From: Acidobacteriota bacterium
Lineage (GTDB): Bacteria > Acidobacteriota > Blastocatellia > Pyrinomonadales > Pyrinomonadaceae
DNA: 64,000 bases
Assembly (NCBI GenBank): GCA_003385635.1
Contig: QQUY01000002.1
Span: 62,001 to 126,000 of the forward strand
Reading direction: 5' to 3'
Shown: positions 1 to 64,000 of the stretch, piece after piece
Layout of the letters: each line of letters opens with the position of its first letter
Position numbering within the stretch: position 1 is the stretch's first letter
Notes under the pieces: model-generated
Databases searched by the model: none
What the model was told of the DNA's origin: nothing
What the model saw: only the letters and a program-made list of their open reading frames with translations
Translations under genes and position numbers: made by a program

Positions 1-1
1 A

Positions 2-700
2 TACGGCGAAGTGGTCGCCCTGAACGGACTCGACTTGAAAATCGAGAAGGGTGAGACCGTCTGTCTGATCGGGACCAGCGGGTCAGGCAAGACGACCGCT
101 CTCAAGATGGTCAATCGTCTGATCGAGCCAACTACGGGCGAGGTGGTCGTTGATTCAAGGTCCGTATCAGACGCGGATATCGTGGCGCTGAGAAGGTCAA
201 TCGGATATGTCATACAGCGCGGCGGCCTGTTCCCTCACATGACCGTGTCAGGAAACGTTGGTTTATTGTGCCGGCTCGAAGGCTGGGAAAAGGAAGAAAC
301 CGCGAAACGGGTGAACGAGCTTCTCGAGCTGGTCGATCTTCCGCCGAAGGAATTCGCCGACCGCATGCCGAGCGAACTGTCAGGAGGCCAACAACAGAGG
401 GTCAGTATCGCAAGGGCGCTCGCTTTCGATCCGGAAATCATACTTATGGACGAACCGTTTGGCGCTTTGGACCCGATCACAAAGACAGAGCTTCATAAGG
501 AATTCCTTGAGCTCAAGAGCGAACTTCACAAGACCACGCTTCTTGTAACCCATGACCTTGCCGAGGCATTCAAACTGGGCGACCGCATCGTCCTCCTTCA
601 TAAAGGAAAACAGATACAGACCGGCACCGTCGAGGACTTCCTCGAGCGACCCGAATCGGATTTTGTACAACACTTTGTGGGAAGCCAGCTCGATCAATGA
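2..700 (+). CDS. ABC transporter ATPase, osmoprotectant/quaternary-amine importer type (5' truncated by window)
   Basis: The reading frame is open from base 2, so the true start lies upstream and the GTG at 11 is internal. All ABC ATPase motifs are visible in order: Walker A GTSGSGKTT, Q-loop VIQRGGLFPHM, signature LSGGQQQR, Walker B ILMDEPFGALDP and the switch histidine in LLVTHD. The FPHMTV after the Q-loop and the D-P-I-T-K after Walker B resemble the OpuCA/ProV/OsmV group. The C-terminus ends soon after the H-loop, with none of the CBS domains that OpuCA uses for ionic-strength sensing. It probably energises the fused binding-protein/permease at 1030-2592, but that gene is convergent rather than in the same operon. 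The substrate is not deducible: glycine betaine, choline, carnitine or ergothioneine are all possible. Confidence 0.9.
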   Translation, partial: YGEVVALNGLDLKIEKGETVCLIGTSGSGKTTALKMVNRLIEPTTGEVVVDSRSVSDADIVALRRSIGYVIQRGGLFPHMTVSGNVGLLCRLEGWEKEETAKRVNELLELVDLPPKEFADRMPSELSGGQQQRVSIARALAFDPEIILMDEPFGALDPITKTELHKEFLELKSELHKTTLLVTHDLAEAFKLGDRIVLLHKGKQIQTGTVEDFLERPESDFVQHFVGSQLDQ

Positions 701-707
701 GCATTGA

Positions 708-983
708 TCATTGACCATTGAGCATTGAAAGAAACCTCTTATAGGTCTCATACACCTCGCCCGGGGTGACCGTGCCCTGTCGATAGTCGCGCTGGCCTTC
801 GGCAAGGTCTTCTGCTGATCGGCGTTCGGGACCAAGGTATCCGGGGCGCCGTTCGGCATTTGCATAGAATGCGTGGGTAAGACGTGCGGCGATCGATTCT
901 TTTGATTCTTTATCCATTTTAATTTGCGGCTTTAAAAGAGGGGGCTTCGATGCTTCGGAAGGGGGTCCTTGTTTAAAGGACAT
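708..983 (-). CDS. Small hypothetical protein (91 aa)
   Basis: A short charged protein that I do not recognise. It ends in a helical segment (GEVYETYKRFLSMLNGQ) and has no signal peptide or membrane segment. It starts 46 bp after the permease stop on the same strand, so it may be the last gene of that transcript, and its stop lies 8 bp from the convergent ATPase stop. An alternative start is the ATG at 917, 22 residues in; neither start has a clear Shine-Dalgarno. The frame is open and longer than expected by chance, but coding status is moderately uncertain. Confidence 0.5.
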   Translation of the reverse strand: MSFKQGPPSEASKPPLLKPQIKMDKESKESIAARLTHAFYANAERRPGYLGPERRSAEDLAEGQRDYRQGTVTPGEVYETYKRFLSMLNGQ

Positions 984-1029
984 CTTTAATTCTACATATC
1001 TCCACGAATTTTGTTAATAGATCAAACGT

Positions 1030-2592
1030 TTAGCGCGCAGGCGAAAGGAATCGCTCCACCAGCCCCAACGAGCCGTCCACGGCCAGCGCGAGCAGTGCCG
1101 CCGGGACCGCCCCGGCCATTATCAGTCTGGGCTCGTTAAGTTCAAGCCCGGTCAGGATCGGTTCCCCGAGTCCCCCTGCGCCGATGAACGCCGCAAGCGT
1201 AGCGACACCGACCGAAATAACAGCCGCCGTTCGCACACCTGCCATGATCGTCGGAACCGCCAGAGGGATCTGAACGTGACGAAGGATCTGGCGGTCCTCA
1301 AGGCCCATTCCGCGGGCGGCCTCGACGAGATCGGCGTCCACTTCGCTGATTCCGGTGAAGGTGTTTCGAACTATCGGGAGCAGTGCATAAAGGAAGAGAG
1401 CGGCGATCGCGGAACGCATCGAAAGGCCAAGCCACGGTATCGGGATCATAAACGCAAGTAGTGCAAGTGAGGGTATGGTCTGGATCACTCCGGTCATCCC
1501 GATCACCCATCCGCTCAGTTTTTCGTTCCCGGTCAGATAGATCCCAAGCGGGACCGCGATCAAGATCGCCAGAAGAACGGCGGCACCGGTCAGGAAAAGA
1601 TGTTCCCCGATCAATCGAAGAGTCACGGGTATCCGGGCTACGACAAACTCTCCGAGGCTGCCGCCGCCGATCGCCTCGCCTTTCGGTGCGCTGCCGTCTT
1701 CCGAGATCAGGCCCTCATCTACAAGGAATGACCTTGCCACATCGGCGAACGGCCTGCCTTTTTCTTCGACTTCGTAGTTGAGCCTCTGCATCTTCTCGGC
1801 TGGCAACTTGAACGCAAGCTCATTCAGGATCCCGCGAAGCTCCGGATGCCGTTCAAGGGTCGCCATCCTAACAAGCGGCGCGCCTTCGTACGGCGGGAAG
1901 AACCTCCTGTCGTCTTCAAGCAGCGTGAGATCGTACTTGAGGAGCTTGCCGTCGGTCGTGTAGGCATCGATCAGATCTATCTCGCCGGACCTTATGGCTT
2001 CATACGCCAGACCGTGTTCCATTCCCCGTGATGATGAAAGGCTGAGGCCGTAGTGCGACATAAGTCCGGGAAGCCCGTCTTCCCGGTTAAGAAACTCCAG
2101 GCTCCAGCCGGCACTTAACTCTCCCGCGTGGTTATTCAGGTCGGAGATCGTCGACAAGCCCAGCCGTTTCGCGACAGGCGTCCTGACAGCCACTGCATAG
2201 CTGTTGCTGAAACCGAACGGATCAAGCCAGGTGATCCCGTACTTTTCTTCGAATTCCCGCTTAACTGTTAGATAGGTCTTGAGAGGGTCGGGTGCGCGCT
2301 CTTCCCTCTTAAGGACGACCGACCAGGCTGTGCCGGTGTAATCCGGATATATGTCGACCTCGCCTTCGCGAAGCGCCGAGAATACGACCATCGTACCGCC
2401 GAGGCCGATTCGTCTTTCGACCTTCAGATCGGTCCTTGCTTCGATCAGCTGTGCGATCGCCTCCGCAAGAACACGGCTTTCCGTGAAGGTCTTGCTTCCG
2501 ACTGTAACGGTTCCCGATTCCTGGGAAAAAGAACTCCCTGCTATCAGGATCAATATCGCAGCGGAAAGGAACAGTTGAAGAGTCGATCTCAT
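1030..2592 (-). CDS. Fused substrate-binding protein and permease of an osmoprotectant-type ABC importer
   Basis: This is 520 aa. Residues 1-23 are a signal peptide. Residues 25-295 form an OpuAC/ProX-like binding domain (VTVGSKTFTESRVLAEAI near the start, then DIYPDYTGTAW). Residues 320-515 are a BPD_transp_1 permease with about five or six membrane segments and the EAARGMGLEDRQ loop that docks on the ATPase. Fused importers of this family usually place the membrane domain first and the binding domain last (known for EgtU and ProWX-type proteins); here the order is reversed. It follows the unknown exported gene 2652-4400 by 59 bp with no terminator hairpin visible between them, so it could be read from the same transcript. 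The partner ATPase is the convergent gene at 2-700. Confidence 0.88.
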   Translation of the reverse strand: MRSTLQLFLSAAILILIAGSSFSQESGTVTVGSKTFTESRVLAEAIAQLIEARTDLKVERRIGLGGTMVVFSALREGEVDIYPDYTGTAWSVVLKREERAPDPLKTYLTVKREFEEKYGITWLDPFGFSNSYAVAVRTPVAKRLGLSTISDLNNHAGELSAGWSLEFLNREDGLPGLMSHYGLSLSSSRGMEHGLAYEAIRSGEIDLIDAYTTDGKLLKYDLTLLEDDRRFFPPYEGAPLVRMATLERHPELRGILNELAFKLPAEKMQRLNYEVEEKGRPFADVARSFLVDEGLISEDGSAPKGEAIGGGSLGEFVVARIPVTLRLIGEHLFLTGAAVLLAILIAVPLGIYLTGNEKLSGWVIGMTGVIQTIPSLALLAFMIPIPWLGLSMRSAIAALFLYALLPIVRNTFTGISEVDADLVEAARGMGLEDRQILRHVQIPLAVPTIMAGVRTAAVISVGVATLAAFIGAGGLGEPILTGLELNEPRLIMAGAVPAALLALAVDGSLGLVERFLSPAR

Positions 2593-2651
2593 TTCGGTTC
2601 GACTCTATCGGAAAGCCTGCCAAAGGAAAAGAAAAGTTTTTTACGATGAGG

Positions 2652-4400
2652 CTAGTTATCAATGGTGTGGAACGTTATCGTCTTCTCCAGGATCTGTCGG
2701 CCCGGCCTCGTTTCAACCGTGATCCGTTCTATATCCGAGATCGAGGCAAGCAAACTAGCGATGTTGCCTTCAAAGAAATCATTCTCCATGGAATCCGGGT
2801 TTAGCCGGGCAAATATGTCATCGAAATCCTGAATCCCCTCCTTAAGGTCGAGAACAGATATTTCGGAACTTCCCGACCCGTTCTTGACCTCTTCGCTTGC
2901 GGCGGAACCTTCGAGCATTCTTTCTAAAAGCTCCGGGCTGTTCGCGTAAACGAGCAATCGTCCCTTAACTGCGTATACGAACTCTCGACCAAGCATCGGA
3001 AATTCGAGGCGGTTGACCGAGACCCCTGATGACGGAGATGAGTGCCATTTCAAACCCAGGTCCTGACCGCCGGCCCCTGCCTTCTCCGAAGCAAAGCCAG
3101 AAACGACCCTCCGGAACATCGCTTCATTGAATCCGCCATCGATGACTACTGCGCCCCCGCGCCTCATATCCGCGAACAATGGAAACTGAAGACCTGTCGG
3201 ATCGATCACCTCAAGTGTTTCCATCCTCCTGGCGCCAAAAGCGTCGCTGAGTTTTCGCACATCTGAGGCCCTGCCGGGATCTGCCGCTGAAGCTTCCTGA
3301 TCCGTTTCGTCAACCAGCTGATCGAATCGATCGTCGAGCCTGTAGAATCCTGAGTAGTATGCGTCGTCTTCGAGAAAGCTCTCGCGCCTGAAGGATAGAT
3401 CAAGCCCCTGCTCCCGGGGGGCCCTCCTGGAATCACCCTGGAACAAAGCTCTAAGGACATCACCGGCCGAGGAACGGGCGCTCCTGGCTCTGATCCGATA
3501 TAGCGCAGTCCCTTCCGGGATGAATTCGGCGAGACTTCGCACAGCCGATTCTGAAAGGGCGTTCGCGGGTTCCGGACGCGATAGCAGAAAACGCCTGTCT
3601 TCGATCAATGACCCTTTTTGTACCGAGATCGTGAACAATCCCGAACGATATCCACCCATTTCACCGATCGGCTTCCCAAGCCAGTACTTCTTGAAGTAAA
3701 AGTCCCGGTTAAGCCTATCCTGGTCTACCCATATCGACAGCATCCCCTGTTTCTGGCCCTTTCTTAGCAGTGCATAGCCGGGGTTTCCCATTAGCCGCCG
3801 GCCCCGGCCCGGATTCAGGATGTTGGCCTCCGTCAAGGTGAAAAGCTTTGTGTCAGTCGAGATCACTAACCGGCCCTGAATCAGCCCGAAAACGATCTGC
3901 TCATCCTGCCTGCCGTTGTCTGCCTTGAATTCCCTTAAGTAGATCGTCGTACCCAACTCGGTCCTCGACTCCTTGAAATGTTCCCGAAGCCCGTAGAGCA
4001 CCGAGGTTTCAAAGACCGGCCGCGACACGCGGGTGATGAGCAAGAGATCGAGCTTGCCGACATCATAGACTGCGAGCGCGGCATTCTTGTCGGCGAGAGA
4101 TCCAAGGAAGCGAAGGTCGATCTTCCTCCCGATCCCATTCGAGAACTCTTCCCATCTCGCCGCGAGCCTCAGACCCAGCCTTCGGTCGGACAGCTCCCGG
4201 AAGTTCTTGCTATTGAGGTATCTGTCCTTCGTTTCAGACCCCTCCCAGATCGAGATCAGGCGCTTCAGGTCGCCGGTCTCGGCGACGATGATCGCCCCGT
4301 CAGGCAGATCTTCAGCCGGCACGAACGAATCCGCGGCTGATATCGACATCAGCGCCGCCACGACAAGGATCAAACCCGGGATCAAAGCTTCTCTTCTCAT
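2652..4400 (-). CDS. Exported protein of unknown function (582 aa), last gene of the 4-bp-overlap operon
   Basis: There is an N-terminal signal peptide (residues 1-23, SISAADS cleavage region) and no further membrane segment. The body looks like repeated alpha/beta modules: EDLPDGAIIVAETGDL, then AALAVYDVGKLDLLLITR, then a second similar unit later with LEVIDPTGLQFPLFADM and RLLVYANSPELLERMLEG. This layout resembles DUF3352-like exported proteins, but I would not assign the family firmly. Its ATG overlaps the stop of the giant TPR gene by 4 bp (ATGA at 4397-4400), so it is translationally coupled. By context it belongs to the same envelope complex or sensory pathway as the TPR and vWA proteins. 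Confidence 0.8.
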   Translation of the reverse strand: MRREALIPGLILVVAALMSISAADSFVPAEDLPDGAIIVAETGDLKRLISIWEGSETKDRYLNSKNFRELSDRRLGLRLAARWEEFSNGIGRKIDLRFLGSLADKNAALAVYDVGKLDLLLITRVSRPVFETSVLYGLREHFKESRTELGTTIYLREFKADNGRQDEQIVFGLIQGRLVISTDTKLFTLTEANILNPGRGRRLMGNPGYALLRKGQKQGMLSIWVDQDRLNRDFYFKKYWLGKPIGEMGGYRSGLFTISVQKGSLIEDRRFLLSRPEPANALSESAVRSLAEFIPEGTALYRIRARSARSSAGDVLRALFQGDSRRAPREQGLDLSFRRESFLEDDAYYSGFYRLDDRFDQLVDETDQEASAADPGRASDVRKLSDAFGARRMETLEVIDPTGLQFPLFADMRRGGAVVIDGGFNEAMFRRVVSGFASEKAGAGGQDLGLKWHSSPSSGVSVNRLEFPMLGREFVYAVKGRLLVYANSPELLERMLEGSAASEEVKNGSGSSEISVLDLKEGIQDFDDIFARLNPDSMENDFFEGNIASLLASISDIERITVETRPGRQILEKTITFHTIDN

Positions 4401-7400
4401 TGTCTGCTTACCATTTTCAAGTCGACAGTAAACGCGGTGAACTTCTTCTCTTTTCTACGTGCCGCGGTTCTTAGCCGTGCGATCCGGTCCGCGTCCTGTG
4501 CCCCCGACTGTTGCTCGTACCTGATCGCCTTCTCGAACTCACGTTCGGATTCGGCAGCCACCGAAAGTTTTCGGCAGAGCTCCGCCTCGCACGGATGCGT
4601 TAGAGAATCGGCCAGTCTGAGCGCCGCAGCATTAAATCCGGATTCGGCGTACAGAACTGTCAGTCTTCGTTTAGATCCTTCCTGTGAACCAGGATCTGCG
4701 AGCAGCGCGGCAGAGTACTTCTCAATAGCCGACAACCTGTCACCCTTCGCGAATGCGACCGAAGCCGCCAGCTGTAGCGAATAGGCGTCGTACTCCTCCT
4801 CTGTCCACTCGGGCCGGGAACCAGCCCTCAGCAACATAGCGACCGATGTCCAGCGAACCGGCCGAAGCGCAAATCGGTCATCGGCTAACTCGTTCCAAAT
4901 CTTCACCGCTTCCGCTTGTTCACCTGTTTCTGACAGCAGTGATGCCAAAGCCTCTCTGTTCACGGAGTCTGCCGGATTCAGCTCTGCAATGCGCCGTCTG
5001 AACTTGATCGCATCTTTGAGGTGGCCCGCTTCCCCGGCTACCGACGCCGACGCTCCCAGTGCCGCTATCATTTGAGAAACGCCAGTTTCAGGAAACGCTG
5101 ACTGGCTTCTATTGAGCGGAAGCCGTCCCTTCACCGACGGCAGTTCATCAAGCAGACGAAGGGATTCGGCTGTGCTCTGCGGATCGAACAATGATGCGGT
5201 GACGTTCAAGAGTGCGAGAGCTTCGGTATCCTTCCGGAGTTTGAACAGAGCCCTCGCGAGCCCGGCCAGATTCTCTATATTGTAGTTGCCCAAAGCGAGC
5301 ATTCTCGCAAAGAACGCCGATTCGAGCCTCGCGGCTTCGGTCGCCATTCCCCCTTTGTTCAAGAGCCTCAGGACACTGTTCAGGCGTTCAATGTCAGGGG
5401 CTTTTACTTGAGAGAATGCGGAATTCGAGTCATCGATTCCGATGAACAGCCCGGCGGAAGCGGGATCGAATCTGCCCGTTGCGATCTCCAGTTCGATCTG
5501 CCCAAGCCTTAGCCACGATGGCCGAGCGTATCGACCCCTCAGGTCTGCCGCAATGTTCTCGGCTGTGCGTTGCGCGTCCTCATACCGGCCGAGCCTCTTT
5601 TGCAGCTCGAACAACTGGCGCTGAGCGACGTATCGGTCCGTCGTGGGCTCGGAAACCTCTTCATAGCCGATCTGCTGGTCGTAGATGGATTCGGCCTCCG
5701 GTCCAGACACGCGCAGATTTGAAGTGGTGGATACGAACCAATGATCGTTGTCGGATCCCCGTTCGCTTACATCAACAAGCCTTTGAAGCAGCGCGGGCCT
5801 GAATGCGTCCGAAACAAGCGAATCGTTCAGGATCAGCTGAATCACTACAGCGGGAGCCTCGATGGCGTCCGTGATCCGTTCGAACGCCCGAGCCTTCTCC
5901 TGCTCACTTTCGTATATCGACGCAGTTTCCCTTACAAGCCGGGCAAGTCCTTCCCCCGCGGACCTGTCGAGGGACGTATGCAATTCGATCAGGCGGGCCG
6001 ATTCGCTGCGGGCTTCTTCCGTGAGTCCGGCCATTGACAACGCCGCAACGTATGCAGCTGCCGAGTCTACTTCACGGTCCGTATCCAGCTTGTGGAAGAT
6101 CCTGGAAGCTGCTTCGCGTTCACCAATTCTCCTCAGCGCAGCGCCAAGAGTTGCAGCGTACTTCTGATTATCCGGAGCGAGCTCGGTAGACGGCCGGAAA
6201 TGCCGGATCGCAATCATTGTCTTGCCCCTGCTCAGGTAGTGAACACCGAGTTCGTAATGCGCAGAAGCATCCGAGGGCCGGTTCTCTACTGAAGCCGGAA
6301 GGAGGAGTTCGGGAGACGAGACCGGATCGTCTGCCTTCTCAAGCCACTCGCCGTACTTTCGTGCGAGCCGGAACCAATCGTCGTTGACCAGAAATGAGCT
6401 CTTTTCCGGCTCGACCTCGATCATCTTGCCGATCGAATCAAGGTTCAGGGCATAGCAGAAATAGCATTCCGCATTCTTACCTGTCTCGCCGAGTGCAAGA
6501 CTGGCTTCGGCGTGCCTCGAGAGCTTCCACGCTTTGGGCATCTCTGCAGATTCGATCGCGCTGTGTACGAGCTTCCGCTCTCCGTTGGCAAGAAGGAAAT
6601 TGATCGTCTGTATCTGATACTTCGAAGACCTGCGTGTGATTCTGGCAAGCGATTTCTTGTCGCGTTCGTACAGAATATCGAGAAAGCGTGCTACTTCCGG
6701 ACTTGTCGATCCGTTCGGAGCCCCGCTGCCATTGAAGTAGATGGACTCGAGATGCCGAAGCTCGCTCCCGGAGTCTCCCGAAAGCCGAGCAGCATACGCA
6801 AGCGAAGATAGGTCGTCGAGGCCAAGATCCCGGTAGGCATCCGCCATTTTCTTGAAAGAGCCACGGGATTCGTAAAACTGTCCGAGCGCAAGGATCGCCG
6901 CGCGACGGTCTTTCGCATCGACAGAGTTTCCCGCCTTGTTTCTAAGGATCTTTTCTTCAAGGACTCCGAAACCCGCTTGCTTTCCCAGATCCTCGACAAG
7001 TGCCAAGGTCGAGTACTTGTCGACCACTGACGGCCTCTCGCCAAGCTTCGCCAGCAAGAAATCGTAAAGCGATCTCAACTCCTCGTTGTCGGCTCGTTCC
7101 CGGGCAATCCCGCCGATCACCGAACCGATAACCGAATCAACCAGCCTGATCCTTTCGCGTGCTGCGCCTGCCTCGGTCGAACCGGCTGATTCGGCAATTG
7201 CGACGTACTTTTCCCGAAGGCCCCACAGATCGGAATTCGCTTTGGTCAGAGAGTCCGCGTCCCGAATGCAGCGAGCGTAAAGTGTAAGATCGGATCGATC
7301 GAGCTTTGTTTTTATCGGATCGGCAAGAAGATCCTCAAAGGCCTTCCGGTACAGTTCAAGCGCCTCAGCAGCGTCCGAGGTCCTTGAGGCGGCATCGAAA

Positions 7401-10400
7401 CCGCTTGCATCGCCGGTATTGCCCGCAAGTTTTTCGCGCAAAGCGCTTGCCTCGACCGACCTTCCCATCTTTTCGAGGACCGATAGCCTCGTTTTCAGGT
7501 TCTCCGTGTCTTCGCCCGTTAGTTCGATTACCCGATCGATCGCTCGAAGTGATTCAGCGTACCTGCCACGACGAAGCTCGACGACCGACAATCTGATGTG
7601 CATTTCCGCATCTCCCGGACTGCTGGCGATCGCTTTATTTAACTGGTCTGCGGCTTTCGAGAGTTCTCCCTCTGCTTCGTAAAGACTCGCGAGAACCAGG
7701 TTCCAACGGTGATTCTTGAACGAATCATCAGAGAGCCTTTCGTAGTATTTTGTCAGACGACCCGTGACGCCGTATCTCTTTGCGTAGGAGATGGCCATAT
7801 CGACAAGGTCTCCCGTCTCTCTCGGATTCCGATTGATTATTTCGATGTACTGGTCTATCGCGGATACAGGATCATTGAGTATCGTGAAAGCCTCGACCAT
7901 TTCCTTTCGAAGTTCATACGATCGCTGCCTCACATAGATCCGTTCCCGGTTTCCACTATTCAGCGAAGCGAGGGTCTTATCAAATGCGGTGCGGAGAGCA
8001 GCCGGGCGGTTCTGTTTCACGAGAACTGTAGCAAGCGCGCGAAAGATGTCGGGATCGTAATCGAAATCCGTGTGAAGTCGGGAGAGAAGCTCCGACGCTT
8101 CGTCGAGGCGGCCAAGATCGACCTGTGTCTTCGCAAGCATTCTCGCTAGTTTGAGGCGGTACTTTCCACGGGCCCGCAACAACCCTCGCCGCAGGACTTT
8201 GACCGCTTCCGGGCCTTCGCCTATGTAGACAAGGAATCGCGACGACTCCGTGATGACCCCGTAATTGGATGGAAATCTCGCGGCGAGTGACCGGATCACG
8301 TCTTTGGATTCGGACAGCTTTCTGGATTCCCTGAGACTCTCAGCCAGCCGGAGGTGGTGATCCATCAATGCGCGGGGATTGCCCTCAATCTCGATCAGCC
8401 TTCGGTAAGCGGCCTGCCGACCAGCTTCGTTTTCTTCCCAATAGAAGAAGTCCAGCGCATCCTTTAGAAAAATTTTGTCCCTGGTTTTCCGGAGTTCGGT
8501 GCCAAACAGCGCTTCCGATTCACTTCTCAGACCGGCCCGGGACAAGACACTGGCGTAGCCGAGTACAAGATGGCCGGGCCTCTCGAGCTTACGTCTCTTC
8601 TGCAGGTATTCGGAATTGATGGAGCGTGCCAATGCAGGATCTCGTCGGGCCAGCACCGAAAGCCGTCTTACGGTTTTCTCACGTTGATCTCCCTGACCAG
8701 CTGTCCCCGAAAGCGAGTTGATGTACTCACGGATGGCTTCCTCCGTTCTCCCTTCATTCTCAAGGATCGCTCCGGCCTCGTAAGCATATTGAAGCGGATC
8801 TCCGGTTTTCTGGCGGAGCCTGTCGATCGTCTTCCGGGCCTTGTCAAACTGGAAGTAGTCCCAATAGATCGTTGCCACTTCAAGGTAAGTCTCGCTATTT
8901 CCCCGCGAAGACGAAATGACTGGTTCCCAGTTGGCGCCCGCGCGCTCGAAGTCACCGAGCTCAGCCGCGATCTCTCCGGAGACGATCAGCCATTCAGCTT
9001 GCGATAGGTCCTTTTTCGCGAGTCGCTCGGCAATGACCGCAGCGGTTTCCAGGTCGGACCTGCTGGTCTGGCCGAGTGATCTTGCAAGGCTTAACGTCCG
9101 GGTCTGGAACTCAGTATGACCCGGATACCGTTTCGCCAGATCAGCAAATCCTCGATATGATTCTTCAAATCGCGAGAGCCTCGCGTTGGCTTCTGCCCTG
9201 AACAACCTGTAGACGTCCGAATCGCCTTCCGCTCTTTCCTGATACGCCTTCAGTTCCTGCTTCGCGGCGATCCTGTCCATGAACTGGGATCGGATCGAAT
9301 CTGAGATAAAGAAGTACGCGGCTGCAAGGTCCAGCCATTTGCGTTCATCCTTCTTTTCCGAATAAAGAGCGAGAAGACCGGTTGCGAATCCGGTGTTGGA
9401 CGGATATCGTTCTAGAGCCGACAGGTAGAGTTTTTCGAGGATGGCCTTTCGGAACTCCGCTTCGCCCGCCCCGCTAGATGCGATGTCCGAAAGCAAGGCC
9501 GCGAGCTTCGCATCACCAAGAGATTCGGAAATGCTTTCGCCAAACCTTTTCAGTTCCCTCTCCCGGCCCTGTCGAAGAAGAAACCTTGCAAATTTATCGC
9601 GCCATTTGTGCATTTTGAAACGACTGACGGCGGAGTTATAGACTTCGGCCTTTTCGTCCGTAAGATTCGTTCCCTCAAGCCAGTCCAGCCTTTGTTCGTA
9701 GAGCCATTCGCGGTCGGGATATTTCCGGATCTCGTCAGAATAAAGTTTGAGTATGCGGGCGGTTTCCCCTCTTCGCTTAAGGAGTTCGACCAGTCTCTCG
9801 AGGGCGTACCAGTACGGAATGTCGGACTGTTGCTGCAGAGAATCTTTGAATTTCGACGACGGCGAATAATCGTATGACCGGTCATTCTCCTCATCCTTGA
9901 ACTTCTTCGGAATAGTGATCCCGGGAAATCCGGATTCCGGAAGGGTTCCATCCGCCGTTTGAAGATCACCTCGATCACCTGTCCGGTCCAGTACCCGCTG
10001 ATAGATCTCCGCCGCGTGTTCATAGTCTTCCCGGGATTCGAACGCCGCCGCCAGCCGCATCGCTACGGCCGGATAGTCAGAGGTGATCTCGTGGCGCTGT
10101 TCGAACTCTCCGAGCAATTCGTAAGCCACCTTCTCGCCGCCAGCCACACTGTAAAGACGTACCAGGTCCAGATACATCTGAGCCATTTCGGGAGTGGTCC
10201 CGAATTCCTGCTTGTAGATCGAAAACAGCCGGTATGCCGCCGCACGATTGAACAATTCGTCAGCCCGGTCGAGCTTCTTTTCGAACTCTCCGCCCGGATC
10301 AGTGTCGGAAAAGATCAGCGAAAGAACGCCGCTCGAGATCCCCGGATCGGTATCGATCTTTGCCAGTTCGGCATATGAACCAAGGCCGCCGGCGCTCAAC

Positions 10401-11575
10401 GCAAGACGCGAAGAGGCCGCATCGGAGAAGATCTCGAACAGTTGGTAGATTACTCTGGCGCGGAGGCCACGGTCGTTCTCCGTGTCCTTCCGGTTCAGAA
10501 GCGTGTACAGAAACCGGGAGGCCATATCACCTTCGCCGTCCGAAAGGAGCAGTCTTGCAGCGGTCAACAGCTCGTCTCCTGTCCAGCTACGCTTCCGCTT
10601 TTCGAGTTCGGCAATTACAGGTGCAGACGGTTCGTATCGGTACTTTCTGAAGTGAGCAAATCTTACGGCCGTCCCGAAATCGGAAGGATCTTCCCGGAAC
10701 CGCTTCTTGAGTTCGGTGCCGTATTCAAGCAGGCGATCGCGGCCGCTTAGAAACTCGTAAAAGTCCCGGGTCTGGGAATCGCTCCAAAGGGGATCAAAGG
10801 CCGCGACGTAGATCTCTTCCGCCTCCTCATCCCGCCCGACAGCCCGAAGCACAGAGATCTCGAACATTGTCAGGTCAAGTTCCCTGGATTCGAATATCTT
10901 CTTGCCTGTCCTCGCCAGTTCCAGAGCTGCCGCCTTTTCACCGTGTTCCGAGATTCCTGTGAGAAACCGTTCAAAGGTCGCGAAGTCTCCCGTCAGGTCA
11001 CTTCTGTGAGATTCGAAGAATTCGCGCGTGAGATATCTACTGAATCCGTGACGGCCCGCGGCATCGAGCAGATCTCCAAGCCGCGCCGGTCTTGAACCTG
11101 GATCGGTCTCTTCAACAAACAGCCGTTGAAGCAATTTGGCCTGTTCCTCGAATCTGCCTCTCCGTTTGAGAAATTCCCCGTAACCGTCGTAGTAGGTCCG
11201 GTCCGCATCCGTGAGTTCATTCCAGATCGCTTCTGCCGCCTCAAAGGCATCGTTCTGTTCCTCGATCTCAGCGACCTTTTCGAGCGCCTGGAAGTTACTG
11301 GGATCCTTCTCGTACAGGCTCAGGAGGTTCGCCTTAGCCGTATCGGGAGCGAATGGGACGAGCGCTTCAGTTCCAAAGAACTCGGTCCGGTCGTAGAGAG
11401 CCCTTGTTATAGGATCGGAAAAGGGGCCCTCTTCGGAAGCAGAGACCGTCGGAGCACTATCGAAGAAGCCGAATGCGATCAAAAGGACGGCGCCTGCGGT
11501 TGCTGCCAGCGCGATTCCGAGAACCCGTGGTACCCGGTACGACACGAAGAGCATTCTCAGGTCCTGCTGACTCAT
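4397..11575 (-). CDS. Giant exported or membrane-anchored TPR-repeat protein (2,392 aa)
   Basis: A single hydrophobic segment (about residues 15-38) followed by a VSASEE region suggests an uncleaved anchor or a signal peptide. The rest, over 2,300 residues, is almost entirely helical-pair repeats of TPR type (for example ARLGDLLDAAGR, ALELARTGKKIFE, YELGVHYLSRGKT, AIRHFRPSTELAPDN, AIEKYSAALLADPGS). No catalytic domain is recognisable. Such solenoids act as scaffolds, so this one probably holds partner proteins on the periplasmic side. It overlaps by 4 bp both the upstream VIT/vWA gene and the downstream unknown gene. The frame is intact over 7.2 kb, and the size is extreme for a bacterial TPR protein. 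Confidence 0.88.
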   Translation of the reverse strand: MSQQDLRMLFVSYRVPRVLGIALAATAGAVLLIAFGFFDSAPTVSASEEGPFSDPITRALYDRTEFFGTEALVPFAPDTAKANLLSLYEKDPSNFQALEKVAEIEEQNDAFEAAEAIWNELTDADRTYYDGYGEFLKRRGRFEEQAKLLQRLFVEETDPGSRPARLGDLLDAAGRHGFSRYLTREFFESHRSDLTGDFATFERFLTGISEHGEKAAALELARTGKKIFESRELDLTMFEISVLRAVGRDEEAEEIYVAAFDPLWSDSQTRDFYEFLSGRDRLLEYGTELKKRFREDPSDFGTAVRFAHFRKYRYEPSAPVIAELEKRKRSWTGDELLTAARLLLSDGEGDMASRFLYTLLNRKDTENDRGLRARVIYQLFEIFSDAASSRLALSAGGLGSYAELAKIDTDPGISSGVLSLIFSDTDPGGEFEKKLDRADELFNRAAAYRLFSIYKQEFGTTPEMAQMYLDLVRLYSVAGGEKVAYELLGEFEQRHEITSDYPAVAMRLAAAFESREDYEHAAEIYQRVLDRTGDRGDLQTADGTLPESGFPGITIPKKFKDEENDRSYDYSPSSKFKDSLQQQSDIPYWYALERLVELLKRRGETARILKLYSDEIRKYPDREWLYEQRLDWLEGTNLTDEKAEVYNSAVSRFKMHKWRDKFARFLLRQGRERELKRFGESISESLGDAKLAALLSDIASSGAGEAEFRKAILEKLYLSALERYPSNTGFATGLLALYSEKKDERKWLDLAAAYFFISDSIRSQFMDRIAAKQELKAYQERAEGDSDVYRLFRAEANARLSRFEESYRGFADLAKRYPGHTEFQTRTLSLARSLGQTSRSDLETAAVIAERLAKKDLSQAEWLIVSGEIAAELGDFERAGANWEPVISSSRGNSETYLEVATIYWDYFQFDKARKTIDRLRQKTGDPLQYAYEAGAILENEGRTEEAIREYINSLSGTAGQGDQREKTVRRLSVLARRDPALARSINSEYLQKRRKLERPGHLVLGYASVLSRAGLRSESEALFGTELRKTRDKIFLKDALDFFYWEENEAGRQAAYRRLIEIEGNPRALMDHHLRLAESLRESRKLSESKDVIRSLAARFPSNYGVITESSRFLVYIGEGPEAVKVLRRGLLRARGKYRLKLARMLAKTQVDLGRLDEASELLSRLHTDFDYDPDIFRALATVLVKQNRPAALRTAFDKTLASLNSGNRERIYVRQRSYELRKEMVEAFTILNDPVSAIDQYIEIINRNPRETGDLVDMAISYAKRYGVTGRLTKYYERLSDDSFKNHRWNLVLASLYEAEGELSKAADQLNKAIASSPGDAEMHIRLSVVELRRGRYAESLRAIDRVIELTGEDTENLKTRLSVLEKMGRSVEASALREKLAGNTGDASGFDAASRTSDAAEALELYRKAFEDLLADPIKTKLDRSDLTLYARCIRDADSLTKANSDLWGLREKYVAIAESAGSTEAGAARERIRLVDSVIGSVIGGIARERADNEELRSLYDFLLAKLGERPSVVDKYSTLALVEDLGKQAGFGVLEEKILRNKAGNSVDAKDRRAAILALGQFYESRGSFKKMADAYRDLGLDDLSSLAYAARLSGDSGSELRHLESIYFNGSGAPNGSTSPEVARFLDILYERDKKSLARITRRSSKYQIQTINFLLANGERKLVHSAIESAEMPKAWKLSRHAEASLALGETGKNAECYFCYALNLDSIGKMIEVEPEKSSFLVNDDWFRLARKYGEWLEKADDPVSSPELLLPASVENRPSDASAHYELGVHYLSRGKTMIAIRHFRPSTELAPDNQKYAATLGAALRRIGEREAASRIFHKLDTDREVDSAAAYVAALSMAGLTEEARSESARLIELHTSLDRSAGEGLARLVRETASIYESEQEKARAFERITDAIEAPAVVIQLILNDSLVSDAFRPALLQRLVDVSERGSDNDHWFVSTTSNLRVSGPEAESIYDQQIGYEEVSEPTTDRYVAQRQLFELQKRLGRYEDAQRTAENIAADLRGRYARPSWLRLGQIELEIATGRFDPASAGLFIGIDDSNSAFSQVKAPDIERLNSVLRLLNKGGMATEAARLESAFFARMLALGNYNIENLAGLARALFKLRKDTEALALLNVTASLFDPQSTAESLRLLDELPSVKGRLPLNRSQSAFPETGVSQMIAALGASASVAGEAGHLKDAIKFRRRIAELNPADSVNREALASLLSETGEQAEAVKIWNELADDRFALRPVRWTSVAMLLRAGSRPEWTEEEYDAYSLQLAASVAFAKGDRLSAIEKYSAALLADPGSQEGSKRRLTVLYAESGFNAAALRLADSLTHPCEAELCRKLSVAAESEREFEKAIRYEQQSGAQDADRIARLRTAARRKEKKFTAFTVDLKMVSRQ

Positions 11576-13941
11576 CGAGCCCCCCTTGTAACCGAGACCT
11601 CGTATTCCTCGATCGTCTGATTATGTGCGAAGTCCTCCGCCGTGACAGTTATGACGTATCGCCCGGGCGTGAGATCTGAAGGAATCCTCAGTTCACCGAC
11701 GTTCGCCTTTTCCTCTGATGCCCACCGCAGATGAGCTGCCTGCGAGCCGTAGATCCTGGCGGTCAGGCGGTTCGTATCCTTGTCGGCCAGGACCTTTAAC
11801 TTCACGGTCTCACCGGCCCGGAGAGTGGTTTTGGGCAGAATCAACCTGATTTTCGGGCTCTTGCTGTCAATAACAAAGGACTTCTTCTCTTCGTAGACAT
11901 TCCCGTTCTTGTCCTTGAGGATCAGCCTGCAGAAATATGTGCCGTCCTGCATCCAGACCGGCGCGAGGAATCGTGTCTGCCATACATCTTCGGAATCGAC
12001 GTACCTGAGCGGAAGTGTTTCTCCGTACGGAAGCACCGCGAATACTTCGGAGATCGCCTTGTCCGTCCTGACCCTGATCACCGGGTCGCCGGGCTGGATG
12101 AGCCTCGGACGCAAGAGCGCTCTTGGTGCCGCTATGAAAGCCGTATAAGGGGTGACGATCTTGTATTTTTCAGATAGCGATATGATCTCCGAGATCAGGT
12201 CTTCGCGTTCTCCGGAAACGTTCATCACGTCGATCAGCGCATTGATCCTCGCCTTCGCCCAGATCCTCGCGATGAACGCATTTGCCGTTTCCCGGTCCGG
12301 CAGCGCCGCAAGTTTCGAAAGTTCGGTCGCGATCGATGAAACGGTCGCATTAAGTCTGACCTTCTGGGTTCCGGGTCGTTTATACCGCCCTACAAAACCG
12401 TAAGAGGAGCCGGAAGCGGCGGTGTCATTCGTAGCGTATATCTCGTAGAGATTCGAATCGTCCGAGGAACTGAACGACAGGTTCTCGATCGCGGGCGAGA
12501 CCACCCTTTTCAGGAAGAGGTCCAGCTCGACAGAAATGTCCTGGGTTTCCCGGACCTGTGTGTAATAGCCGTTTGTTTTGCGCGCCACATCCCGGAGTAG
12601 AGGAACGTTCGTATCGGAGCCGATCCCGAATGCGAAGAATCTCGCTTTCGAGCTGTCGAATGCACTTGAGATGCTCGGGAGATTGACCGTTTCAGTCGTT
12701 GGATTCGCGTCGGAGATAATTATGACTCTCGGCGATCCACCCTTTCCGAACTTTGACGACTCCGCGGCTGCCGAGGCGAGGGCCGCCCGCAGGTTCGTAC
12801 CTCCGCCAAGTGCAGACCGGCGAACGAATGCAAGCGCTTTCTCCCTGTTCCCGGGCGATCCGCGAACCGGAGCATCCGCGAGCACCCTCACTGTGTCATC
12901 AAACAGAATCAGGTTGAACCGGTCCTGTTCCCTGAGAGATCCGACAAGATGCTCGATGCCCTCGACTGACCTTCTGAGCTTGTCCCCGTACATTGAGAGC
13001 GACGTGTCGAACATCAGAAGCAGGTTCAAAGGCGGCGCCGGGCCTATGTTTCCAGCACGTGGAAATATCGCCTCTGCGCGAAAGAATCCGTCGCGTGACT
13101 TCTCTGCGGAGCGGGGATCCTTGAGATCGTATGCGGAGATCGACTGGTCCGAGCGGTGAGCCAGAAATGCGAGTTTCGCAGTATCGATCTTGAGTTCGTA
13201 GCTAAGCGACAGGTCGGATACGAGCGTTACGTTCGACCCCTTGAACTCTCCGACGTATTCGTTCGCGCTCGATCTTACGGTCTTGAATGGATACTCTTTG
13301 CTCGAGGTCAAAGCGAACAAATGAGTGTTCGAAATGCGAAGCCGGATCTGAAGGTCTCTCACAGACTGCGATTCTCCGTACGACGGTCGAAGCGGAAAAG
13401 TAAAGACACTACGGAGGTCCTCAACCGGCAGCACTTCCGTGTACTCCATTTCAAGACGCTTGGTGCCGTATGGCGTGATCGGGAAGACCTTGGCTGAGAA
13501 GGCAGAGCTTCCACCGTGTTCGTCGTCCTGCTGAAGAAGCCCCGGATCTATCGCCTGCGCCTTGATCTCTTCGTAGATGCGATTGGCTCGCCGCTTCTCC
13601 ATCATCACTCCCGGGACCCTCTGCACGCCGTCCCAGACCGCGAAGTCGGCAACCGATGCGGCGGTAGGCAATGCGAACAGATACTTTCCTTCCAATGTGG
13701 AGCTCGTGTGATTCTCAAAGATCTGCAGTACACGTACCGTTGCGTGCTGGTCCTCGATCTCGATGTCGACCGTCATTTTGTCCAGCGACAGAACCGAAGG
13801 GTCTGGGACGTCGGATGTAGACGAGGGGATCAGCACACCGGTCTGCGCTGTTACGACCGAGACAAGCAGTGCCACTCTGGCAAAGAACACGGTCAAGTCC
13901 AGGAACCGGTCAACGAAGCTTTCACAGATGCGACCGATCAT
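11572..13941 (-). CDS. VIT domain and von Willebrand factor A domain protein
   Basis: This is 789 aa. Residues 15-33 form a membrane or signal segment. Residues 45-175 are a VIT domain (VRVLQIFENHT, EGKYLFALPTAASVADF, EKRRANRIYEE), as in inter-alpha-trypsin inhibitor heavy chains. Residues 305-475 are a vWA domain with an intact metal site: DTSLS at 312-316, a threonine in GGGTNLR and an aspartate in SDANP. The C-terminal 200 residues look like beta-sandwich modules, ending in a GRYVITVTAEDFAHNQ-type strand pattern. The usual role is metal-dependent protein binding outside the cytoplasm. The start overlaps the propeller gene stop by 4 bp and the stop overlaps the TPR gene start by 4 bp, so a complex with these two products is likely. 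Confidence 0.9.
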   Translation of the reverse strand: MIGRICESFVDRFLDLTVFFARVALLVSVVTAQTGVLIPSSTSDVPDPSVLSLDKMTVDIEIEDQHATVRVLQIFENHTSSTLEGKYLFALPTAASVADFAVWDGVQRVPGVMMEKRRANRIYEEIKAQAIDPGLLQQDDEHGGSSAFSAKVFPITPYGTKRLEMEYTEVLPVEDLRSVFTFPLRPSYGESQSVRDLQIRLRISNTHLFALTSSKEYPFKTVRSSANEYVGEFKGSNVTLVSDLSLSYELKIDTAKLAFLAHRSDQSISAYDLKDPRSAEKSRDGFFRAEAIFPRAGNIGPAPPLNLLLMFDTSLSMYGDKLRRSVEGIEHLVGSLREQDRFNLILFDDTVRVLADAPVRGSPGNREKALAFVRRSALGGGTNLRAALASAAAESSKFGKGGSPRVIIISDANPTTETVNLPSISSAFDSSKARFFAFGIGSDTNVPLLRDVARKTNGYYTQVRETQDISVELDLFLKRVVSPAIENLSFSSSDDSNLYEIYATNDTAASGSSYGFVGRYKRPGTQKVRLNATVSSIATELSKLAALPDRETANAFIARIWAKARINALIDVMNVSGEREDLISEIISLSEKYKIVTPYTAFIAAPRALLRPRLIQPGDPVIRVRTDKAISEVFAVLPYGETLPLRYVDSEDVWQTRFLAPVWMQDGTYFCRLILKDKNGNVYEEKKSFVIDSKSPKIRLILPKTTLRAGETVKLKVLADKDTNRLTARIYGSQAAHLRWASEEKANVGELRIPSDLTPGRYVITVTAEDFAHNQTIEEYEVSVTRGAR

Positions 13942-15818
13942 CGTGTACCTCCCGGCGATCTATGGAACGAGGCAAGCGGAATGACGGCAACTCCGCTGTC
14001 GGTCCCCGCGTAGAGCCTGTCGTCGTCGCACGCGACGCTAAGGACCGTTCGCGACGGAAGCCCGGCAACGATCTCTCTCCAGCCGCCGGTCCCGAGATCG
14101 AAAACGGCCAAGCCGTTCATCGTGCCGGCAAAGATCCTCTTACCGTCTGAAGCAAGCGCGTTTAGATTCACGACGACTCCCCGGGCCTTCGGCGTGATCC
14201 GGCGAATCTCGTCCGAGGGAGCCAGCTCAAAAATGCCGCCGCCATAGGTGCCTACGAAGATCCTTCCGTTTACCTCAGTGATCGCCGTGACCCAGTTCGT
14301 TGAAAGCCCGGAATTCGAATCCTTCCACGTTTTTTCCACCCGTCCCGCCCGAACTCTCGCCAGTCCCGATAAAGTGCCCACAAGTACAGAGCCTCCGGTC
14401 TTTAGGCTTGTGTAGACGCTGTTCGCGGGAAGACGATGTTCGGCGGTGATCCTCTTGGCATTCCTGCCGGCACCGACGAGCAGTCCCTTTGAAGTGCTCC
14501 TGATCTCGCCGTCAATATGGCTGACCGCCCCGGATCGTTCTTCGACCTCGGTTTCTTTGATCTCAAAGTCATGACCGATCCTGAAAACACCGCTCGTTGT
14601 TGCAGCGAGTATCCCGCCATCGGTCCCGCGAGTCACATAATTGACCTCTGAAACGGCGTCGCTTTCTATGTGCTTAATGAGCCGTCCGTCGTCCGTGACG
14701 ACATCGATCCCTTCTCGAAAATTGCCTAGCCAGATCTGCCCGTTTCTGAGCGGCAGAATAGATGAAACAAAGTTGCCGGCCATCCGTTGTTCCCTACGGG
14801 CAAAAGGAGCGAGCCTGCTTTTTCGGACTTCAAAGATCCCTGTTTTGCCCAATGCGTATGCCCTTTCACCCAGGTTCACGACCCTGAAGTTCGTTGATGG
14901 TCCGCCGGACTTGCCAAACGGTTCGATCTCCTTTCCCAGCCTGAACAGATCACCGGTTTCCCGCGAAATGATCACTGAACCGTCGAGGTAGGCGATCCCG
15001 GAGGCGACGCTGATGTTCGCGCGTGTGAAACACCGGCCGTCTTTGCATTCTGCCGGACCAAGATCGGTCGCTACGATCAGGCGCCCTGCAGAAATAGCTG
15101 CCCCGAGCGTTCGGTTCGAAGGCAGCCCGTTCTCTTTGGAAAGGTGATCCCATCCTTCACCGTTGGCGATCCAGATCCCGTTGTCGAAGGTGGAGACGAC
15201 AGGACCCGAAATTCCCATCCGGACTTCGGTGATCTTTTTGATCGATCTCCCGTGTGTTGTCCTTTCCGAAAACGTACCCCCGGAAAAGCTGAGCAGGCCA
15301 CCGTTAAATGTCCCGATCATCAGCCGTGTGCCGGAATCGTTCGCCAGCGATGTGATCGCTTTTGGATCGCGGTCGGGCCACTCGTACCGCGACATTGACC
15401 GCCCGTCAAATTCGATGAGTCCGCTCGAACGCGTGCCAATGAACAGACTCCCCTGAAATTCAGCTACCGCTGTGAGATCACTTTCCGGAAGCCCGTCCAG
15501 AACCGTGTAGTGGCGAATGAGTCCTCCCTCCCGGGAATACTCGACAAGGCCTCCTGCTGTCGCCGCGAATACAGAACCGCCGAACTCGGCGATCGACCGC
15601 GTATCCGTGAAATCTTGCCAGATGCTTATCCCCGATTCTTTTTGAGGGGTGAGCGCCGTCTTTTTGTGGGCGACGGCTATTACGTCTGTCAGATTTGAGC
15701 GCTCTGAATCGAGCGCGGACTGGATGGATTGGAAGATGCGGTAAGCCTCTGAACCTGCCAGGACAATGGCGGAGAGCAATAAGATTCCGGCAAGTTTTTT
15801 CGTATGGTTTGACCGCAC
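13938..15818 (-). CDS. Membrane-anchored two-component-type beta-propeller protein without kinase
   Basis: This is 626 aa. An N-terminal hydrophobic segment (residues 8-26) is followed by repeats of the regulator-propeller type, for example YTVLDGLPESDLTAVAEF, GSLFIGT, LPSNRTLGAAI, GLSTNWVTAI and GGIFELA. There is no histidine kinase, receiver or output domain. The same repeat type forms the sensor half of the kinase encoded just upstream (15933-18794), so this looks like a detached ligand-binding partner or paralogue of that sensor. The start is a GTG at 15818 without a good Shine-Dalgarno, 114 bp after the kinase stop; the frame is open further upstream, so the start is uncertain. Its stop overlaps the VIT/vWA gene by 4 bp. 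Confidence 0.82.
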   Translation of the reverse strand: MRSNHTKKLAGILLLSAIVLAGSEAYRIFQSIQSALDSERSNLTDVIAVAHKKTALTPQKESGISIWQDFTDTRSIAEFGGSVFAATAGGLVEYSREGGLIRHYTVLDGLPESDLTAVAEFQGSLFIGTRSSGLIEFDGRSMSRYEWPDRDPKAITSLANDSGTRLMIGTFNGGLLSFSGGTFSERTTHGRSIKKITEVRMGISGPVVSTFDNGIWIANGEGWDHLSKENGLPSNRTLGAAISAGRLIVATDLGPAECKDGRCFTRANISVASGIAYLDGSVIISRETGDLFRLGKEIEPFGKSGGPSTNFRVVNLGERAYALGKTGIFEVRKSRLAPFARREQRMAGNFVSSILPLRNGQIWLGNFREGIDVVTDDGRLIKHIESDAVSEVNYVTRGTDGGILAATTSGVFRIGHDFEIKETEVEERSGAVSHIDGEIRSTSKGLLVGAGRNAKRITAEHRLPANSVYTSLKTGGSVLVGTLSGLARVRAGRVEKTWKDSNSGLSTNWVTAITEVNGRIFVGTYGGGIFELAPSDEIRRITPKARGVVVNLNALASDGKRIFAGTMNGLAVFDLGTGGWREIVAGLPSRTVLSVACDDDRLYAGTDSGVAVIPLASFHRSPGGTR

Positions 15819-15932
15819 GCACTGATTATTGGCCGGATTGCGTGCAGAATTTAACGTGGCTGGGCAACAGAACTGGCAGGTGCTGGGGCGGATGAAACGA
15901 TGTGGATATCCACGCCGGACCCGGAACCCGGA

Positions 15933-18794
15933 TTAGCTGCCGGGTTTCGAGAGCGTGAACAAAAAGCCGTCTCCGGCCGGTTTCTTCTCCCATTTCACAA
16001 TGGCACCGATCAGATTGGCTCTGGATCTTATGTTGGAAAGGCCCATTCCCGCTTTCCGCTCAAGGTCAGGATCGAACTCCGTCTTGCCGTCGTCCTCGAT
16101 CTGCAACGAGAATCCGGATGCTTTACCGGCCGAGACCCGCATTCGGATCCGTGAGGCATTTGCGTGGCGCGATATGTTGGATATGACCTCCTGAGCGATC
16201 CGGAAAACCTGGATCTGGTCTGCCGGGGGAAATCCGAGCTCTTCATCCGAGCCCTTCTCAACCTTGAATTCTGTAGAGAGCCCCGATCCTGACAACAGAA
16301 ACTCCAGCGACGCAAACAGGCCGACGTTCTCAAAGACCGAAGGGCTAAGGTCTTCGCAGATCCTTCTGATCTCTTCAGATATGCTTTCGATCCTTCCCCG
16401 GAATTCCGATCCTTCTCCCTTGATGCTGTCGGATCGGAGCATGAGGTTCCGCAGATCGGCAAGTGTCTGGTCGTGCAGGTCCCGTGCGATCCGGCGGCGT
16501 TCGCGTTCTGCCTCGTTTGCCAGGTCGAGGCGCGCCTCCGTAAGCTTTCTGTTCACGGAGTGAATCCTCTTTCGTTCGATCACGGCCCACACCAATCCGA
16601 TCAGCGCCACGGCAAGCAGCACCCCGAGTGCGGTTGAGGTCCAGGGAAACGGCGCTTCAGCTACAGTGAATTGAAACGTCAGCGGTTCACTCCGGACAAG
16701 ATCCTGGTTGAACGCATACGCCTCGACGAAGTATCTGCCGGCGTCGAGATCTTCCATCGCGAATCCCGGTTCACCGGACACCTGCCGGTTGATCGGGTTG
16801 CCGTCCGAGTCCTTCAGCACGAACCCATACTGGAATCTCTCGGGAAACGTTCGACTGCTCATTCCGCCGACTTCGAGCAAAAGGCTGTTCTGCGGGTACT
16901 CCAGCGAGACACCTTCTTTCATCTCCTGATCGCTGTGAAGTCTTTGGCCAAGCAGCCTTACAGCGGAAACGATCGGCTGGTGAGTGTTGGGCCTGTAAAA
17001 GGACAGACCTTTTGTTGATGCGATCAGAAGCCTTCCGTCCGGAAGCGGAAGGATCGAGAACACGCTGTCGGACGGAAGCCCTTGTTCTGTGCGGAGGGCC
17101 GACCTGAGGGAACCGAATTCTTCGTCGTCCTTAAGATGGATCAGACCTTGTCCGATGGAACCCGCCCACATGCTTCTTTCAACAAATGCGAGGTCACGGA
17201 TCGGCGTGCCTTCCAGGTAGCGGTCTACATTGTTTCCCCGGCGAACAAAGAAACCGCTTTGTGTCGCAATTCCCAATGCCTCAGGATCGCCCCCTTCAAT
17301 TTTCTTCAAGTTCCAGACGGGATTCCCTTCGACGGCTTCAAGTCCGGGCACTCTCGATGCCGTTCCGGACTCGAGCTTGAAGACCTCACCCTTGCCCGTA
17401 CCTAGTAGAAGGGTCTGGCCGTCAGAAAGAACGCAGGTCAGTTCGGGATGCCGAAAGACGATGTCCCGGGTTTCCTTGGCGTCCGGGTCCTCTTCTTCGA
17501 TCTCGACTAGCCCGAGGCCAAAAACGGCTGCATACTTCCTGCCCTCCTGAAATCCAATCCCGCGAATATCGCCTTCTACCAGCGTTTGTCCGTCGTCGGA
17601 GAACAGATTGGCTCGAGTTCCCACAAGCAGTTCACCAGTATCCTGAATTGCCAGCGAGTAGACCGTCGCGTCCGAGAAACCGCTCCGGAGCTCCCAGATC
17701 CCGTTCGTGTTTCGAAACAAACCCCTGTTCGTTCCCGCATAGATGCCGCCTTCAGGATCGGAGAACAAGAGCCTTACAAAGTTTGCCGCGGCATCGTCAG
17801 AGAATGACTCATTGTCCGGGCTTCCGGGATCGAAACGGCTGACACCGCGATCACCCCCGACCCAGACAGTGTTCTCGCGGTCCACGTAAACGTCGTTGAC
17901 CCGGTTCGAGCGGAGCCCGCCGCCCGTGCTTGCGAAGGTGAAATGCGCAACGGCATTTCCTCCGTTTATAAGAAACAGTCCGGAAACCTCAGATCCAACC
18001 CAGGTGTTTTCCCCGTCTTTGTCGACCGCGATTGATGTGACCGAGCCGATCGATGCCCCGCCGACTTGCACGACCCTTTCTTCGTCGAACAGGAAAAGGC
18101 CGCCGGACCTGTTAGCTGTGTTGGCCCCGATCCAGGCCCTACCGCGTCCATCCGTTTCGATCGTGTTGATAAAGTATGGAGGGGCGGCGGCGACGTCCCA
18201 CTCTTTGTCCGTATATCTCCGAACACCGCGCCCGGCAGTTCCGAACAGGAAGGCATCGGGCCCATACTCCCCGAAGGCCGAGTAATCTCTATTCTCCTCT
18301 TGTCTGAATGCCGTTCGACGGAAATCGTGGTCACCGGTTGGAGACAAATAGATTCCCGACGAAGTCACCGCAGCGACTCCTGAAAGCATGGGCCGAAAAG
18401 CCCTGATATCAAGCCCTCCAAGCCCGTCCGCAGCCTCCGCTTTCCCGTTCTTGAAAACGAAAGCCCTGGCGTTCGCGACGCCTACAAGGCTCTCGCCGTC
18501 CGCGAAAAGAAGCCTAATGGAACCCTCGAACTCGCCCAGGCTGACCTTCTGGATCCCGCGTGCGTCTAGACGCGCCAATCCGCCGTCCGTACCGAACCAC
18601 ATCACGCCGTCACTGGTTTGGGCAATGGCGAGAACGGAGTTAGAAGGAAGTCCGTTGAAAAGTGTTAACGAACTCCATTGATGGAGATTGAACTCTGTCT
18701 GTGAATACAGTTGAGACGAAGACGCGAGAAATGTAACCGCAGCAAAAAAGGCGATTCGGTATAGAATGGACCGGATTCTCGCAGAGGAGGTCAT
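15933..18794 (-). CDS. Propeller-type sensor histidine kinase (NarL-type partner, HisKA_3)
   Basis: This is 953 aa from the ATG at 18794. I chose that start because it overlaps the response-regulator stop by 4 bp, like the other junctions in this operon; a longer frame from 18842 would overlap by 52 bp. Domain order: signal or TM segment near the N-terminus, regulator-propeller repeats (LFNGLPSNSVLAIAQTSDG, DGVMWFGTDGG), a Y_Y_Y sandwich (about 615-715), a TM segment (about 718-739), a short coiled linker, then HisKA_3 with RDLHDQTLADL (phospho-acceptor near H774), and a HATPase with QEVISNISRHA, EDDGKTEF and GMGLSNIRSRA. It senses an external ligand and should phosphorylate the product of 18791-19546. 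Confidence 0.92.
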   Translation of the reverse strand: MTSSARIRSILYRIAFFAAVTFLASSSQLYSQTEFNLHQWSSLTLFNGLPSNSVLAIAQTSDGVMWFGTDGGLARLDARGIQKVSLGEFEGSIRLLFADGESLVGVANARAFVFKNGKAEAADGLGGLDIRAFRPMLSGVAAVTSSGIYLSPTGDHDFRRTAFRQEENRDYSAFGEYGPDAFLFGTAGRGVRRYTDKEWDVAAAPPYFINTIETDGRGRAWIGANTANRSGGLFLFDEERVVQVGGASIGSVTSIAVDKDGENTWVGSEVSGLFLINGGNAVAHFTFASTGGGLRSNRVNDVYVDRENTVWVGGDRGVSRFDPGSPDNESFSDDAAANFVRLLFSDPEGGIYAGTNRGLFRNTNGIWELRSGFSDATVYSLAIQDTGELLVGTRANLFSDDGQTLVEGDIRGIGFQEGRKYAAVFGLGLVEIEEEDPDAKETRDIVFRHPELTCVLSDGQTLLLGTGKGEVFKLESGTASRVPGLEAVEGNPVWNLKKIEGGDPEALGIATQSGFFVRRGNNVDRYLEGTPIRDLAFVERSMWAGSIGQGLIHLKDDEEFGSLRSALRTEQGLPSDSVFSILPLPDGRLLIASTKGLSFYRPNTHQPIVSAVRLLGQRLHSDQEMKEGVSLEYPQNSLLLEVGGMSSRTFPERFQYGFVLKDSDGNPINRQVSGEPGFAMEDLDAGRYFVEAYAFNQDLVRSEPLTFQFTVAEAPFPWTSTALGVLLAVALIGLVWAVIERKRIHSVNRKLTEARLDLANEAERERRRIARDLHDQTLADLRNLMLRSDSIKGEGSEFRGRIESISEEIRRICEDLSPSVFENVGLFASLEFLLSGSGLSTEFKVEKGSDEELGFPPADQIQVFRIAQEVISNISRHANASRIRMRVSAGKASGFSLQIEDDGKTEFDPDLERKAGMGLSNIRSRANLIGAIVKWEKKPAGDGFLFTLSKPGS

Positions 18795-19546
18795 TCCTTT
18801 TCCCGGTTTTCGAGGTATTTTCTGCAGTCGCGCTCCAGCCACTTTGAAAGCTCTCTTTCGGACTTTTCCAGCTCGTCCGCGTTTATGAGCCCCCTGCGCA
18901 ATGCCTCGCTAAAAGCTCTCGTGCGGACGTTGAAAACAAGCTTGTCATATTCCTCGCTTTCAGTTCCCGACCCCGGCCCTGCCATCTTTTCGTAGAGGTT
19001 AGCGAGCCTGCTCTCGACACCTCGAAGTGAAAGGCTGCATTTTCTGGCGATCGCCCAATTCGACAGACCGAGTGCAAGGTATTTCAAGGCCTCCGATTCG
19101 AATTCCGTCAGGAGCGGCCGTTTGAACGAATCCTTGAATGCCGGATCGATCATGTCAGCCCCGTCCTCGAGCACGGTCGCAACAAACCTCAGCAGCCTCG
19201 CTTCCGGATTGTTCTTGTGGATAAAGCCGTAAGTCGGCTGGGGAGAGATCGACCTGACGATCTTGCGGATCTCGTTTATGTAGACCTCGTGAGGAAACTG
19301 GGTCCAGAAAACGATTCGCGTTTCGGGGAGCTCATCCCATATACGGCGCGCAGCTTTGACTCCGGAAAGGTCAGGCATTTGTATGTCAAAGACACACGTT
19401 TGCGGCTTTTCTTCAAGCGCCTTGAAGATCGCATCCTCACCGTCGGAGGCCTCAACGACGGGAGTGTGATCGGGAAACTCACGTTCGAGCAGTTCCCTCA
19501 GGTACTTTCGCTGCGCAAGGTTGTCTTCGGCTATCAGCACCGGCAT
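18791..19546 (-). CDS. NarL/FixJ-type response regulator
   Basis: This is 251 aa. The receiver domain (1-120) has the acidic pair E7-D8, the phospho-acceptor D54 in VFDIQMPDLSG, T82 and K111. A LuxR-type helix-turn-helix follows (about 145-190: LTEFESEALKYLALGLS, WAIARKCSLSLRGVESRL), with an extended helical C-terminal tail of about 60 residues that is longer than in typical NarL proteins. It is the first gene of the leftward operon and overlaps the kinase gene by 4 bp. It probably autoregulates this operon, since there is no other obvious output, but no operator could be recognised in the 72 bp upstream. Confidence 0.92.
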   Translation of the reverse strand: MPVLIAEDNLAQRKYLRELLEREFPDHTPVVEASDGEDAIFKALEEKPQTCVFDIQMPDLSGVKAARRIWDELPETRIVFWTQFPHEVYINEIRKIVRSISPQPTYGFIHKNNPEARLLRFVATVLEDGADMIDPAFKDSFKRPLLTEFESEALKYLALGLSNWAIARKCSLSLRGVESRLANLYEKMAGPGSGTESEEYDKLVFNVRTRAFSEALRRGLINADELEKSERELSKWLERDCRKYLENREKE

Positions 19547-19618
19547 AGGGCACGAGTTTATACCTAATGCAAATCTGGGAAAAGGTGCTTACCCTCAGTG
19601 GGTCATTGTGGAGATCAT

Positions 19619-21052
19619 TTAGTCGCCGCCGAAAAGCTTGAGGCACGAAGCATCCGGGCTTTTCGTGGGCGACGCCATGAACTCGTTCATTATTTTCATC
19701 TTGCAGTCGAAGTCTCCGCCCGCGTGGCCTCCTTCGTCGATCACGAACAGGTGCGAGTTCTCAAGCTTCTTTTGAAAGAACTTGCCGTTCTCCGGCGGGG
19801 TGACCGGATCGTACTGATTTACGAAGATGACCGTCGGAACTGCCGACATCTTGAAGATGCGGTCAGCCGGCTTGATCCTTTTGTCGTGCCAGTTCATTCC
19901 CTCGATATAGAGGTTGGTGAAGAACCCCAGCTGCGCGGGGAAATGGGGAATCTCGCCGTAGAGATCGTCGATCTTCGCAGGCGTATTTGCCTCGTCCATG
20001 CTTTCGTAGCCGCTTACCGCGAGAAACATCGACGTGTTGAAGGAACCGTCCTCGACGTCTGCAAGCTCGGTGTCGACCGCTGCCTTCAGGATTTTTTGGT
20101 CGTTGTCTTTCAGCGCGTTGAGGAAAGCAGGAAACCGCTCAAGGGCATCCGTCCGGTAAAGCTGTCGCCTCAGGAAATAAACTGCGTCCTGCGCGTTCAT
20201 CCAGAAATCTCCGGACTTGGCTTTGACCTTGATCGGTTCGTCCTTTAGCTTGTCAATGACCGCCACGTACTCGGCTTCAAGATCCGGATTGGACCTCGAA
20301 CAGTTTTCGTCTCTTTCACACGCCCTGAACGTTTTTTCTGCCGCCGCCGAATAGCTCCTCATTCGATCGACAAGAAAATCGTCGGTCATAAGGTTCGGAG
20401 AATCGAGGATTACTGCGTTCACCTTTTCCGGGTAAAGATCTTGTATGATCCTCGCCAGTCGCGTTCCGTACGAAATGCCGAAAAGGTCGTACTTCTGGTA
20501 CCCGAGCTCCGTCATCATCAGACCCACGTCCTTTGCGTTCTGAAACGAATTGTAGGCACCGAGGTCGATCTTCTTCTTCTCAGCTTTCTTACGGTACTCA
20601 GAGAGCACCTTTGCGATCAGCTTTCTTTCACCTGCCATATCGGTGTTCGCCGCCATCGCCTGGTAGACCCCTTTTCCGATATCAGGGAGCGCACTTGAGA
20701 ACTGGATCCCGCGCTGATCAAAAAGGACCAGATCGCGGTCCTCCGTAAGCGGACTGTTTGCCAGGAACCCCATAAAACCTGCGTTAAGGCTTCCGCCTCC
20801 GGGCCCTCCGGAAAAATAGATCACCGCTTCGTCTGACGGCCCGTTCTTCGCCTTCACCACCGCGTACGCGATCTTTATCTTCCGGTCATCGGGCCTTGCG
20901 TGATCTTCCGGAACTCCGATCCGCCCACACTTGATCCGGTCGTTCTCAACAAGTCCTTTTATGAATCCACAGTCGGCGAAGACCGACGAAGAAAGCAAGC
21001 CGACAGCAAGAAGGGCGGCAAAAGCAGTAATAGTATTCGTTCGAGTTCTCAT
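19619..21052 (-). CDS. Exported alpha/beta hydrolase, S33 family (TAP/proline-iminopeptidase-like)
   Basis: This is 477 aa. It has a signal peptide (AALLAVGLLSSSVFA), an oxyanion region YFSGGPGGGS, the nucleophile elbow GISYG within DLFGISYGTRLARII, a helical lid with paired cysteines (RACERDENCSRS), the acid in NQYDPVTPP and the catalytic His in DEGGHAGGD. This is the pattern of tripeptidyl/prolyl aminopeptidase-like hydrolases that trim peptides outside the cytoplasm. The ATG at 21052 is preferred over 21079 because a GGAAAAG lies 6 nt upstream and the signal peptide then begins normally. It is monocistronic and divergent from 21223. Confidence 0.88.
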   Translation of the reverse strand: MRTRTNTITAFAALLAVGLLSSSVFADCGFIKGLVENDRIKCGRIGVPEDHARPDDRKIKIAYAVVKAKNGPSDEAVIYFSGGPGGGSLNAGFMGFLANSPLTEDRDLVLFDQRGIQFSSALPDIGKGVYQAMAANTDMAGERKLIAKVLSEYRKKAEKKKIDLGAYNSFQNAKDVGLMMTELGYQKYDLFGISYGTRLARIIQDLYPEKVNAVILDSPNLMTDDFLVDRMRSYSAAAEKTFRACERDENCSRSNPDLEAEYVAVIDKLKDEPIKVKAKSGDFWMNAQDAVYFLRRQLYRTDALERFPAFLNALKDNDQKILKAAVDTELADVEDGSFNTSMFLAVSGYESMDEANTPAKIDDLYGEIPHFPAQLGFFTNLYIEGMNWHDKRIKPADRIFKMSAVPTVIFVNQYDPVTPPENGKFFQKKLENSHLFVIDEGGHAGGDFDCKMKIMNEFMASPTKSPDASCLKLFGGD

Positions 21053-21222
21053 GAGAGTCTTTTCCGGTTCTCGTCGCATTGATGTGTAGTAGCCTTGAGT
21101 GATGCACCAAACAGAGTCAACGGTTTCTACGCCTCCGGTGTTTCAGACCTGGACCGTGACTTTGTATGCTTCTCCACGGTCGCCGCGAAAATTTTAGGTA
21201 AATCATATACCAAGGAGCCAAA

Positions 21223-22296
21223 ATGAAATCACTGTCCGACAGCCTGCTCGCCTGCCTGATGTTGCTTGCTCTCGCTTCGACAGCGTTTCCGTGTGCCTGT
21301 TGTGCCGAACGCGGAACGTACTTCTCCAGCACATCGGGACTAGACGACTTCGAGCGCGGGATTCTTGCGAACATGGAGTACGCGCCCGAATCGTCAATGT
21401 ATCTCGATGAAGCCGGATTCGAAGTGATAAGCGGAGTCGATCCCCTTCGCGAGATCTACGAATCCTCCGAGACCGCGGCGGAGTTCGACAAGATTAAAAC
21501 CAGGGTTTCCGTCAGTTCGAACCTCTGGACATTCACTCTTTCCGTGGACGAGACCTCCGGTGCACTAACCCTCCCGTTTCCTGCAGAACGCGAGTACTAC
21601 GCCGCGGACATTCACGACGGAAGAAGATCATCCGGAGGCGGCCCGCTGCTTTACAAAGAACTGAGATTCAAAGGCAAGGTAAGTTCGGGAAGCGGGATGT
21701 TCTCAGCGGGGTTGAAGAAAGGCGCCGATTACATCCTCGTGTTTCAGGGACGCGGAAACGGATGCAACAACGTTGAGGATTTCACGCACTGGAGGCTGTC
21801 CGTCAATGGCCCGGACTCCAGGTACAGCTTTTTTGGCCGGCTTCCTTCAGGAAAGGTCGAGGAGATCCACGGAGGTGTGGGGCAGGCACTGCCAAAATTT
21901 CAAGATCACGCAACGGAGCTTTGGCCCGGAACGCCGAAACCCGTCGACCTCAACAGCCACAGGAATGCCCGAACTTTCCGTACACGCCTCAAACAGGCCA
22001 GGAATGAAGGGATCAACTTTGCAGGGCGGTACATCTTTGCCAACTGGGGCTGCGGCACAAACTGCCTTGTCGGGGCGGTGATCGACGCGACGACCGGAAA
22101 GGTCTATTTTCCCGAACAGATGGCGGGCCTGGGCGTCGGCCTCCCAGGAACGGATATCGAAGCGGAAGCACTCGAGTATCAGCTCAACAGCTCGATGTTC
22201 ATTGTCCGAGGAGCGCTCGCAGGCAGCGACGAGGTCGGTACGCACTTTCTGCTCTGGGAGAACAACGAATTCAGGCGCATACGGTATATTCCCTGA
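21223..22296 (+). CDS. Exported protein with C-terminal WGCGTxC domain (357 aa)
   Basis: A good Shine-Dalgarno (AGGAG at 21213-21217) precedes the ATG. A signal peptide ends near FPCACCAER, leaving a cysteine-rich mature N-terminus. A middle beta-rich segment (about 90-190, containing DYILVFQGRGNGCNNVE) is followed by a C-terminal domain (about 235-357) with RTFRTRLKQARNEGINFAGR, NWGCGTNCLVGAVID and TGKVYFP. The same domain makes up most of the neighbouring protein at 22436-23017, so the two are paralogues, one with an added N-terminal region. The function of the domain is unknown to me. The paired cysteines of WGCGTxC suggest a disulfide or redox/metal site. Confidence 0.82.
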   Translation: MKSLSDSLLACLMLLALASTAFPCACCAERGTYFSSTSGLDDFERGILANMEYAPESSMYLDEAGFEVISGVDPLREIYESSETAAEFDKIKTRVSVSSNLWTFTLSVDETSGALTLPFPAEREYYAADIHDGRRSSGGGPLLYKELRFKGKVSSGSGMFSAGLKKGADYILVFQGRGNGCNNVEDFTHWRLSVNGPDSRYSFFGRLPSGKVEEIHGGVGQALPKFQDHATELWPGTPKPVDLNSHRNARTFRTRLKQARNEGINFAGRYIFANWGCGTNCLVGAVIDATTGKVYFPEQMAGLGVGLPGTDIEAEALEYQLNSSMFIVRGALAGSDEVGTHFLLWENNEFRRIRYIP

Positions 22297-22344
22297 AACT
22301 CTACAGGCCCCAGTAAACCTGACTTAGCCGGTTTGACCCGCCCC

Positions 22345-22371
22345 GTAAGGTTTTCTGAATCTTTCTCACAC
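22345..22371 (+). promoter_or_regulatory. Shared sigma-regulon promoter element, copy B
   Basis: GTAAGGTTTT at 22345-22354 and CTCAC at 22365-22369, spaced by 10 nt. It lies 65 bp upstream of the ATG of 22436-23017. It matches five other copies in the window in both boxes and spacing. Confidence 0.7.
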
Positions 22372-22435
22372 CACACTGTAAGCGCCGCGATCTCTGCGGC
22401 GCGAAATAAAGATCCAGATAGTGAGGAGATTCGTA

Positions 22436-23017
22436 ATGCTTAAATTGATCCTTTCAGCAACGTTGGCTGTTATCGGAATGACGACAGGCCTTTTTGCGGT
22501 AAGTTCGGTTTCTTCGTTCGTCGAAGGAGCCATCGTCAAGGCGCACTCTTCGGAGGCTGCTCCCGTGTTAAGCGGTGCGCAAGGCACGAAAGCGCAACTC
22601 CAGGATCCGACTTTTTCGGACTACCTGGTAGCAGTATCGAAGTTTAGACTAAAAAAGGTCGATCTAACGAGCCATCCGCAAGCCGGGATGTTCAGGACTC
22701 GTCTGCGGTACAAGATAGGCGAGAGCCCGAACTTCGCCGGCCGCTTCATAGTCACCTTTTGGGGCTGCGGTACGAGCTGTCAGATGGGTGCGATCATCGA
22801 CGTTCCGACTGGAAAGGTGTATTTCCCAGATGAGCTCAGTGTTCTGGAGAACGTCGGATTCGGGGACGACCCATACAAGACCGATGTCGAATATAGGCGC
22901 GACAGCGAGCTGTTCATTATTAAAGGTGTTGCGGGAAACTCGGACGAGCCGGGGACTACGTGGCTCCGCTGGGAAGGTGATCGGTTCGAAAAGGTCGCAT
23001 TCGTGAAGGCCGCGTAG
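22436..23017 (+). CDS. Exported WGCGTxC-domain protein (193 aa)
   Basis: The start is set by GAGGAG at 22423-22428, 7 nt before the ATG at 22436; an in-frame GTG at 22421 lies inside that ribosome site. There is a signal peptide (LILSATLAVIGMTTGLFAV) and then one domain with FRTRLRYKIGESPNFAGR, FWGCGTSCQMGAIID, TGKVYFPDEL and a C-terminal TTWLRWEGDRFEKV strand. It is clearly homologous to the C-terminal third of 21223-22296. Unlike that gene it carries the GTAAGGTTTT promoter element, so it probably belongs to the sigma regulon. Its biochemical role is unknown. Confidence 0.82.
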   Translation: MLKLILSATLAVIGMTTGLFAVSSVSSFVEGAIVKAHSSEAAPVLSGAQGTKAQLQDPTFSDYLVAVSKFRLKKVDLTSHPQAGMFRTRLRYKIGESPNFAGRFIVTFWGCGTSCQMGAIIDVPTGKVYFPDELSVLENVGFGDDPYKTDVEYRRDSELFIIKGVAGNSDEPGTTWLRWEGDRFEKVAFVKAA

Positions 23018-23082
23018 ATTAACAAGTAGCGCGGAACATCGAGATCGGGTGTGATCTTGGAAATCGATCGAATGGAAAAGGA

Positions 23083-23112
23083 AGGCTGTCTGACAAGGCA
23101 GCCACTTTTGCT
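23083..23112 (+). terminator. Possible intrinsic terminator after 22436-23017
   Basis: A short hairpin, GGCTG paired with CAGCC and a 10-nt loop, is followed by a T-rich stretch (ACTTTTGCTTTT). It lies 65 bp after the stop. Confidence 0.45.
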
Positions 23113-23208
23113 TTTCGGTATCAGGGAAAGCGGGCCGGCAAGAGCTGCACGACTATCAGTTGCCCCTAGTTTTAGCTTGGCGTGAAGTAGCTGACGGATC
23201 ATCACCTC

Positions 23209-23288
23209 GGGCTAAAGCCCCAATTCCGGCCGGCTGAAGCCGGCCTGAGGCTTTCTTGCTGTTGTTTGAACCCCGGCTAAAGCCGGGG
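23209..23288. repeat. Cluster of three TRAA-loop hairpins (REP-like)
   Basis: GGGC-TAAA-GCCC (23209-23220), GGCCGGC-TGAA-GCCGGCC (23228-23245) and CCCCGGC-TAAA-GCCGGGG (23271-23288). All have perfect stems and a TRAA tetraloop. They lie between two convergent genes. Related hairpins occur near 49.8, 50.7, 50.9 and 58.2 kb. Confidence 0.75.
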
Positions 23289-23314
23289 GCAACTGGTCAA
23301 AAAGAGGAATCCGA

Positions 23315-25258
23315 TCACTCTGTAAGTCTCGCTGCAGGCGAAAAGCTGGTCCTTCGCCTTTCTGCTAAACGGTCCCTGGAGAATCTGCCCTCAACCAGTT
23401 CATATCCAAGCAACGCAATGATCCTGCCCCTTACAAAAAGAGGTCGGGCGTTGCCGTACCAGTCGACGCAGCTGGCCTTGCAGTTGTCGTCCGATGTTCG
23501 TTCAGAGCCCGATCTCAAAGATCCCAGTTCCTTCAGTTCGAGCCCGTCATTCCGAAGAAACAGGATCGAAGCAGAGCCATTGAACAGGTGTTCATATCCG
23601 GGACGACCGGATTCACGTATCGGCAATCCAAGCACGCCGCTGTTTCGGGAGTCTGACTTATAGAAGAAACCGTGGCTTCGCAGTTCTCCCTGCGAAGCGT
23701 TCTCCCTGACATACGGAGATCCGATGGAAGGCCTGCCGGCGAGGTCTACCGGCGAGAAATGGAGGTTGGTTCCGTCGGTGCCGATCGCTATCGCGTCGCG
23801 CCCGAGGGCTTCGATCCGGTCTACGCCGTGGGGAATCCGCAGGCTGTAAACCTCGCCAGTTTCGTATCTGACAGCATTCAGCCTGGATCCTCCAGAACTG
23901 TCGTTGGCATATCCCCATCCGGACCCGCTTCCGTACAAAAGGTAGTCGCCGACAAACCTGTTCTGCACCATGTACCCCTTGGGCTCCGGCACATCCGTGT
24001 ACTCGGATGCAAGGGCGGAACTGCTGCCGTCGGAGAACCGCTCGATCCTGACCCGCAGCAGAGAGGCCTTTCCGTCTGTTGACTCGGCTCCCCACATTCC
24101 GTCTCCCGAACCGCCGTTTCTGACAAGTACGTTCAGGAATCCGTCGCCGCTTTCCTGAAACGAGAATTGGTCGATCGGGCTTCCTGTCACGCCAAGCGCG
24201 CTCGGTGCCGAACCATCAAGCGGAAGTTTGTAAAGCACTGACCTCGATCTCTCAGGAGTTCGCGAATAGTACCGGTTTTCCGTCGTCCAAACGTACACCG
24301 ACCCGGGTGAGACATAAAAGACCCTGCCCGCGGGCCCAAGAACGCTTGTCGCTTTGCAATCGAGGCGATCGCCCCTAACTCCGCAAGTGGTTACCGTGTG
24401 GATCGCTATTCCCCAGTCGTCGACCAGATCACCGGCGGGTTTGTAGACGCGGCGCGGATCCGCAAGCGTCACGAAATCGTCTTCCCCGGCTCCATTTCGC
24501 CATCGCCTGTACGCAGGCAACTGAGGATCAGAATCCAGATCGTATGAAGAGAGATACTGAGGCATGTAGAAAACGAGCTTTCCATCCACCAGACGGCTTG
24601 CGTAGTTTCTAGACGAATAGTAGTCGTTCGAGCGCAGATGATAGGTTGAAAGGTATTGAAGATCGCCGTTCGTCCTGATGCGGAACAGCCCGACCTCCGT
24701 GCCTCCCCGTTGGTAGCTGTAACCGATGACGAACACGGTGTCTTTGGAGATCAGCATTTCGTCATACCAGGCGCCTCCCGGATCCAGTCCGGGCCCGAAT
24801 GCGTCAACCGCCGAAACAGGCTTCAGCGAGTCATCGCCTACGCGCACCGTGAATAGCCGTCCGCGACGGAGAATCACAAGGTGATCGCCATGCATTTTCA
24901 CGATCCCGCCCTCGTCTACCCCTGCGTGCTGGACGTTTGTTACCGAGTCGTCCGATTTTGAGGCCTCGCTTGCCGGACTCGCCGCTACGTCGGCGCTTGC
25001 GCTGTTCGCATTGGCACCGCCGTTCGCTCTGTCGCGCCTCTTCTTTAGTTTTTTGGCCAGGTCCCGGAGATATTGCTTTAGTTCACGGTCGTTCCTGAAC
25101 GCCTCAAGCGTATTGGGTCCCGTATTGCGAATGACCTCTATTCCCGGGTCATCTATTCCGCCAGATACAAAAAAGCCGTTCCCTGCTGCGTAGAGGATAA
25201 GGAACGGGGCAAAGGCGAATAAAATCGCACCGATCGTCACTGAAAGTCTCTGATTCAT
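23315..25258 (-). CDS. Exported beta-propeller protein (PF09826-like)
   Basis: This is 647 aa with an N-terminal membrane or signal segment (residues 8-27). A charged low-complexity stretch rich in Arg, Lys and Ala follows. The body begins with VTNVQHAGVDEGGIVKMHGD, the hallmark of the secreted beta-propeller domain family distantly related to WD40 (PF09826). The later blades contain DRIEALGRDAIAIGTDG and QFSFQESGDGFLNVLVRN. No enzymatic motif is visible, so it is probably a cell-surface or periplasmic binding protein. The gene carries no GTAAGGTTTT element although it lies among genes that do. It ends convergently with 22436-23017. Confidence 0.85.
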   Translation of the reverse strand: MNQRLSVTIGAILFAFAPFLILYAAGNGFFVSGGIDDPGIEVIRNTGPNTLEAFRNDRELKQYLRDLAKKLKKRRDRANGGANANSASADVAASPASEASKSDDSVTNVQHAGVDEGGIVKMHGDHLVILRRGRLFTVRVGDDSLKPVSAVDAFGPGLDPGGAWYDEMLISKDTVFVIGYSYQRGGTEVGLFRIRTNGDLQYLSTYHLRSNDYYSSRNYASRLVDGKLVFYMPQYLSSYDLDSDPQLPAYRRWRNGAGEDDFVTLADPRRVYKPAGDLVDDWGIAIHTVTTCGVRGDRLDCKATSVLGPAGRVFYVSPGSVYVWTTENRYYSRTPERSRSVLYKLPLDGSAPSALGVTGSPIDQFSFQESGDGFLNVLVRNGGSGDGMWGAESTDGKASLLRVRIERFSDGSSSALASEYTDVPEPKGYMVQNRFVGDYLLYGSGSGWGYANDSSGGSRLNAVRYETGEVYSLRIPHGVDRIEALGRDAIAIGTDGTNLHFSPVDLAGRPSIGSPYVRENASQGELRSHGFFYKSDSRNSGVLGLPIRESGRPGYEHLFNGSASILFLRNDGLELKELGSLRSGSERTSDDNCKASCVDWYGNARPLFVRGRIIALLGYELVEGRFSRDRLAERRRTSFSPAARLTE

Positions 25259-25408
25259 AACTTCTCTCCTTGCGGCTCAACGAGAGCCGGCTAGGCTGGT
25301 TCATTCTTAGTCGCGCTAAGAAAGAATGTCTCAGGTGCTCTGTCTTGCAGGATCAAATTGAAGCCGAGAGGATTCGCTGCAAAGATCAGCCCCGCGAGAC
25401 CTGTCGGC

Positions 25409-25439
25409 AAAAGAAAAGCCGCCGTGTTTCCACGGCGGC
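25409..25439 (-). terminator. Intrinsic terminator after 25479-26150
   Basis: A perfect 9-bp stem (GCCGCCGTG / CACGGCGGC) with a 4-nt loop at 25418-25439. On the minus strand it is followed by TTTTCTTTT. It lies 40 bp after the stop of 25479-26150. Confidence 0.8.
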
Positions 25440-25478
25440 GAGCGCAGGTTTTCAGGTTTCCCCAGGAGCAATTGTTCG

Positions 25479-26150
25479 TTACATCGTGGTCATATAGACC
25501 GTGATGAACTCGGAAACCTTCTGCCTGACTGATTCGAAATCCTCATCATTCAGGTTATCCTTCTTTGCCAATCCAGCGATATCCTTCAGCATCTGGACCT
25601 CTTCAGCCGATGCGTATGCGTTGCCTTCCTCTGCCATCACCTCGAGAGCCATCAGGTAGACCACGAGATCATCTTTTGCTTCGGGGTAAGCCGTCAGGCC
25701 TACATCCGTAAGTACCTTTGCGAGATCGAATGCCCACCTGCTTTCTCCCGAAAGCCTGGAGTAGATCGATCTCTCAGCTGCGATTACCGAGTTGAGAAGA
25801 TCTTCAAAAGTGAATCCCGGAGTATTGATCGTCTTGTCGATGATCATCTCTTCTTCGCTACCGCTAAGGTACTCCTGAAGATAGTCGAGCGACTCGGCGA
25901 GCATAGGACCATACTTCTCGTCTTTGGCACTAAGAAAAATGTAGATCTTGGTCCATTCAAATTCCGAAGAAAGAGCGAAGCTGCTGGTTCCCAGGTTGGT
26001 CTTTACTCCACCCGCGGCCATTGACCTCGACAATTCAGCGATCTCGCTGGATCTGTCGACCTGTGAAAGTTTTGTTGTTGAAAGAGCGAACGTGTTGGAT
26101 ACGAAGATGAAAGCTATTGCGATTGCGATAAAAAGTTTTGCTTTAGTCAT
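25479..26150 (-). CDS. Small exported helical protein (223 aa), regulon member
   Basis: A signal peptide (AIAIAFIFVSNTFA) is followed by an acidic, mostly helical chain with no cysteine and no recognisable domain (FEDLLNSVIAAERSIYSRL, DLVVYLMALEVMAEEG). GAGG lies 10 nt before the ATG. It is divergent from the sigma gene, has its own sigma-regulon promoter element 63 bp upstream and its own strong terminator, so it is a compact single-gene unit. I do not recognise the family. Its position and regulation make it a candidate effector, inhibitor or signal protein of the protease regulon. Confidence 0.75.
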   Translation of the reverse strand: MTKAKLFIAIAIAFIFVSNTFALSTTKLSQVDRSSEIAELSRSMAAGGVKTNLGTSSFALSSEFEWTKIYIFLSAKDEKYGPMLAESLDYLQEYLSGSEEEMIIDKTINTPGFTFEDLLNSVIAAERSIYSRLSGESRWAFDLAKVLTDVGLTAYPEAKDDLVVYLMALEVMAEEGNAYASAEEVQMLKDIAGLAKKDNLNDEDFESVRQKVSEFITVYMTTM

Positions 26151-26212
26151 TTTGATTTTTCCTCACTGTTTCTGTTTTTGATTTTGGCCGGTTTGTCGCG
26201 GCTCATGACCAT

Positions 26213-26239
26213 AGGTGGAGGAAGGAGGGAAAACCTTAC
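26213..26239 (-). promoter_or_regulatory. Shared sigma-regulon promoter element, copy C
   Basis: On the minus strand GTAAGGTTTT runs from 26239 to 26230 and TCCAC from 26219 to 26215, at the common 10-nt spacing. The predicted leader to the ATG at 26150 is near 57 nt. It lies in the divergent region between the helical secreted protein and the sigma gene. Confidence 0.7.
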
Positions 26240-26374
26240 AGATTTTTTTTCGAACCATTGACTTATTCGCTTATGTGCCGCTTCTGCGGGAAAACTCTTG
26301 ACAGCTTACCCGCGATGAAATAAAGGTTTAGGGTCGTTGAAGTTGAAAAGTACCTGCTATCCCGACTGATTGCC

Positions 26375-26944
26375 GTGTCCTCTCATTTGCTGGAAAACGA
26401 AGCGGAGTTTGCGAAGCTCAGGCAGAAGCTGGTGATGTATTTCTCGGGCCGCCGCCTTACGCCGGCCGAGGACTACGCGGACGAGGTGATCTTCAGGGCG
26501 GTCACCAAGATCAGTGAGGGAGAGGAAGTGGAAGATCTCCGCAAGTATGTTTTCGGAATTGCGAAGTTCGTTTGCCTGGAAGCATACAAGGACCCCAAGA
26601 CCGTTGCCATCGACCATACGGGAGCGATCGGAAACCGGAAGGACGAGGACGATCCGGGCCACAGGGTTCCGGACCAGCTTGTTCAATCTCCTCCGGAATT
26701 CATCGAAACACCTGAAGACATCGATTGTCTCAGGCAATGCCTTAAAGAACTTCCCGAGGCAAAGCAGAACCTTTTGATCTCTTTCTACAGGATCAAAGGA
26801 ACGGACAAGACTCATATCGACCAGCGAAAAGAGCTTGCGAGCGAGAACGGAATGACCACAGATACTCTTTACACGAACATCTGCCGACTTAGAAAGAAGG
26901 TGGGCAAGTGTGTTGAGAACTGTCTGGATAAGAAAAATTCCTGA
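26375..26944 (+). CDS. ECF-like sigma-70 family RNA polymerase sigma factor
   Basis: This is 189 aa from a GTG; no ATG is available in the open frame upstream. The N-terminal half resembles region 2 (SGRRLTPAEDYADEVIFRAV, EEVEDLRKYVFGIAKFV). A linker with DPGHRVPDQL follows, and the C-terminal half resembles region 4 (CLRQCLKELPEAKQNLLI, NGMTTDTLYTNICRLRKKV as the helix-turn-helix). Regions 1 and 3 are absent, as in ECF factors. The next gene downstream is a membrane anti-sigma-like gene, 61 bp away. The factor most likely recognises the GTAAGGTTTT-N10-YTCAC element found on both sides of it and at four other loci. I see no copy of that element before the sigma gene itself. Confidence 0.85.
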   Translation: MSSHLLENEAEFAKLRQKLVMYFSGRRLTPAEDYADEVIFRAVTKISEGEEVEDLRKYVFGIAKFVCLEAYKDPKTVAIDHTGAIGNRKDEDDPGHRVPDQLVQSPPEFIETPEDIDCLRQCLKELPEAKQNLLISFYRIKGTDKTHIDQRKELASENGMTTDTLYTNICRLRKKVGKCVENCLDKKNS

Positions 26945-26950
26945 CGGAGT

Positions 26951-26977
26951 GTAAGGTTTTTCAGGATCCTCTCACTT
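26951..26977 (+). promoter_or_regulatory. Shared sigma-regulon promoter element, copy A
   Basis: GTAAGGTTTT at 26951-26960 and CTCAC at 26971-26975. It lies between the sigma gene stop and the anti-sigma-like gene, so the latter can be transcribed separately from the sigma gene. The predicted start site is near 26983. Confidence 0.72.
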
Positions 26978-27005
26978 TGTAAACGTGGAGGATCAGAACC
27001 TGAAA

Positions 27006-27974
27006 ATGAGTGAAGACCCGAACAAACTGATAGAACCTTATCTTTATGGCGAACTCGCCGGCGAAGAGCTCGAGGCGTTCGAAGAGCAGTATTTTACCGA
27101 TGATGATCTGTTCGAACAGATAGAGACTCGGGAAATGCGGCTCATCGACCGCTATGTGCGTCGCGAGATGAGCCCGGAAGAGAAACAGAGATTCGAGAAT
27201 GGCTACCTTGTTTCTGCGGAAAGAAGGTCAAAGACAGCCGAAGCCGAAATGTTCCACAATGAGCTCGCAAAGATGAACCCGGCCGGCAAGGGATTCCTTG
27301 CAGGGCTCTTTGAGGGCATTTCGCTCAAAATATCTGTTCTTCAGATGGCGAGCGTCGCAACGATAGTTCTGATCGGTGTCGGTATTCTATGGACGCTCTG
27401 GATTTTGCAAACCAACCCTCAGCCGGTTGCGGAGACGAATGTTCAGGGTCCCGTCACTCCGATAGACGCAAATGTCGACCCGCCGATCAACGTTCCGCCG
27501 GCCCCTGATCCGAATGTCGGTCCCGGGGTGGAAGTTCCGAACGGAACCCCGACGGAAGACAAGTCTCCTGTCAATCCCGATTTTCGCGACATCATGCCTC
27601 CGGGCGGAACCGATCCCACGTTTGCGACGCCGATACGTCAGGAGATTTCGGAGACTCTTTCGGAGGGTGCGACCGGTTCTGTTGGAAGCTATAAGAGGAT
27701 CGTTATCGGGGAAGGCGTTCAGACGGTTCGGCTGACGCTTGTTCTGCCGGAAGGCTTTTCAGGTGATACTTACACAATAGACGTTCGGAACGCGGCCGGG
27801 TCCGTCGTTCTTTCGAGCGATGCAGCAAAACCTTTCGGTCCGAACAACCAGAGGCTGTCGATCCGGACGGTCCCAGGAGCTCCGTTCGCTGCCGGGAGGT
27901 ATGTTGTTACCGTAAAGCCTTCCGGAAGGGCCGAATCGGTGAGGTACGGATTTGAAGTGGTGGAAGAGAATTAG
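27006..27974 (+). CDS. Single-pass membrane protein, anti-sigma-factor-like
   Basis: This is 322 aa from the ATG at 27006, with GGAGG at 26987-26991 (spacing 14). A GTG at 26985 is in frame but overlaps that site and would sit almost at the predicted transcript start. The N-terminal cytosolic part (1-90) has the LIEPYLYGELAGEELEAFEEQ pattern, which resembles the helical N-terminus of anti-sigma factors but lacks the zinc-binding HxxxCxxC. A membrane segment lies at 113-134. A Pro-rich linker follows, then an exported beta-sandwich (about 225-322, QTVRLTLVLPEGFSGDTYTI). The likely role is to hold the ECF factor and release it on an external cue. It carries the regulon promoter, giving negative feedback. 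Confidence 0.78.
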   Translation: MSEDPNKLIEPYLYGELAGEELEAFEEQYFTDDDLFEQIETREMRLIDRYVRREMSPEEKQRFENGYLVSAERRSKTAEAEMFHNELAKMNPAGKGFLAGLFEGISLKISVLQMASVATIVLIGVGILWTLWILQTNPQPVAETNVQGPVTPIDANVDPPINVPPAPDPNVGPGVEVPNGTPTEDKSPVNPDFRDIMPPGGTDPTFATPIRQEISETLSEGATGSVGSYKRIVIGEGVQTVRLTLVLPEGFSGDTYTIDVRNAAGSVVLSSDAAKPFGPNNQRLSIRTVPGAPFAAGRYVVTVKPSGRAESVRYGFEVVEEN

Positions 27975-27998
27975 GGAGGTCCTGCCCTTGGCAAGCTC

Positions 27999-30900
27999 TT
28001 ATCTCCAGTTCCCTATGAGAACGAAAGGCGACCAGTAGTAAGGGTGAGCATAGGGTCTTTCGGGATCTCTTCTGAAAACAGGTGCGATGTCACCTTCACC
28101 TTCCACCGTGACCGGATCGGACCGCCTTGTCGAGTTGGACCTGTCCTCTCCGATCCTGCCCTCGCGCATTCGCTGCTGGGCCATCTGCAGCGCCTCCGCT
28201 TTCGAGACCGAAGGATTCTCGTTCCTTATCAGGTAGAACTCGGACATAAGAAGCCTCGTCGACGAATCGACGACCGGCCAAAGGGAGGCAAGTATGGCCT
28301 TTGCTCCCTTCTGCTGTGCGACGTAGCCGAACCCCTCGATCTCGCGACCGGTCGAATCGCTTCCGGCTACGGCCGTTTCACAAGCGGACAATGTCAGAAG
28401 GTCGACGCCCGAGAAAGATATCCTGGGATCATTACGCATCTGTTGAACGGTAAGGATGTTCCCGCCTCCGAGCAGCAGGAATGAATTGCCTGCATCACCC
28501 GCATTCAAACTGAAATGCGACGCGATATGGACGATCCCCGGCCCACCCAAAAGACCGTCGACGAACCCATCCTCGGTAAAACTCTTGTCCAGAAGGCTGA
28601 CGCCGGGAAGCACTCCTTCGTCATTCTCGTCCGTCTTCACTATTGACGAGATCTCGTCCGGAACGGCCGGCAGCGCAGAGAAACTTATGTTTCGGGTGCC
28701 AGCCGGATCCGAGACCGTCGCCGCCTGCGAAACCCCAAGGCCGAGTACGCTCGCATCCGGGCGCGAGGTCGTGCCGAGCTTTGTACGGCTTGCTAGCGTG
28801 ATGACGACGTTGCGGTACTTTTCACCCAGGTACTTCTCTCCGTCCCAAAGCGCCGAAAGAGGAATCAGCCTCAGATTGCCGTCAAGCGACCAGAGAAGCG
28901 TCTTTATCTTTGTGCCTTCGAGCTCTTTCTCGATCCCTGCGAAGACTATGTCGTAGATCTCCTTGCCCAACGGCCGAGGATCAAGACCCGGATCGCGCAG
29001 GACCTGCCGAAAGCTGATTATCTTCTTGTCCAGCACTTTTGCTGATGTCTCTGACTTCCCAGCGACCTTTACCGTTGGCGTAACGAGGATCGTCCGGAAT
29101 CGATCCTCACCCACCAACGTGTAAACAAAAGCGATGTCATCTCCCCACTGTTTCAGATCCGCTTGCAGTGAAAGGCTCTCGCCCAGATCGTTGGTCCTAT
29201 ATGGCCGCTTGCTGAACTCCTCAGCAAGACCATTAAGGAACTCCCTGAACCGTCTATTCGCAACGGTTATCATATCGCCTAGCTCCCGATGCTTCTCTTT
29301 CTCAGCTTCGGAAAGAACAATTCCCTTCTTTTTCAGATCATTCAGGTTCTCGAACTGTTCACCGAGCCTCGCAAGGTCCTCCGAGCGATCTTCAATAGTC
29401 TGAATCGCTGACAGCTCCTCACTGGTGTACTCCGCTCGTCCGTCTAGTTCCCCGGATCCGGCCCGCTGCCTTACAAATTTGAGAACTTCCTGCTTCTTGA
29501 GCAAACCGAGCACGTTCTCGGCCTCGATCAGACGACCTTGCGCAATGAGCTCCTCGGCAAGCTCCCTATAGACTTCCTCGACCTGTCCTTTGAAAGCGTT
29601 CTGTATGGATTCGTCCAGGCCCCGGATCGACTGGCGGATAGCCTGATAGGAGTTCACAGCCCGTTTCAGGTATAGAACTCCCAATCGCGGCACGCCGATC
29701 TCAAGGTACGCAATTCCCATTTCTCTGGAGGTCTGCGCCTCGCCAAGCCCGTCCCTTTGCAGTTTCCAAATGGCAAGAGCTCTATTAAATGCTTCAATCC
29801 CTGCTTTCGCATTCCCTTTCCTGAGACGCGCAAGCCCCAGGCAGTGAATAGCAGCTCCCCGGCCACTCAGATCGTCCGAAACCTCGCTAACTTCGAGTGC
29901 TTCAGCGCACAGCGCCTCGGCTTCGGAGTAGTTCCCCGATAAAAGCGGCAAGCGCGCCAGATTGTTAAGAGCGGACGAGATCCCGAAGTTTTTCCCAAGA
30001 TCTCGCCAAATCTCTAGCGACTTCTCAAGCTCAGAACGGGCCTTTTCCAGATCGCCCAGATCCGCATAGACATCCCCTAGATTGTTTCGGGTAACTGCTT
30101 CAGCAGTCCTGTTGTTTGTCGCCTGTGCGACCTTGAGCGCTTTGGAATAGTTCACGAGGGCAAGCTCGGAAAGCCCGAGATTGTTGAGAACGGCGTCGAT
30201 GTTGTTATAGCTCACCCCCTGGCCGGCTATATCTTCTGTCTCAATGCGTATCGCCAGAGACTCCTCCAAAAGTCTCAGTGCCCGTTCCCACTCGCCTACC
30301 GACCTGTTGACCATTGCGATGGTGTTGATCGCCACAGCCTCTCCACGACGGTCCTTGATTTCCCGCTTCAGCTTAAGCGCGGAATCAAGGGAGGCGAGAG
30401 CTTCTTCATATCGTTGAAGATTTGCTTTCGTCGTACCGATCACCAAAAGGACCACACTCTCGCCCCGCTTGTCGTTCAGTTCACGCGCAAGTACGAGCGA
30501 CCTTTCTAGCAGTTCGAGCGCTTTCTGCCTGTTCCCCAGTTGATTGTGGACCGCTGCTATATTGTTGAGCATCGCCGCCACGTTGGCCTTTATTCCCTCT
30601 CTTTCGTAAATCGTAAGCGCGGAAGAGTAATGGTCGAGAGCCTTTCTCGGGTCTCCCAGGAACAGATAGATCGAAGCCAGGTCGCTGTGCAAGGCGCTTT
30701 CCGCATCTTTCTTGCCCAGTTCGACAACCATTTGCAATGCGCGGGTGTAAAAGTCGACAGCCGATCTTTTGTTTCCCAACCGTGACGAAACGCTTCCGAG
30801 CCAGGCCAACGCCAGAGAAGCCGACTCTTTTTCACCGGCCTCCAGCAAGACGTCGAATGCGAGTTGGAGAACCGGTATGGAGCGCTTCGCGTTCTCCTCG

Positions 30901-31541
30901 CCGGTAGAGGTGAACATTTCCCGTGCGTTGGCCATCAACTTGAGCCCTAAGCGGACCCTTGCGGAGCGTATTTCCTCCAGCGTTGCTTCCGCCAGGTACT
31001 CTTCGCCAATCTCCGACCATTCTTTGCTGATCGACTGAAGCCGGGCGAATACATCCGGATTAGAAGCGTCCGAACGAGCGGCTTTCAGTGCGAGTACAAA
31101 GCGCCGTTCCAGTTCGATCCTTTCCGAAACCTCTCTGCCTGCCGGAATGAGCGTGCGGATTACAGAATAGGATCCCGTGGCATGACCGCTGCCCTTGGAG
31201 GTGACTTCAAGGACGAACGAGCCACCGCTTTGAGCTGTGACGGTAAGCGATTCGATTCCGTCTCCGCCTGTCGTTGCGTCCATTTCGGCGATCAGTTCGC
31301 CGGAATCCGATTTCACGGAAAGAAACAGATCGATCCCATTTTGTTGGACAATTATGCGGGAAGCCGTATCCTCATCGAGTTCAAACCCGAAACGAATGGA
31401 CTCCCCGCTTTTGATAGTCCCGCTGTACTCAACCCCGGCGTCGAGCCTTCCAGGCTCATCGGCAGACTGGGCAGAAGTGCCGACAGAGCCGAGAACGAAA
31501 CCGACGGCGAGTACAAGTAAGAGGATCGATCTGTTCTTCAT
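27999..31541 (-). CDS. Exported TPR-CHAT protein (caspase-superfamily peptidase)
   Basis: This is 1,180 aa. It has a signal peptide (SILLLVLAVGFVLGSVGTSA), then a PPC-like beta-sandwich (about 30-118), TPR repeats (about 230-650, including AALNNLARLPLLSGNYSEAE) and a coiled linker. The C-terminal CHAT domain (about 820-1180) carries the dyad His in HIASHF (near 1009) and Cys in LSACETA (near 1054), then GAKAILASLWPVVD. CHAT proteins are separase/caspase-fold cysteine peptidases, commonly cytoplasmic in bacterial immunity; the signal peptide puts this one outside the cytoplasm. It starts 57 bp after the stop of the subtilase 31599-33668 with no promoter element of its own, so the two form an operon. 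Confidence 0.92.
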   Translation of the reverse strand: MKNRSILLLVLAVGFVLGSVGTSAQSADEPGRLDAGVEYSGTIKSGESIRFGFELDEDTASRIIVQQNGIDLFLSVKSDSGELIAEMDATTGGDGIESLTVTAQSGGSFVLEVTSKGSGHATGSYSVIRTLIPAGREVSERIELERRFVLALKAARSDASNPDVFARLQSISKEWSEIGEEYLAEATLEEIRSARVRLGLKLMANAREMFTSTGEENAKRSIPVLQLAFDVLLEAGEKESASLALAWLGSVSSRLGNKRSAVDFYTRALQMVVELGKKDAESALHSDLASIYLFLGDPRKALDHYSSALTIYEREGIKANVAAMLNNIAAVHNQLGNRQKALELLERSLVLARELNDKRGESVVLLVIGTTKANLQRYEEALASLDSALKLKREIKDRRGEAVAINTIAMVNRSVGEWERALRLLEESLAIRIETEDIAGQGVSYNNIDAVLNNLGLSELALVNYSKALKVAQATNNRTAEAVTRNNLGDVYADLGDLEKARSELEKSLEIWRDLGKNFGISSALNNLARLPLLSGNYSEAEALCAEALEVSEVSDDLSGRGAAIHCLGLARLRKGNAKAGIEAFNRALAIWKLQRDGLGEAQTSREMGIAYLEIGVPRLGVLYLKRAVNSYQAIRQSIRGLDESIQNAFKGQVEEVYRELAEELIAQGRLIEAENVLGLLKKQEVLKFVRQRAGSGELDGRAEYTSEELSAIQTIEDRSEDLARLGEQFENLNDLKKKGIVLSEAEKEKHRELGDMITVANRRFREFLNGLAEEFSKRPYRTNDLGESLSLQADLKQWGDDIAFVYTLVGEDRFRTILVTPTVKVAGKSETSAKVLDKKIISFRQVLRDPGLDPRPLGKEIYDIVFAGIEKELEGTKIKTLLWSLDGNLRLIPLSALWDGEKYLGEKYRNVVITLASRTKLGTTSRPDASVLGLGVSQAATVSDPAGTRNISFSALPAVPDEISSIVKTDENDEGVLPGVSLLDKSFTEDGFVDGLLGGPGIVHIASHFSLNAGDAGNSFLLLGGGNILTVQQMRNDPRISFSGVDLLTLSACETAVAGSDSTGREIEGFGYVAQQKGAKAILASLWPVVDSSTRLLMSEFYLIRNENPSVSKAEALQMAQQRMREGRIGEDRSNSTRRSDPVTVEGEGDIAPVFRRDPERPYAHPYYWSPFVLIGNWR

Positions 31542-31598
31542 CCTATTAGCTCAAATCAGTCCGGCGGTTTGGCCGCCGTCCAGGAGGATCTTTGTCGG

Positions 31599-33668
31599 TT
31601 ACTGCGCATCCAGAGCCGCGAGGATCTTGCCGACCGCGGCATAGTTAAGCTTGCCTGCGCCCCATTCCGGCCCCGGGGTTCCCGAGGTGAACGGGTCCCG
31701 AGACGCATTGTTCATCAACAGCCGCTTTACTTCGCCGGAAGTAAGGCCTGGTTGTTTCTCGAACATCAAAGCCACGATGCCTGCGGCATAAGGTGTCGCG
31801 GCGCTTGTGCCGTTCATCAGGTTGTACTTGCCGGTGGTGTCCCGCAAGGCCCCCTGGAATGCTCCTGGCAGCACGGCGCTTGCAAAACTCGACGTGTACC
31901 ACTGACCGGGAGCGACTATCTCAGGTTTCTGACGCCCGTCCCTGGTCGGACCAACGCTCGAGTAGCACGACAGCGCTCCTACATCGATCGGCTTGTTTTT
32001 GGCTCCGCAAACAAAGTCGCGGATCGTGACCCTCGACCCCTGAAGGTGAAAATTGTCGTTCCAGTCATAGCTTCCGACCGTAATCACCGAACTGATAGTC
32101 CCTGGGGAACCGACGGTGCCCTGACGCGTTCTGCTCGCAGGAACGAAATCGCCTGCCGATTCGTGAATGTAAAGGTTCAGCTTCACTGACGTTTTCGAGT
32201 TGTTACCGATCTTGATCGATCTAACGTCGGGGCTGAATATCAGAATGCCCTCGTGCTGACCCGTGATCGGGTTCTTTTGTACTCTGCCGGCCAAGGCCTT
32301 AGGTTCGGCCCAAAGCCGGGTGTCCGCGTTGTCGGCGTAAAACCGGACAGGTATTGGGAGAGGATTGCCTTGTGTGTTAACCCAATTTCTTGCAACAGTA
32401 AGCTCGAGCGTTTTCTGACTGAGGCTTGCCGTCAGATTCACTTCAGCATGCAGACCTCTGTCCCCCTCGTTTCCAGCGGCGAACAATACTGCCCTGCCTT
32501 TCTTGCTCTCCGGGAACCTGGCATTCAGGTGCCGATCTTGCACTCCGTTTCCGTCGTGCCCGTCAGAATGACCTCCCCAGCTATTGGACATAACCAGCGG
32601 AGTTTCTCCCGCAACGCGGTCCAGCCAGTCAACGATCGCATTCACCGCGAATGCGCCGGCCAGACCGCCATTACGATTCAGATCGAGGCTTACGGCGATA
32701 ATGTCCGCCTCCGGAGCAACGCCGACCACCGACGGACGCTTGAGACCACCTTCCTTGAAGTCAGCGTTTCCGTTTCCTGCGGCAATGCTGGCGCATGATG
32801 TTCCGTGTCCGTCACGGTCAGTCGAAGGAATCGACGGCGTGTTTGAACGTAGTTCGCTTGTTAGCTGTTCCTTGGTGAAAACCGTCCCGATTGATGCTTC
32901 ATTCGGATAATCGACCGGCGCGGGGTCTCCACGGCCTTTTTGGTGGTCCAGGCCCACGTCCCATAGGTAAAGGAGCCTCGATTCCGGCCTCCCCGCTTCG
33001 TCATACCTGATAAAGTCCGGATGCCTGAAATCCACGCCGGAATCGACGATCGCAATGATCACGCCGGCGCCTTTAAGATCTCCGTATCCGTTACGCACGA
33101 TGGTGTCGGGAACTGCCCTTGAGGGCTGGTCTCGTGTTTCGGGCTCCGGTTTCGGGGGAAGGGCGACCTCACCTAGCTGTTCGTCCCATACATAGCCGGG
33201 TAGTCGAGCGAGCCTTGCCCTTACGTTGTCACTCGATACAAAGACATCGGCAAACCGGTCATAGGTCGCCAAGGTATGAGTTCCAAGCACCCGGGAAGCG
33301 GCTGACGAAGGGAACGACCTCTGTCTTGACTCGGCACTGTCAAATTCGATCGCGACAACTTTGTACGTTTGTCCGTCTCGGGAGACAGTTGTAGTCATTT
33401 GTTCCGACCCGGTTCCGAGTGCGCGAAGCACCCTCGGATTGAGCAGGTCCGAACCGGAATCACTTTCCGCCTCTGAATAGTCCAGGTAGTACCGTTCCTG
33501 TCCTTTTTCAGTGTTCGCAGGCGAATCGGCCTGCGCTTGAACCGTCACGCCGGGCAATAGCGGCAGCATACCGACCCAAAGTGCCAGCACAACCAGGCAC
33601 GCACCTACCCTGAACGTAATCTCATTTCGTATACTCATACTCGTCTTTGATTTGCGATCTTCGCTCAT
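31599..33668 (-). CDS. Exported S8 subtilisin-like serine protease
   Basis: The ATG at 33668 (689 aa) is chosen because GGAGGAG lies 4 nt upstream, the signal peptide follows at once, and a longer frame from 33893 would run through the regulon promoter at 33771-33797. The triad is intact: Asp in IAIVDSGVDFRHPDF (near 209), His in DGHGTSCASIAAG (near 288) and Ser in NGTSAATPYAAG (near 622). A region between signal peptide and catalytic domain (about 45-185) may be a propeptide. The catalytic domain carries a long insertion before the Ser motif. It is the first gene of an operon with the CHAT protein. Subtilases often activate other secreted enzymes, so it could process its caspase-like neighbours. 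Confidence 0.92.
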   Translation of the reverse strand: MSEDRKSKTSMSIRNEITFRVGACLVVLALWVGMLPLLPGVTVQAQADSPANTEKGQERYYLDYSEAESDSGSDLLNPRVLRALGTGSEQMTTTVSRDGQTYKVVAIEFDSAESRQRSFPSSAASRVLGTHTLATYDRFADVFVSSDNVRARLARLPGYVWDEQLGEVALPPKPEPETRDQPSRAVPDTIVRNGYGDLKGAGVIIAIVDSGVDFRHPDFIRYDEAGRPESRLLYLWDVGLDHQKGRGDPAPVDYPNEASIGTVFTKEQLTSELRSNTPSIPSTDRDGHGTSCASIAAGNGNADFKEGGLKRPSVVGVAPEADIIAVSLDLNRNGGLAGAFAVNAIVDWLDRVAGETPLVMSNSWGGHSDGHDGNGVQDRHLNARFPESKKGRAVLFAAGNEGDRGLHAEVNLTASLSQKTLELTVARNWVNTQGNPLPIPVRFYADNADTRLWAEPKALAGRVQKNPITGQHEGILIFSPDVRSIKIGNNSKTSVKLNLYIHESAGDFVPASRTRQGTVGSPGTISSVITVGSYDWNDNFHLQGSRVTIRDFVCGAKNKPIDVGALSCYSSVGPTRDGRQKPEIVAPGQWYTSSFASAVLPGAFQGALRDTTGKYNLMNGTSAATPYAAGIVALMFEKQPGLTSGEVKRLLMNNASRDPFTSGTPGPEWGAGKLNYAAVGKILAALDAQ

Positions 33669-33770
33669 CCTACTCCTCCATTGCATTTCCGGCCCTACGG
33701 CCATTCCATCGATCCGAACGTCAATAAACTGCAGGGCTCTCCAACGCACGGACAGCCTTAATATGATCCT

Positions 33771-33797
33771 ATGTGAGGGAGATCCCGAAAACCTTAC
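33771..33797 (-). promoter_or_regulatory. Shared sigma-regulon promoter element, copy D
   Basis: On the minus strand GTAAGGTTTT runs from 33797 to 33788 and CTCAC from 33777 to 33773. It precedes the subtilase-CHAT operon. The predicted leader to the ATG at 33668 is roughly 95 nt. Confidence 0.72.
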
Positions 33798-33876
33798 ATC
33801 TCGGTCAGCTCGAGGCAGAAAAGCAGTGACTTCGCCTAAGAGCACCGTTTGGCAATTAACCAAAACTCCGACCGCC

Positions 33877-36800
33877 TCAACGTCTGGCCACAACGAATCG
33901 GTTCCTTGACGATTCCCTTCTGTAGAATGCTCTGGGCGTCTGCGGCGGAGCCTCTTCCTCTCCTTCTACTACCAGCGGATCGGAGCTCCTCGTCCTCGCG
34001 CGAGCTCTCTGAAGGCCCGGGACCATAGCTGTCGCAAAGTCGAACCACTCCCTAGCATGCACAGCCCGGTCCCTATCGAGGTCAGCATTGCGAAGCAGCC
34101 CATTAGACCCAGACTTTAATCCTTCAAGGAGAGAATAGGTCAGCAGCCCGTGTCCGAGCTTCGAGGTTTCCGTCGCCAGCTGAAAGCTCTCCGAAGCCGT
34201 CAGGATGAACATTCCTTTCTCGTACGCGAGCTGCGCAAGGCCTTTTGAGTTCATAGGGCCGCGCCGCGAGTCTTCTGCCTCAAGGGCCTGTCCCGAATTG
34301 CAGGCGTCGACAATAAGCAGAATGCCGGTGGCATCTATCGGTTCGAATAATTGCTCCAGATCCAGATCCGAGATCGAGTTCTCGTCACGCCATCTTTCGC
34401 GCGGACGAAAGTCGTGAGGCAACAGGTAAAAGCGGTCGTTCCTCGCTACACCGTGCCCGGAGTAGAAGACGATGACGGCATCGCCCGGACCCGATCGTTC
34501 AACAGCCTCAAGCTTCTGTAGAACGGCTTTATCAGCTCCGGCCGGAGGGATCGCTTCGCTGCCTCTGGAGAATCGCTCAAGTGCGTAGACGATGTTAGAT
34601 CTGGTGGCCTCAGAATCGGCGAGGACAACGGCAACCTGGCTGTCGAACCAATTGCCATTCATCTGTTCGGCGGTTAATGTCTCCGCGAACTTCGACGCAT
34701 CCGGAACCGCATAGTTCAGGTTCAGTGCGGAGTCTGCATATTCATTTACGCCCACCCCGAGTATGTAGATGGTCCGCGAAAGTTCGCCCGGGTTGAGGCC
34801 TTTTGCCGAGACCGAGGATTCCCTGGATCTCACATTCTGAGTGTTGAAGGCGTACGCGGATAGCGAATTCCCGCCTTCGTCCGCCGCAACCACGGTCGTG
34901 CATCTCACCCGTCTCGGCGATTCTCTTCCGGAAGCTGGAAGTGCTTTACATCCTTCCTTTCCATCTTTCGCAAAGAGGTCGCCCTTCCAGGAGTGCACGA
35001 GCGAGCCGTTCCGGAAGAGCTTGAGATCACGGGCTCCGCTTGATTCAGGATGATCAGGCTGACGTTTTCGCGAATTGTTGTCTTCGATCTCGACCGAGAC
35101 CTCGATAGATCGCCTTGAAACACGGACTACGCCTTCATCCCCTTTATTCTCATCTTTCGAGGTGACCTTGATGCCCGGCTGCCGCCTGTCCGTGCTGGCG
35201 AGGTCCCTTCCCGGCGGAGCGACAGGCGAGTTTCCTGTTAATACCTCCTGCACCAGCCCCGGACGAAAGAACTCGTTGAAGAAGATCTCGGGCTCTCCCC
35301 AGTCGAAGGTGTTCCCGTTGAATCTCCAGATGAACCTGTTCCAACCTTTTTCGCTGCCATCGAAAAAGCCTTCCGGCGTGGTTGCCACCCAGTTTCCATC
35401 TCGGAAAAGCATTAGCGTCATCACCGTCTGCTTTGCGTCCATGGTGCGGAATTCGACGCCGCCACTGGGGACAGCCCCAAGCCGGAGCCTGGAACCTTGA
35501 ACCTGAGGCGAGATCTTTGAACGCATCAGAAATCCGGGAGCATACTTGTCCACCTTTCGATCCGCATCGGGAGCCAAAGCGTCTATCTCAGCCAGAAGCG
35601 AATTGCCAGGGTAATCCCAAACCTTGATCTTTCCTTCGATACCTTCGGAAACGAGAAATCTCCCGTCTTTTGAGAATTCCAAGGTATTGATCATCGCCGT
35701 GTGGGCCTTAAATCTCCGCAGCACCCTTCCGGTCGATAGTTCCAGAAGGGCTATATTTCCGTTGCCCGAACCGCAAGCAAGGACGTTGCCTTCAGGCGAA
35801 ACGGCAAGCGCCAGTACGGCCCACTTTCCGGGCTCGACGATCTCGCCATGCGCGATCTTTCTCGGCTTTCTCTGGCCCGAAGCGCCGTCGGTCAGATCGT
35901 AGACGAAAACATCGGGTCCCGCGCCTGCCGTGATCAAGGTCGACGCGCCCGAGGCGAACAGCATCACGGGTGTCTGCTCCAAAGTTCTGAAGCTCTTTAC
36001 GATTTCGTGGGTGTTCAGATCGTGGATCGTCAGCTGCCGCTGAGCGTCTACGCTGGCAAGATAGTTCCCGTCTGAAGAGAACGCCGCATTTATTACCCAC
36101 CCGGGTCCACGGCGGAGCCTTGCCATCTCACCGTTGTCTAGATCGAACAGAAAAGTTTCATTTCTTCCACCGACCGCAATCGAGTTACCGGCGGGAGACA
36201 GACCCGCAAACATTCGAAAGTCGCTGTGTGACGTATCAGGCCCCTTTGACTGCCCGTCGGCCAGATCAACTATCTCGACTCTTCCATCTTCCAGACCAAA
36301 GGCTATGAGATCGCCTTGATCCGAGAGCGCCGCATCGCCCGCCCCCCTTCGCCGCTGCACCGGCAATTTGGAAACTGCGCCGCTCTGAAGGTCCAGCCTG
36401 TTGACTTCAGAAGTGTCTGTGATCAGCAATGAACGCCCGTCCGGGCCGAGGACGACCTTTCCTCTCCACATTCGAATGCCATCATAGATCCTATTTGCCT
36501 CACCTGTTTCCGCGTTCCACGCGATGACCTTCCCGTCTGCAGCTAAGGAATAGAGACTTCGACCGTCGGGAGAATATACGACCGATGCGACCGGCTCTGA
36601 ATGGCCCGAAAGTACGCGCAAACGGGAGCCGTCGGAAGTGCTCCATACATTTATCTCGTTCACGCCTCCCGTTGTCGCAAGCTCGGTTCCGTCAGGCGAG
36701 ATCGAAAACGTGTATGTCGAAGTTGGAACCTCGAACCGCAGGATCTCGGAACCGTCCGAACTGTTTCTGACGCTCACTATCCCCTGGTCCAATCCGCATA

Positions 36801-37275
36801 CGGCAAATCTTTCTCCGTCCGGAAAGAACTGCAGATACCCGTGACGCCTCAATTTCTCAGGTTTGGGAAAAGTAACATTGAAACGTTCCGTGCCGCTTTC
36901 CAGGTCCCACTTGCGTATTCTTCCTTCAGTTGTAAGTGCAACGATCTCTTTCCCGTCCGGAGAGAAAGTCAGCGCCGCCGCGAACCCCGGGCGTCCGCTC
37001 TGCAGCGTCCTGAGTTCGCGACCGCTTTCGCTATCGCGAATCTTCACGGTCATATCCAGGGAGGCCGACGCGACGTAGCGGCCGTCACGGGAAAAAGCTA
37101 CGACATATACAGGCAGGTTGTGACCCGTCTGGACCACCATTTCTGCGACAGGGGCGTTCGATTCGCTATTGCCAACGTCACTAGTCCCAGTCTCGAAACC
37201 GGCGGAGATAAGCAACGGCAAGATCAGTATGAGAGCCGCTAGCCGAAAATGCTCAGACATTCTGTTATTAGCCAT
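33877..37275 (-). CDS. Exported WD40-caspase fusion protein 1
   Basis: This is 1,132 aa from the ATG at 37275; an ATG at 37260 is also possible and puts the signal peptide first, and neither has a clear Shine-Dalgarno. A hydrophobic signal (LAALILILPLLISAGF) is followed by about 11-13 WD40-like blades (VVAFSRDGRYVASASLDMTV, VVYSPDGRSLYSLAADGK). A beta-sandwich linker comes next (about 690-830, ARDLKLFRNGSLVHSW), then a caspase-like C14 domain with H941 in YSGHGVARNDRFYLLPHD and C992 in VDACNSGQALE. It follows the plain caspase gene by 38 bp and is probably co-transcribed with it. It is a paralogue of 40016-44185. The propeller probably serves as ligand- or partner-sensing region for the peptidase. 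Confidence 0.9.
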   Translation of the reverse strand: MANNRMSEHFRLAALILILPLLISAGFETGTSDVGNSESNAPVAEMVVQTGHNLPVYVVAFSRDGRYVASASLDMTVKIRDSESGRELRTLQSGRPGFAAALTFSPDGKEIVALTTEGRIRKWDLESGTERFNVTFPKPEKLRRHGYLQFFPDGERFAVCGLDQGIVSVRNSSDGSEILRFEVPTSTYTFSISPDGTELATTGGVNEINVWSTSDGSRLRVLSGHSEPVASVVYSPDGRSLYSLAADGKVIAWNAETGEANRIYDGIRMWRGKVVLGPDGRSLLITDTSEVNRLDLQSGAVSKLPVQRRRGAGDAALSDQGDLIAFGLEDGRVEIVDLADGQSKGPDTSHSDFRMFAGLSPAGNSIAVGGRNETFLFDLDNGEMARLRRGPGWVINAAFSSDGNYLASVDAQRQLTIHDLNTHEIVKSFRTLEQTPVMLFASGASTLITAGAGPDVFVYDLTDGASGQRKPRKIAHGEIVEPGKWAVLALAVSPEGNVLACGSGNGNIALLELSTGRVLRRFKAHTAMINTLEFSKDGRFLVSEGIEGKIKVWDYPGNSLLAEIDALAPDADRKVDKYAPGFLMRSKISPQVQGSRLRLGAVPSGGVEFRTMDAKQTVMTLMLFRDGNWVATTPEGFFDGSEKGWNRFIWRFNGNTFDWGEPEIFFNEFFRPGLVQEVLTGNSPVAPPGRDLASTDRRQPGIKVTSKDENKGDEGVVRVSRRSIEVSVEIEDNNSRKRQPDHPESSGARDLKLFRNGSLVHSWKGDLFAKDGKEGCKALPASGRESPRRVRCTTVVAADEGGNSLSAYAFNTQNVRSRESSVSAKGLNPGELSRTIYILGVGVNEYADSALNLNYAVPDASKFAETLTAEQMNGNWFDSQVAVVLADSEATRSNIVYALERFSRGSEAIPPAGADKAVLQKLEAVERSGPGDAVIVFYSGHGVARNDRFYLLPHDFRPRERWRDENSISDLDLEQLFEPIDATGILLIVDACNSGQALEAEDSRRGPMNSKGLAQLAYEKGMFILTASESFQLATETSKLGHGLLTYSLLEGLKSGSNGLLRNADLDRDRAVHAREWFDFATAMVPGLQRARARTRSSDPLVVEGEEEAPPQTPRAFYRRESSRNRFVVARR

Positions 37276-37313
37276 CCAGAACCAGTTTCTGCAAACGTTG
37301 AAACAAAGTACGT

Positions 37314-39572
37314 TTAGTCTTTGGAAACGACGATCATGCTTGCTTCCGCTACACCCCATTCGTCGATGCCGATGATTGCTGAAGATCCTGAGGCCGAATC
37401 CCTGGTGCCCACGATCGCCTGTTTCAGAAGCCTCGAAAGCGGGTTACCCGCGGTCTTCGAATCCCTTGTCACATTCCCCTGCGCAAGCGGGGTGAAATCC
37501 GAGTACCCGGTCGTCGCTATTATCTTTATTCGCTCAATACCGAAAGGCCTCGTAGTTCGGAAGAAATCTGTCAGCCCGGTTCCGCCTCGGCGCATCAGCG
37601 GGCTGATACCCCCGATCTGGTTCCGCATACGGTTGTTGGGGTACCAGACGTTGATCGCCCCGTCCGTGCTCAGTCCTAAAACAGTTATGTAGAGGGGTCT
37701 GCTGTAATTGTTGATGACGCGGAGCCTTAGAAAAGAACCGACCGGCAAACGGAACGAATTGTCAGCCTCCATCTCGAGCACGACATCTTCACCCGGCACG
37801 AATCGGTTCCGTTCGTTCATCTTGCCTTTGTTCTCGAGGACCTCAACGGCGATCGAGTCACCGATCTCGCTGCCCACGTTATCGAGTGCCGAAAGGTTCC
37901 TTTGCCTTGCGTATTTTGTAAGTGCGTCAGAGATCTTTGCAGGAGCCGATGGATCGGAGACCGGCACAAAAAATTCGAAGAGTGGTTCGCCGTTGGAAAC
38001 CTGGGCAATGTAAAAAACAGGGTCGGACGGTTTGACAGCTTCGCTTCGCGGAATCCTGAGCCCGCACTTTTCGGCCTTTGCGACGGCAGACAAAACCGTA
38101 GAAGTGTCGATCGGGCCACAAAAAGCCGCCCGGAATCCGTCTACCCTTACCGCCACTGCGGATAAGCCGGCAGGAGCGCCCTTTATTGAACTCTCTTCGA
38201 ATGCGATCAGTCCCCTGGAATCCCTGAGCAGAATAGTCCTCACTTCGTCCCGGACCCTTGCCAGAGGTGAGTCGCTAGCTCCGCTTTCACGTTCAAGCCC
38301 AAGATCTACCCGCAAGGGCTCGGAACCGAACATTGGCGAAAGGATCCTTACGAGATCGCTCTTCGGATCGATCTGTTTTTCAGACGCAAGCTTGTAAATC
38401 GCGGAAGACCTGTTCGCAGCGACCTCGGTTACCTCACCTTCCGCGATCTCTGCGCCAGTTCTGCTCACGACTGCGACCAGCGATCCGGTTCGAAGGCCGA
38501 ACATAGACCCGGCCGCGAACTCGAACCGCGAGCTTTCTTTGTCGACCGCTACGACAGGTATCGGGATCTGACCTTCTTCAAAGCGGCCTCCGAAAACCAG
38601 CTTTCGCTCGTCACCAAGGAGTTGAGGCGTCTGATCGGAATTCGTGTGATTGACCTCCGCAGCCACTCTCCTTATCAGCTCCCCGTATGTCGTGTCCGGA
38701 GCCGCCTCGCGCATCGCCCGTTCAAGATAGAAACTGAAAACGCCCCTCGAAGTTCCATCGGGCATCTCCAGTTCGTATGCCCGCCTGTCGGGGCTTGTCG
38801 AAGAAATGACGACAAAGGAATCTCCCGGCGAGACCAGCCCTTCGTTCGAGGTGTCCGGCGGCGAGCCCTTGCCTTTGTAACTTATCCGGTAGGCCGGCTG
38901 CTTCCTTTTATCGAGAGGAACCTCCCTTGAGCGGTTACTGCCGCGACTTATGGTCCCGGAGTTGCAGCTATCAAAGACGAGAACCGCATTCGATGTCTGT
39001 TCGGTCAGCTCCGCGATGAGGACCCCTATCTCGTCATCGCGAATATCGTATCCGTCGGCATCGCCGGTTGGCGCTGCTGCGTTCGAGTCGCCGTCCCTCC
39101 TTGAATCGAAAGGAACAATGGTCTCGTCAAAGCCGTCGGGCTCCTCTTTCTTGCTTGCGAATTCAGGCGGCGCTACGTGAGACCCGTGACCTGAATAGTG
39201 GAAATATACAGACGCCTCGTTACCGGTCTGTTCCCTGTATCGCCGAGCGTTCTCAGTCAGGTGGCTACGAAACGAACTGATTATGTCCTTGGCAGTCGCC
39301 GCGTCGTTCTCGAGAACCAGGACGTTCTTTTCCGGAAAACCGAACTTCTCACTCTTAAGAAGTGCGGCCATCGCCCTTGCATCATTAACGCCTCCCTCGA
39401 GGGGAGGAATCGAGCCCTTGTATGCGTCGATCCCGACGAGAAGCGCGAACTTTCCGTCGCCGGCGTCTTCAGCCGGGGCCGCTTCGCTCATTGCCCAGGG
39501 CCGGGTTACCTGAACGGCGGATAGAACCCCGAACACTAGCGCCAAAAACATTGTTCTCTTAAGCATCCTCAT
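37314..39572 (-). CDS. Exported caspase-like C14 peptidase with C-terminal DUF4384-like domain
   Basis: This is 752 aa from the ATG at 39572, which has GGAG 11 nt upstream and sits directly before the signal peptide; an ATG at 39593 is the alternative. The caspase domain starts at FALLVGIDAYKG, with catalytic H129 in HYSGHGSH and C203 in VFDSCNSG, then YLERAMREAAPDTTYGELI. A long middle region follows, and near the C-terminus a DUF4384-like sandwich (LPVGSFLRLRVINNYSRPLY, DGAINVWYPNN). The regulon element 39613-39639 lies just upstream, and WD40-caspase 1 follows after 38 bp. It is a type I-like metacaspase by layout, exported rather than cytosolic; the residues that set cleavage specificity were not resolved. 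Confidence 0.9.
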   Translation of the reverse strand: MRMLKRTMFLALVFGVLSAVQVTRPWAMSEAAPAEDAGDGKFALLVGIDAYKGSIPPLEGGVNDARAMAALLKSEKFGFPEKNVLVLENDAATAKDIISSFRSHLTENARRYREQTGNEASVYFHYSGHGSHVAPPEFASKKEEPDGFDETIVPFDSRRDGDSNAAAPTGDADGYDIRDDEIGVLIAELTEQTSNAVLVFDSCNSGTISRGSNRSREVPLDKRKQPAYRISYKGKGSPPDTSNEGLVSPGDSFVVISSTSPDRRAYELEMPDGTSRGVFSFYLERAMREAAPDTTYGELIRRVAAEVNHTNSDQTPQLLGDERKLVFGGRFEEGQIPIPVVAVDKESSRFEFAAGSMFGLRTGSLVAVVSRTGAEIAEGEVTEVAANRSSAIYKLASEKQIDPKSDLVRILSPMFGSEPLRVDLGLERESGASDSPLARVRDEVRTILLRDSRGLIAFEESSIKGAPAGLSAVAVRVDGFRAAFCGPIDTSTVLSAVAKAEKCGLRIPRSEAVKPSDPVFYIAQVSNGEPLFEFFVPVSDPSAPAKISDALTKYARQRNLSALDNVGSEIGDSIAVEVLENKGKMNERNRFVPGEDVVLEMEADNSFRLPVGSFLRLRVINNYSRPLYITVLGLSTDGAINVWYPNNRMRNQIGGISPLMRRGGTGLTDFFRTTRPFGIERIKIIATTGYSDFTPLAQGNVTRDSKTAGNPLSRLLKQAIVGTRDSASGSSAIIGIDEWGVAEASMIVVSKD

Positions 39573-39612
39573 ATGGGTCACAACTCCGGCCATCAGGCAA
39601 CCGTTTGTCCAA

Positions 39613-39639
39613 TAGTGCCGGATTCGGGAAAAACCTTAC
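39613..39639 (-). promoter_or_regulatory. Shared sigma-regulon promoter element, copy E
   Basis: On the minus strand GTAAGGTTTT runs from 39639 to 39630 and GGCAC from 39619 to 39615. It precedes the caspase and WD40-caspase 1 genes. The predicted leader is short, about 35 nt to the ATG at 39572. Confidence 0.7.
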
Positions 39640-39889
39640 GGCAGCACTCACAATGAAGCGGCTCGGGGATACTTGTAATCGTACTGGTAGAAATTTCTTC
39701 GTTTGGGGAACAACAGCTTTCGATGGTCGATAGATACGGGCCGGCAGTGAGTTCGTAGTTGTTTGGTTTACGATCCACGGTTCCTCGTGTCGTATAGCGA
39801 GAATCCATAATCCCTTACACGCGATCCGCCGCGCCGTACAGACTTCACGCGGCGCCCCGCCAACAAAAATGATCCGGAGAAGAGGCGAT

Positions 39890-40024
39890 ATGCAAGAATA
39901 TAAGGAACTTATACTCTCAAGCGATGCTGGGTCAAGATTTTCGGTGAGGGAGTTTCCAGCTCGTCAGGACACGTCCCTGTACCCGCGCGACAAGTTCGGG
40001 TACCAGCTTCGACTGTCAATCTAG
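39890..40024 (+). CDS. Candidate small ORF (44 aa)
   Basis: ATG at 39890 is preceded by a strong purine-rich site (GGAGAAGAGG, 4 nt spacing). The product begins MQEYKELILSSDAGSRFSV and ends in LRLSI. It has no signal peptide and no similarity I recognise. It is convergent with WD40-caspase 2 and overlaps its 3' end by 9 bp. The rest of the 39594-40015 gap holds promoter element E and nothing else I can call. This could be a chance frame or the remnant of a longer gene. Confidence 0.3.
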   Translation: MQEYKELILSSDAGSRFSVREFPARQDTSLYPRDKFGYQLRLSI

Positions 40025-43000
40025 GTTTGCTGCTATAAGGAACCGGTTTCCCTCTGACTCTCTTCGATAGAAGGCCCTGGGAGTCTGAGGCACTGCTGCC
40101 TCTTCGCCTGCCACTTCTACCTTGTCGGACCTTGTCCTTGCACGGCTTCTCTGGAGGCCCGGCACCAGATCGACCGCGTAGTCAAACCATTCCCTCTCGA
40201 ACAGGCTTCCGTCCCGGTCTTTGTCCGCGTTCAGAGGCCCGCCGTTCTCCTGCCTTTTCAGGCCTTCAAGAAGGGAGTATGTGAGAAGCCCGTGACCGAG
40301 CGCCGATGTCTCGCGTGCGAGCTGAAAGCTCTCGGACGCAGTGACGATGTACATCCCTTTTTCGTACGCGAGTTGTACCAGGCCCTTCGAGTTCATCGGC
40401 CCTCTACGTTTCTCTTCCGCCTCGAGTGCCTGGCCCGAGTTGCAGGAATCGATGATCAGCAGTATCTGCCCCGAGTCCACAGGCTCTATCAATCGCTCTA
40501 GTTCAAGGTCCGAGACGCTGTGACTCCTAAGCGTTCGCAGCTTCTCGTCTCCGACCGTCCTTACTTCCTCATCGACCCCCAGATCGTGAGGCATCAGGTA
40601 GAACCTGTCCATGTCCGCGAACCCGTGGCCGGAAAAGAACACGATGATCGCGTCCTCGGGTTCGGCAATCTTAATCTTTGACAGCCTCTTTCGCAGTTCG
40701 CCGGTGATGCCCGGAGGCGCCTCCGCATCTTCGCCCTTCGAGAATCTCTCCAGCGCGTAGAGTATGTTCGCCTTCGTCGCCTCCTTGTTTGTAAGAAGGA
40801 CCGGCTCCGGGGCCTCGTATCTTCCGAGATCGATCTGATTCTTCCTGATAGCGGAGGACAGTTCGACCGCATCGGGAACGGCGTAACTGAGATCGTAGTC
40901 CGGATTGGCGTATTCATTGATCCCGATCGAGAGAACATAAAGAGATCCTTTTCGCTTCAGCGAGTCTCTTCCGGTAAGCAACGCGGTAGCATCGCGGGAC
41001 TTCACGTTCTGGGCGTTGAACACATAGCTGGTCAAACGGTTTTCGCCCGCGACGACGGGAATCTCGACCGAACAGAGGGCCCTTCTCGGTCCGTTCCCTT
41101 CCTTCGGCTTCAGCTGTTCACATCCGTCGGCTTTTCCGAGCCCGAAGACATCTCCCTTCCAGACCTTTACAAGCGATCCATTCCGAAACAACCTCAGGTC
41201 TTTTGCCCCGCTTGTGTTCCCGTGGTTTGGCTGTCTTTTCGCTTCCGAGTTGTCGGTCACTTCTAACGCAACCGTTGAGAGTCTCCCGGAGTTCGCATCC
41301 TGACCATCCGCCGAGCCGCCTGATGTCAAGATCTCCACCTCGGGCTGCCGCCGATCGATATTCTCAAGCTCCTGCCCATCCGGCGCCTTGGGCGGGCTGC
41401 CCGACATCATTTGCTGAAGAAGGCCGGGATAGTAGAAAGCATTGAAATAGATCTCGACCTCCCCCCAATCGAACGTGTTGTTGTTAAAGCGCCAGATCAT
41501 CTGTCTCCAGGCGTCTGGCGTTCCGTCGAAAAAGCCTTCGGGCGTTGTGACCGCCCAATTATTGTTAGTAAGTGAGAACAACCTGCAAACGTCTTTGCCG
41601 GAATCGATCTCGACGATCTTGGTCGAGTCATCGTTGAGCCTTACGAACAAACTTTCGGCGCCGGGTGCGAAGGCGACGTTTGTGACGAAACCCTCATCAA
41701 CGCCGATCGTCCCAAACGCTTCTCCTGTTCGTGACCGCCATAATGTAGATTCTCTTCTTTCCTTGGCAATTGTCGCGAACATTTCCGAGTCGTCCGAGAT
41801 CGATAGCGAGACAATGCTCTCTGTCTTGGTCAACCACTCTACTTTGGCAGTTGAAATGTCGATGAACCCGACCGAGGCACTCGCTTCTCTCTCAGCCGCA
41901 GTCAGGAGCCGGTCGAGCTCCTTTTGACTTGGCGGATCACTACCGGATTCTGTGTCGGGGCGGATCTGTTTGAGGTCAGGCCACCTGTCCGCACCGATCA
42001 GAACATAAGACCCGTCCGGGGCCACCCTGATCTCGCGAATGACGCTCCTTATCCTTCCGTCAGCATTCAGTTCGAGCTTTGTTGTCGCGCCGGTCGAGAG
42101 ATCAACCAGCATATACTCGGTGCCGGTCAATTCCGGGTCGATCGTGGCTACGACGGCATTTTTGCCTCCGGGGAGAACTGCAAGCAAAGGCTCAACGGCT
42201 CCAAAGGTCGCGACGCTCTGAAGTCGCAGGTCATTGAGATCAACTTTGAAGAGCGTGCAACTCTTCGACTCGAAATTGAGCCGTGTGGATTCGCAGGAAT
42301 AAAACGCGAAGAGTTCCCCAAGCGGGTCAGTTCCCGCATAGTAGCCGTTCTCCCCGCCGACCAGGAACCTGCCTCCCTGCAGCTTTATCTCTTGCGTAAA
42401 AGCCACGCTTTTGTTTGCGATATCGAAGATGCTCACGCGCTCGCTGCTCGCGACAAAGACGTATTTATCATCCGACGAGAACCTAACAAACCGGGTTTCG
42501 AAAAACTCAACGAACGTATCGCGCACAAGTTCATATGGTAATTCGAAGATTTTCCTGCCCGTACCGGTTTCTATGACTTCCAATGCATCGTCTCTCGCAC
42601 TGTCGGGCTTGGTCGATTCTTGATCATCTGTGTTGCAAGTCTCTCTTACTGCCAGGGCGCCGGAATTCGATATCTGGATCAAACAGTCCGAGAAAGGACT
42701 CGAAACCAGCGATACGTCGTCTCCGTAGAATGACACCTCTCCGGTATCGAGGTCCCAGACCGTCCGTCCCGACTGAAGTGCATCGCCGTTGCCCAGAACG
42801 TTGAGCGTAGGACCGCTCCCGGAATTCGTGACAGCTCTGAGCTCGGACCGGGGTCGACATACTGTTCCGCCGTTAGCTTCAGTCACTTTCCCTAAATCGA
42901 CGATCGTGACCAGGTTCGAGCCAAAGTATCCGCCCAATCTACCGCCTGAATGGACCTCGCCCTCCGCGATCAAAAGACTGGTACCGTCGGGCGAATACTC

Positions 43001-44185
43001 AAGCGAATTGACACTTGAAGCCCCCGAATCGCAATTCTGTAATGGCTTTCCAACTTCCCAGTTTCCTGAATCGGAGCGTGTAAGGGAACAGATCCCTTTT
43101 CCGAACCCACACGAGATCGCTAGACGTCTGGAATCGGGAGAGAAGGCCATTGGCCCATAGAACCCTTGCGGATCTTCGCCGGGTTCCGCGGTCGGCATGT
43201 GAAAGACGGAACCGGGAGCGACCGCTCCCTTGAACAGGTTCTCGACATTCCACAACTCAAGGGAATACGCAACGTCGTCGGTCGAGATCTCACGGTGGAC
43301 ATTTGGGAACGAGACCGCACTTGCAAGATATTTGCCGTCCGGGCTGAAAGTAAGATTTGCACCGATACTATTCGGCGAATAAGCGGAGCCACCGCCTTCG
43401 TTTCCCTTACTGAACCTGAGATTCGCTATCTGCCGTCCATCACCGACAGAAAGGACCCTGATCCCCTTTTCACCTCTTAAGCGGATGGCAAGAGCGGATC
43501 CGTCGGGGCTTAGGGCCGCGGACACTACGGATAGAGTATCGGCCTCGACTCCCGGGATGAACTCATTTTCGACCTCCCCGATCTCCACAGAATTCGAACT
43601 AAACAGTACTTTGTTCTCCTGCCCCCAAACCCTGACCGTTCCGTCAAGCGACGCCGAGACTATCTGATCTCTGACTTTGGGCAAATGGAATAATGAGACG
43701 ATCGGTGCGGTGTGACCCTTCAGTTCTCGTTTCAGCTCACCCGTCCGGACATTCCACACTCGAATGTCGAATCGCTCAGGTTGTTCGGTCTGAAGCACCG
43801 CGGACCCTTGTCCCTTTGCCTCCTCCACTAACCCGGCGCCGACCGCAAGGTCGTTGCCATCTCCAGAAAAACTCAATCGGTATGCCGATCCGTTGTGTCC
43901 GGTCAGGTACCGCAGAGCGCGGCCCGTGCCGGAATCCCAGATCACGACGACACCTTCATCGCCGGCGGTTGCTATCAGACGGCCGTCAGGAGAATAGACC
44001 GCCTGATTTATCCTCCTCGGATGTCCCGTCTGCACAACCAGCCGCGCTGCGTCGACCTGTTGAGCGGCCTGTACTTTCGAAGAGCCCGTAGGAAATGAAG
44101 GCAGGAAAAGCATTGCCGAAACAAATAGGACTGCCGGCAAACTTGCCATACCCAACCTGTTGAACTTTGCAATGTTCATCCTCAT
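40016..44185 (-). CDS. Exported WD40-caspase fusion protein 2
   Basis: This is 1,389 aa. Signal peptide (LPAVLFVSAMLFLPSFPTGS), a long WD40-like region (AVYSPDGRLIATAGDEGVVV, LKGHTAPIVSLFHLPKV), a beta-sandwich linker (KDLRLFRNGSLVKVWKGDVF) and a C-terminal C14 caspase-like domain with H1187 in FSGHGFADMDRFYLMPHD and C1248 in IDSCNSGQALEAE. It shares the same domain order as 33877-37275, and the block after the catalytic Cys is nearly identical (GPMNSKGLVQLAYEKGMYI, LGHGLLTYSLLEGL, then PQTPRAFYRRES at the end). Its WD40 region is longer. No regulon element lies directly upstream; the closest is element F, before the LprI-like gene, so transcription would have to read across 399 bp. Confidence 0.9.
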   Translation of the reverse strand: MRMNIAKFNRLGMASLPAVLFVSAMLFLPSFPTGSSKVQAAQQVDAARLVVQTGHPRRINQAVYSPDGRLIATAGDEGVVVIWDSGTGRALRYLTGHNGSAYRLSFSGDGNDLAVGAGLVEEAKGQGSAVLQTEQPERFDIRVWNVRTGELKRELKGHTAPIVSLFHLPKVRDQIVSASLDGTVRVWGQENKVLFSSNSVEIGEVENEFIPGVEADTLSVVSAALSPDGSALAIRLRGEKGIRVLSVGDGRQIANLRFSKGNEGGGSAYSPNSIGANLTFSPDGKYLASAVSFPNVHREISTDDVAYSLELWNVENLFKGAVAPGSVFHMPTAEPGEDPQGFYGPMAFSPDSRRLAISCGFGKGICSLTRSDSGNWEVGKPLQNCDSGASSVNSLEYSPDGTSLLIAEGEVHSGGRLGGYFGSNLVTIVDLGKVTEANGGTVCRPRSELRAVTNSGSGPTLNVLGNGDALQSGRTVWDLDTGEVSFYGDDVSLVSSPFSDCLIQISNSGALAVRETCNTDDQESTKPDSARDDALEVIETGTGRKIFELPYELVRDTFVEFFETRFVRFSSDDKYVFVASSERVSIFDIANKSVAFTQEIKLQGGRFLVGGENGYYAGTDPLGELFAFYSCESTRLNFESKSCTLFKVDLNDLRLQSVATFGAVEPLLAVLPGGKNAVVATIDPELTGTEYMLVDLSTGATTKLELNADGRIRSVIREIRVAPDGSYVLIGADRWPDLKQIRPDTESGSDPPSQKELDRLLTAAEREASASVGFIDISTAKVEWLTKTESIVSLSISDDSEMFATIAKERRESTLWRSRTGEAFGTIGVDEGFVTNVAFAPGAESLFVRLNDDSTKIVEIDSGKDVCRLFSLTNNNWAVTTPEGFFDGTPDAWRQMIWRFNNNTFDWGEVEIYFNAFYYPGLLQQMMSGSPPKAPDGQELENIDRRQPEVEILTSGGSADGQDANSGRLSTVALEVTDNSEAKRQPNHGNTSGAKDLRLFRNGSLVKVWKGDVFGLGKADGCEQLKPKEGNGPRRALCSVEIPVVAGENRLTSYVFNAQNVKSRDATALLTGRDSLKRKGSLYVLSIGINEYANPDYDLSYAVPDAVELSSAIRKNQIDLGRYEAPEPVLLTNKEATKANILYALERFSKGEDAEAPPGITGELRKRLSKIKIAEPEDAIIVFFSGHGFADMDRFYLMPHDLGVDEEVRTVGDEKLRTLRSHSVSDLELERLIEPVDSGQILLIIDSCNSGQALEAEEKRRGPMNSKGLVQLAYEKGMYIVTASESFQLARETSALGHGLLTYSLLEGLKRQENGGPLNADKDRDGSLFEREWFDYAVDLVPGLQRSRARTRSDKVEVAGEEAAVPQTPRAFYRRESEGNRFLIAANLD

Positions 44186-44584
44186 GGTCTTTGCGAACGT
44201 TGTCAGGTAACTCCCCTGATTGCAGAGAATCTATAAGTTCACGCACCAAAGGGTCAATGTTCTCCTGGTTGTAGTCCGCGGGCGTAAATCGATCCCGTCG
44301 ATCTATGCCGTTCGAGGCCCCGATTGCAGGTCGGGGAAATCGCGAGGATCGTTCTTGAGATCCGCTCTTTGAGGATCGTTCACGCGAGTTTCCCGCAGAA
44401 TGCACTACCGGTCTATGATGGCCCACTTTCGCATTGCCGGCCTTCGTACTTATTGGAATGACTTAGACCTAAAAACTCCCGCTTAAGTGGGTCACTGTTT
44501 CGGGGTCGGGCCTGAATCGGAACAACACCTCGAGGGGCCCCGCCCCGGCCATTCGAGGTGCTGATTCTATCGACTTTAAGCCTC
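44186..44584 (-). other. 399-bp gap between WD40-caspase 2 and the LprI-like gene
   Basis: No convincing gene. On the minus strand an open frame of about 80 codons reaches from 44426 to the caspase start, but its composition is arginine/serine-rich and it continues as a shadow through the caspase gene. A hairpin, CACCTCGA at 44526-44533 paired with TCGAGGTG at 44553-44560, could be a weak terminator of the LprI-like gene; its T-tract is poor, so read-through is plausible. Confidence 0.4.
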
Positions 44585-45139
44585 TTACCCGTTAGTCTCG
44601 TGATAGATCTGCTGAAAGGCCTGCAAGGTATTCGCTCGTCCCTTCACCCACTCGTACTTCTGATATGCTCTCATCGGTACATACATCGTGCCTGTTCCTT
44701 GAATCGCATACAGCAGGTCGAGATCAGCTTCAATCGATCTCTTCCAGCTCTCCTGTGCAACCGAAAGCGCCTTTCCCTGTTCCCCGTCCATTTTGGCAGT
44801 CAGTTCATTGAAAGCGGCGTTCATTTTCTTCTCCCAGATGTCAGTCGCAGTTCGAATGCAAGCGACCTGACCCGCCGTTGATTGATACGTATCGATGCAA
44901 GTGTCTAGTGCCTCATCAACGCATTTTTCGCGCTTCGCTTCCGATTCATCGCTGCCCGTACATTCCTTTATTTTTGCGTTCAGGAAGTCTGCTTCGTTGT
45001 CCTGCCTGACCTCGGCTCCCTCGAAACCGGCCGAAGCGCCGATTGTAGCGTTGTCGCTGCTGATCGCGGCCAGATTCCCGACCATTAGCAAAGCCAAAAT
45101 GATGCCGCCCAAACTTATGATTCCTCGTTTCCTGTTCAT
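44585..45139 (-). CDS. Exported LprI-like (DUF1311) protein, regulon member
   Basis: This is 184 aa with a signal peptide (GIISLGGIILALLMVGNLAA). The mature part has four cysteines in the LprI N-terminal layout (EKCVDEALDTCIDTY, VACIRTATDIWEKKMNAA), followed by LSVAQESWKRSIEADLDLLY and a final YEWVKGRANTLQAFQQIY helix. LprI-type proteins are small periplasmic helical proteins; some are reported to inhibit lysozyme. The usual late GGT/Cys segment is partly replaced here by GTGTMYVPMR. The regulon element F sits 63 bp before the start codon, so the gene should be co-expressed with the exported proteases. Confidence 0.8.
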   Translation of the reverse strand: MNRKRGIISLGGIILALLMVGNLAAISSDNATIGASAGFEGAEVRQDNEADFLNAKIKECTGSDESEAKREKCVDEALDTCIDTYQSTAGQVACIRTATDIWEKKMNAAFNELTAKMDGEQGKALSVAQESWKRSIEADLDLLYAIQGTGTMYVPMRAYQKYEWVKGRANTLQAFQQIYHETNG

Positions 45140-45201
45140 AGATTTTCTCCTTTAACTCATTATTGGTAAGTCCGAGGACTGAATGCCTCGCTATACCCCT
45201 C

Positions 45202-45228
45202 TAGTGAAAGAACTGCTGAAAACCTTAC
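45202..45228 (-). promoter_or_regulatory. Shared sigma-regulon promoter element, copy F
   Basis: On the minus strand GTAAGGTTTT runs from 45228 to 45219 and TTCAC from 45208 to 45204. It precedes the LprI-like gene, with a predicted leader near 57 nt, much like copies B and C. Confidence 0.7.
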
Positions 45229-45383
45229 ACTATACCGAAAAGAAAATTTCAGACCTTTCGGATATGTTCTGAAAAGTAGAGTTATCGAGTTGAATTCCAG
45301 CTTCGAAGCCCGTGCTTTGATTTGATAACGTAGTGCTCTGCGTGGCGGAAGCCTATGTAGATAGGAAGATTCCAGAGTAAGGA

Positions 45384-47615
45384 ATGGGAAACGAAACCAA
45401 CAACGGAAAACTTGGACTCGGGACGGCGCCCGTGTTTCTCACCGCCATTTCGACCATACTTGGCGCGGTCCTGTTTCTCAGGTTCGGTTACGCGGTCGGA
45501 AGCGTCGGATTCCTCGGTACGGTCGGGATCGTGATAATCGGGCATCTGGTCACGATTCCCACCGCGATGGCCATCGCCGAGATCGCCACGAACCAGAAGG
45601 TCGAAGGCGGCGGCGAGTACTTCATCATTTCAAGGTCCTTCGGGCTCACCATCGGGGGCACGATAGGCGTCGCCCTATATCTTTCACAGGCATTGAGCGT
45701 CGCCTTTTATGTCATTGCATTCGCCGAGGCTTTCTCGCCGGTACTTGAATGGGTTCGCGCCACCTGGAATTTCGGTCCCATAGACAGCCGTTTCGTAAGC
45801 CTTCCGACAATGGCCCTCTTCACATTGCTGATGCTGACAAGGGGAGCCGGTGCCGGCGTCAAGCTTCTTTACGGTGTTGCGGGAGTCCTTTTTGTCGCCT
45901 TGCTGATGTTCTTTCTTGGCGACACGGCTTACGTACCCCCCGAGGGAACCAACGTACTTTCGCACACGGTCGCCGACCCGGACGCATTTTTCATCGTCTT
46001 CGCGATCATTTTTCCCGCTTTCACCGGTATGACGGCCGGCGTAGGACTCTCAGGTGACCTGAAGGAACCGGGCAAGTCGATCCCTCTGGGCACGATGCTG
46101 GCGACATTTGCCGGCATGGGAATGTACGTCTTCATCGCTTATCACCTCGCCACATCCGCATCGCCGCAAAAGCTTGTCGAAGACCAGCTCGTAATGGCCG
46201 ACATAGCGCTCTGGGGACCGATCATCCCGATCGGTTTGGCGTGTGCGACGATCTCTTCGGCGCTCGGATCGATAATGGTCGCACCGCGAACGCTCCAGGC
46301 CCTTGGAAACGACCGAATAATGCCTTTTGGCAAGGTCAACAAGTGGCTTTCGTTTGGAAAAGAAGGAACGAACGAACCGACAAATGCTTCGGCGATCACC
46401 TGCGCCCTTGCGTTCATAGTGATCTTCCTTGGCGACATCAACATCGTCGCGAAGATCATCTCGATGTTCTTTATGATCACTTACGGATCGCTTTGCGTCA
46501 TTTCGTTTCTCGAGCATTTTGCAAGCAATCCCTCGTACCGCCCTACGTTCCGCTCGCGTTGGTACATCTCTCTTTTCGGTGCGATGATGTGCTTGTGGCT
46601 GATGTTCCAGATGAGCCCTTTCTATGCGGTCATCGCGATCTTCATCATTTTCGTGCTCTACCTGACCATCAGCCGGTTCACCCGCGACGAAGGCGGGCTC
46701 GGCGACCTGTTCAGCGGCGTCATCTTTCAGCTCAGCCGCGGGCTTCAGGTCTTCCTCCAGAAACGGGAAAGCGACAAGAAGACCAAGCACTGGCGACCTT
46801 CGATCGTCATAATCACCGACCGCACTTTCGATAATCACGATGCCTTTAACCTGCTGTGCTGGATCTCAGAACGCTACGGCTTCGGCACGTTTATTCACCT
46901 GATCGTCGGCTATCTGTCCAACGAGACCGCAGCGAAGGCGAAAGAAGCGATGAAACAGCTGGTGACCATGGTCGAAGCAAAGAAGAGCAATGTCTATCTG
47001 GATACGCTGATCAGCCCTTCTTTCAAGACGGCCATCGCCCAGGCGGTTCAGCTTCCCGGCATCTCGGGCAAAGCGAACAATATGATCATGTTCTCCTGCT
47101 CGCGGGAGAAGAGGGAGAACCTTCACGACTTCGTCGAGACCATACCGCTAGTCAAGTGCCAGTCCTTCGACATCGGAATTCTTGCTACCAACGAACGAGC
47201 GTTCGGACTTCGAAGGGAGATCCACATCTGGCTTAATTCGACCGATCAGAACAACGAGAACCTGATGATCCTCCTCGGTTACATCATCAACGGCCACAAG
47301 GAATGGAGGAACGGTAAGCTGAAGATCTTTGCGATCTACCCTGAAGCAGAGATCATCGAGCGAAGGCAGGAGCTCCGTGCCAGGGTCAAGGCGGGACGGA
47401 TACCGATCTCAGTCAAGAACATAAACATGATCTCGCAGAAAGAGGGTATGACGACCAAGGACCTTATAAACAAACGATCCAAGACGAGCGACCTCACGAT
47501 CATCGGCTTCTCGGCTGAGGAAGCGATGTCGGATCACGACGCGATCCTGGACGGATACGAATCGCTGGGCGACATCCTGTTCGTGAATGCCTCCTCGGAA
47601 ATCACCATCAAGTAG
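45384..47615 (+). CDS. Cation-chloride-cotransporter-type permease (APC superfamily, SLC12-like)
   Basis: This is 743 aa. About 12 membrane segments occupy residues 12-430, beginning with GTAPVFLTAISTILGAVLFL, the TM1 pattern of this family with its broken helix at ISTILGA. Residues 440-743 are a cytosolic regulatory domain with WRPSIVIITDRTFDNHDAFN and FAIYPEAE, as in eukaryotic and archaeal CCC transporters. The substrate is probably K+ or Na+ with Cl-, or an amino acid; the sequence does not decide. It stands alone, 244 bp from the LprI-like gene on the other strand. An AGGA lies unusually close to the ATG. Confidence 0.85.
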   Translation: MGNETNNGKLGLGTAPVFLTAISTILGAVLFLRFGYAVGSVGFLGTVGIVIIGHLVTIPTAMAIAEIATNQKVEGGGEYFIISRSFGLTIGGTIGVALYLSQALSVAFYVIAFAEAFSPVLEWVRATWNFGPIDSRFVSLPTMALFTLLMLTRGAGAGVKLLYGVAGVLFVALLMFFLGDTAYVPPEGTNVLSHTVADPDAFFIVFAIIFPAFTGMTAGVGLSGDLKEPGKSIPLGTMLATFAGMGMYVFIAYHLATSASPQKLVEDQLVMADIALWGPIIPIGLACATISSALGSIMVAPRTLQALGNDRIMPFGKVNKWLSFGKEGTNEPTNASAITCALAFIVIFLGDINIVAKIISMFFMITYGSLCVISFLEHFASNPSYRPTFRSRWYISLFGAMMCLWLMFQMSPFYAVIAIFIIFVLYLTISRFTRDEGGLGDLFSGVIFQLSRGLQVFLQKRESDKKTKHWRPSIVIITDRTFDNHDAFNLLCWISERYGFGTFIHLIVGYLSNETAAKAKEAMKQLVTMVEAKKSNVYLDTLISPSFKTAIAQAVQLPGISGKANNMIMFSCSREKRENLHDFVETIPLVKCQSFDIGILATNERAFGLRREIHIWLNSTDQNNENLMILLGYIINGHKEWRNGKLKIFAIYPEAEIIERRQELRARVKAGRIPISVKNINMISQKEGMTTKDLINKRSKTSDLTIIGFSAEEAMSDHDAILDGYESLGDILFVNASSEITIK

Positions 47616-48033
47616 AAAACAATTTGCATTGTGTCAGCTGACGGATATACCGGCTGCCGGTTGATTCGCTATACTGTCGCGAAGTCATCGCTATTCCGAT
47701 GATCGCCGCCGCTTCCTTGCGGTTTCATAGCGCTGAGGTAAACGCCGTTGGCGCTGGCGAGATTTAATGATGCCCGAGAAAGTATGGTTGGATCTCGAAG
47801 TCGGGAGCTCCATTGTTTTTGCGGCGCGAGTCCCGGTAGACAGCGGACGAGAAACAGCTGCTCGCCCCGCTGATCCTTCCAGGTTTTCCAGGATTTTTCC
47901 TGCTTTATCGAGGCGGGCGTTTCTCAGTTTCATGGCTCCGGAATTCTGTTCTTCCTGAAGCGGGTTTGATCCCGTGAACAGGAAATGAATCAGGAAATCG
48001 CCTTCGGTTTCAGAACCGGGGAGGAATTCTCAA
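47616..48033 (+). other. 418-bp gap between the cotransporter and MscS genes
   Basis: No gene I can support. A sigma-70-like pair, TTGCAT at 47624-47629 and TATACC at 47646-47651 with 16-nt spacing, could promote a transcript. The last part holds GGAGG about 10 nt before the MscS-like start. A 63-codon frame at 47767-47958 has no supporting features. Confidence 0.35.
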
Positions 48034-49731
48034 ATGCGTCTGACAAACTCCTCAAACGTCCTTTCCCCATTCGCAAACAAAGTCCGGCGGTCACGCTTCT
48101 GCGGTTTGATATTCGCTTTGCTGATCGCGGGCCTTTTGACCTTCCCCCTGCTGGCGCAGGATCCACCTGAGCAGGACAAGCCGGAACAACCCGAGCAGGA
48201 TATCGCCGCGCCGGTCGTCCTGGACGGAAAGCCCGTATTTGAAGTAAGTGCAACATTCCAGGGAGCGACGATCCAGGAGCGAGCGGCGAACATATCCGCA
48301 CGCCTTAAGAAGCTCGCCGACGACACTTCGGTCGCGGTCGACGATGTGCGCATCGTCGAGACTGAGAATTCTGTCGACCTTGTCTACGGCGATACGGTGA
48401 TATTCGCTGCGATCGATCCGGATGCAGAAGCCGCAGAAAAGACAAAGAGATCTGTTGCCGAAGAGAATCTTGTAAACATTAAGAACGCAGTTTCGGCGTA
48501 CCGTGTGAAGTATGGATGGCAAAGCGCGCTGACCGGTGTCGGCCTCGCTCTGGTCACGATCGGCGTTTTCATCGTCCTGCTTATCCTTATAAAGAAGAAC
48601 TTTCCGAAACTGCGGGATTGGGTCGAGGATCAGGCGGCAGGCTTTATAGGGTCAACGAAGTGGAGAGTCCTGACGCTGATCGACGTCAATCAGGTCAAAG
48701 TCACGATCGGGTTCTTGATGAATTTGATCAGACTGGCTGCGCTGGTAGCTCTATTGTTTGTCACGGTTCAGCTTGTCCTTGGTTTTTTGCCGTGGACCCG
48801 AAATCTTGCCAACGAGCTGCTGACGCTGCTGATCGGACCCCTGAGAACACTAGGCGCGGCGCTGATCTCGGAGATCCCAAACCTGATCTTCATCATCGTC
48901 GTGATCGTCCTTGCGTTCTACGCGATAAAGATCCTTCGGGCTTTCTTCACGGCCATTCACCGCGAGACGATCACCTTCAAGTCATTCGCGCCAGAATGGG
49001 CGATGTTCACTTTCCGGCTAGTAAAGATCGGGGTCGTGATCCTCGCGCTGATCGTCTGTTTTCCTTATATTCCAGGATCTGATTCGGAGGCATTCAGGGC
49101 GATAGGCATCTTCCTGGGCGTGCTCGTTTCGTTCGGTTCGACCTCGATCGTAGCCAACGCGGTCGGCGGGATAACCCTGAACTATCTGCGAACCTTCAAC
49201 ATCGGAGACAGGGTCAAGATCGGCGATTACACAGGCGACATCGTGCGGTGGACACTTCAGGTAACACATCTTCGCACCATAAAGAACGAAGAGATCATGG
49301 TTCCGAATTCGATGGTCGTCGGCAGCCAGATCGTGAACTACAGTACGTATGCGAAGAACAACGGACTGATCCTCAATACAAAGGTCACGATCGGATACGA
49401 CACGCCGTGGAGGCAGGTCCACGCGATGCTGATCATGGCGGCGGAGCAGACGGAGGGCGTACTTTCGGAACCAAAGCCGTTCATTCTTCAGACGGCACTC
49501 AATGATTTCTATGCGGAGTATCAATTGAATGCGTACACGAATGAGCCGAAGAAGATGGCAAAGATGTATTCCGACCTTCACGAGAACATCCAGGACGTCT
49601 TCAACGAATACGGTGTGCAGATAATGTCCCCGAACTACATCGACGACCGAGCCGAGCCGACCTTCGTGCCGAAGGAGAAATGGTTCGAACCGCCCGCCAA
49701 AAAGCCGGAAAAGCACGAAGACGACGGATAG
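48034..49731 (+). CDS. MscS-family mechanosensitive ion channel
   Basis: This is 565 aa. Signal peptide, then an acidic Pro/Glu-rich stretch (DPPEQDKPEQPEQD) and a periplasmic alpha/beta domain (about 65-150), then four or five membrane segments (170-390). The pore-lining segment and beta domain follow: FLGVLVSFGSTSIVANAVGG, RTFNIGDRVKIG, EEIMVPNSMVVGSQIVNYS. The cytosolic alpha/beta part ends near 540 with DVFNEYGVQIMSPNY. This is the pattern of an extended MscS channel of the YnaI/MscM group that opens on membrane tension during osmotic down-shock. GGAGG precedes the start. The 3' end runs straight into the repeat cluster. Confidence 0.9.
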   Translation: MRLTNSSNVLSPFANKVRRSRFCGLIFALLIAGLLTFPLLAQDPPEQDKPEQPEQDIAAPVVLDGKPVFEVSATFQGATIQERAANISARLKKLADDTSVAVDDVRIVETENSVDLVYGDTVIFAAIDPDAEAAEKTKRSVAEENLVNIKNAVSAYRVKYGWQSALTGVGLALVTIGVFIVLLILIKKNFPKLRDWVEDQAAGFIGSTKWRVLTLIDVNQVKVTIGFLMNLIRLAALVALLFVTVQLVLGFLPWTRNLANELLTLLIGPLRTLGAALISEIPNLIFIIVVIVLAFYAIKILRAFFTAIHRETITFKSFAPEWAMFTFRLVKIGVVILALIVCFPYIPGSDSEAFRAIGIFLGVLVSFGSTSIVANAVGGITLNYLRTFNIGDRVKIGDYTGDIVRWTLQVTHLRTIKNEEIMVPNSMVVGSQIVNYSTYAKNNGLILNTKVTIGYDTPWRQVHAMLIMAAEQTEGVLSEPKPFILQTALNDFYAEYQLNAYTNEPKKMAKMYSDLHENIQDVFNEYGVQIMSPNYIDDRAEPTFVPKEKWFEPPAKKPEKHEDDG

Positions 49732-49940
49732 TTTCGCCGACCCGATCGTTTAGCCGACCCGTTGGTTTAGCCGTCCCGCCTGTTTAGCCGACCCGTTCAC
49801 GGGTCGGACACGTTGATTCCCGCCCATGAATGGGCGGGCTAAACGGATATCGATAGCCCGATTCTTTCAGCCGACCCGATTGTTTAGCCGACCCGTTCAC
49901 GGGTCGGTCCTAGTGATCTATGGCCCCGCTTCAGCGGGGG
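49731..49940. repeat. 17-bp tandem repeats and TTCA/TGAA-loop hairpins
   Basis: Four direct copies of GTTTAGCCGACCCGNTN start at 49731, 49748, 49765 and 49782 (period 17), and two more at 49865 and 49882. Two copies end in the hairpin CCGACCCG-TTCA-CGGGTCGG (49788-49807 and 49888-49907, exactly 100 bp apart). Further hairpins are CCCGCCCA-TGAA-TGGGCGGG (49819-49838) and CCCCGC-TTCA-GCGGGG (49924-49939). The block begins at the last base of the MscS stop codon. Nothing else is visible up to 50036. Confidence 0.8.
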
Positions 49941-50036
49941 GATAATGCTACCGCCATCAATATTCAGCCGGCGTTATTGAGACGAACCCCCCGCTGGGTC
50001 CCGTAGGCAACTGGTCGATGCTAACCTGGCGATCGG

Positions 50037-50600
50037 TCATTGTTTATTCTCATCTGCGAGATCATTGGTCTCAACGTCCGATTGCATCTCCAGATGCCTG
50101 GTGGTCGCCTCAACGACGCTTCCCGGGGCGAACATTTCTTCGCGATCTGCTTTCGGCGAATCGGGCGAAACATAATCGGTCTTTGACTCAGCAAGTCTTC
50201 TCGTATCGTTTCCGCCGATCGGACGAGCCGCCCGGACCGTCATCTCGGCGGCTTTCTTGTCTTTGTTCGAGACCTTGATGATCTGCCCGACCCCGAATCC
50301 TATCAATGGGCAGGCAAGTACAAGTAGAGCCAGCCACGGGGTTGTCGTATCGTTTTGGCTGTCGACGCCGAAAATGAACGAGATGATCAGCAGTACAACA
50401 CCGAGTGAAAAGGCCGTCAGCGCTTTCTCCCAACTCGCCTTGCGAAAGAACCCTTCGTTATCCTTATCTTCCGCGACGACAAGCCGGCCTTCCACAAGAG
50501 CGGCGACCGTTTCGAGTTCTGCTCCGCAGTTCCGGCAAAAGCGGACCTCGGCCGAGTTCTCGGTCCCGCACTTCGGACAATAGATGGTGTCTAATCCCAT
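50037..50600 (-). CDS. Zinc-ribbon membrane protein (187 aa)
   Basis: The N-terminus holds a zinc ribbon, CPKCGTENS and CRNCGAEL (Cys at about 8, 11, 22 and 25). Two membrane segments follow (about 58-77, FSLGVVLLIISFIFGVD, and about 86-108, LALLVLACPLIGFGVGQII). The charged C-terminal 75 residues look cytosolic. It is a common architecture in this phylum with no assigned role. It is monocistronic, flanked on both sides by repeat arrays. Confidence 0.75.
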   Translation of the reverse strand: MGLDTIYCPKCGTENSAEVRFCRNCGAELETVAALVEGRLVVAEDKDNEGFFRKASWEKALTAFSLGVVLLIISFIFGVDSQNDTTTPWLALLVLACPLIGFGVGQIIKVSNKDKKAAEMTVRAARPIGGNDTRRLAESKTDYVSPDSPKADREEMFAPGSVVEATTRHLEMQSDVETNDLADENKQ

Positions 50601-50680
50601 ATAAATACAAACGGCGGGCCAAGTGGATCGGTTCGGGATATCACGTCGCTAAGTGACTAAATACTCTTGAGCTACGCCTT

Positions 50681-50700
50681 CCGCGGCCTGAAGGCCACGG
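50681..50700. repeat. TGAA-loop hairpin (REP-like)
   Basis: CCGCGGCC-TGAA-GGCCACGG, one mismatched pair in an 8-bp stem. Confidence 0.6.
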
Positions 50701-50729
50701 CTAAGATACATGATCGCTACGCGATCGGA

Positions 50730-50883
50730 CGATTATAACGCTTTCGTTCCGAGATGAACTCGTTGTCGTCCTGAAATAAATTCGCATTCGTCCGATGAAT
50801 GATATGCTCTCGTGCCAAGATTGATATGCATTCGTCCCGTGATTGATTTGCTCTCGTCCCATGATCGATATGCTTTCGTCCCG
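50730..50883. repeat. Seven-unit tandem array with exact 22-bp period
   Basis: The core GCTTTCGTCCC or a close variant starts at 50740, 50762, 50784, 50806, 50828, 50850 and 50872. All are exactly 22 bp apart. The approximate unit is TGATTGATATGCTTTCGTCC plus CG. Units differ by several substitutions but show no insertion or deletion. The array is AT/GC alternating, at about two helical turns per unit, and encodes no open protein. Confidence 0.85.
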
Positions 50884-50901
50884 TAGGGACGGTGTGACTT
50901 A

Positions 50902-50923
50902 CCCGTGCGCTTCAGCGCACGGG
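50902..50923. repeat. TTCA-loop hairpin (REP-like)
   Basis: CCCGTGCGC-TTCA-GCGCACGGG, a perfect 9-bp stem directly after the 22-bp array. Confidence 0.7.
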
Positions 50924-51028
50924 TCAGGTCGAAACGAATGTATCAGCCGCGTAGCGGCGTCTCTGCGCCATTGGCTTGCACGGGTTAGTTACATCGCGTC
51001 CGCCTCGCGGACAAAGATTTCTGACTCC

Positions 51029-51181
51029 CGGCTTCTGTTATGCCCATCGCTGGCGCTCCGGGTTCTCATTCCTGTCTTTTGACTTTTGTTATGCCCGTCG
51101 CTGGCGCTCCGGGTTCTCATTCCTGTCTTTTGACTTTTGTTATGCCCGTCGCTGGCGCTCCGGGTTCTCATTCCTGACTCC
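51029..51181. repeat. Three tandem copies of a 51-bp unit
   Basis: The repeated text contains TATGCCCGTCGCTGGCGCTC, then GGTTCTCATTCC. Copies are spaced by 51 bp, judged from the GGTTCTCA positions 51061, 51112 and 51163. Copies 2 and 3 are almost identical and copy 1 is more diverged. The length is a multiple of three, which keeps spurious frames open; no start or Shine-Dalgarno supports coding. The rest of 50601-51290 holds only the other repeats listed. Confidence 0.8.
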
Positions 51182-51290
51182 TGACTTCTGACTTCTGACT
51201 CCTTCATTCACTCCTCTCTCTTGAATTCGAGGCCGTTTTTGTAGATATTTCTCAGAGTCCGATGTTTGGAAACGCTGTGTTCGACGATCA

Positions 51291-53624
51291 ATGACTCTCT
51301 CGATCGCATTCCTAATTCTAGTTCTCGCCGCGATGGTCTATCTTTTCCTGACGGAGAAGCTGCCCATCGACCTCACTGCTTTTCTCGGGCTCGTCGTCCT
51401 GATCTTCACAGGTTACGTCACCTCCGACCAGGCTTTTTCAGGTTTTGCCTCATCGGCCGTCATCACGATGCTGGCTATCTTTATCGTCAGCGCGGCGCTG
51501 ATGAATTCAGGTGTTGCTGATGTCGCCGCCGCTTGGATACACAAGATCGTCGGAAACCGGGAACTTCCGCTTCTTGTGACGATAATGCTGACCGCGGGCA
51601 TTTTGTCGGCATTCATGAACAACATAGCTGCGACAGCGGTCCTGATGCCCGCCGTGGCGAGCCTCGCGAGGCGGTGCGGGATCCAGCCGGCAAAGATCTT
51701 CATGCCGCTTTCGTTCGGTGCGATCCTCGGCGGCGGTACGACTCTAGTGGGAACCCCGCCAAACATCATTGCCGGAGCGGTCCTCGCTGACCGTGGACTG
51801 ACACCGTTCGAGCTGTTCGATTTCACTCCGCTCGGACTCACACTGCTCGCCCTCGGCGTGATCTATATGGTCACGTTCGGCAGAAAACTTCTTCCCGACA
51901 GGAAGATCCAGGAAGCGGACACCGGTCGAGAACTGGCGGCTCTCTACAAACTTCACGAAGCGCTATTCACGATCCGGATCCCGGAAGGCTCGCATATGGA
52001 AGGTGCGACACTGGCGGAGACCGAAATAGGAAACGCGCTTGGCATACAGATTGTTTCGGTCACCCGAAAAGGCGAGAACATTTCGGCTCCCGCCGCCGAC
52101 ATAAAGCTCGAGAAGGGCGACGAACTGCTTGTTAGCGGAGACCAGGAGAGGATCCGTGAGCTGCTTCACGTCCGCGACATCCATTTAACGGACGCAACCG
52201 TGGGAGAGCTCGGAACGCCCGAACAGGGAGTGAGTGGCGTGCGGCTCAGGATTCACGAGGACTCGGCGATCCTCGGGAAAACTCTTCGCGAGACGGGATT
52301 CCGCGGCGGTCTCGGGATCGCCGTGTTCGCTCTCGAGAGGGACGGCAGGCGGGTCACCGGACACATACGCGATGTGAAATTCCGCGAGGGCGACCGTCTC
52401 TACGGCATAGGTACTGTCGACAGGGTCGCCGCCCTGGCCCCGAGATCCGACCTTTTTGATCTCGAGCTGACGGGGATGGCGGCGTTTTCCGATCTCAAGG
52501 ACGAGCCCCTTATGCTGATCCGTATGCCCGAGAACTCGGCTCTTGTGGGAAGACGAATCGGCGGGAGCCAGTTCTCCGAATCGATGCGGATCATGATCGT
52601 CGGCATCATGCGAGACGGGTCCGTCCAGTGGTCAATTTCTCCGGATGAAGTGCTTCAGGCCGGGGACGAGCTTTTTGTAACGGGTGAAAAAGACCGTTTG
52701 AAAAAGCTTCTGAAGATCGGCGAGGTCGATCTCGTCTCAGAAGTATCTTCGCAAGGGCTTGTGTCGGAAGAGGTAGGCGTCGTCGAGGCAACAGTCGCGC
52801 CCCGTAGTTCGCTCGATGGAAGGACTCTGGCAGACATCAGTTTCAGACAGACGAAAGGCGTACAGGTACTGGCGGTTTGGCGGGAGGGAGAATCGCTCCG
52901 TGACAATCTTGCACACCTTCCGCTAAGGGTCGGTGACGGCCTGCTACTTCAGGGCAAACACGGAGCACTTGCGCGTTTGAGCGCTGACGACGATCTTGTT
53001 GTCCTTTCAGCTGTCGAAGGCGAAGAGAGGGATCTGAGCAAAGCTCCATATTCGATCGGCGGATTGCTGCTGATGATCGTCCTGGTCGTAGCGGGATGGC
53101 AGCCGATCCACGTTGCCGCTTTTGCAGCGGCTACGCTCGTCGTGCTTACAGGTGCTCTGACGATGAAAGAGGCCTACCGTGTTATCGAGTGGCGCGCGAT
53201 CTTTCTTGTTGCGGCGGTCCTTCCCGTGGGCGCAGCTATGGAAAGCAGCGGAACGGCGACACTTCTTGCGAACTGGGTCGTCGAATACGGCGGAGCACTG
53301 GGTCCGTACGCGGTACTTGCTTCGCTTGTGGTCCTTTCGAGCCTCTTGAGCCAGGGCCTCGACGGGGCGCCGGCAGTCGTGCTTCTAACGCCGGTCGTTC
53401 TTTCGACGGCAAGCGGGCTCGACATTTCGCCGTATCCGCTGATGATGGGCGTCGCGCTCGCGGCCTCTGCGGCTTTCATGACTCCGTTCAGCCATAAAGC
53501 GAATCTTCTTGTAATGGGCGCCGGCGGCTACCGCTCGATGGACTATGTAAAGGTCGGCACCCCTTTGACGATCGTGATCCTGATCGCCCTCGTCCTCCTA
53601 GTTCCGGTCTTCTTTCCTTTTTGA
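51291..53624 (+). CDS. SLC13/DASS-type permease with four RCK_C-like domains
   Basis: This is 777 aa. The N-terminal membrane half (1-200) has MNNIAATAVLMPAVASLA and GGTTLVGTPPNIIAG, the SNT/carboxylate-binding signatures of the DASS family. The C-terminal membrane half (about 580-777) has the second set. Between them lie four successive TrkA_C/RCK_C-like modules, each ending in a GDELLV-type motif: about 213-285 (KGDELLVSGDQ), 312-388 (EGDRLYGIGT), 402-470 (AGDELFVTGE) and 490-560 (VGDGLLLQGK). Most relatives have two. The substrate is probably an organic or inorganic anion such as a dicarboxylate or sulfate. It is monocistronic, after the repeat region. Confidence 0.87.
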   Translation: MTLSIAFLILVLAAMVYLFLTEKLPIDLTAFLGLVVLIFTGYVTSDQAFSGFASSAVITMLAIFIVSAALMNSGVADVAAAWIHKIVGNRELPLLVTIMLTAGILSAFMNNIAATAVLMPAVASLARRCGIQPAKIFMPLSFGAILGGGTTLVGTPPNIIAGAVLADRGLTPFELFDFTPLGLTLLALGVIYMVTFGRKLLPDRKIQEADTGRELAALYKLHEALFTIRIPEGSHMEGATLAETEIGNALGIQIVSVTRKGENISAPAADIKLEKGDELLVSGDQERIRELLHVRDIHLTDATVGELGTPEQGVSGVRLRIHEDSAILGKTLRETGFRGGLGIAVFALERDGRRVTGHIRDVKFREGDRLYGIGTVDRVAALAPRSDLFDLELTGMAAFSDLKDEPLMLIRMPENSALVGRRIGGSQFSESMRIMIVGIMRDGSVQWSISPDEVLQAGDELFVTGEKDRLKKLLKIGEVDLVSEVSSQGLVSEEVGVVEATVAPRSSLDGRTLADISFRQTKGVQVLAVWREGESLRDNLAHLPLRVGDGLLLQGKHGALARLSADDDLVVLSAVEGEERDLSKAPYSIGGLLLMIVLVVAGWQPIHVAAFAAATLVVLTGALTMKEAYRVIEWRAIFLVAAVLPVGAAMESSGTATLLANWVVEYGGALGPYAVLASLVVLSSLLSQGLDGAPAVVLLTPVVLSTASGLDISPYPLMMGVALAASAAFMTPFSHKANLLVMGAGGYRSMDYVKVGTPLTIVILIALVLLVPVFFPF

Positions 53625-53888
53625 GTGGTATTGAGAATTGGAAATTGAAAATGGAGAATTACTATTGAGGATTTAGGGTGGAGAATTTGGGGCTTCCGAG
53701 TTACAACTTTGCCGATCCGGGACGTTTGATTCTTTTTCTTAGCCGGAATGATTGTGATCACAACATTCGGAAAGTGAAACCCGGAACTGGGAACAAGGAA
53801 CTCGCAACCTGAAACCCTGAAACCCTGAAACCTCAAATATCCATTCTCAATTATCAATTCCCCAATCCTTTCATCCCCTTCATCCCTG

Positions 53889-56800
53889 TCAATTCACAGA
53901 TACGGAGCTTGGCAGCGGAACATCGCCATTCGCACCAAAGTTGATCGCCTGGAATCCGTTCGTTGAGCCGAAGATGTACCAGGTCCTATCAGAAGGTCTC
54001 CAGACAACAGGATCGAACTTTCCGTCGCCGTCAAAATCTCCCGGGCTCGGGACATCTCCTGGTGCCCCCCAAGGAAATGCAAAGAACGAGTCGTCCTCGC
54101 TCCTGATCACAAACCACTCAGAGGTTGAGGGTCTGAAGAACGCCACATCGGCCTTCCCGTCACCTGTCCAATCCCCAATAGTCGTCCGGTCTCCTGAAGC
54201 ACCAAACTGATAAGCCTTTAACCCCGAAAATGATCTCAAGAGCCAGAACTGATTTTCCGACGGCCTGTAGACACCCACATCGTCGATCCCGTCACCGTCA
54301 TAGTCCGCTACAATCGGCCGGTCGGAGGCAACACCGAATGGAACCACAGACAATTGTCCATTCGAAGAACTCAAAATAAACCAGGTTCCAGATGAAGGTC
54401 TATAAACCGCAGGGTCTGCCTTGCCGTCTCCGTCAAAGTCGCCGGGAGCGGGGATATCGCCTTTTGCACCAAAGGGAAACGCGAAGAATGAATCGTCTTC
54501 AGATCGAAGTATGTACCACTCACCAGAGGATGGCCGCCAAAAAGCGATGTCCGACCGTCCGTCCCCTGTGTAGTCAGCGACAACCGGGATGTCTGTCGAA
54601 CTACCGAACTGAAGCCCGCGAGTACCTTGATCTGAGGATCTGAGCAGCCACCATTGCGAGGCTGGAAGACTGTTTGGCCGGAAAACAGCAATATCAGTAA
54701 TGCCGTCGCCGTCAAAGTCGAGATAGCCGGAAGATGTGAATTCGAACGCTTGGGCGCATTCATTCGGAAAGATGGTCAAAGATCCGGCGTTGTAATTCAT
54801 TGCCAGAAGATCTGCCGAAGAATCCGCGTTCAAATTCCCTACACTAAGAGTTCTCGGCTGGTCGCCTCCGGACGATGATTGTCTTAACACAAAGGAGCCG
54901 GTCCCCGTTCCTTCGAAGATCTTGACTTCCTCCGTGATGTTGGCCGTAGTCGCAAGGTCCTTCTTGCCGTCACGATTGAAATCATGTGCCACTATGTCAA
55001 AACTGCTGTTACCTCCGATATTAAATATCCCACCCGAAGAGAAAGAGCCCGAACCGTTACCCATGTACACCCTGAAATGCCCGGGCATCGTCGCGTCATG
55101 ATCAACCGTTACTGCGAAATCGATCTTCGCATCGTTGTTGAAATCATCCGCAATCACAGAGTAAGGATGTTTTGAAACTCCTATATTGAATTCGGTACCA
55201 ACAGGAAAAGTGCCGTTACCAGAATTGATCCTGACTTCCGATCGGCCGATTATCGAGTCGCCGGAAGTGTCCACAGCAAAAACAAGGTCCGGTCTACCAT
55301 CACGATTAAAATCCGCAATGTCACCCCTTAGAACTCGTCCGTTCGACAAGTAGATAGCAGGATTCTGGTTGAACGTTCCGTCGCCCTGTCCAAACCAGAC
55401 AACGAATCTCTGGACGTCACGGTCCGAAACAACAATGTCCTTTTTCCCGTCACCGTTGAAATCTTCTGAGCCTACATACACGGCAAAGCCGCCCCCCGGT
55501 AAGGTCTGGAAGGTAGGCAAAGCGGTGAAGCTTCCCGCACCATTTCCCAATAGGGTCTGGCCTGTTCCAAGGCCCACTGAGAATATGTCCTTTTCTCCGT
55601 CGTTGTTAAAATCATCGACGGTAAGATAATTTACGTAAATGTTCTGAAGAAACCGTTTCTGGGCATGGAAAGAATAGTCGCCTTTTCTCAGAAAGACAGT
55701 TACTCCGTATCCGCCTGAGTTGGCACTGATAACGTCGGCCCGACCGTCGTTATTCACATCCGTAACTGCTGCCATGTTCGGAAACGCGCCGTTAAAGATC
55801 TTTACCGTTGAAGGAGCCCGAAAGGTACCGTCTCCTTTTCCCAATGTTAGCGCTATCGACCCATTTCGACCGCTTGTAGAAACCACATCAAGCACATCAT
55901 CACCATCAAAATCGTGCAATGCCAGATCTCGTGGCTCGCCTGACGTCACCTGAAAGATCGGCGGCTTGAAATATCCGCTCCCGGTACCTATCAAAATCGA
56001 GACCTCGTTGGAGGCGAAATTGGAAGTTACGATGTCGTTCCGGCCGTCATTATTTAGATCGCCAATTGCCAGCCTCTGAACAACCTCACCGACTCTGTAC
56101 TCCACTGTCCTCCTGAATGACCCGTCTCCATTGCCAATGAGTGCGTGAACCCTGTCGCCGCTTGAGTTGAATGCTGCAATATCCGGGATCTGGTCTTCAT
56201 TTAAGTGCCCTGCAACGACCCCGCCTTGGCTCGACACGATGGACCAAGTGCGCTCGAATCCTCCTTTTCCGTTACCTTTGTAGAAAATCAAGCCATTGGT
56301 GCCTGAGACAAAATCGAGAACACCGTCCTGGTCAAAATCAGCAACAGCAAGACTGAACGAGACTCCGTTGGTCACCATCGTGTCAACAGGGGCGTGAAAT
56401 GTGCCGTTTCCGACCCCAGTGAACACTGACATCTTGCCTTGGAAAAATGAGCCGTGCAGCACGCCTATATCCCATTGACCGTCCTCATCGAAATCGGCGA
56501 TATCGAGTATTGCAGGATCGATCAGTTGGAGTTGCTCGCCGGGCGAGAACGAACCATCTCCATTCCCAAGTAAGATCGAAACCTTAGCAACTGCGCGGCT
56601 GAGGACGACGGCGTCAAGGAACTGATCATTGTTAAGGTCTTTTAGCACAACCTGCAATGGACCGATGTCCGCTCCGGAAGAAATTGCCGGGAGAAAGCCG
56701 CCTCCACCGTTGTTCCGGAGAACAGCAACGTCATTAGATTGAAGATTGGCCACAACAACGTCCTGATCATTGTCGTTGTCGACATCACCGAGCGCGATCG

Positions 56801-56957
56801 ACTGCGGCCGATTGCCTACCGGAAATTCCTTTCCCCCGGAAAAGACCGGCATTACGCATGGTTGAGCGGTAGCAAAAGCGAAGAGAAAATGGAGAAATAC
56901 AGCGGTTGGGATCAGCTGTCGGACTGGCCAGAATTCGGCCCAATTCATATCACTCAT
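53889..56957 (-). CDS. Exported FG-GAP/VCBS repeat protein
   Basis: This is 1,022 aa. Signal peptide (TAVFLHFLFAFATAQ), then a cysteine and about 14 FG-GAP repeats with Ca-binding-like D-x-D/N-x-D-G motifs (DVDNDNDQDVVVANL, DFDQDGVLDFVSG, DLNNDGRNDIVTSN). The last 300 residues switch to tandem units with DGKADVAFFRPSTSEWFVI, a type common in this phylum. They form one or two integrin-like beta-propellers exposed at the cell surface, with no enzymatic motif. There is no sorting tail or TM at the C-terminus. The start may be ATG 56957 or 56948, which differ by three codons. It is monocistronic. Confidence 0.85.
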   Translation of the reverse strand: MSDMNWAEFWPVRQLIPTAVFLHFLFAFATAQPCVMPVFSGGKEFPVGNRPQSIALGDVDNDNDQDVVVANLQSNDVAVLRNNGGGGFLPAISSGADIGPLQVVLKDLNNDQFLDAVVLSRAVAKVSILLGNGDGSFSPGEQLQLIDPAILDIADFDEDGQWDIGVLHGSFFQGKMSVFTGVGNGTFHAPVDTMVTNGVSFSLAVADFDQDGVLDFVSGTNGLIFYKGNGKGGFERTWSIVSSQGGVVAGHLNEDQIPDIAAFNSSGDRVHALIGNGDGSFRRTVEYRVGEVVQRLAIGDLNNDGRNDIVTSNFASNEVSILIGTGSGYFKPPIFQVTSGEPRDLALHDFDGDDVLDVVSTSGRNGSIALTLGKGDGTFRAPSTVKIFNGAFPNMAAVTDVNNDGRADVISANSGGYGVTVFLRKGDYSFHAQKRFLQNIYVNYLTVDDFNNDGEKDIFSVGLGTGQTLLGNGAGSFTALPTFQTLPGGGFAVYVGSEDFNGDGKKDIVVSDRDVQRFVVWFGQGDGTFNQNPAIYLSNGRVLRGDIADFNRDGRPDLVFAVDTSGDSIIGRSEVRINSGNGTFPVGTEFNIGVSKHPYSVIADDFNNDAKIDFAVTVDHDATMPGHFRVYMGNGSGSFSSGGIFNIGGNSSFDIVAHDFNRDGKKDLATTANITEEVKIFEGTGTGSFVLRQSSSGGDQPRTLSVGNLNADSSADLLAMNYNAGSLTIFPNECAQAFEFTSSGYLDFDGDGITDIAVFRPNSLPASQWWLLRSSDQGTRGLQFGSSTDIPVVADYTGDGRSDIAFWRPSSGEWYILRSEDDSFFAFPFGAKGDIPAPGDFDGDGKADPAVYRPSSGTWFILSSSNGQLSVVPFGVASDRPIVADYDGDGIDDVGVYRPSENQFWLLRSFSGLKAYQFGASGDRTTIGDWTGDGKADVAFFRPSTSEWFVIRSEDDSFFAFPWGAPGDVPSPGDFDGDGKFDPVVWRPSDRTWYIFGSTNGFQAINFGANGDVPLPSSVSVN

Positions 56958-57232
56958 AGATACGGTTCCGTGTGGAATACTACAGAGTACCTTTTACCAC
57001 AATTTCGATTCTAATTTACCTTTTGGAGGAGCATTATCGGCCTTTGCGGAGGTTGCCGGCGCGGCTTGATCAGTGCAAAGCGTGTGGGTGAAGTCCCTTA
57101 ACCCCTCGCAGTGATTGCAAGAAGAGAAAGTGCCGTTCGGTTTCTGTAGTAGAGAGTGAGTTTCTAAAGAACAAAGGGAAGGTTGTTGGCTTACCATATT
57201 GCTCTCATAGAGGCGACGGCGTACTCCAAGAC

Positions 57233-58024
57233 TTACGGCCAGGGGTTGAAGTCGATGCCGATGCTTGTTTGTCCAAAGAGCAGAGGGATCGCGATGTAGG
57301 AATTGAGGCGTCCCTTCATGACAGCGTTCATCAGAAGATTGTCCGCGTTGTAGGCCACGGGTGTCTGCATATCTACAAGAAGCTCTGCAGCTTTTCGATT
57401 CACAGAGTAAGCGTGCGTACAGAACTGTTTTCCGGCGATCTTGAAATGGTCGTTGTACGGTTTTGGATACAGGTTCCCGATCATCGTGTGATCATAACGA
57501 AGCAGGCCTGCGGCGTGTTGCAGATGGTAGATCGCTTTTGTGATCGACGCGAACCGCGGCGCCTTCGAGTATCCAAGCCAGCCCCAGTAGATAAGGTCGG
57601 CGTCCTCAGGGATCTGCTCTAGCATCGCCGAAAGGTATTCTTCCATTTCCGGAAAGGCGAATACGTCGTCCTCAAAGATCATCACTCGTTCATAGCCTTT
57701 CGAAAGCATGTCCTCGTAGATGCCCTTGTGGCCCAGCGAACAGCAGACAGTATCGAGCGTCATCGGCTTGTTTCGTCGATCCAACCTGCGAGCGAGATCT
57801 TCGTCGTAAGTCCCGTCGGCGATGAACTGCTGCATCGATAAGTCGCTGCTGTCTAGCCCCTCAAAGAACTCGATATCCCATCCGGCGAGATCTCGTCTGA
57901 AGACCTCCATACGATCAGCAAATCGTGGCAGGAACAGCACATACCGGTTGTCGTAGAGATCGTGCAGAGCTTTGAAGATGACCGGGCCTTCGGCTTGCTC
58001 TGCAGTAGGGTCTTCTTTGGCCAT
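57233..58024 (-). CDS. Glycosyltransferase family 25 protein
   Basis: This is 263 aa with no signal peptide. It has the GT25 layout: an N-terminal RYVLFLPRFADRMEVF strand-helix, the acceptor-side CCSLGHKGIYEDML (usually a Ser-His motif) and the metal-binding EDD in MIFEDDVFAF. LIYWGWLGYSK and ATSVNRKAAELL-like segments follow (here AYSVNRKAAELLVDM). Enzymes of this family add sugars, often galactose, to surface lipooligosaccharide. No other glycan genes are nearby, so the acceptor is unknown. The 276-bp gap to the FG-GAP gene shows nothing notable. Confidence 0.82.
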   Translation of the reverse strand: MAKEDPTAEQAEGPVIFKALHDLYDNRYVLFLPRFADRMEVFRRDLAGWDIEFFEGLDSSDLSMQQFIADGTYDEDLARRLDRRNKPMTLDTVCCSLGHKGIYEDMLSKGYERVMIFEDDVFAFPEMEEYLSAMLEQIPEDADLIYWGWLGYSKAPRFASITKAIYHLQHAAGLLRYDHTMIGNLYPKPYNDHFKIAGKQFCTHAYSVNRKAAELLVDMQTPVAYNADNLLMNAVMKGRLNSYIAIPLLFGQTSIGIDFNPWP

Positions 58025-58530
58025 ATATGTATTCCGTTCTCTTTGATCCCTGGAACATTTCGAACAAGCTCTATTCTACAGAATGACCGCTCCTGAGCAG
58101 CGTTACAAACGAAAATCGAAAGTGTCGTTTGCGGCTTCGCATCGGGATAGAACAGAAGGCCTTCGGTATGGCCGGAGGATCGAAAGGCACATCAAGGGCA
58201 CAGATGGCTCTAGCCAGCAGCTTAACCCCCGGGTGAAGCCGGGGGCCAATGATCCTTCCGATCAAGCCGATCCTTGGAATTCGTCCGCAACCTTGTAGAG
58301 TCCCTTGTATTTTTCCATCCCGCGGGGGCAGAGCCGCACGCTTTCATACTCGCCCTGCCCAAGGATCAGGCTACTGACACTTGCCGATAGTCCCCAACTA
58401 TTATCTACGGATCGCGAAATGGAGCCACCCCATGGATTTGAACCTGCGGGGTGCTCGGTTTGGACCTGTCATATTCCAGGTTTGATTGAATACTTGAAGA
58501 AGTTCAAGGAGAGGGTCGCTGCCCCGGGTT
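58025..58530. other. 506-bp gap with one REP-like hairpin and a tRNA-like fragment
   Basis: A CCCCCGG/CCGGGGG hairpin with a GTGAAG loop lies at 58226-58245. At 58420-58455 the minus strand reads like the 3' part of a tRNA (GCAGGTTCAAATCC then GGTGGCTCCA), but its T-stem does not pair and no 5' half is visible. No protein-coding gene is convincing. Confidence 0.4.
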
Positions 58531-58941
58531 TTAACCGCTCGGAAGGAACGCGCTGATAAACGGAATATCTTTTCGGTTAAGGAGCAACGAAAGAGTACCG
58601 AGTACCAGAACCACAAGCGCCAGCGCAAATAACAGGCCCCCATCCCCTTTTACCTCGATCCCCAACCTGGTCAGGTGACTGAAGATCGCGCCGAGGATAG
58701 TTAGCACCGCGATCAGGGACCCCAGCCATGCAGTTTGCGGGATCAAGATCAATACCGCTGCGATCAGTTCGACCACTCCCGAACCTATTCTTCCGTATGC
58801 CTCCAACTCCGGGCCCATCAGGGTCGTGAAGATGTATCGCGATTCCTCCGCACCCGTGAATTTGAAAAACAGTGTCTGCAGAAGAATTGCCGCAACCGCT
58901 ATTCTCGCAGCCCAACCAATCAACTGTACTGAACTTGCCAT
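58531..58941 (-). CDS. DoxX family membrane protein
   Basis: This is 136 aa from the ATG at 58941, chosen because GGAG lies 7 nt upstream; a longer frame from 59052 adds an unlikely polar N-terminus. Four membrane helices are visible, starting with IGWAARIAVAAILLQTLFFK, then VELIAAVLILIPQTAWLGSL and GGLLFALALVVLVLGTL. The FKFTG motif after the first helix is typical of DoxX/DoxD-like proteins. Members are quinone- or redox-linked membrane proteins of mostly unknown role. It is divergent from the Spondin_N gene. Confidence 0.83.
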   Translation of the reverse strand: MASSVQLIGWAARIAVAAILLQTLFFKFTGAEESRYIFTTLMGPELEAYGRIGSGVVELIAAVLILIPQTAWLGSLIAVLTILGAIFSHLTRLGIEVKGDGGLLFALALVVLVLGTLSLLLNRKDIPFISAFLPSG

Positions 58942-59120
58942 CTCGATTCTCCAGTGTGCTCTAAGATCATATTCCACACCGCTATCGCCCGAGCCGGCGC
59001 GATTATTCCAACATAAAAGCATGGAATACCGGACTTCATAACCGGGATTCAATGTCCCGGTTCCCCCGGCCAGAATCCCGGGGGATCGAATATTTCAAAA
59101 GAGATTGGAGAATTTTAGTG

Positions 59121-59840
59121 ATGATCAAACAAAGGATGATTGCCGCATTCGCGGTTGTTGCGGCCCTGGTTCTGGGCGCCCAGGATGCGGCGCATGCAGG
59201 CGGAAAGAAGAAAGAGGCCCGGTTTACGGTCCGGATCGAGAACATTTCGTCCGGGACAGGACTTCCGACGGTCGGAGACGCCACGTATCCCTTTGCGCTC
59301 TCGCCCGGTATGTACGTGGTGACGAACAAGAAGATGAGTTTCTTCAAGGTCGGCAAGAAAGCGAGTTCGGGTCTCGAGGCTCAGGCCGAGGACGGAAATC
59401 CGGAGACGCTTTCCAAATCGCTTCTCACCAAGGTGGGTTCCTTGTATATGGGTGTGTTCAACACGCCTGAAGGCGCCGAAGCTCCGGGACCTCTACTTCC
59501 GGGAGGCTCTTACGAGTTCTCTTTCACCGCAAGCGAGGGAATGAAACTGAACCTCATCGCGATGTTCGGCCAGTCGAACGACCTTTTCTACTCGCCCGCT
59601 TCGGCAATAGAACTGTTCAAGGGCGGAGAACCGGTTTCGGCGGACATCACGGACCTGCTAATGCTCTGGGACGCAGGAACCGAGGTCAACCAGGCGCCGG
59701 GGGTCGGCGATCAGCAGGCTCCCCGGCAGGCGGGCCCCAACATCGGCATGGCTGAGAACGGAAAAGTGTCGACGGTAATGGACAGCTTCGTCTATCCCAA
59801 GACCCGTGAAGTTCTGAAGGTCACGATTTCCGCGGGCTAA
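59121..59840 (+). CDS. Exported Spondin_N domain protein
   Basis: This is 239 aa from the ATG at 59121, with GGAG 10 nt upstream (a GTG at 59118 is equally spaced; 59052 is less likely). After a signal peptide (FAVVAALVLGAQDAAHA) comes one Spondin_N domain: ARFTVRIENISSG, PFALSPGMYVV, YEFSFTASEGMKLNLIAMFG, FYSPASAIELF, TDLLMLWDAGTEVNQAPG. This is a beta-sandwich with a bound-metal site, found in many bacterial secreted proteins of unknown target. The next gene follows after 82 bp with a GC-rich partial hairpin between, so they may share a transcript. Confidence 0.87.
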   Translation: MIKQRMIAAFAVVAALVLGAQDAAHAGGKKKEARFTVRIENISSGTGLPTVGDATYPFALSPGMYVVTNKKMSFFKVGKKASSGLEAQAEDGNPETLSKSLLTKVGSLYMGVFNTPEGAEAPGPLLPGGSYEFSFTASEGMKLNLIAMFGQSNDLFYSPASAIELFKGGEPVSADITDLLMLWDAGTEVNQAPGVGDQQAPRQAGPNIGMAENGKVSTVMDSFVYPKTREVLKVTISAG

Positions 59841-59922
59841 AGACGGCCCGTCAGGCTTTACGGGTCCCAGCTCGGATGCCGGGACCCCGCTCAAGAGTTT
59901 TGAAGGAAAAGAGGATCTATCA

Positions 59923-60771
59923 ATGAAAAAGATTGTGATACTGGCGCTGACAGCCCTAACTGCGGTTTCGGCATTTGGCCAGGTAAAAAACAAACCGACG
60001 CTCACGCTTGCGGGGGCTCGGAAGGTGATCGAAGGCGCAAAGGATTACGCGCTTAAAAACAACGCTCCCGGAGGGGTAATCGCGGTCGTCGATGACGGCG
60101 GAAACCTTATAGCTCTTGAAAGGCTTGACGGCACTTTCTCGGCGGGAGCCAACATCTCGGTCGGAAAGGCGAAGACCGCGGTCATGTTCAAGCGGCCGAC
60201 AAAGGTCTTCGAGGACATCATCAAGAACGGAAGGACTTCGATGGTCGCTTTGCCCGATTTCACACCGCTTCAGGGCGGCGTGCCGATCATGGTAGACGAC
60301 GAGATAGTCGGAGGTGTAGGCGTTTCAGGCGCGGCGTCCGCCCAGCAGGATGAAGAGCTCGCGATCGCCGGGGCGAACGCCCTGACGGGTGCGAAATCCG
60401 CTTCTGTCCGTTTCTTTGGCGCCGATTCGGTCAAGGACGCTTTCTCGAAGGGCGCAGTGATCGAGGACGGTTCGAACGGAGGGAACTATATGGTCCACGC
60501 TTCGCGGCGCGAGGGAGCCGGGATGAGCGAGGTCCACGAACTGGATACCGACATCATTTATGTCCTGGAAGGAACCGCGACGTTTGTCACCGGTGGCAGG
60601 TCCGTAGGGTCGAAGGAAGTCGCGGCAAATGAGTTTCGCGGTTCTTCGATCGAGGGCGGAGATGAGCGGAAGCTTGTCAAGGGCGATGTGATCATCGTTC
60701 CGAACAATACTCCGCACTGGTTTAAGGAAATCGGAGGGACCTTTCTCTACTACGTTGTAAAGGTCAGGTAA
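59923..60771 (+). CDS. Exported GlcG/HbpS-like domain fused to a cupin
   Basis: This is 282 aa with AGAGG 8 nt before the ATG. A signal peptide (ALTALTAVSAFG) is followed by a HbpS/GlcG-like domain (about 28-150: GGVIAVVDDGGNLIALERLD, KTAVMFKRPTKVFED, GGVPIMVDDEIVGGVGVSG). Then a cupin (about 195-282) has YVLEGTATFVTGG and IIVPNNTPHWF; the usual first cupin His cluster is partly replaced (MSEVHELDTDIIY). Related HbpS domains bind haem or cobalamin. The fusion is uncommon to my knowledge. It is followed by a strong terminator. Confidence 0.8.
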   Translation: MKKIVILALTALTAVSAFGQVKNKPTLTLAGARKVIEGAKDYALKNNAPGGVIAVVDDGGNLIALERLDGTFSAGANISVGKAKTAVMFKRPTKVFEDIIKNGRTSMVALPDFTPLQGGVPIMVDDEIVGGVGVSGAASAQQDEELAIAGANALTGAKSASVRFFGADSVKDAFSKGAVIEDGSNGGNYMVHASRREGAGMSEVHELDTDIIYVLEGTATFVTGGRSVGSKEVAANEFRGSSIEGGDERKLVKGDVIIVPNNTPHWFKEIGGTFLYYVVKVR

Positions 60772-60777
60772 CTGCAA

Positions 60778-60810
60778 GGCGGGCGGCCTGGGGCCGACCC
60801 GCCTTCTACT
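60778..60810 (+). terminator. Intrinsic terminator between GlcG/cupin and SMP-30 genes
   Basis: Stem GGCGGG-CGGCC with loop TGG and GGCCG-A-CCCGCC (one bulge), then TTCTACTTT. It starts 7 bp after the stop codon. The weak T-tract leaves some read-through possible. Confidence 0.55.
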
Positions 60811-60823
60811 TTGGAGTACAGAA

Positions 60824-62440
60824 ATGAAACGGCTATTTTTACCAATGTTCTTGACCGCGGTATCGATGGCGGGAGCAGCCTATCCACAGGATATCCCGAC
60901 AGGAAATGCCGACGCGGTGATCGATCTTGCTACTAAAACCGGGGCGGAACTCGTCTCGGGCGTTTGGAGATACAGCGACGCAAAGATCGTAGAAACAGAG
61001 TTCAGAAAAGCGGGACCCGACGGGCAGCCTACGGGAAGCCCGGTCAGGACTCTCGATTATCAGCCGAAGGCTGGCATTGCCAACTTTGATGACGCTTTGT
61101 GGGAGGTCATCCCCGCAGAGGGGATTTCTGAAAGGCGGGGGAACGGAAAGCTGTCCTTTAACTGGTATCGGATCAATGTCTCGATCCCCCGATCTGTTGG
61201 AAGTTTCGACACAAGAGGCTCGACCGTAGTGTTCCAAACCACCCTGGACGACTACGCGGAAATCTGGGTTGATGGCGAACTGGCGCGGTTCATAGGTCAG
61301 CGCGGCGGTTCGGTGGTCGGCGGCTGGAATGCCCCTAACCGGCTCGTCATCGGAAGGGATGTTGCTCCGGGACAAAAGATACAGATCGCCGTGTTCGGCA
61401 TCAACGGCCCGATCTCGAACCCACCAACCAACTTCATATGGATCCGTGAAGCTCGTCTCGAGTTCTACTCGGATAGCGGATCAGGTCCGTATGCGATTAC
61501 CCCGAGCGAGGTGAACGTCGACATTGACGTCAGGGATCCTGCGCTCACTCGAATCGTGGGTCCGAATCCGAAGATCTGGAAACTCGCCGAGGGCTTCAAG
61601 TTCACCGAAGGTCCGGTCTGGACGTCGAAAGGCCTTTTGTTCAGCGATCCTAACAGCAATGTCATTTACCTTTATTCAAAAGAAGGGAAGCTGAGCGTGT
61701 TCCGCACACCGAGCGGTTACAGCGGTAAGGATGTTTCCGAATACGGGCAGCCCGGATCCAACGGCATAACGCTCGATCCGCAGGGTCAGATCGTCTTCAA
61801 CCAGCACGGCAACCGCCGGGTCGTCCGTCTGAAGGCCGACGGGACCGAAGAAGTGATCGTCGACCGTTACGATGGCCATCGGCTCAACTCGCCGAATGAC
61901 CTGGTCTATCGATCCGACGGGACTCTCTTCTTCACCGATCCGCCATTCGGTCTCCCGAAGTTCGGGGACGATCCGCGTAAGGAACTCCCGTTCTCAGGCG
62001 TGTATTCGGTCCACAACGGCAACCTGCGGCTTCTAACGGACGAATTCACGGGCCCGAACGGAATCGCGCTTTCGCCCGACGAAGAGTATCTGTACGTTGG
62101 CAACTGGGACGAGAAGAGAAAGACCGTTTACCGGTACAAGGTTCTGCAGGATGGGACCGTTGCCGACGGCGAGCTTTTTTTCGATTTCACTCCGTTCCCC
62201 GGCGAAGATGCCATCGACGGAGTAAAGGTGGACCGGGAAGGGAACGTTTACGTTTCGGCGCCCGGAGGGCTCCAGGTCCTTTCACCGGAAGGAAAGCACC
62301 TGGGCACGATAAACGCGCCGCGGCACGTTCACAATATGGCTTGGGGCGAAGACGACGGAAAGACGCTCTACCTGACCGCACGGAGCGGTTTGTACCGGAT
62401 GCGCCTGAACGTCGAGGGAGTGAGGCCTGCGGCCAGGTGA
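60824..62440 (+). CDS. Exported SMP-30/gluconolactonase-family protein with N-terminal sandwich domain
   Basis: This is 538 aa with a signal peptide and GGAG 8 nt before the ATG. Residues 30-215 form a beta-rich module (FQTTLDDYAEIWVDGELARF, a jelly-roll or carbohydrate-binding-like pattern). Residues 235-530 are an SMP-30/gluconolaconase propeller: GFKFTEGPVWTSKGLLFSD with the first metal Glu, NSPNDLVYRSDGTLFFTDPP, TGPNGIALSPDEEYLYVGNW. The fold hydrolyses lactones or esters in the periplasm. The stop overlaps the GTG of the P-loop gene by 4 bp. Confidence 0.86.
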   Translation: MKRLFLPMFLTAVSMAGAAYPQDIPTGNADAVIDLATKTGAELVSGVWRYSDAKIVETEFRKAGPDGQPTGSPVRTLDYQPKAGIANFDDALWEVIPAEGISERRGNGKLSFNWYRINVSIPRSVGSFDTRGSTVVFQTTLDDYAEIWVDGELARFIGQRGGSVVGGWNAPNRLVIGRDVAPGQKIQIAVFGINGPISNPPTNFIWIREARLEFYSDSGSGPYAITPSEVNVDIDVRDPALTRIVGPNPKIWKLAEGFKFTEGPVWTSKGLLFSDPNSNVIYLYSKEGKLSVFRTPSGYSGKDVSEYGQPGSNGITLDPQGQIVFNQHGNRRVVRLKADGTEEVIVDRYDGHRLNSPNDLVYRSDGTLFFTDPPFGLPKFGDDPRKELPFSGVYSVHNGNLRLLTDEFTGPNGIALSPDEEYLYVGNWDEKRKTVYRYKVLQDGTVADGELFFDFTPFPGEDAIDGVKVDREGNVYVSAPGGLQVLSPEGKHLGTINAPRHVHNMAWGEDDGKTLYLTARSGLYRMRLNVEGVRPAAR

Positions 62441-62892
62441 GTCTGAGAGTAAAGGAGATCGGCGAGCTTGCCGGTCTCCCCTCTCACAAAGCATCGCAGA
62501 ACGGATCGAATGCGGCGTTTCTTGCTGGCATCCCCGGGCTCGATGCCAGCGGAAAAGGGTGGGCGGCGGACCGGCTGATGGAAATTCTCACCGGAGAAGG
62601 CATCCGTGTCGGAAGACTTACCGCCGATCATTGGCTAAGCCTCCCGGAAGTCCGCTTCTCGGACACCGATCCAGGAGGGAATTTTTACAGGAACGGTCTT
62701 CGGCTATCCGAGATGTTCGAGGGTACCGTCCTCCCTCTAAAACGTGAAAGAAAAATAGAAAGCTGGATAGACGTGCTGGGTCTGGAAGAGACGCTCGACG
62801 CCTTTGAACGGATATATTTCCCTGCGCAAATGGTCCATTTTACAGAGGACGATCCGGTTTCGTTCGCTGACTTGATCTTCGAGTACGGGTGA
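62437..62892 (+). CDS. Short P-loop kinase-like protein (uridine-kinase-like, possibly shortened)
   Basis: This is 151 aa from a GTG whose TGA-overlapping position (GTGA, 62437-62440) couples it to the SMP-30 gene; an upstream ATG at 62341 lies inside that gene. The N-terminus has AFLAGIPGLDASGKGWAADRL, a Walker A-like loop in which the usual Ser/Thr after GK is Gly. It is followed by GEGIRVGRLTADHWLSLPEV. The C-terminus has ERIYFPAQMVHFTEDDP, which I associate with the end of longer uridine-kinase-like proteins. About 100 central residues of such proteins seem to be absent between LPLKRERKIESWID and this end. Whether it is functional is unclear. Confidence 0.55.
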   Translation: MSLRVKEIGELAGLPSHKASQNGSNAAFLAGIPGLDASGKGWAADRLMEILTGEGIRVGRLTADHWLSLPEVRFSDTDPGGNFYRNGLRLSEMFEGTVLPLKRERKIESWIDVLGLEETLDAFERIYFPAQMVHFTEDDPVSFADLIFEYG

Positions 62893-63284
62893 AGGCTTCG
62901 ACGGTATAAAACAAACGAGACTTCAGAAACGAGGAATCTGGGAACGGGCACGAGTTCCCTTCCGATTCCCGTGCACACGACCCGAGCCGCATCAATCCAT
63001 CCTCAGCCACCAGTTCCCGACCGATCTCCTTCAACGATTTTATCTTGTCCGCTCACAGGTGAACGTCGCTACGCTGAGAGTTGGTCGCAGATAACGCAGT
63101 CGGCTCCATAGCCGTCCGCGGGTTGGTGGTTTCGCTGATTCCCGAAGCACACTCCTACATGCGAAGATCTCTTGCAAGTACGCATCGATGCGTCTACCAT
63201 CCTCGCATATCCGGGAAAATGACGGGTCAACAGGCGATGGACCGCCAATAATGCGGCCTCGCCCTATCCGGCGCACAGGTCGAA
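62893..63284. other. 392-bp gap before the PknK-like gene
   Basis: Nothing I can support: no repeat, hairpin with T-tract or convincing frame. Frames on the minus strand are short and arginine-rich without a ribosome site. Confidence 0.4.
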
Positions 63285-64000
63285 ATGGAGATTCCGGGCT
63301 ATAGAGACTTGAGGGAGATCTTCCGCGGACCATCTTTCGCGTTTGCGAATGCCGTGCGGGATCAGAACGGCGAAGCGGTTCTGCTCAAGATCCGTGAGGT
63401 CGGCAACGTCTACGCCGAGAAGGAGCACACTCTTTTTTCTGACCTGGATCTTGCGTGCATACCCAAGCCCATCGAATTTCTAGCAAGCCAGGGCAGAAAG
63501 ATATCTGTACTGGAGCCGTTCGAGGGGCGGCCCGTTGTACCACCGCTCGATATCTCAGACTTTCTGGCCGTCGCATCCTCGTTGGCCCGGACCATCGCCG
63601 GTCTCCATCGGTCAGGCGTGGCGGCAGGCGTGATCGATGCCGAGGCAGTTCTCTTCGATCCGACAACGAAGGAAATCCTGCTTGCTGACCTGAGCTACTC
63701 GTTCCGGGGGCCTGACAAAAATGGTTCGCACGAACACGGCATCCCTGAAGGCCTGCCTCTTGGTTACATCTCGCCCGAAATGACCGGCAGGATCGACGGA
63801 TCAGTTGATGACCGATCTGACCTCTACAGTCTTGGAACCGTCCTTTACCACTTCCTTTTCGGTAGACCGCCGTTCATTGAGCAAGACCCGCTCGAACTGA
63901 TACACAAACATATTGCTTCCGTTCCCGAGGAACTCCGAAACATCCATCCTGATTCCCCGGTCCAGCTGACCAGGATCGTAGCCAAGCTTCTCGAGAAACA
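63285..64000 (+). CDS. PknK-like protein with degenerate N-terminal kinase domain (3' truncated by window)
   Basis: The frame starts at ATG 63285 and is open to the window end (238 full codons). The protein begins MEIPGYRDLREIFRGPSFAF, like the N-terminus of the large PknK/multi-sensor kinase-AAA family. It keeps the Lys in EAVLLKI, the YISPEMTGRID activation-segment end, and DDRSDLYSLGTVLYHFLFGRP of the C-lobe. The catalytic loop, however, reads HRSGVAAGVIDAEAVLF, so the catalytic Asp and following Asn of HRDxxxxN are missing, and the DFG position reads DLS. It is therefore predicted to be a pseudokinase. Family members continue with an AAA/STAND ATPase and sensor domains, which would lie beyond the window. 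Confidence 0.75.
   Translation, partial: MEIPGYRDLREIFRGPSFAFANAVRDQNGEAVLLKIREVGNVYAEKEHTLFSDLDLACIPKPIEFLASQGRKISVLEPFEGRPVVPPLDISDFLAVASSLARTIAGLHRSGVAAGVIDAEAVLFDPTTKEILLADLSYSFRGPDKNGSHEHGIPEGLPLGYISPEMTGRIDGSVDDRSDLYSLGTVLYHFLFGRPPFIEQDPLELIHKHIASVPEELRNIHPDSPVQLTRIVAKLLEK

Follow-up and report, generated by a model that had tools for sequence, protein, structure and literature searches.

A local set of promoter-like elements, probably read by a divergent ECF-type sigma factor, precedes caspase, CHAT and subtilase genes in an Acidobacteriota bacterium

To our knowledge, bacterial caspase homologues are common, and little is understood about the conditions and purposes of their production. 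We analyzed a 64,000-nucleotide stretch of an Acidobacteriota genome (G000:C2:62001-126000; the genome has 4.13 Mb in three contigs), hereafter the window, in which genes of this kind lie behind copies of one short bipartite element. The original prediction took this element to be a promoter read by a neighboring ECF-like sigma factor. We asked whether the element is indeed a promoter, which factor reads it, and how far the resulting regulon extends.

An exact search found GTAAGGTTTT six times in the window, as compared to a mean of 0.03 and a maximum of 1 in dinucleotide shuffles, which bore out all six predicted sites and their strands. In each of the six, CAC stands 12 bases after the decamer, as bases 23 to 25 of the element. 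The second box had been described as YTCAC-like after a 10-base spacer; because YTCAC is exact only at 22345, 26951, 33797, and 45228, while TCCAC occurs at 26239 and GGCAC at 39639, the invariant part of the box is CAC. All six copies share the same decamer, and the spacer and the flanks vary among them. Alignment to SigW suggests that the first base of the element corresponds to position −35, which would place the predicted transcript start about 35 nt downstream of that base.

The first predicted promoter element (22345–22369, plus strand, N10-CTCAC) precedes the gene of a WGCGT-motif protein (22436–23017, plus strand, ATG 22436), which has no Pfam family and is a putative secreted member of the regulon, with export borderline by hydropathy. 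Two such putatively secreted paralogues, both without a Pfam family, lie at 21223–22296 and 22421–23017. The second element (26215–26239, minus strand, N10-TCCAC) is located 89 bp before the gene of another candidate member, a small secreted-looking protein (25479–26150, minus strand) with an N-terminal hydrophobic stretch and a predicted model that is all alpha (mean pLDDT 76). The third (26951–26975, plus strand, N10-CTCACT) sits between the stop codon of the sigma gene and the ATG of the anti-sigma gene. The fourth (33773–33797, minus strand, N10-CTCAC) precedes the gene of a putative secreted subtilase (31599–33668, minus strand; PF00082, 155.3 bits), followed after 57 bp by the gene of a TPR-CHAT protease, also probably secreted (27999–31541, minus strand; PF12770, 172.7 bits, with TPR repeats); the two genes likely share a transcript. 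The fifth (39615–39639, minus strand, N10-GGCACT) precedes the gene of a predicted secreted caspase-domain protein (37314–39572, minus strand; PF00656, 87 bits), the start of which may be 39572 and which also resembles DUF4384 at 17.8 bits, below the cut-off of 27. This gene is overlapped by a WD40-caspase gene (33877–37359, minus strand; PF00656, 43.1 bits, with WD40 repeats), likely on the same transcript. The sixth (45204–45228, minus strand, N10-TTCACT) lies 89 bp before the gene of an LprI-like, putatively secreted protein (44585–45139, minus strand; PF07007, 35.7 bits). A second WD40-caspase gene (40016–44185, minus strand; PF00656, 28.4 bits), 400 bp after the LprI-like gene and without an element of its own, is possibly reached by read-through. 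All six copies are intergenic and face a gene, as had been predicted, given ATG 33668 as the probable start of the subtilase gene; the copy at 33797 falls, however, inside a mechanical frame opening at TTG 33893, a start that we rejected in favor of ATG 33668.

The assignments of the anti-sigma, subtilase, CHAT, caspase, WD40-caspase, and LprI genes were confirmed by Pfam. All three caspase-domain proteins score above the PF00656 cut-off (21.4 bits), placing them in Peptidase C14, and their translations carry SGHG and DSC/DAC motifs, which we take to be the catalytic His-Cys dyad of caspases. That all products are exported or membrane proteins is consistent with the N-terminal hydrophobic stretches detected by simple hydropathy, with later start codons assumed for the subtilase and the first WD40-caspase, but the WGCGT protein is borderline. 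A whole-genome scan for the caspase family gave two matches, both in the cluster, where the third, weaker domain was seen at the protein level. The corresponding CHAT scan also gave two matches, one in the cluster and the other at G000:C3:385428-386186 (182.5 bits). The window further contains an Acido-Lenti-1 small RNA at 50877–50922 on the minus strand (39.9 bits, gathering score 37).

Next, we considered the element in the whole genome. The statement that no other copy of the decamer exists is true within the window, but across the whole 4.13 Mb there are 11 exact decamers, of which five lie elsewhere, and a backwards control also yields 11. None of the five outside decamers is among the 22 genome-wide matches to the bipartite pattern with at most two mismatches, and the reversed control gives 21 such matches. 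The number of pattern matches in the genome is thus not above chance. The expectation of nonrandom placement holds in that the six intact bipartite copies all fall within 23 kb, but not for the total count. Judged by this placement, the regulon looks local rather than genome-wide.

The candidate reader of the element is encoded at 26375–26944 on the plus strand. The 189-amino-acid protein, with the recognition helix TLYTNICRLRKKV, matched NCBIfam TIGR02937 at 40.5 bits (E 2.1e-10), slightly below the cut-off of 42.9, in an alignment spanning residues 18–178 and model positions 16–163 of 165. Its size and regions are those of ECF factors, which comprise only the sigma-2 and sigma-4 regions in about 160–200 residues. 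The match to TIGR02989 reached 47.6 bits (cut-off 124.55), and that to NF041236, the model of the type III-E CASP-sigma, 26.7 bits (cut-off 100); a Pfam search of the protein gave no match. Five homologues scored 27.9–34.3 bits against TIGR02937, further below the cut-off than the window protein, and the homologue in genome G049 (locus L108) is absent from the match list of this model. Close relatives of the window protein occur in Aridibacter famidurans (72% identity), an Acidobacteriota MAG (79%), and Aridibacter sp. (75%), which points to an Aridibacter-like Acidobacteriota as the source of the window. By its sequence, the protein is probably a short, divergent ECF-type factor. The gene itself is likely preceded by a sigma-70-like housekeeping promoter, TTGACA-N17-TAAAGG (26298–26326, plus strand), a block conserved in the A. 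famidurans alignment; its −10 part is a weak match, and a simple promoter scan did not return this site.

The adjoining gene encodes a probable membrane anti-sigma factor (27006–27974, plus strand). The original assignment holds, with a zf-HC2 match of 25.3 bits (cut-off 22.2) over 20 residues only, whereas the proposed start does not: because GTG 26985 coincides with the predicted transcript start, and because three of four homologues begin at the residue corresponding to Met-8 of the window protein and the remaining one two residues earlier, the start is probably ATG 27006. The predicted model (mean pLDDT 63) has helices at residues 12–96 and 118–143 and strands at 219–327, and simple hydropathy detected a hydrophobic stretch at residues 110–140. 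In this architecture, helices in the cytosol would be followed by a single transmembrane helix and, at the C-terminus, by a beta sandwich. The protein thus has the features of a class I anti-sigma factor (ASDI), namely, an N-terminal helical domain, a gene adjoining that of the sigma factor, and one transmembrane helix, with sigma binding as a prediction. We found no Hx3Cx2C zinc motif, as residues 1–96 lack cysteine in all five anti-sigma sequences compared. This motif is given as present in about 56% of ASDIs and hence is not required (PMC7406223).

The original prediction had proposed a comparison of intergenic regions in related genomes. Copies of the box in A. famidurans precede three orthologues, in one case in degenerate form, as well as a further caspase gene. 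An exact box again lies between the sigma and anti-sigma genes (L039 5296–5320). Upstream of the LprI orthologue (L063, 47% identity), GTAAGGTTTC-N10-TCCACTA is positioned 93 bp before the start, as compared to 89 bp in the window; GTGTAAGGTTT, CACTA, and the ribosome-binding stretch are the best-kept blocks, while the surrounding DNA has diverged. The orthologue of the helical protein, 28% identical and at the same place beside the sigma gene, has a weaker copy, GTAAGGAATT-N10-GCCACT, 82 bp upstream (L039 4585). On another contig, GTAAGGTTTC-N10-CACAC (L065 2790) lies 83 bp before a caspase gene whose product is 26% identical to that of the window. A decayed GTAAGGTCGT is found at L039 3720, the place matching that of the WGCGT gene at 22436, which is itself absent; the contig has a counterpart of the first WGCGT paralogue (21223–22296) only. 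Among the four matches with at most one mismatch in G002, three precede orthologues or caspase-type genes, and the one at L064 precedes none.

We then turned to the family as a whole. Homologues of the sigma factor (E 1e-8 or better) occur at 128 places in 67 of 119 family genomes, and we assembled 76 loci of up to 20 kb each around them (1.18 Mb in total). In this set, G.AA.GTTTT-N12-CAC matched 31 times at this spacing, 0 to 2 times at each of 13 other spacings, and never in reverse at the same spacing. Three motif classes were defined: class A, GAAA[TCG]GTTTT-N12-CACT, with 27 matches; class B, GA[CT]A[CT][AG]TTTT-N12-CAGT, with 11; and class C, GAAAT[AG].TTT-N8-TGTCT[AT]A, with 9. Because class A was refined from the matches to the general pattern, and B and C were derived from sites next to sigma genes, with some further C and B copies already known, these counts are descriptive and not blind. 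In the 76 loci, none of the three classes matched at 14 other spacings or in reverse. Matches that do not adjoin a sigma gene number 17 for A, 5 for B, and 4 for C. Class E, GTAACCTTTT-N12-CACT, was present in three loci, all of one clade, and 46 of 77 sigma loci are without any of the five motif classes. Seven loci with an ALANRAQ helix belong to these 46. In two class A loci (L114 and L096), two tandem elements 32–33 bp apart precede a single gene; judged by eye, the target genes presumably encode secreted delta-60 repeat proteins.

Across all 119 genomes, GAAANGTTTT-N12-CACT occurs at 58 places as compared to 36 in reverse (sums of the table), and GTAASSTTTT-N12-CACT at 13 as compared to 15. 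Of these 13, four belong to the window cluster or to its counterpart, and another four are located at a sigma or caspase/WD40 gene. The family-wide totals are weak, and the signal sits in the location next to sigma genes.

The motif class also follows the recognition helix of the local sigma factor. In 30 of the 31 loci that bear a motif, the helix corresponds to the class, a level of agreement found in 0 of 10,000 shuffles, which, like those used below for the tree, treat related loci as independent; none of the 31 loci bears two classes. The region-4.2 helix reads LRI[RK][IV][CS] in class A (11 loci), LR[NS]R[AV][VL] in B (7), [LV][SAT]IR[AT]C in C (7), LKVKAC in E (3), and LYTNIC with the GTAAGG box of the window type (2). 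The sole exception is L103, which combines LKVRAC with a class A site. Counted in reverse and by eye, 30 of 36 loci with these helix types show the class (11/11 for A, 7/11 for B, 7/9 for C, 3/3 for E, and 2/2 for the window type), and six lack it. On a tree of 77 sigma proteins, the full set of labels requires 14 changes as compared to 27.6 after shuffling, with 0 of 200 shuffles as low. Class A is borne by all 11 members of one clade (support 100/95). Taken alone, class B needs 5 changes (7.7 shuffled), whereas class C, also with 5 changes (shuffled mean 4.9), is not clustered, because its labels, inside one clade of nine, fall among unlabeled rows. The branch of the window sigma factor is long and unplaced in the tree, so gene content and likeness of the box are the grounds for relating this factor to class E.

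As described for the SigW structure, the reader of G-35 is R175, that of the −34 base is T171, and that of the −31 pair is K170 (PMC6713349). When aligned to SigW by eye, G-35 and its arginine are constant in all classes. By the same alignment, class E factors pair lysine with C at −31, as does SigW, and the window factor pairs tyrosine with G. The helix code is not simple, as classes A and B have arginine at the reader of −31 together with several different bases.

The elements take a consistent position relative to the sigma gene. The 57 class matches are distributed over 31 loci. In 23 of these, a match falls between −15 and +300 relative to the sigma stop codon, and no locus of the 31 has an element within 450 bp upstream of the sigma frame. 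Only 6 of the 57 lie inside a frame of 150 amino acids or more. Since the element follows the sigma gene and does not precede it, the anti-sigma gene, and not the sigma gene, is likely fed back in the window and in most loci of classes A to C. In L108 (class E) and L103 (class A site), the sigma gene belongs to an operon behind the element, and in L132 (class E) the element precedes the sigma frame by 511 bp, slightly more than the 450-bp limit. Judged by this gene order, the class E clade differs, and members of the family seem to have diverged in how the feedback is wired.

The link to caspase genes extends beyond the window. In G049, an apparent operon (L108 6206–15812) behind the class E element encodes, in order, a caspase with weak DUF4384 similarity, a second caspase, the sigma factor, an anti-sigma factor, and a TPR-CHAT protein; identity to the window proteins is 27% for the first caspase, 35% for TPR-CHAT, and 27% over 134 residues for the anti-sigma factor. 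Among the 150 caspase matches listed for the family genomes, 13 lie within 15 kb of a sigma homologue, where about 1 is expected; two of them are in the window cluster and one is in its A. famidurans counterpart. Thus, the caspase–sigma link is real but confined to some clades. G006, of the same genus, has class A sites and gave no caspase match.

Together, we consider it highly probable that the six GTAAGGTTTT-N12-CAC copies are promoters read by the ECF-type sigma factor of the cluster; the adjoining membrane anti-sigma factor likely keeps this protein inactive. The original reading of the element is supported by its conservation in A. famidurans, by the fixed spacing in sibling loci, and by the agreement with helix and tree; it is refined on two points, as the element comes after the sigma gene and the regulon seems local rather than genome-wide. 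The element might instead be the site of a separate transcription factor. Ten bases are long for an ECF −35 box, many of which are shorter, but the two boxes stand at one fixed spacing, and the first starts with G and has a base order resembling SigW/SigE-type −35 elements. The tracking of motif class by the sigma recognition helix, together with the presence of no other regulator among the cluster genes scanned, makes a separate factor improbable. Even less credible is that the copies are a small dispersed repeat or passengers of gene duplication without a regulatory role. The cluster does contain paralogues (two WGCGT proteins and three caspase-domain proteins), and an identical decamer in six copies would fit this origin; yet the copies vary in spacer and flanks, most of the genes that they precede belong to unrelated families, and box and spacing are kept between species while the flanks have diverged.

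A larger regulon deserves more weight, although we regard it as unlikely. In that case, the sigma factor would read the element, degenerate sites would be scattered over the genome, and the caspase cluster would be only a part of the output. Fifteen of the 22 bipartite matches with at most two mismatches are outside the window, and a frame with a secreted-looking product starts about 243 bp downstream of the one-mismatch site at C1:1969065. As the reversed control yields nearly as many matches, the outside sites look like background, and many sites of the sibling classes are also near their sigma gene.

In the preferred reading, a local regulon under its own sigma factor, the sigma gene would be transcribed from its sigma-70-type promoter, and an envelope signal would free the factor from the anti-sigma protein. 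Free sigma would then activate the subtilase/TPR-CHAT operon, the caspase/WD40-caspase operon, and the LprI-like gene, as well as the genes of the two small secreted proteins and of the anti-sigma factor, which, once newly made, would end the response. Such a circuit would deliver exported caspase-clan and subtilisin-type proteases in a self-limiting burst. A bolder extension, which we offer tentatively and hold to be doubtful, is an envelope response with exported caspase-clan and subtilisin proteases as its main output. All scan-detected caspase genes would then obey a single sigma factor that has a −35 code of its own, and cleavage of the outer part of the anti-sigma factor by the exported proteases may make the burst both triggered and self-limiting. 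If true, it would be an extracellular counterpart of the CRISPR TPR-CHAT/sigma switch. Detected caspase genes behind one dedicated promoter would offer a direct handle on them through the release of a single sigma factor. The family also provides a natural series of sigma factors in which helix and −35 element have apparently changed together in five classes, useful for work on the ECF −35 code.

As predicted here, the window system shares with SigW-RsiW and RpoE-RseA an ECF-size sigma factor whose helix-turn-helix recognizes a −35 box with G as its first base, and a membrane anti-sigma factor with a cytosolic helical domain. It differs from SigW and SigE in its −35 sequence, GTAAGG, and, as aligned by eye, in a tyrosine where those factors have lysine or arginine. 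Known pairs of the SigW-RsiW/RpoE-RseA type carry the element before the sigma gene, whereas in the window it comes after. This wiring is already known, as it has been published for SigH-RshA of Corynebacterium glutamicum, where the sigma gene is described as transcribed from housekeeping promoters and a sigma-dependent promoter as driving the anti-sigma gene alone (PMC3489674). The same source proposes a quick shut-off and reports that 83 genes in 61 units rose without RshA; relative to that account, the window regulon looks local and encodes exported proteases.

Parts of the gene content also have precedents. In ECF54, the sigma gene is accompanied by subtilase and CHAT genes, and the group is described as working without an anti-sigma factor (PMC8999054). 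The window has both the subtilase and the CHAT gene, but an anti-sigma gene follows its sigma gene, and it is by this gene context alone that we set the cluster apart from ECF54 as described. Caspase homologues sharing operons with sigma-70 factors are reported from Myxococcus and others (PMC3501461), and caspase systems with ECF sigma genes have been noted as well (PMC8195603). The operons of the former report belong to genera of other phyla, and relative to that report the promoter element and the regulon are features of the window cluster. In type III-E CRISPR, CASP-sigma is accompanied by its inhibitor Csx30 and by the TPR-CHAT protease Csx29, which is described as cutting Csx30 after RNA sensing (PMC10028731). 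An ECF-type sigma factor, its inhibitor, and a TPR-CHAT protease are thus common to both systems as presented there. In contrast, the window proteases bear likely export signals, its anti-sigma factor is predicted to be a membrane protein, and no CRISPR part appeared among the window-cluster genes scanned. The window system belongs to a known kind, the ECF regulon; as far as the literature was searched, its −35 code and its output of exported caspase, CHAT, and subtilase proteins are new.
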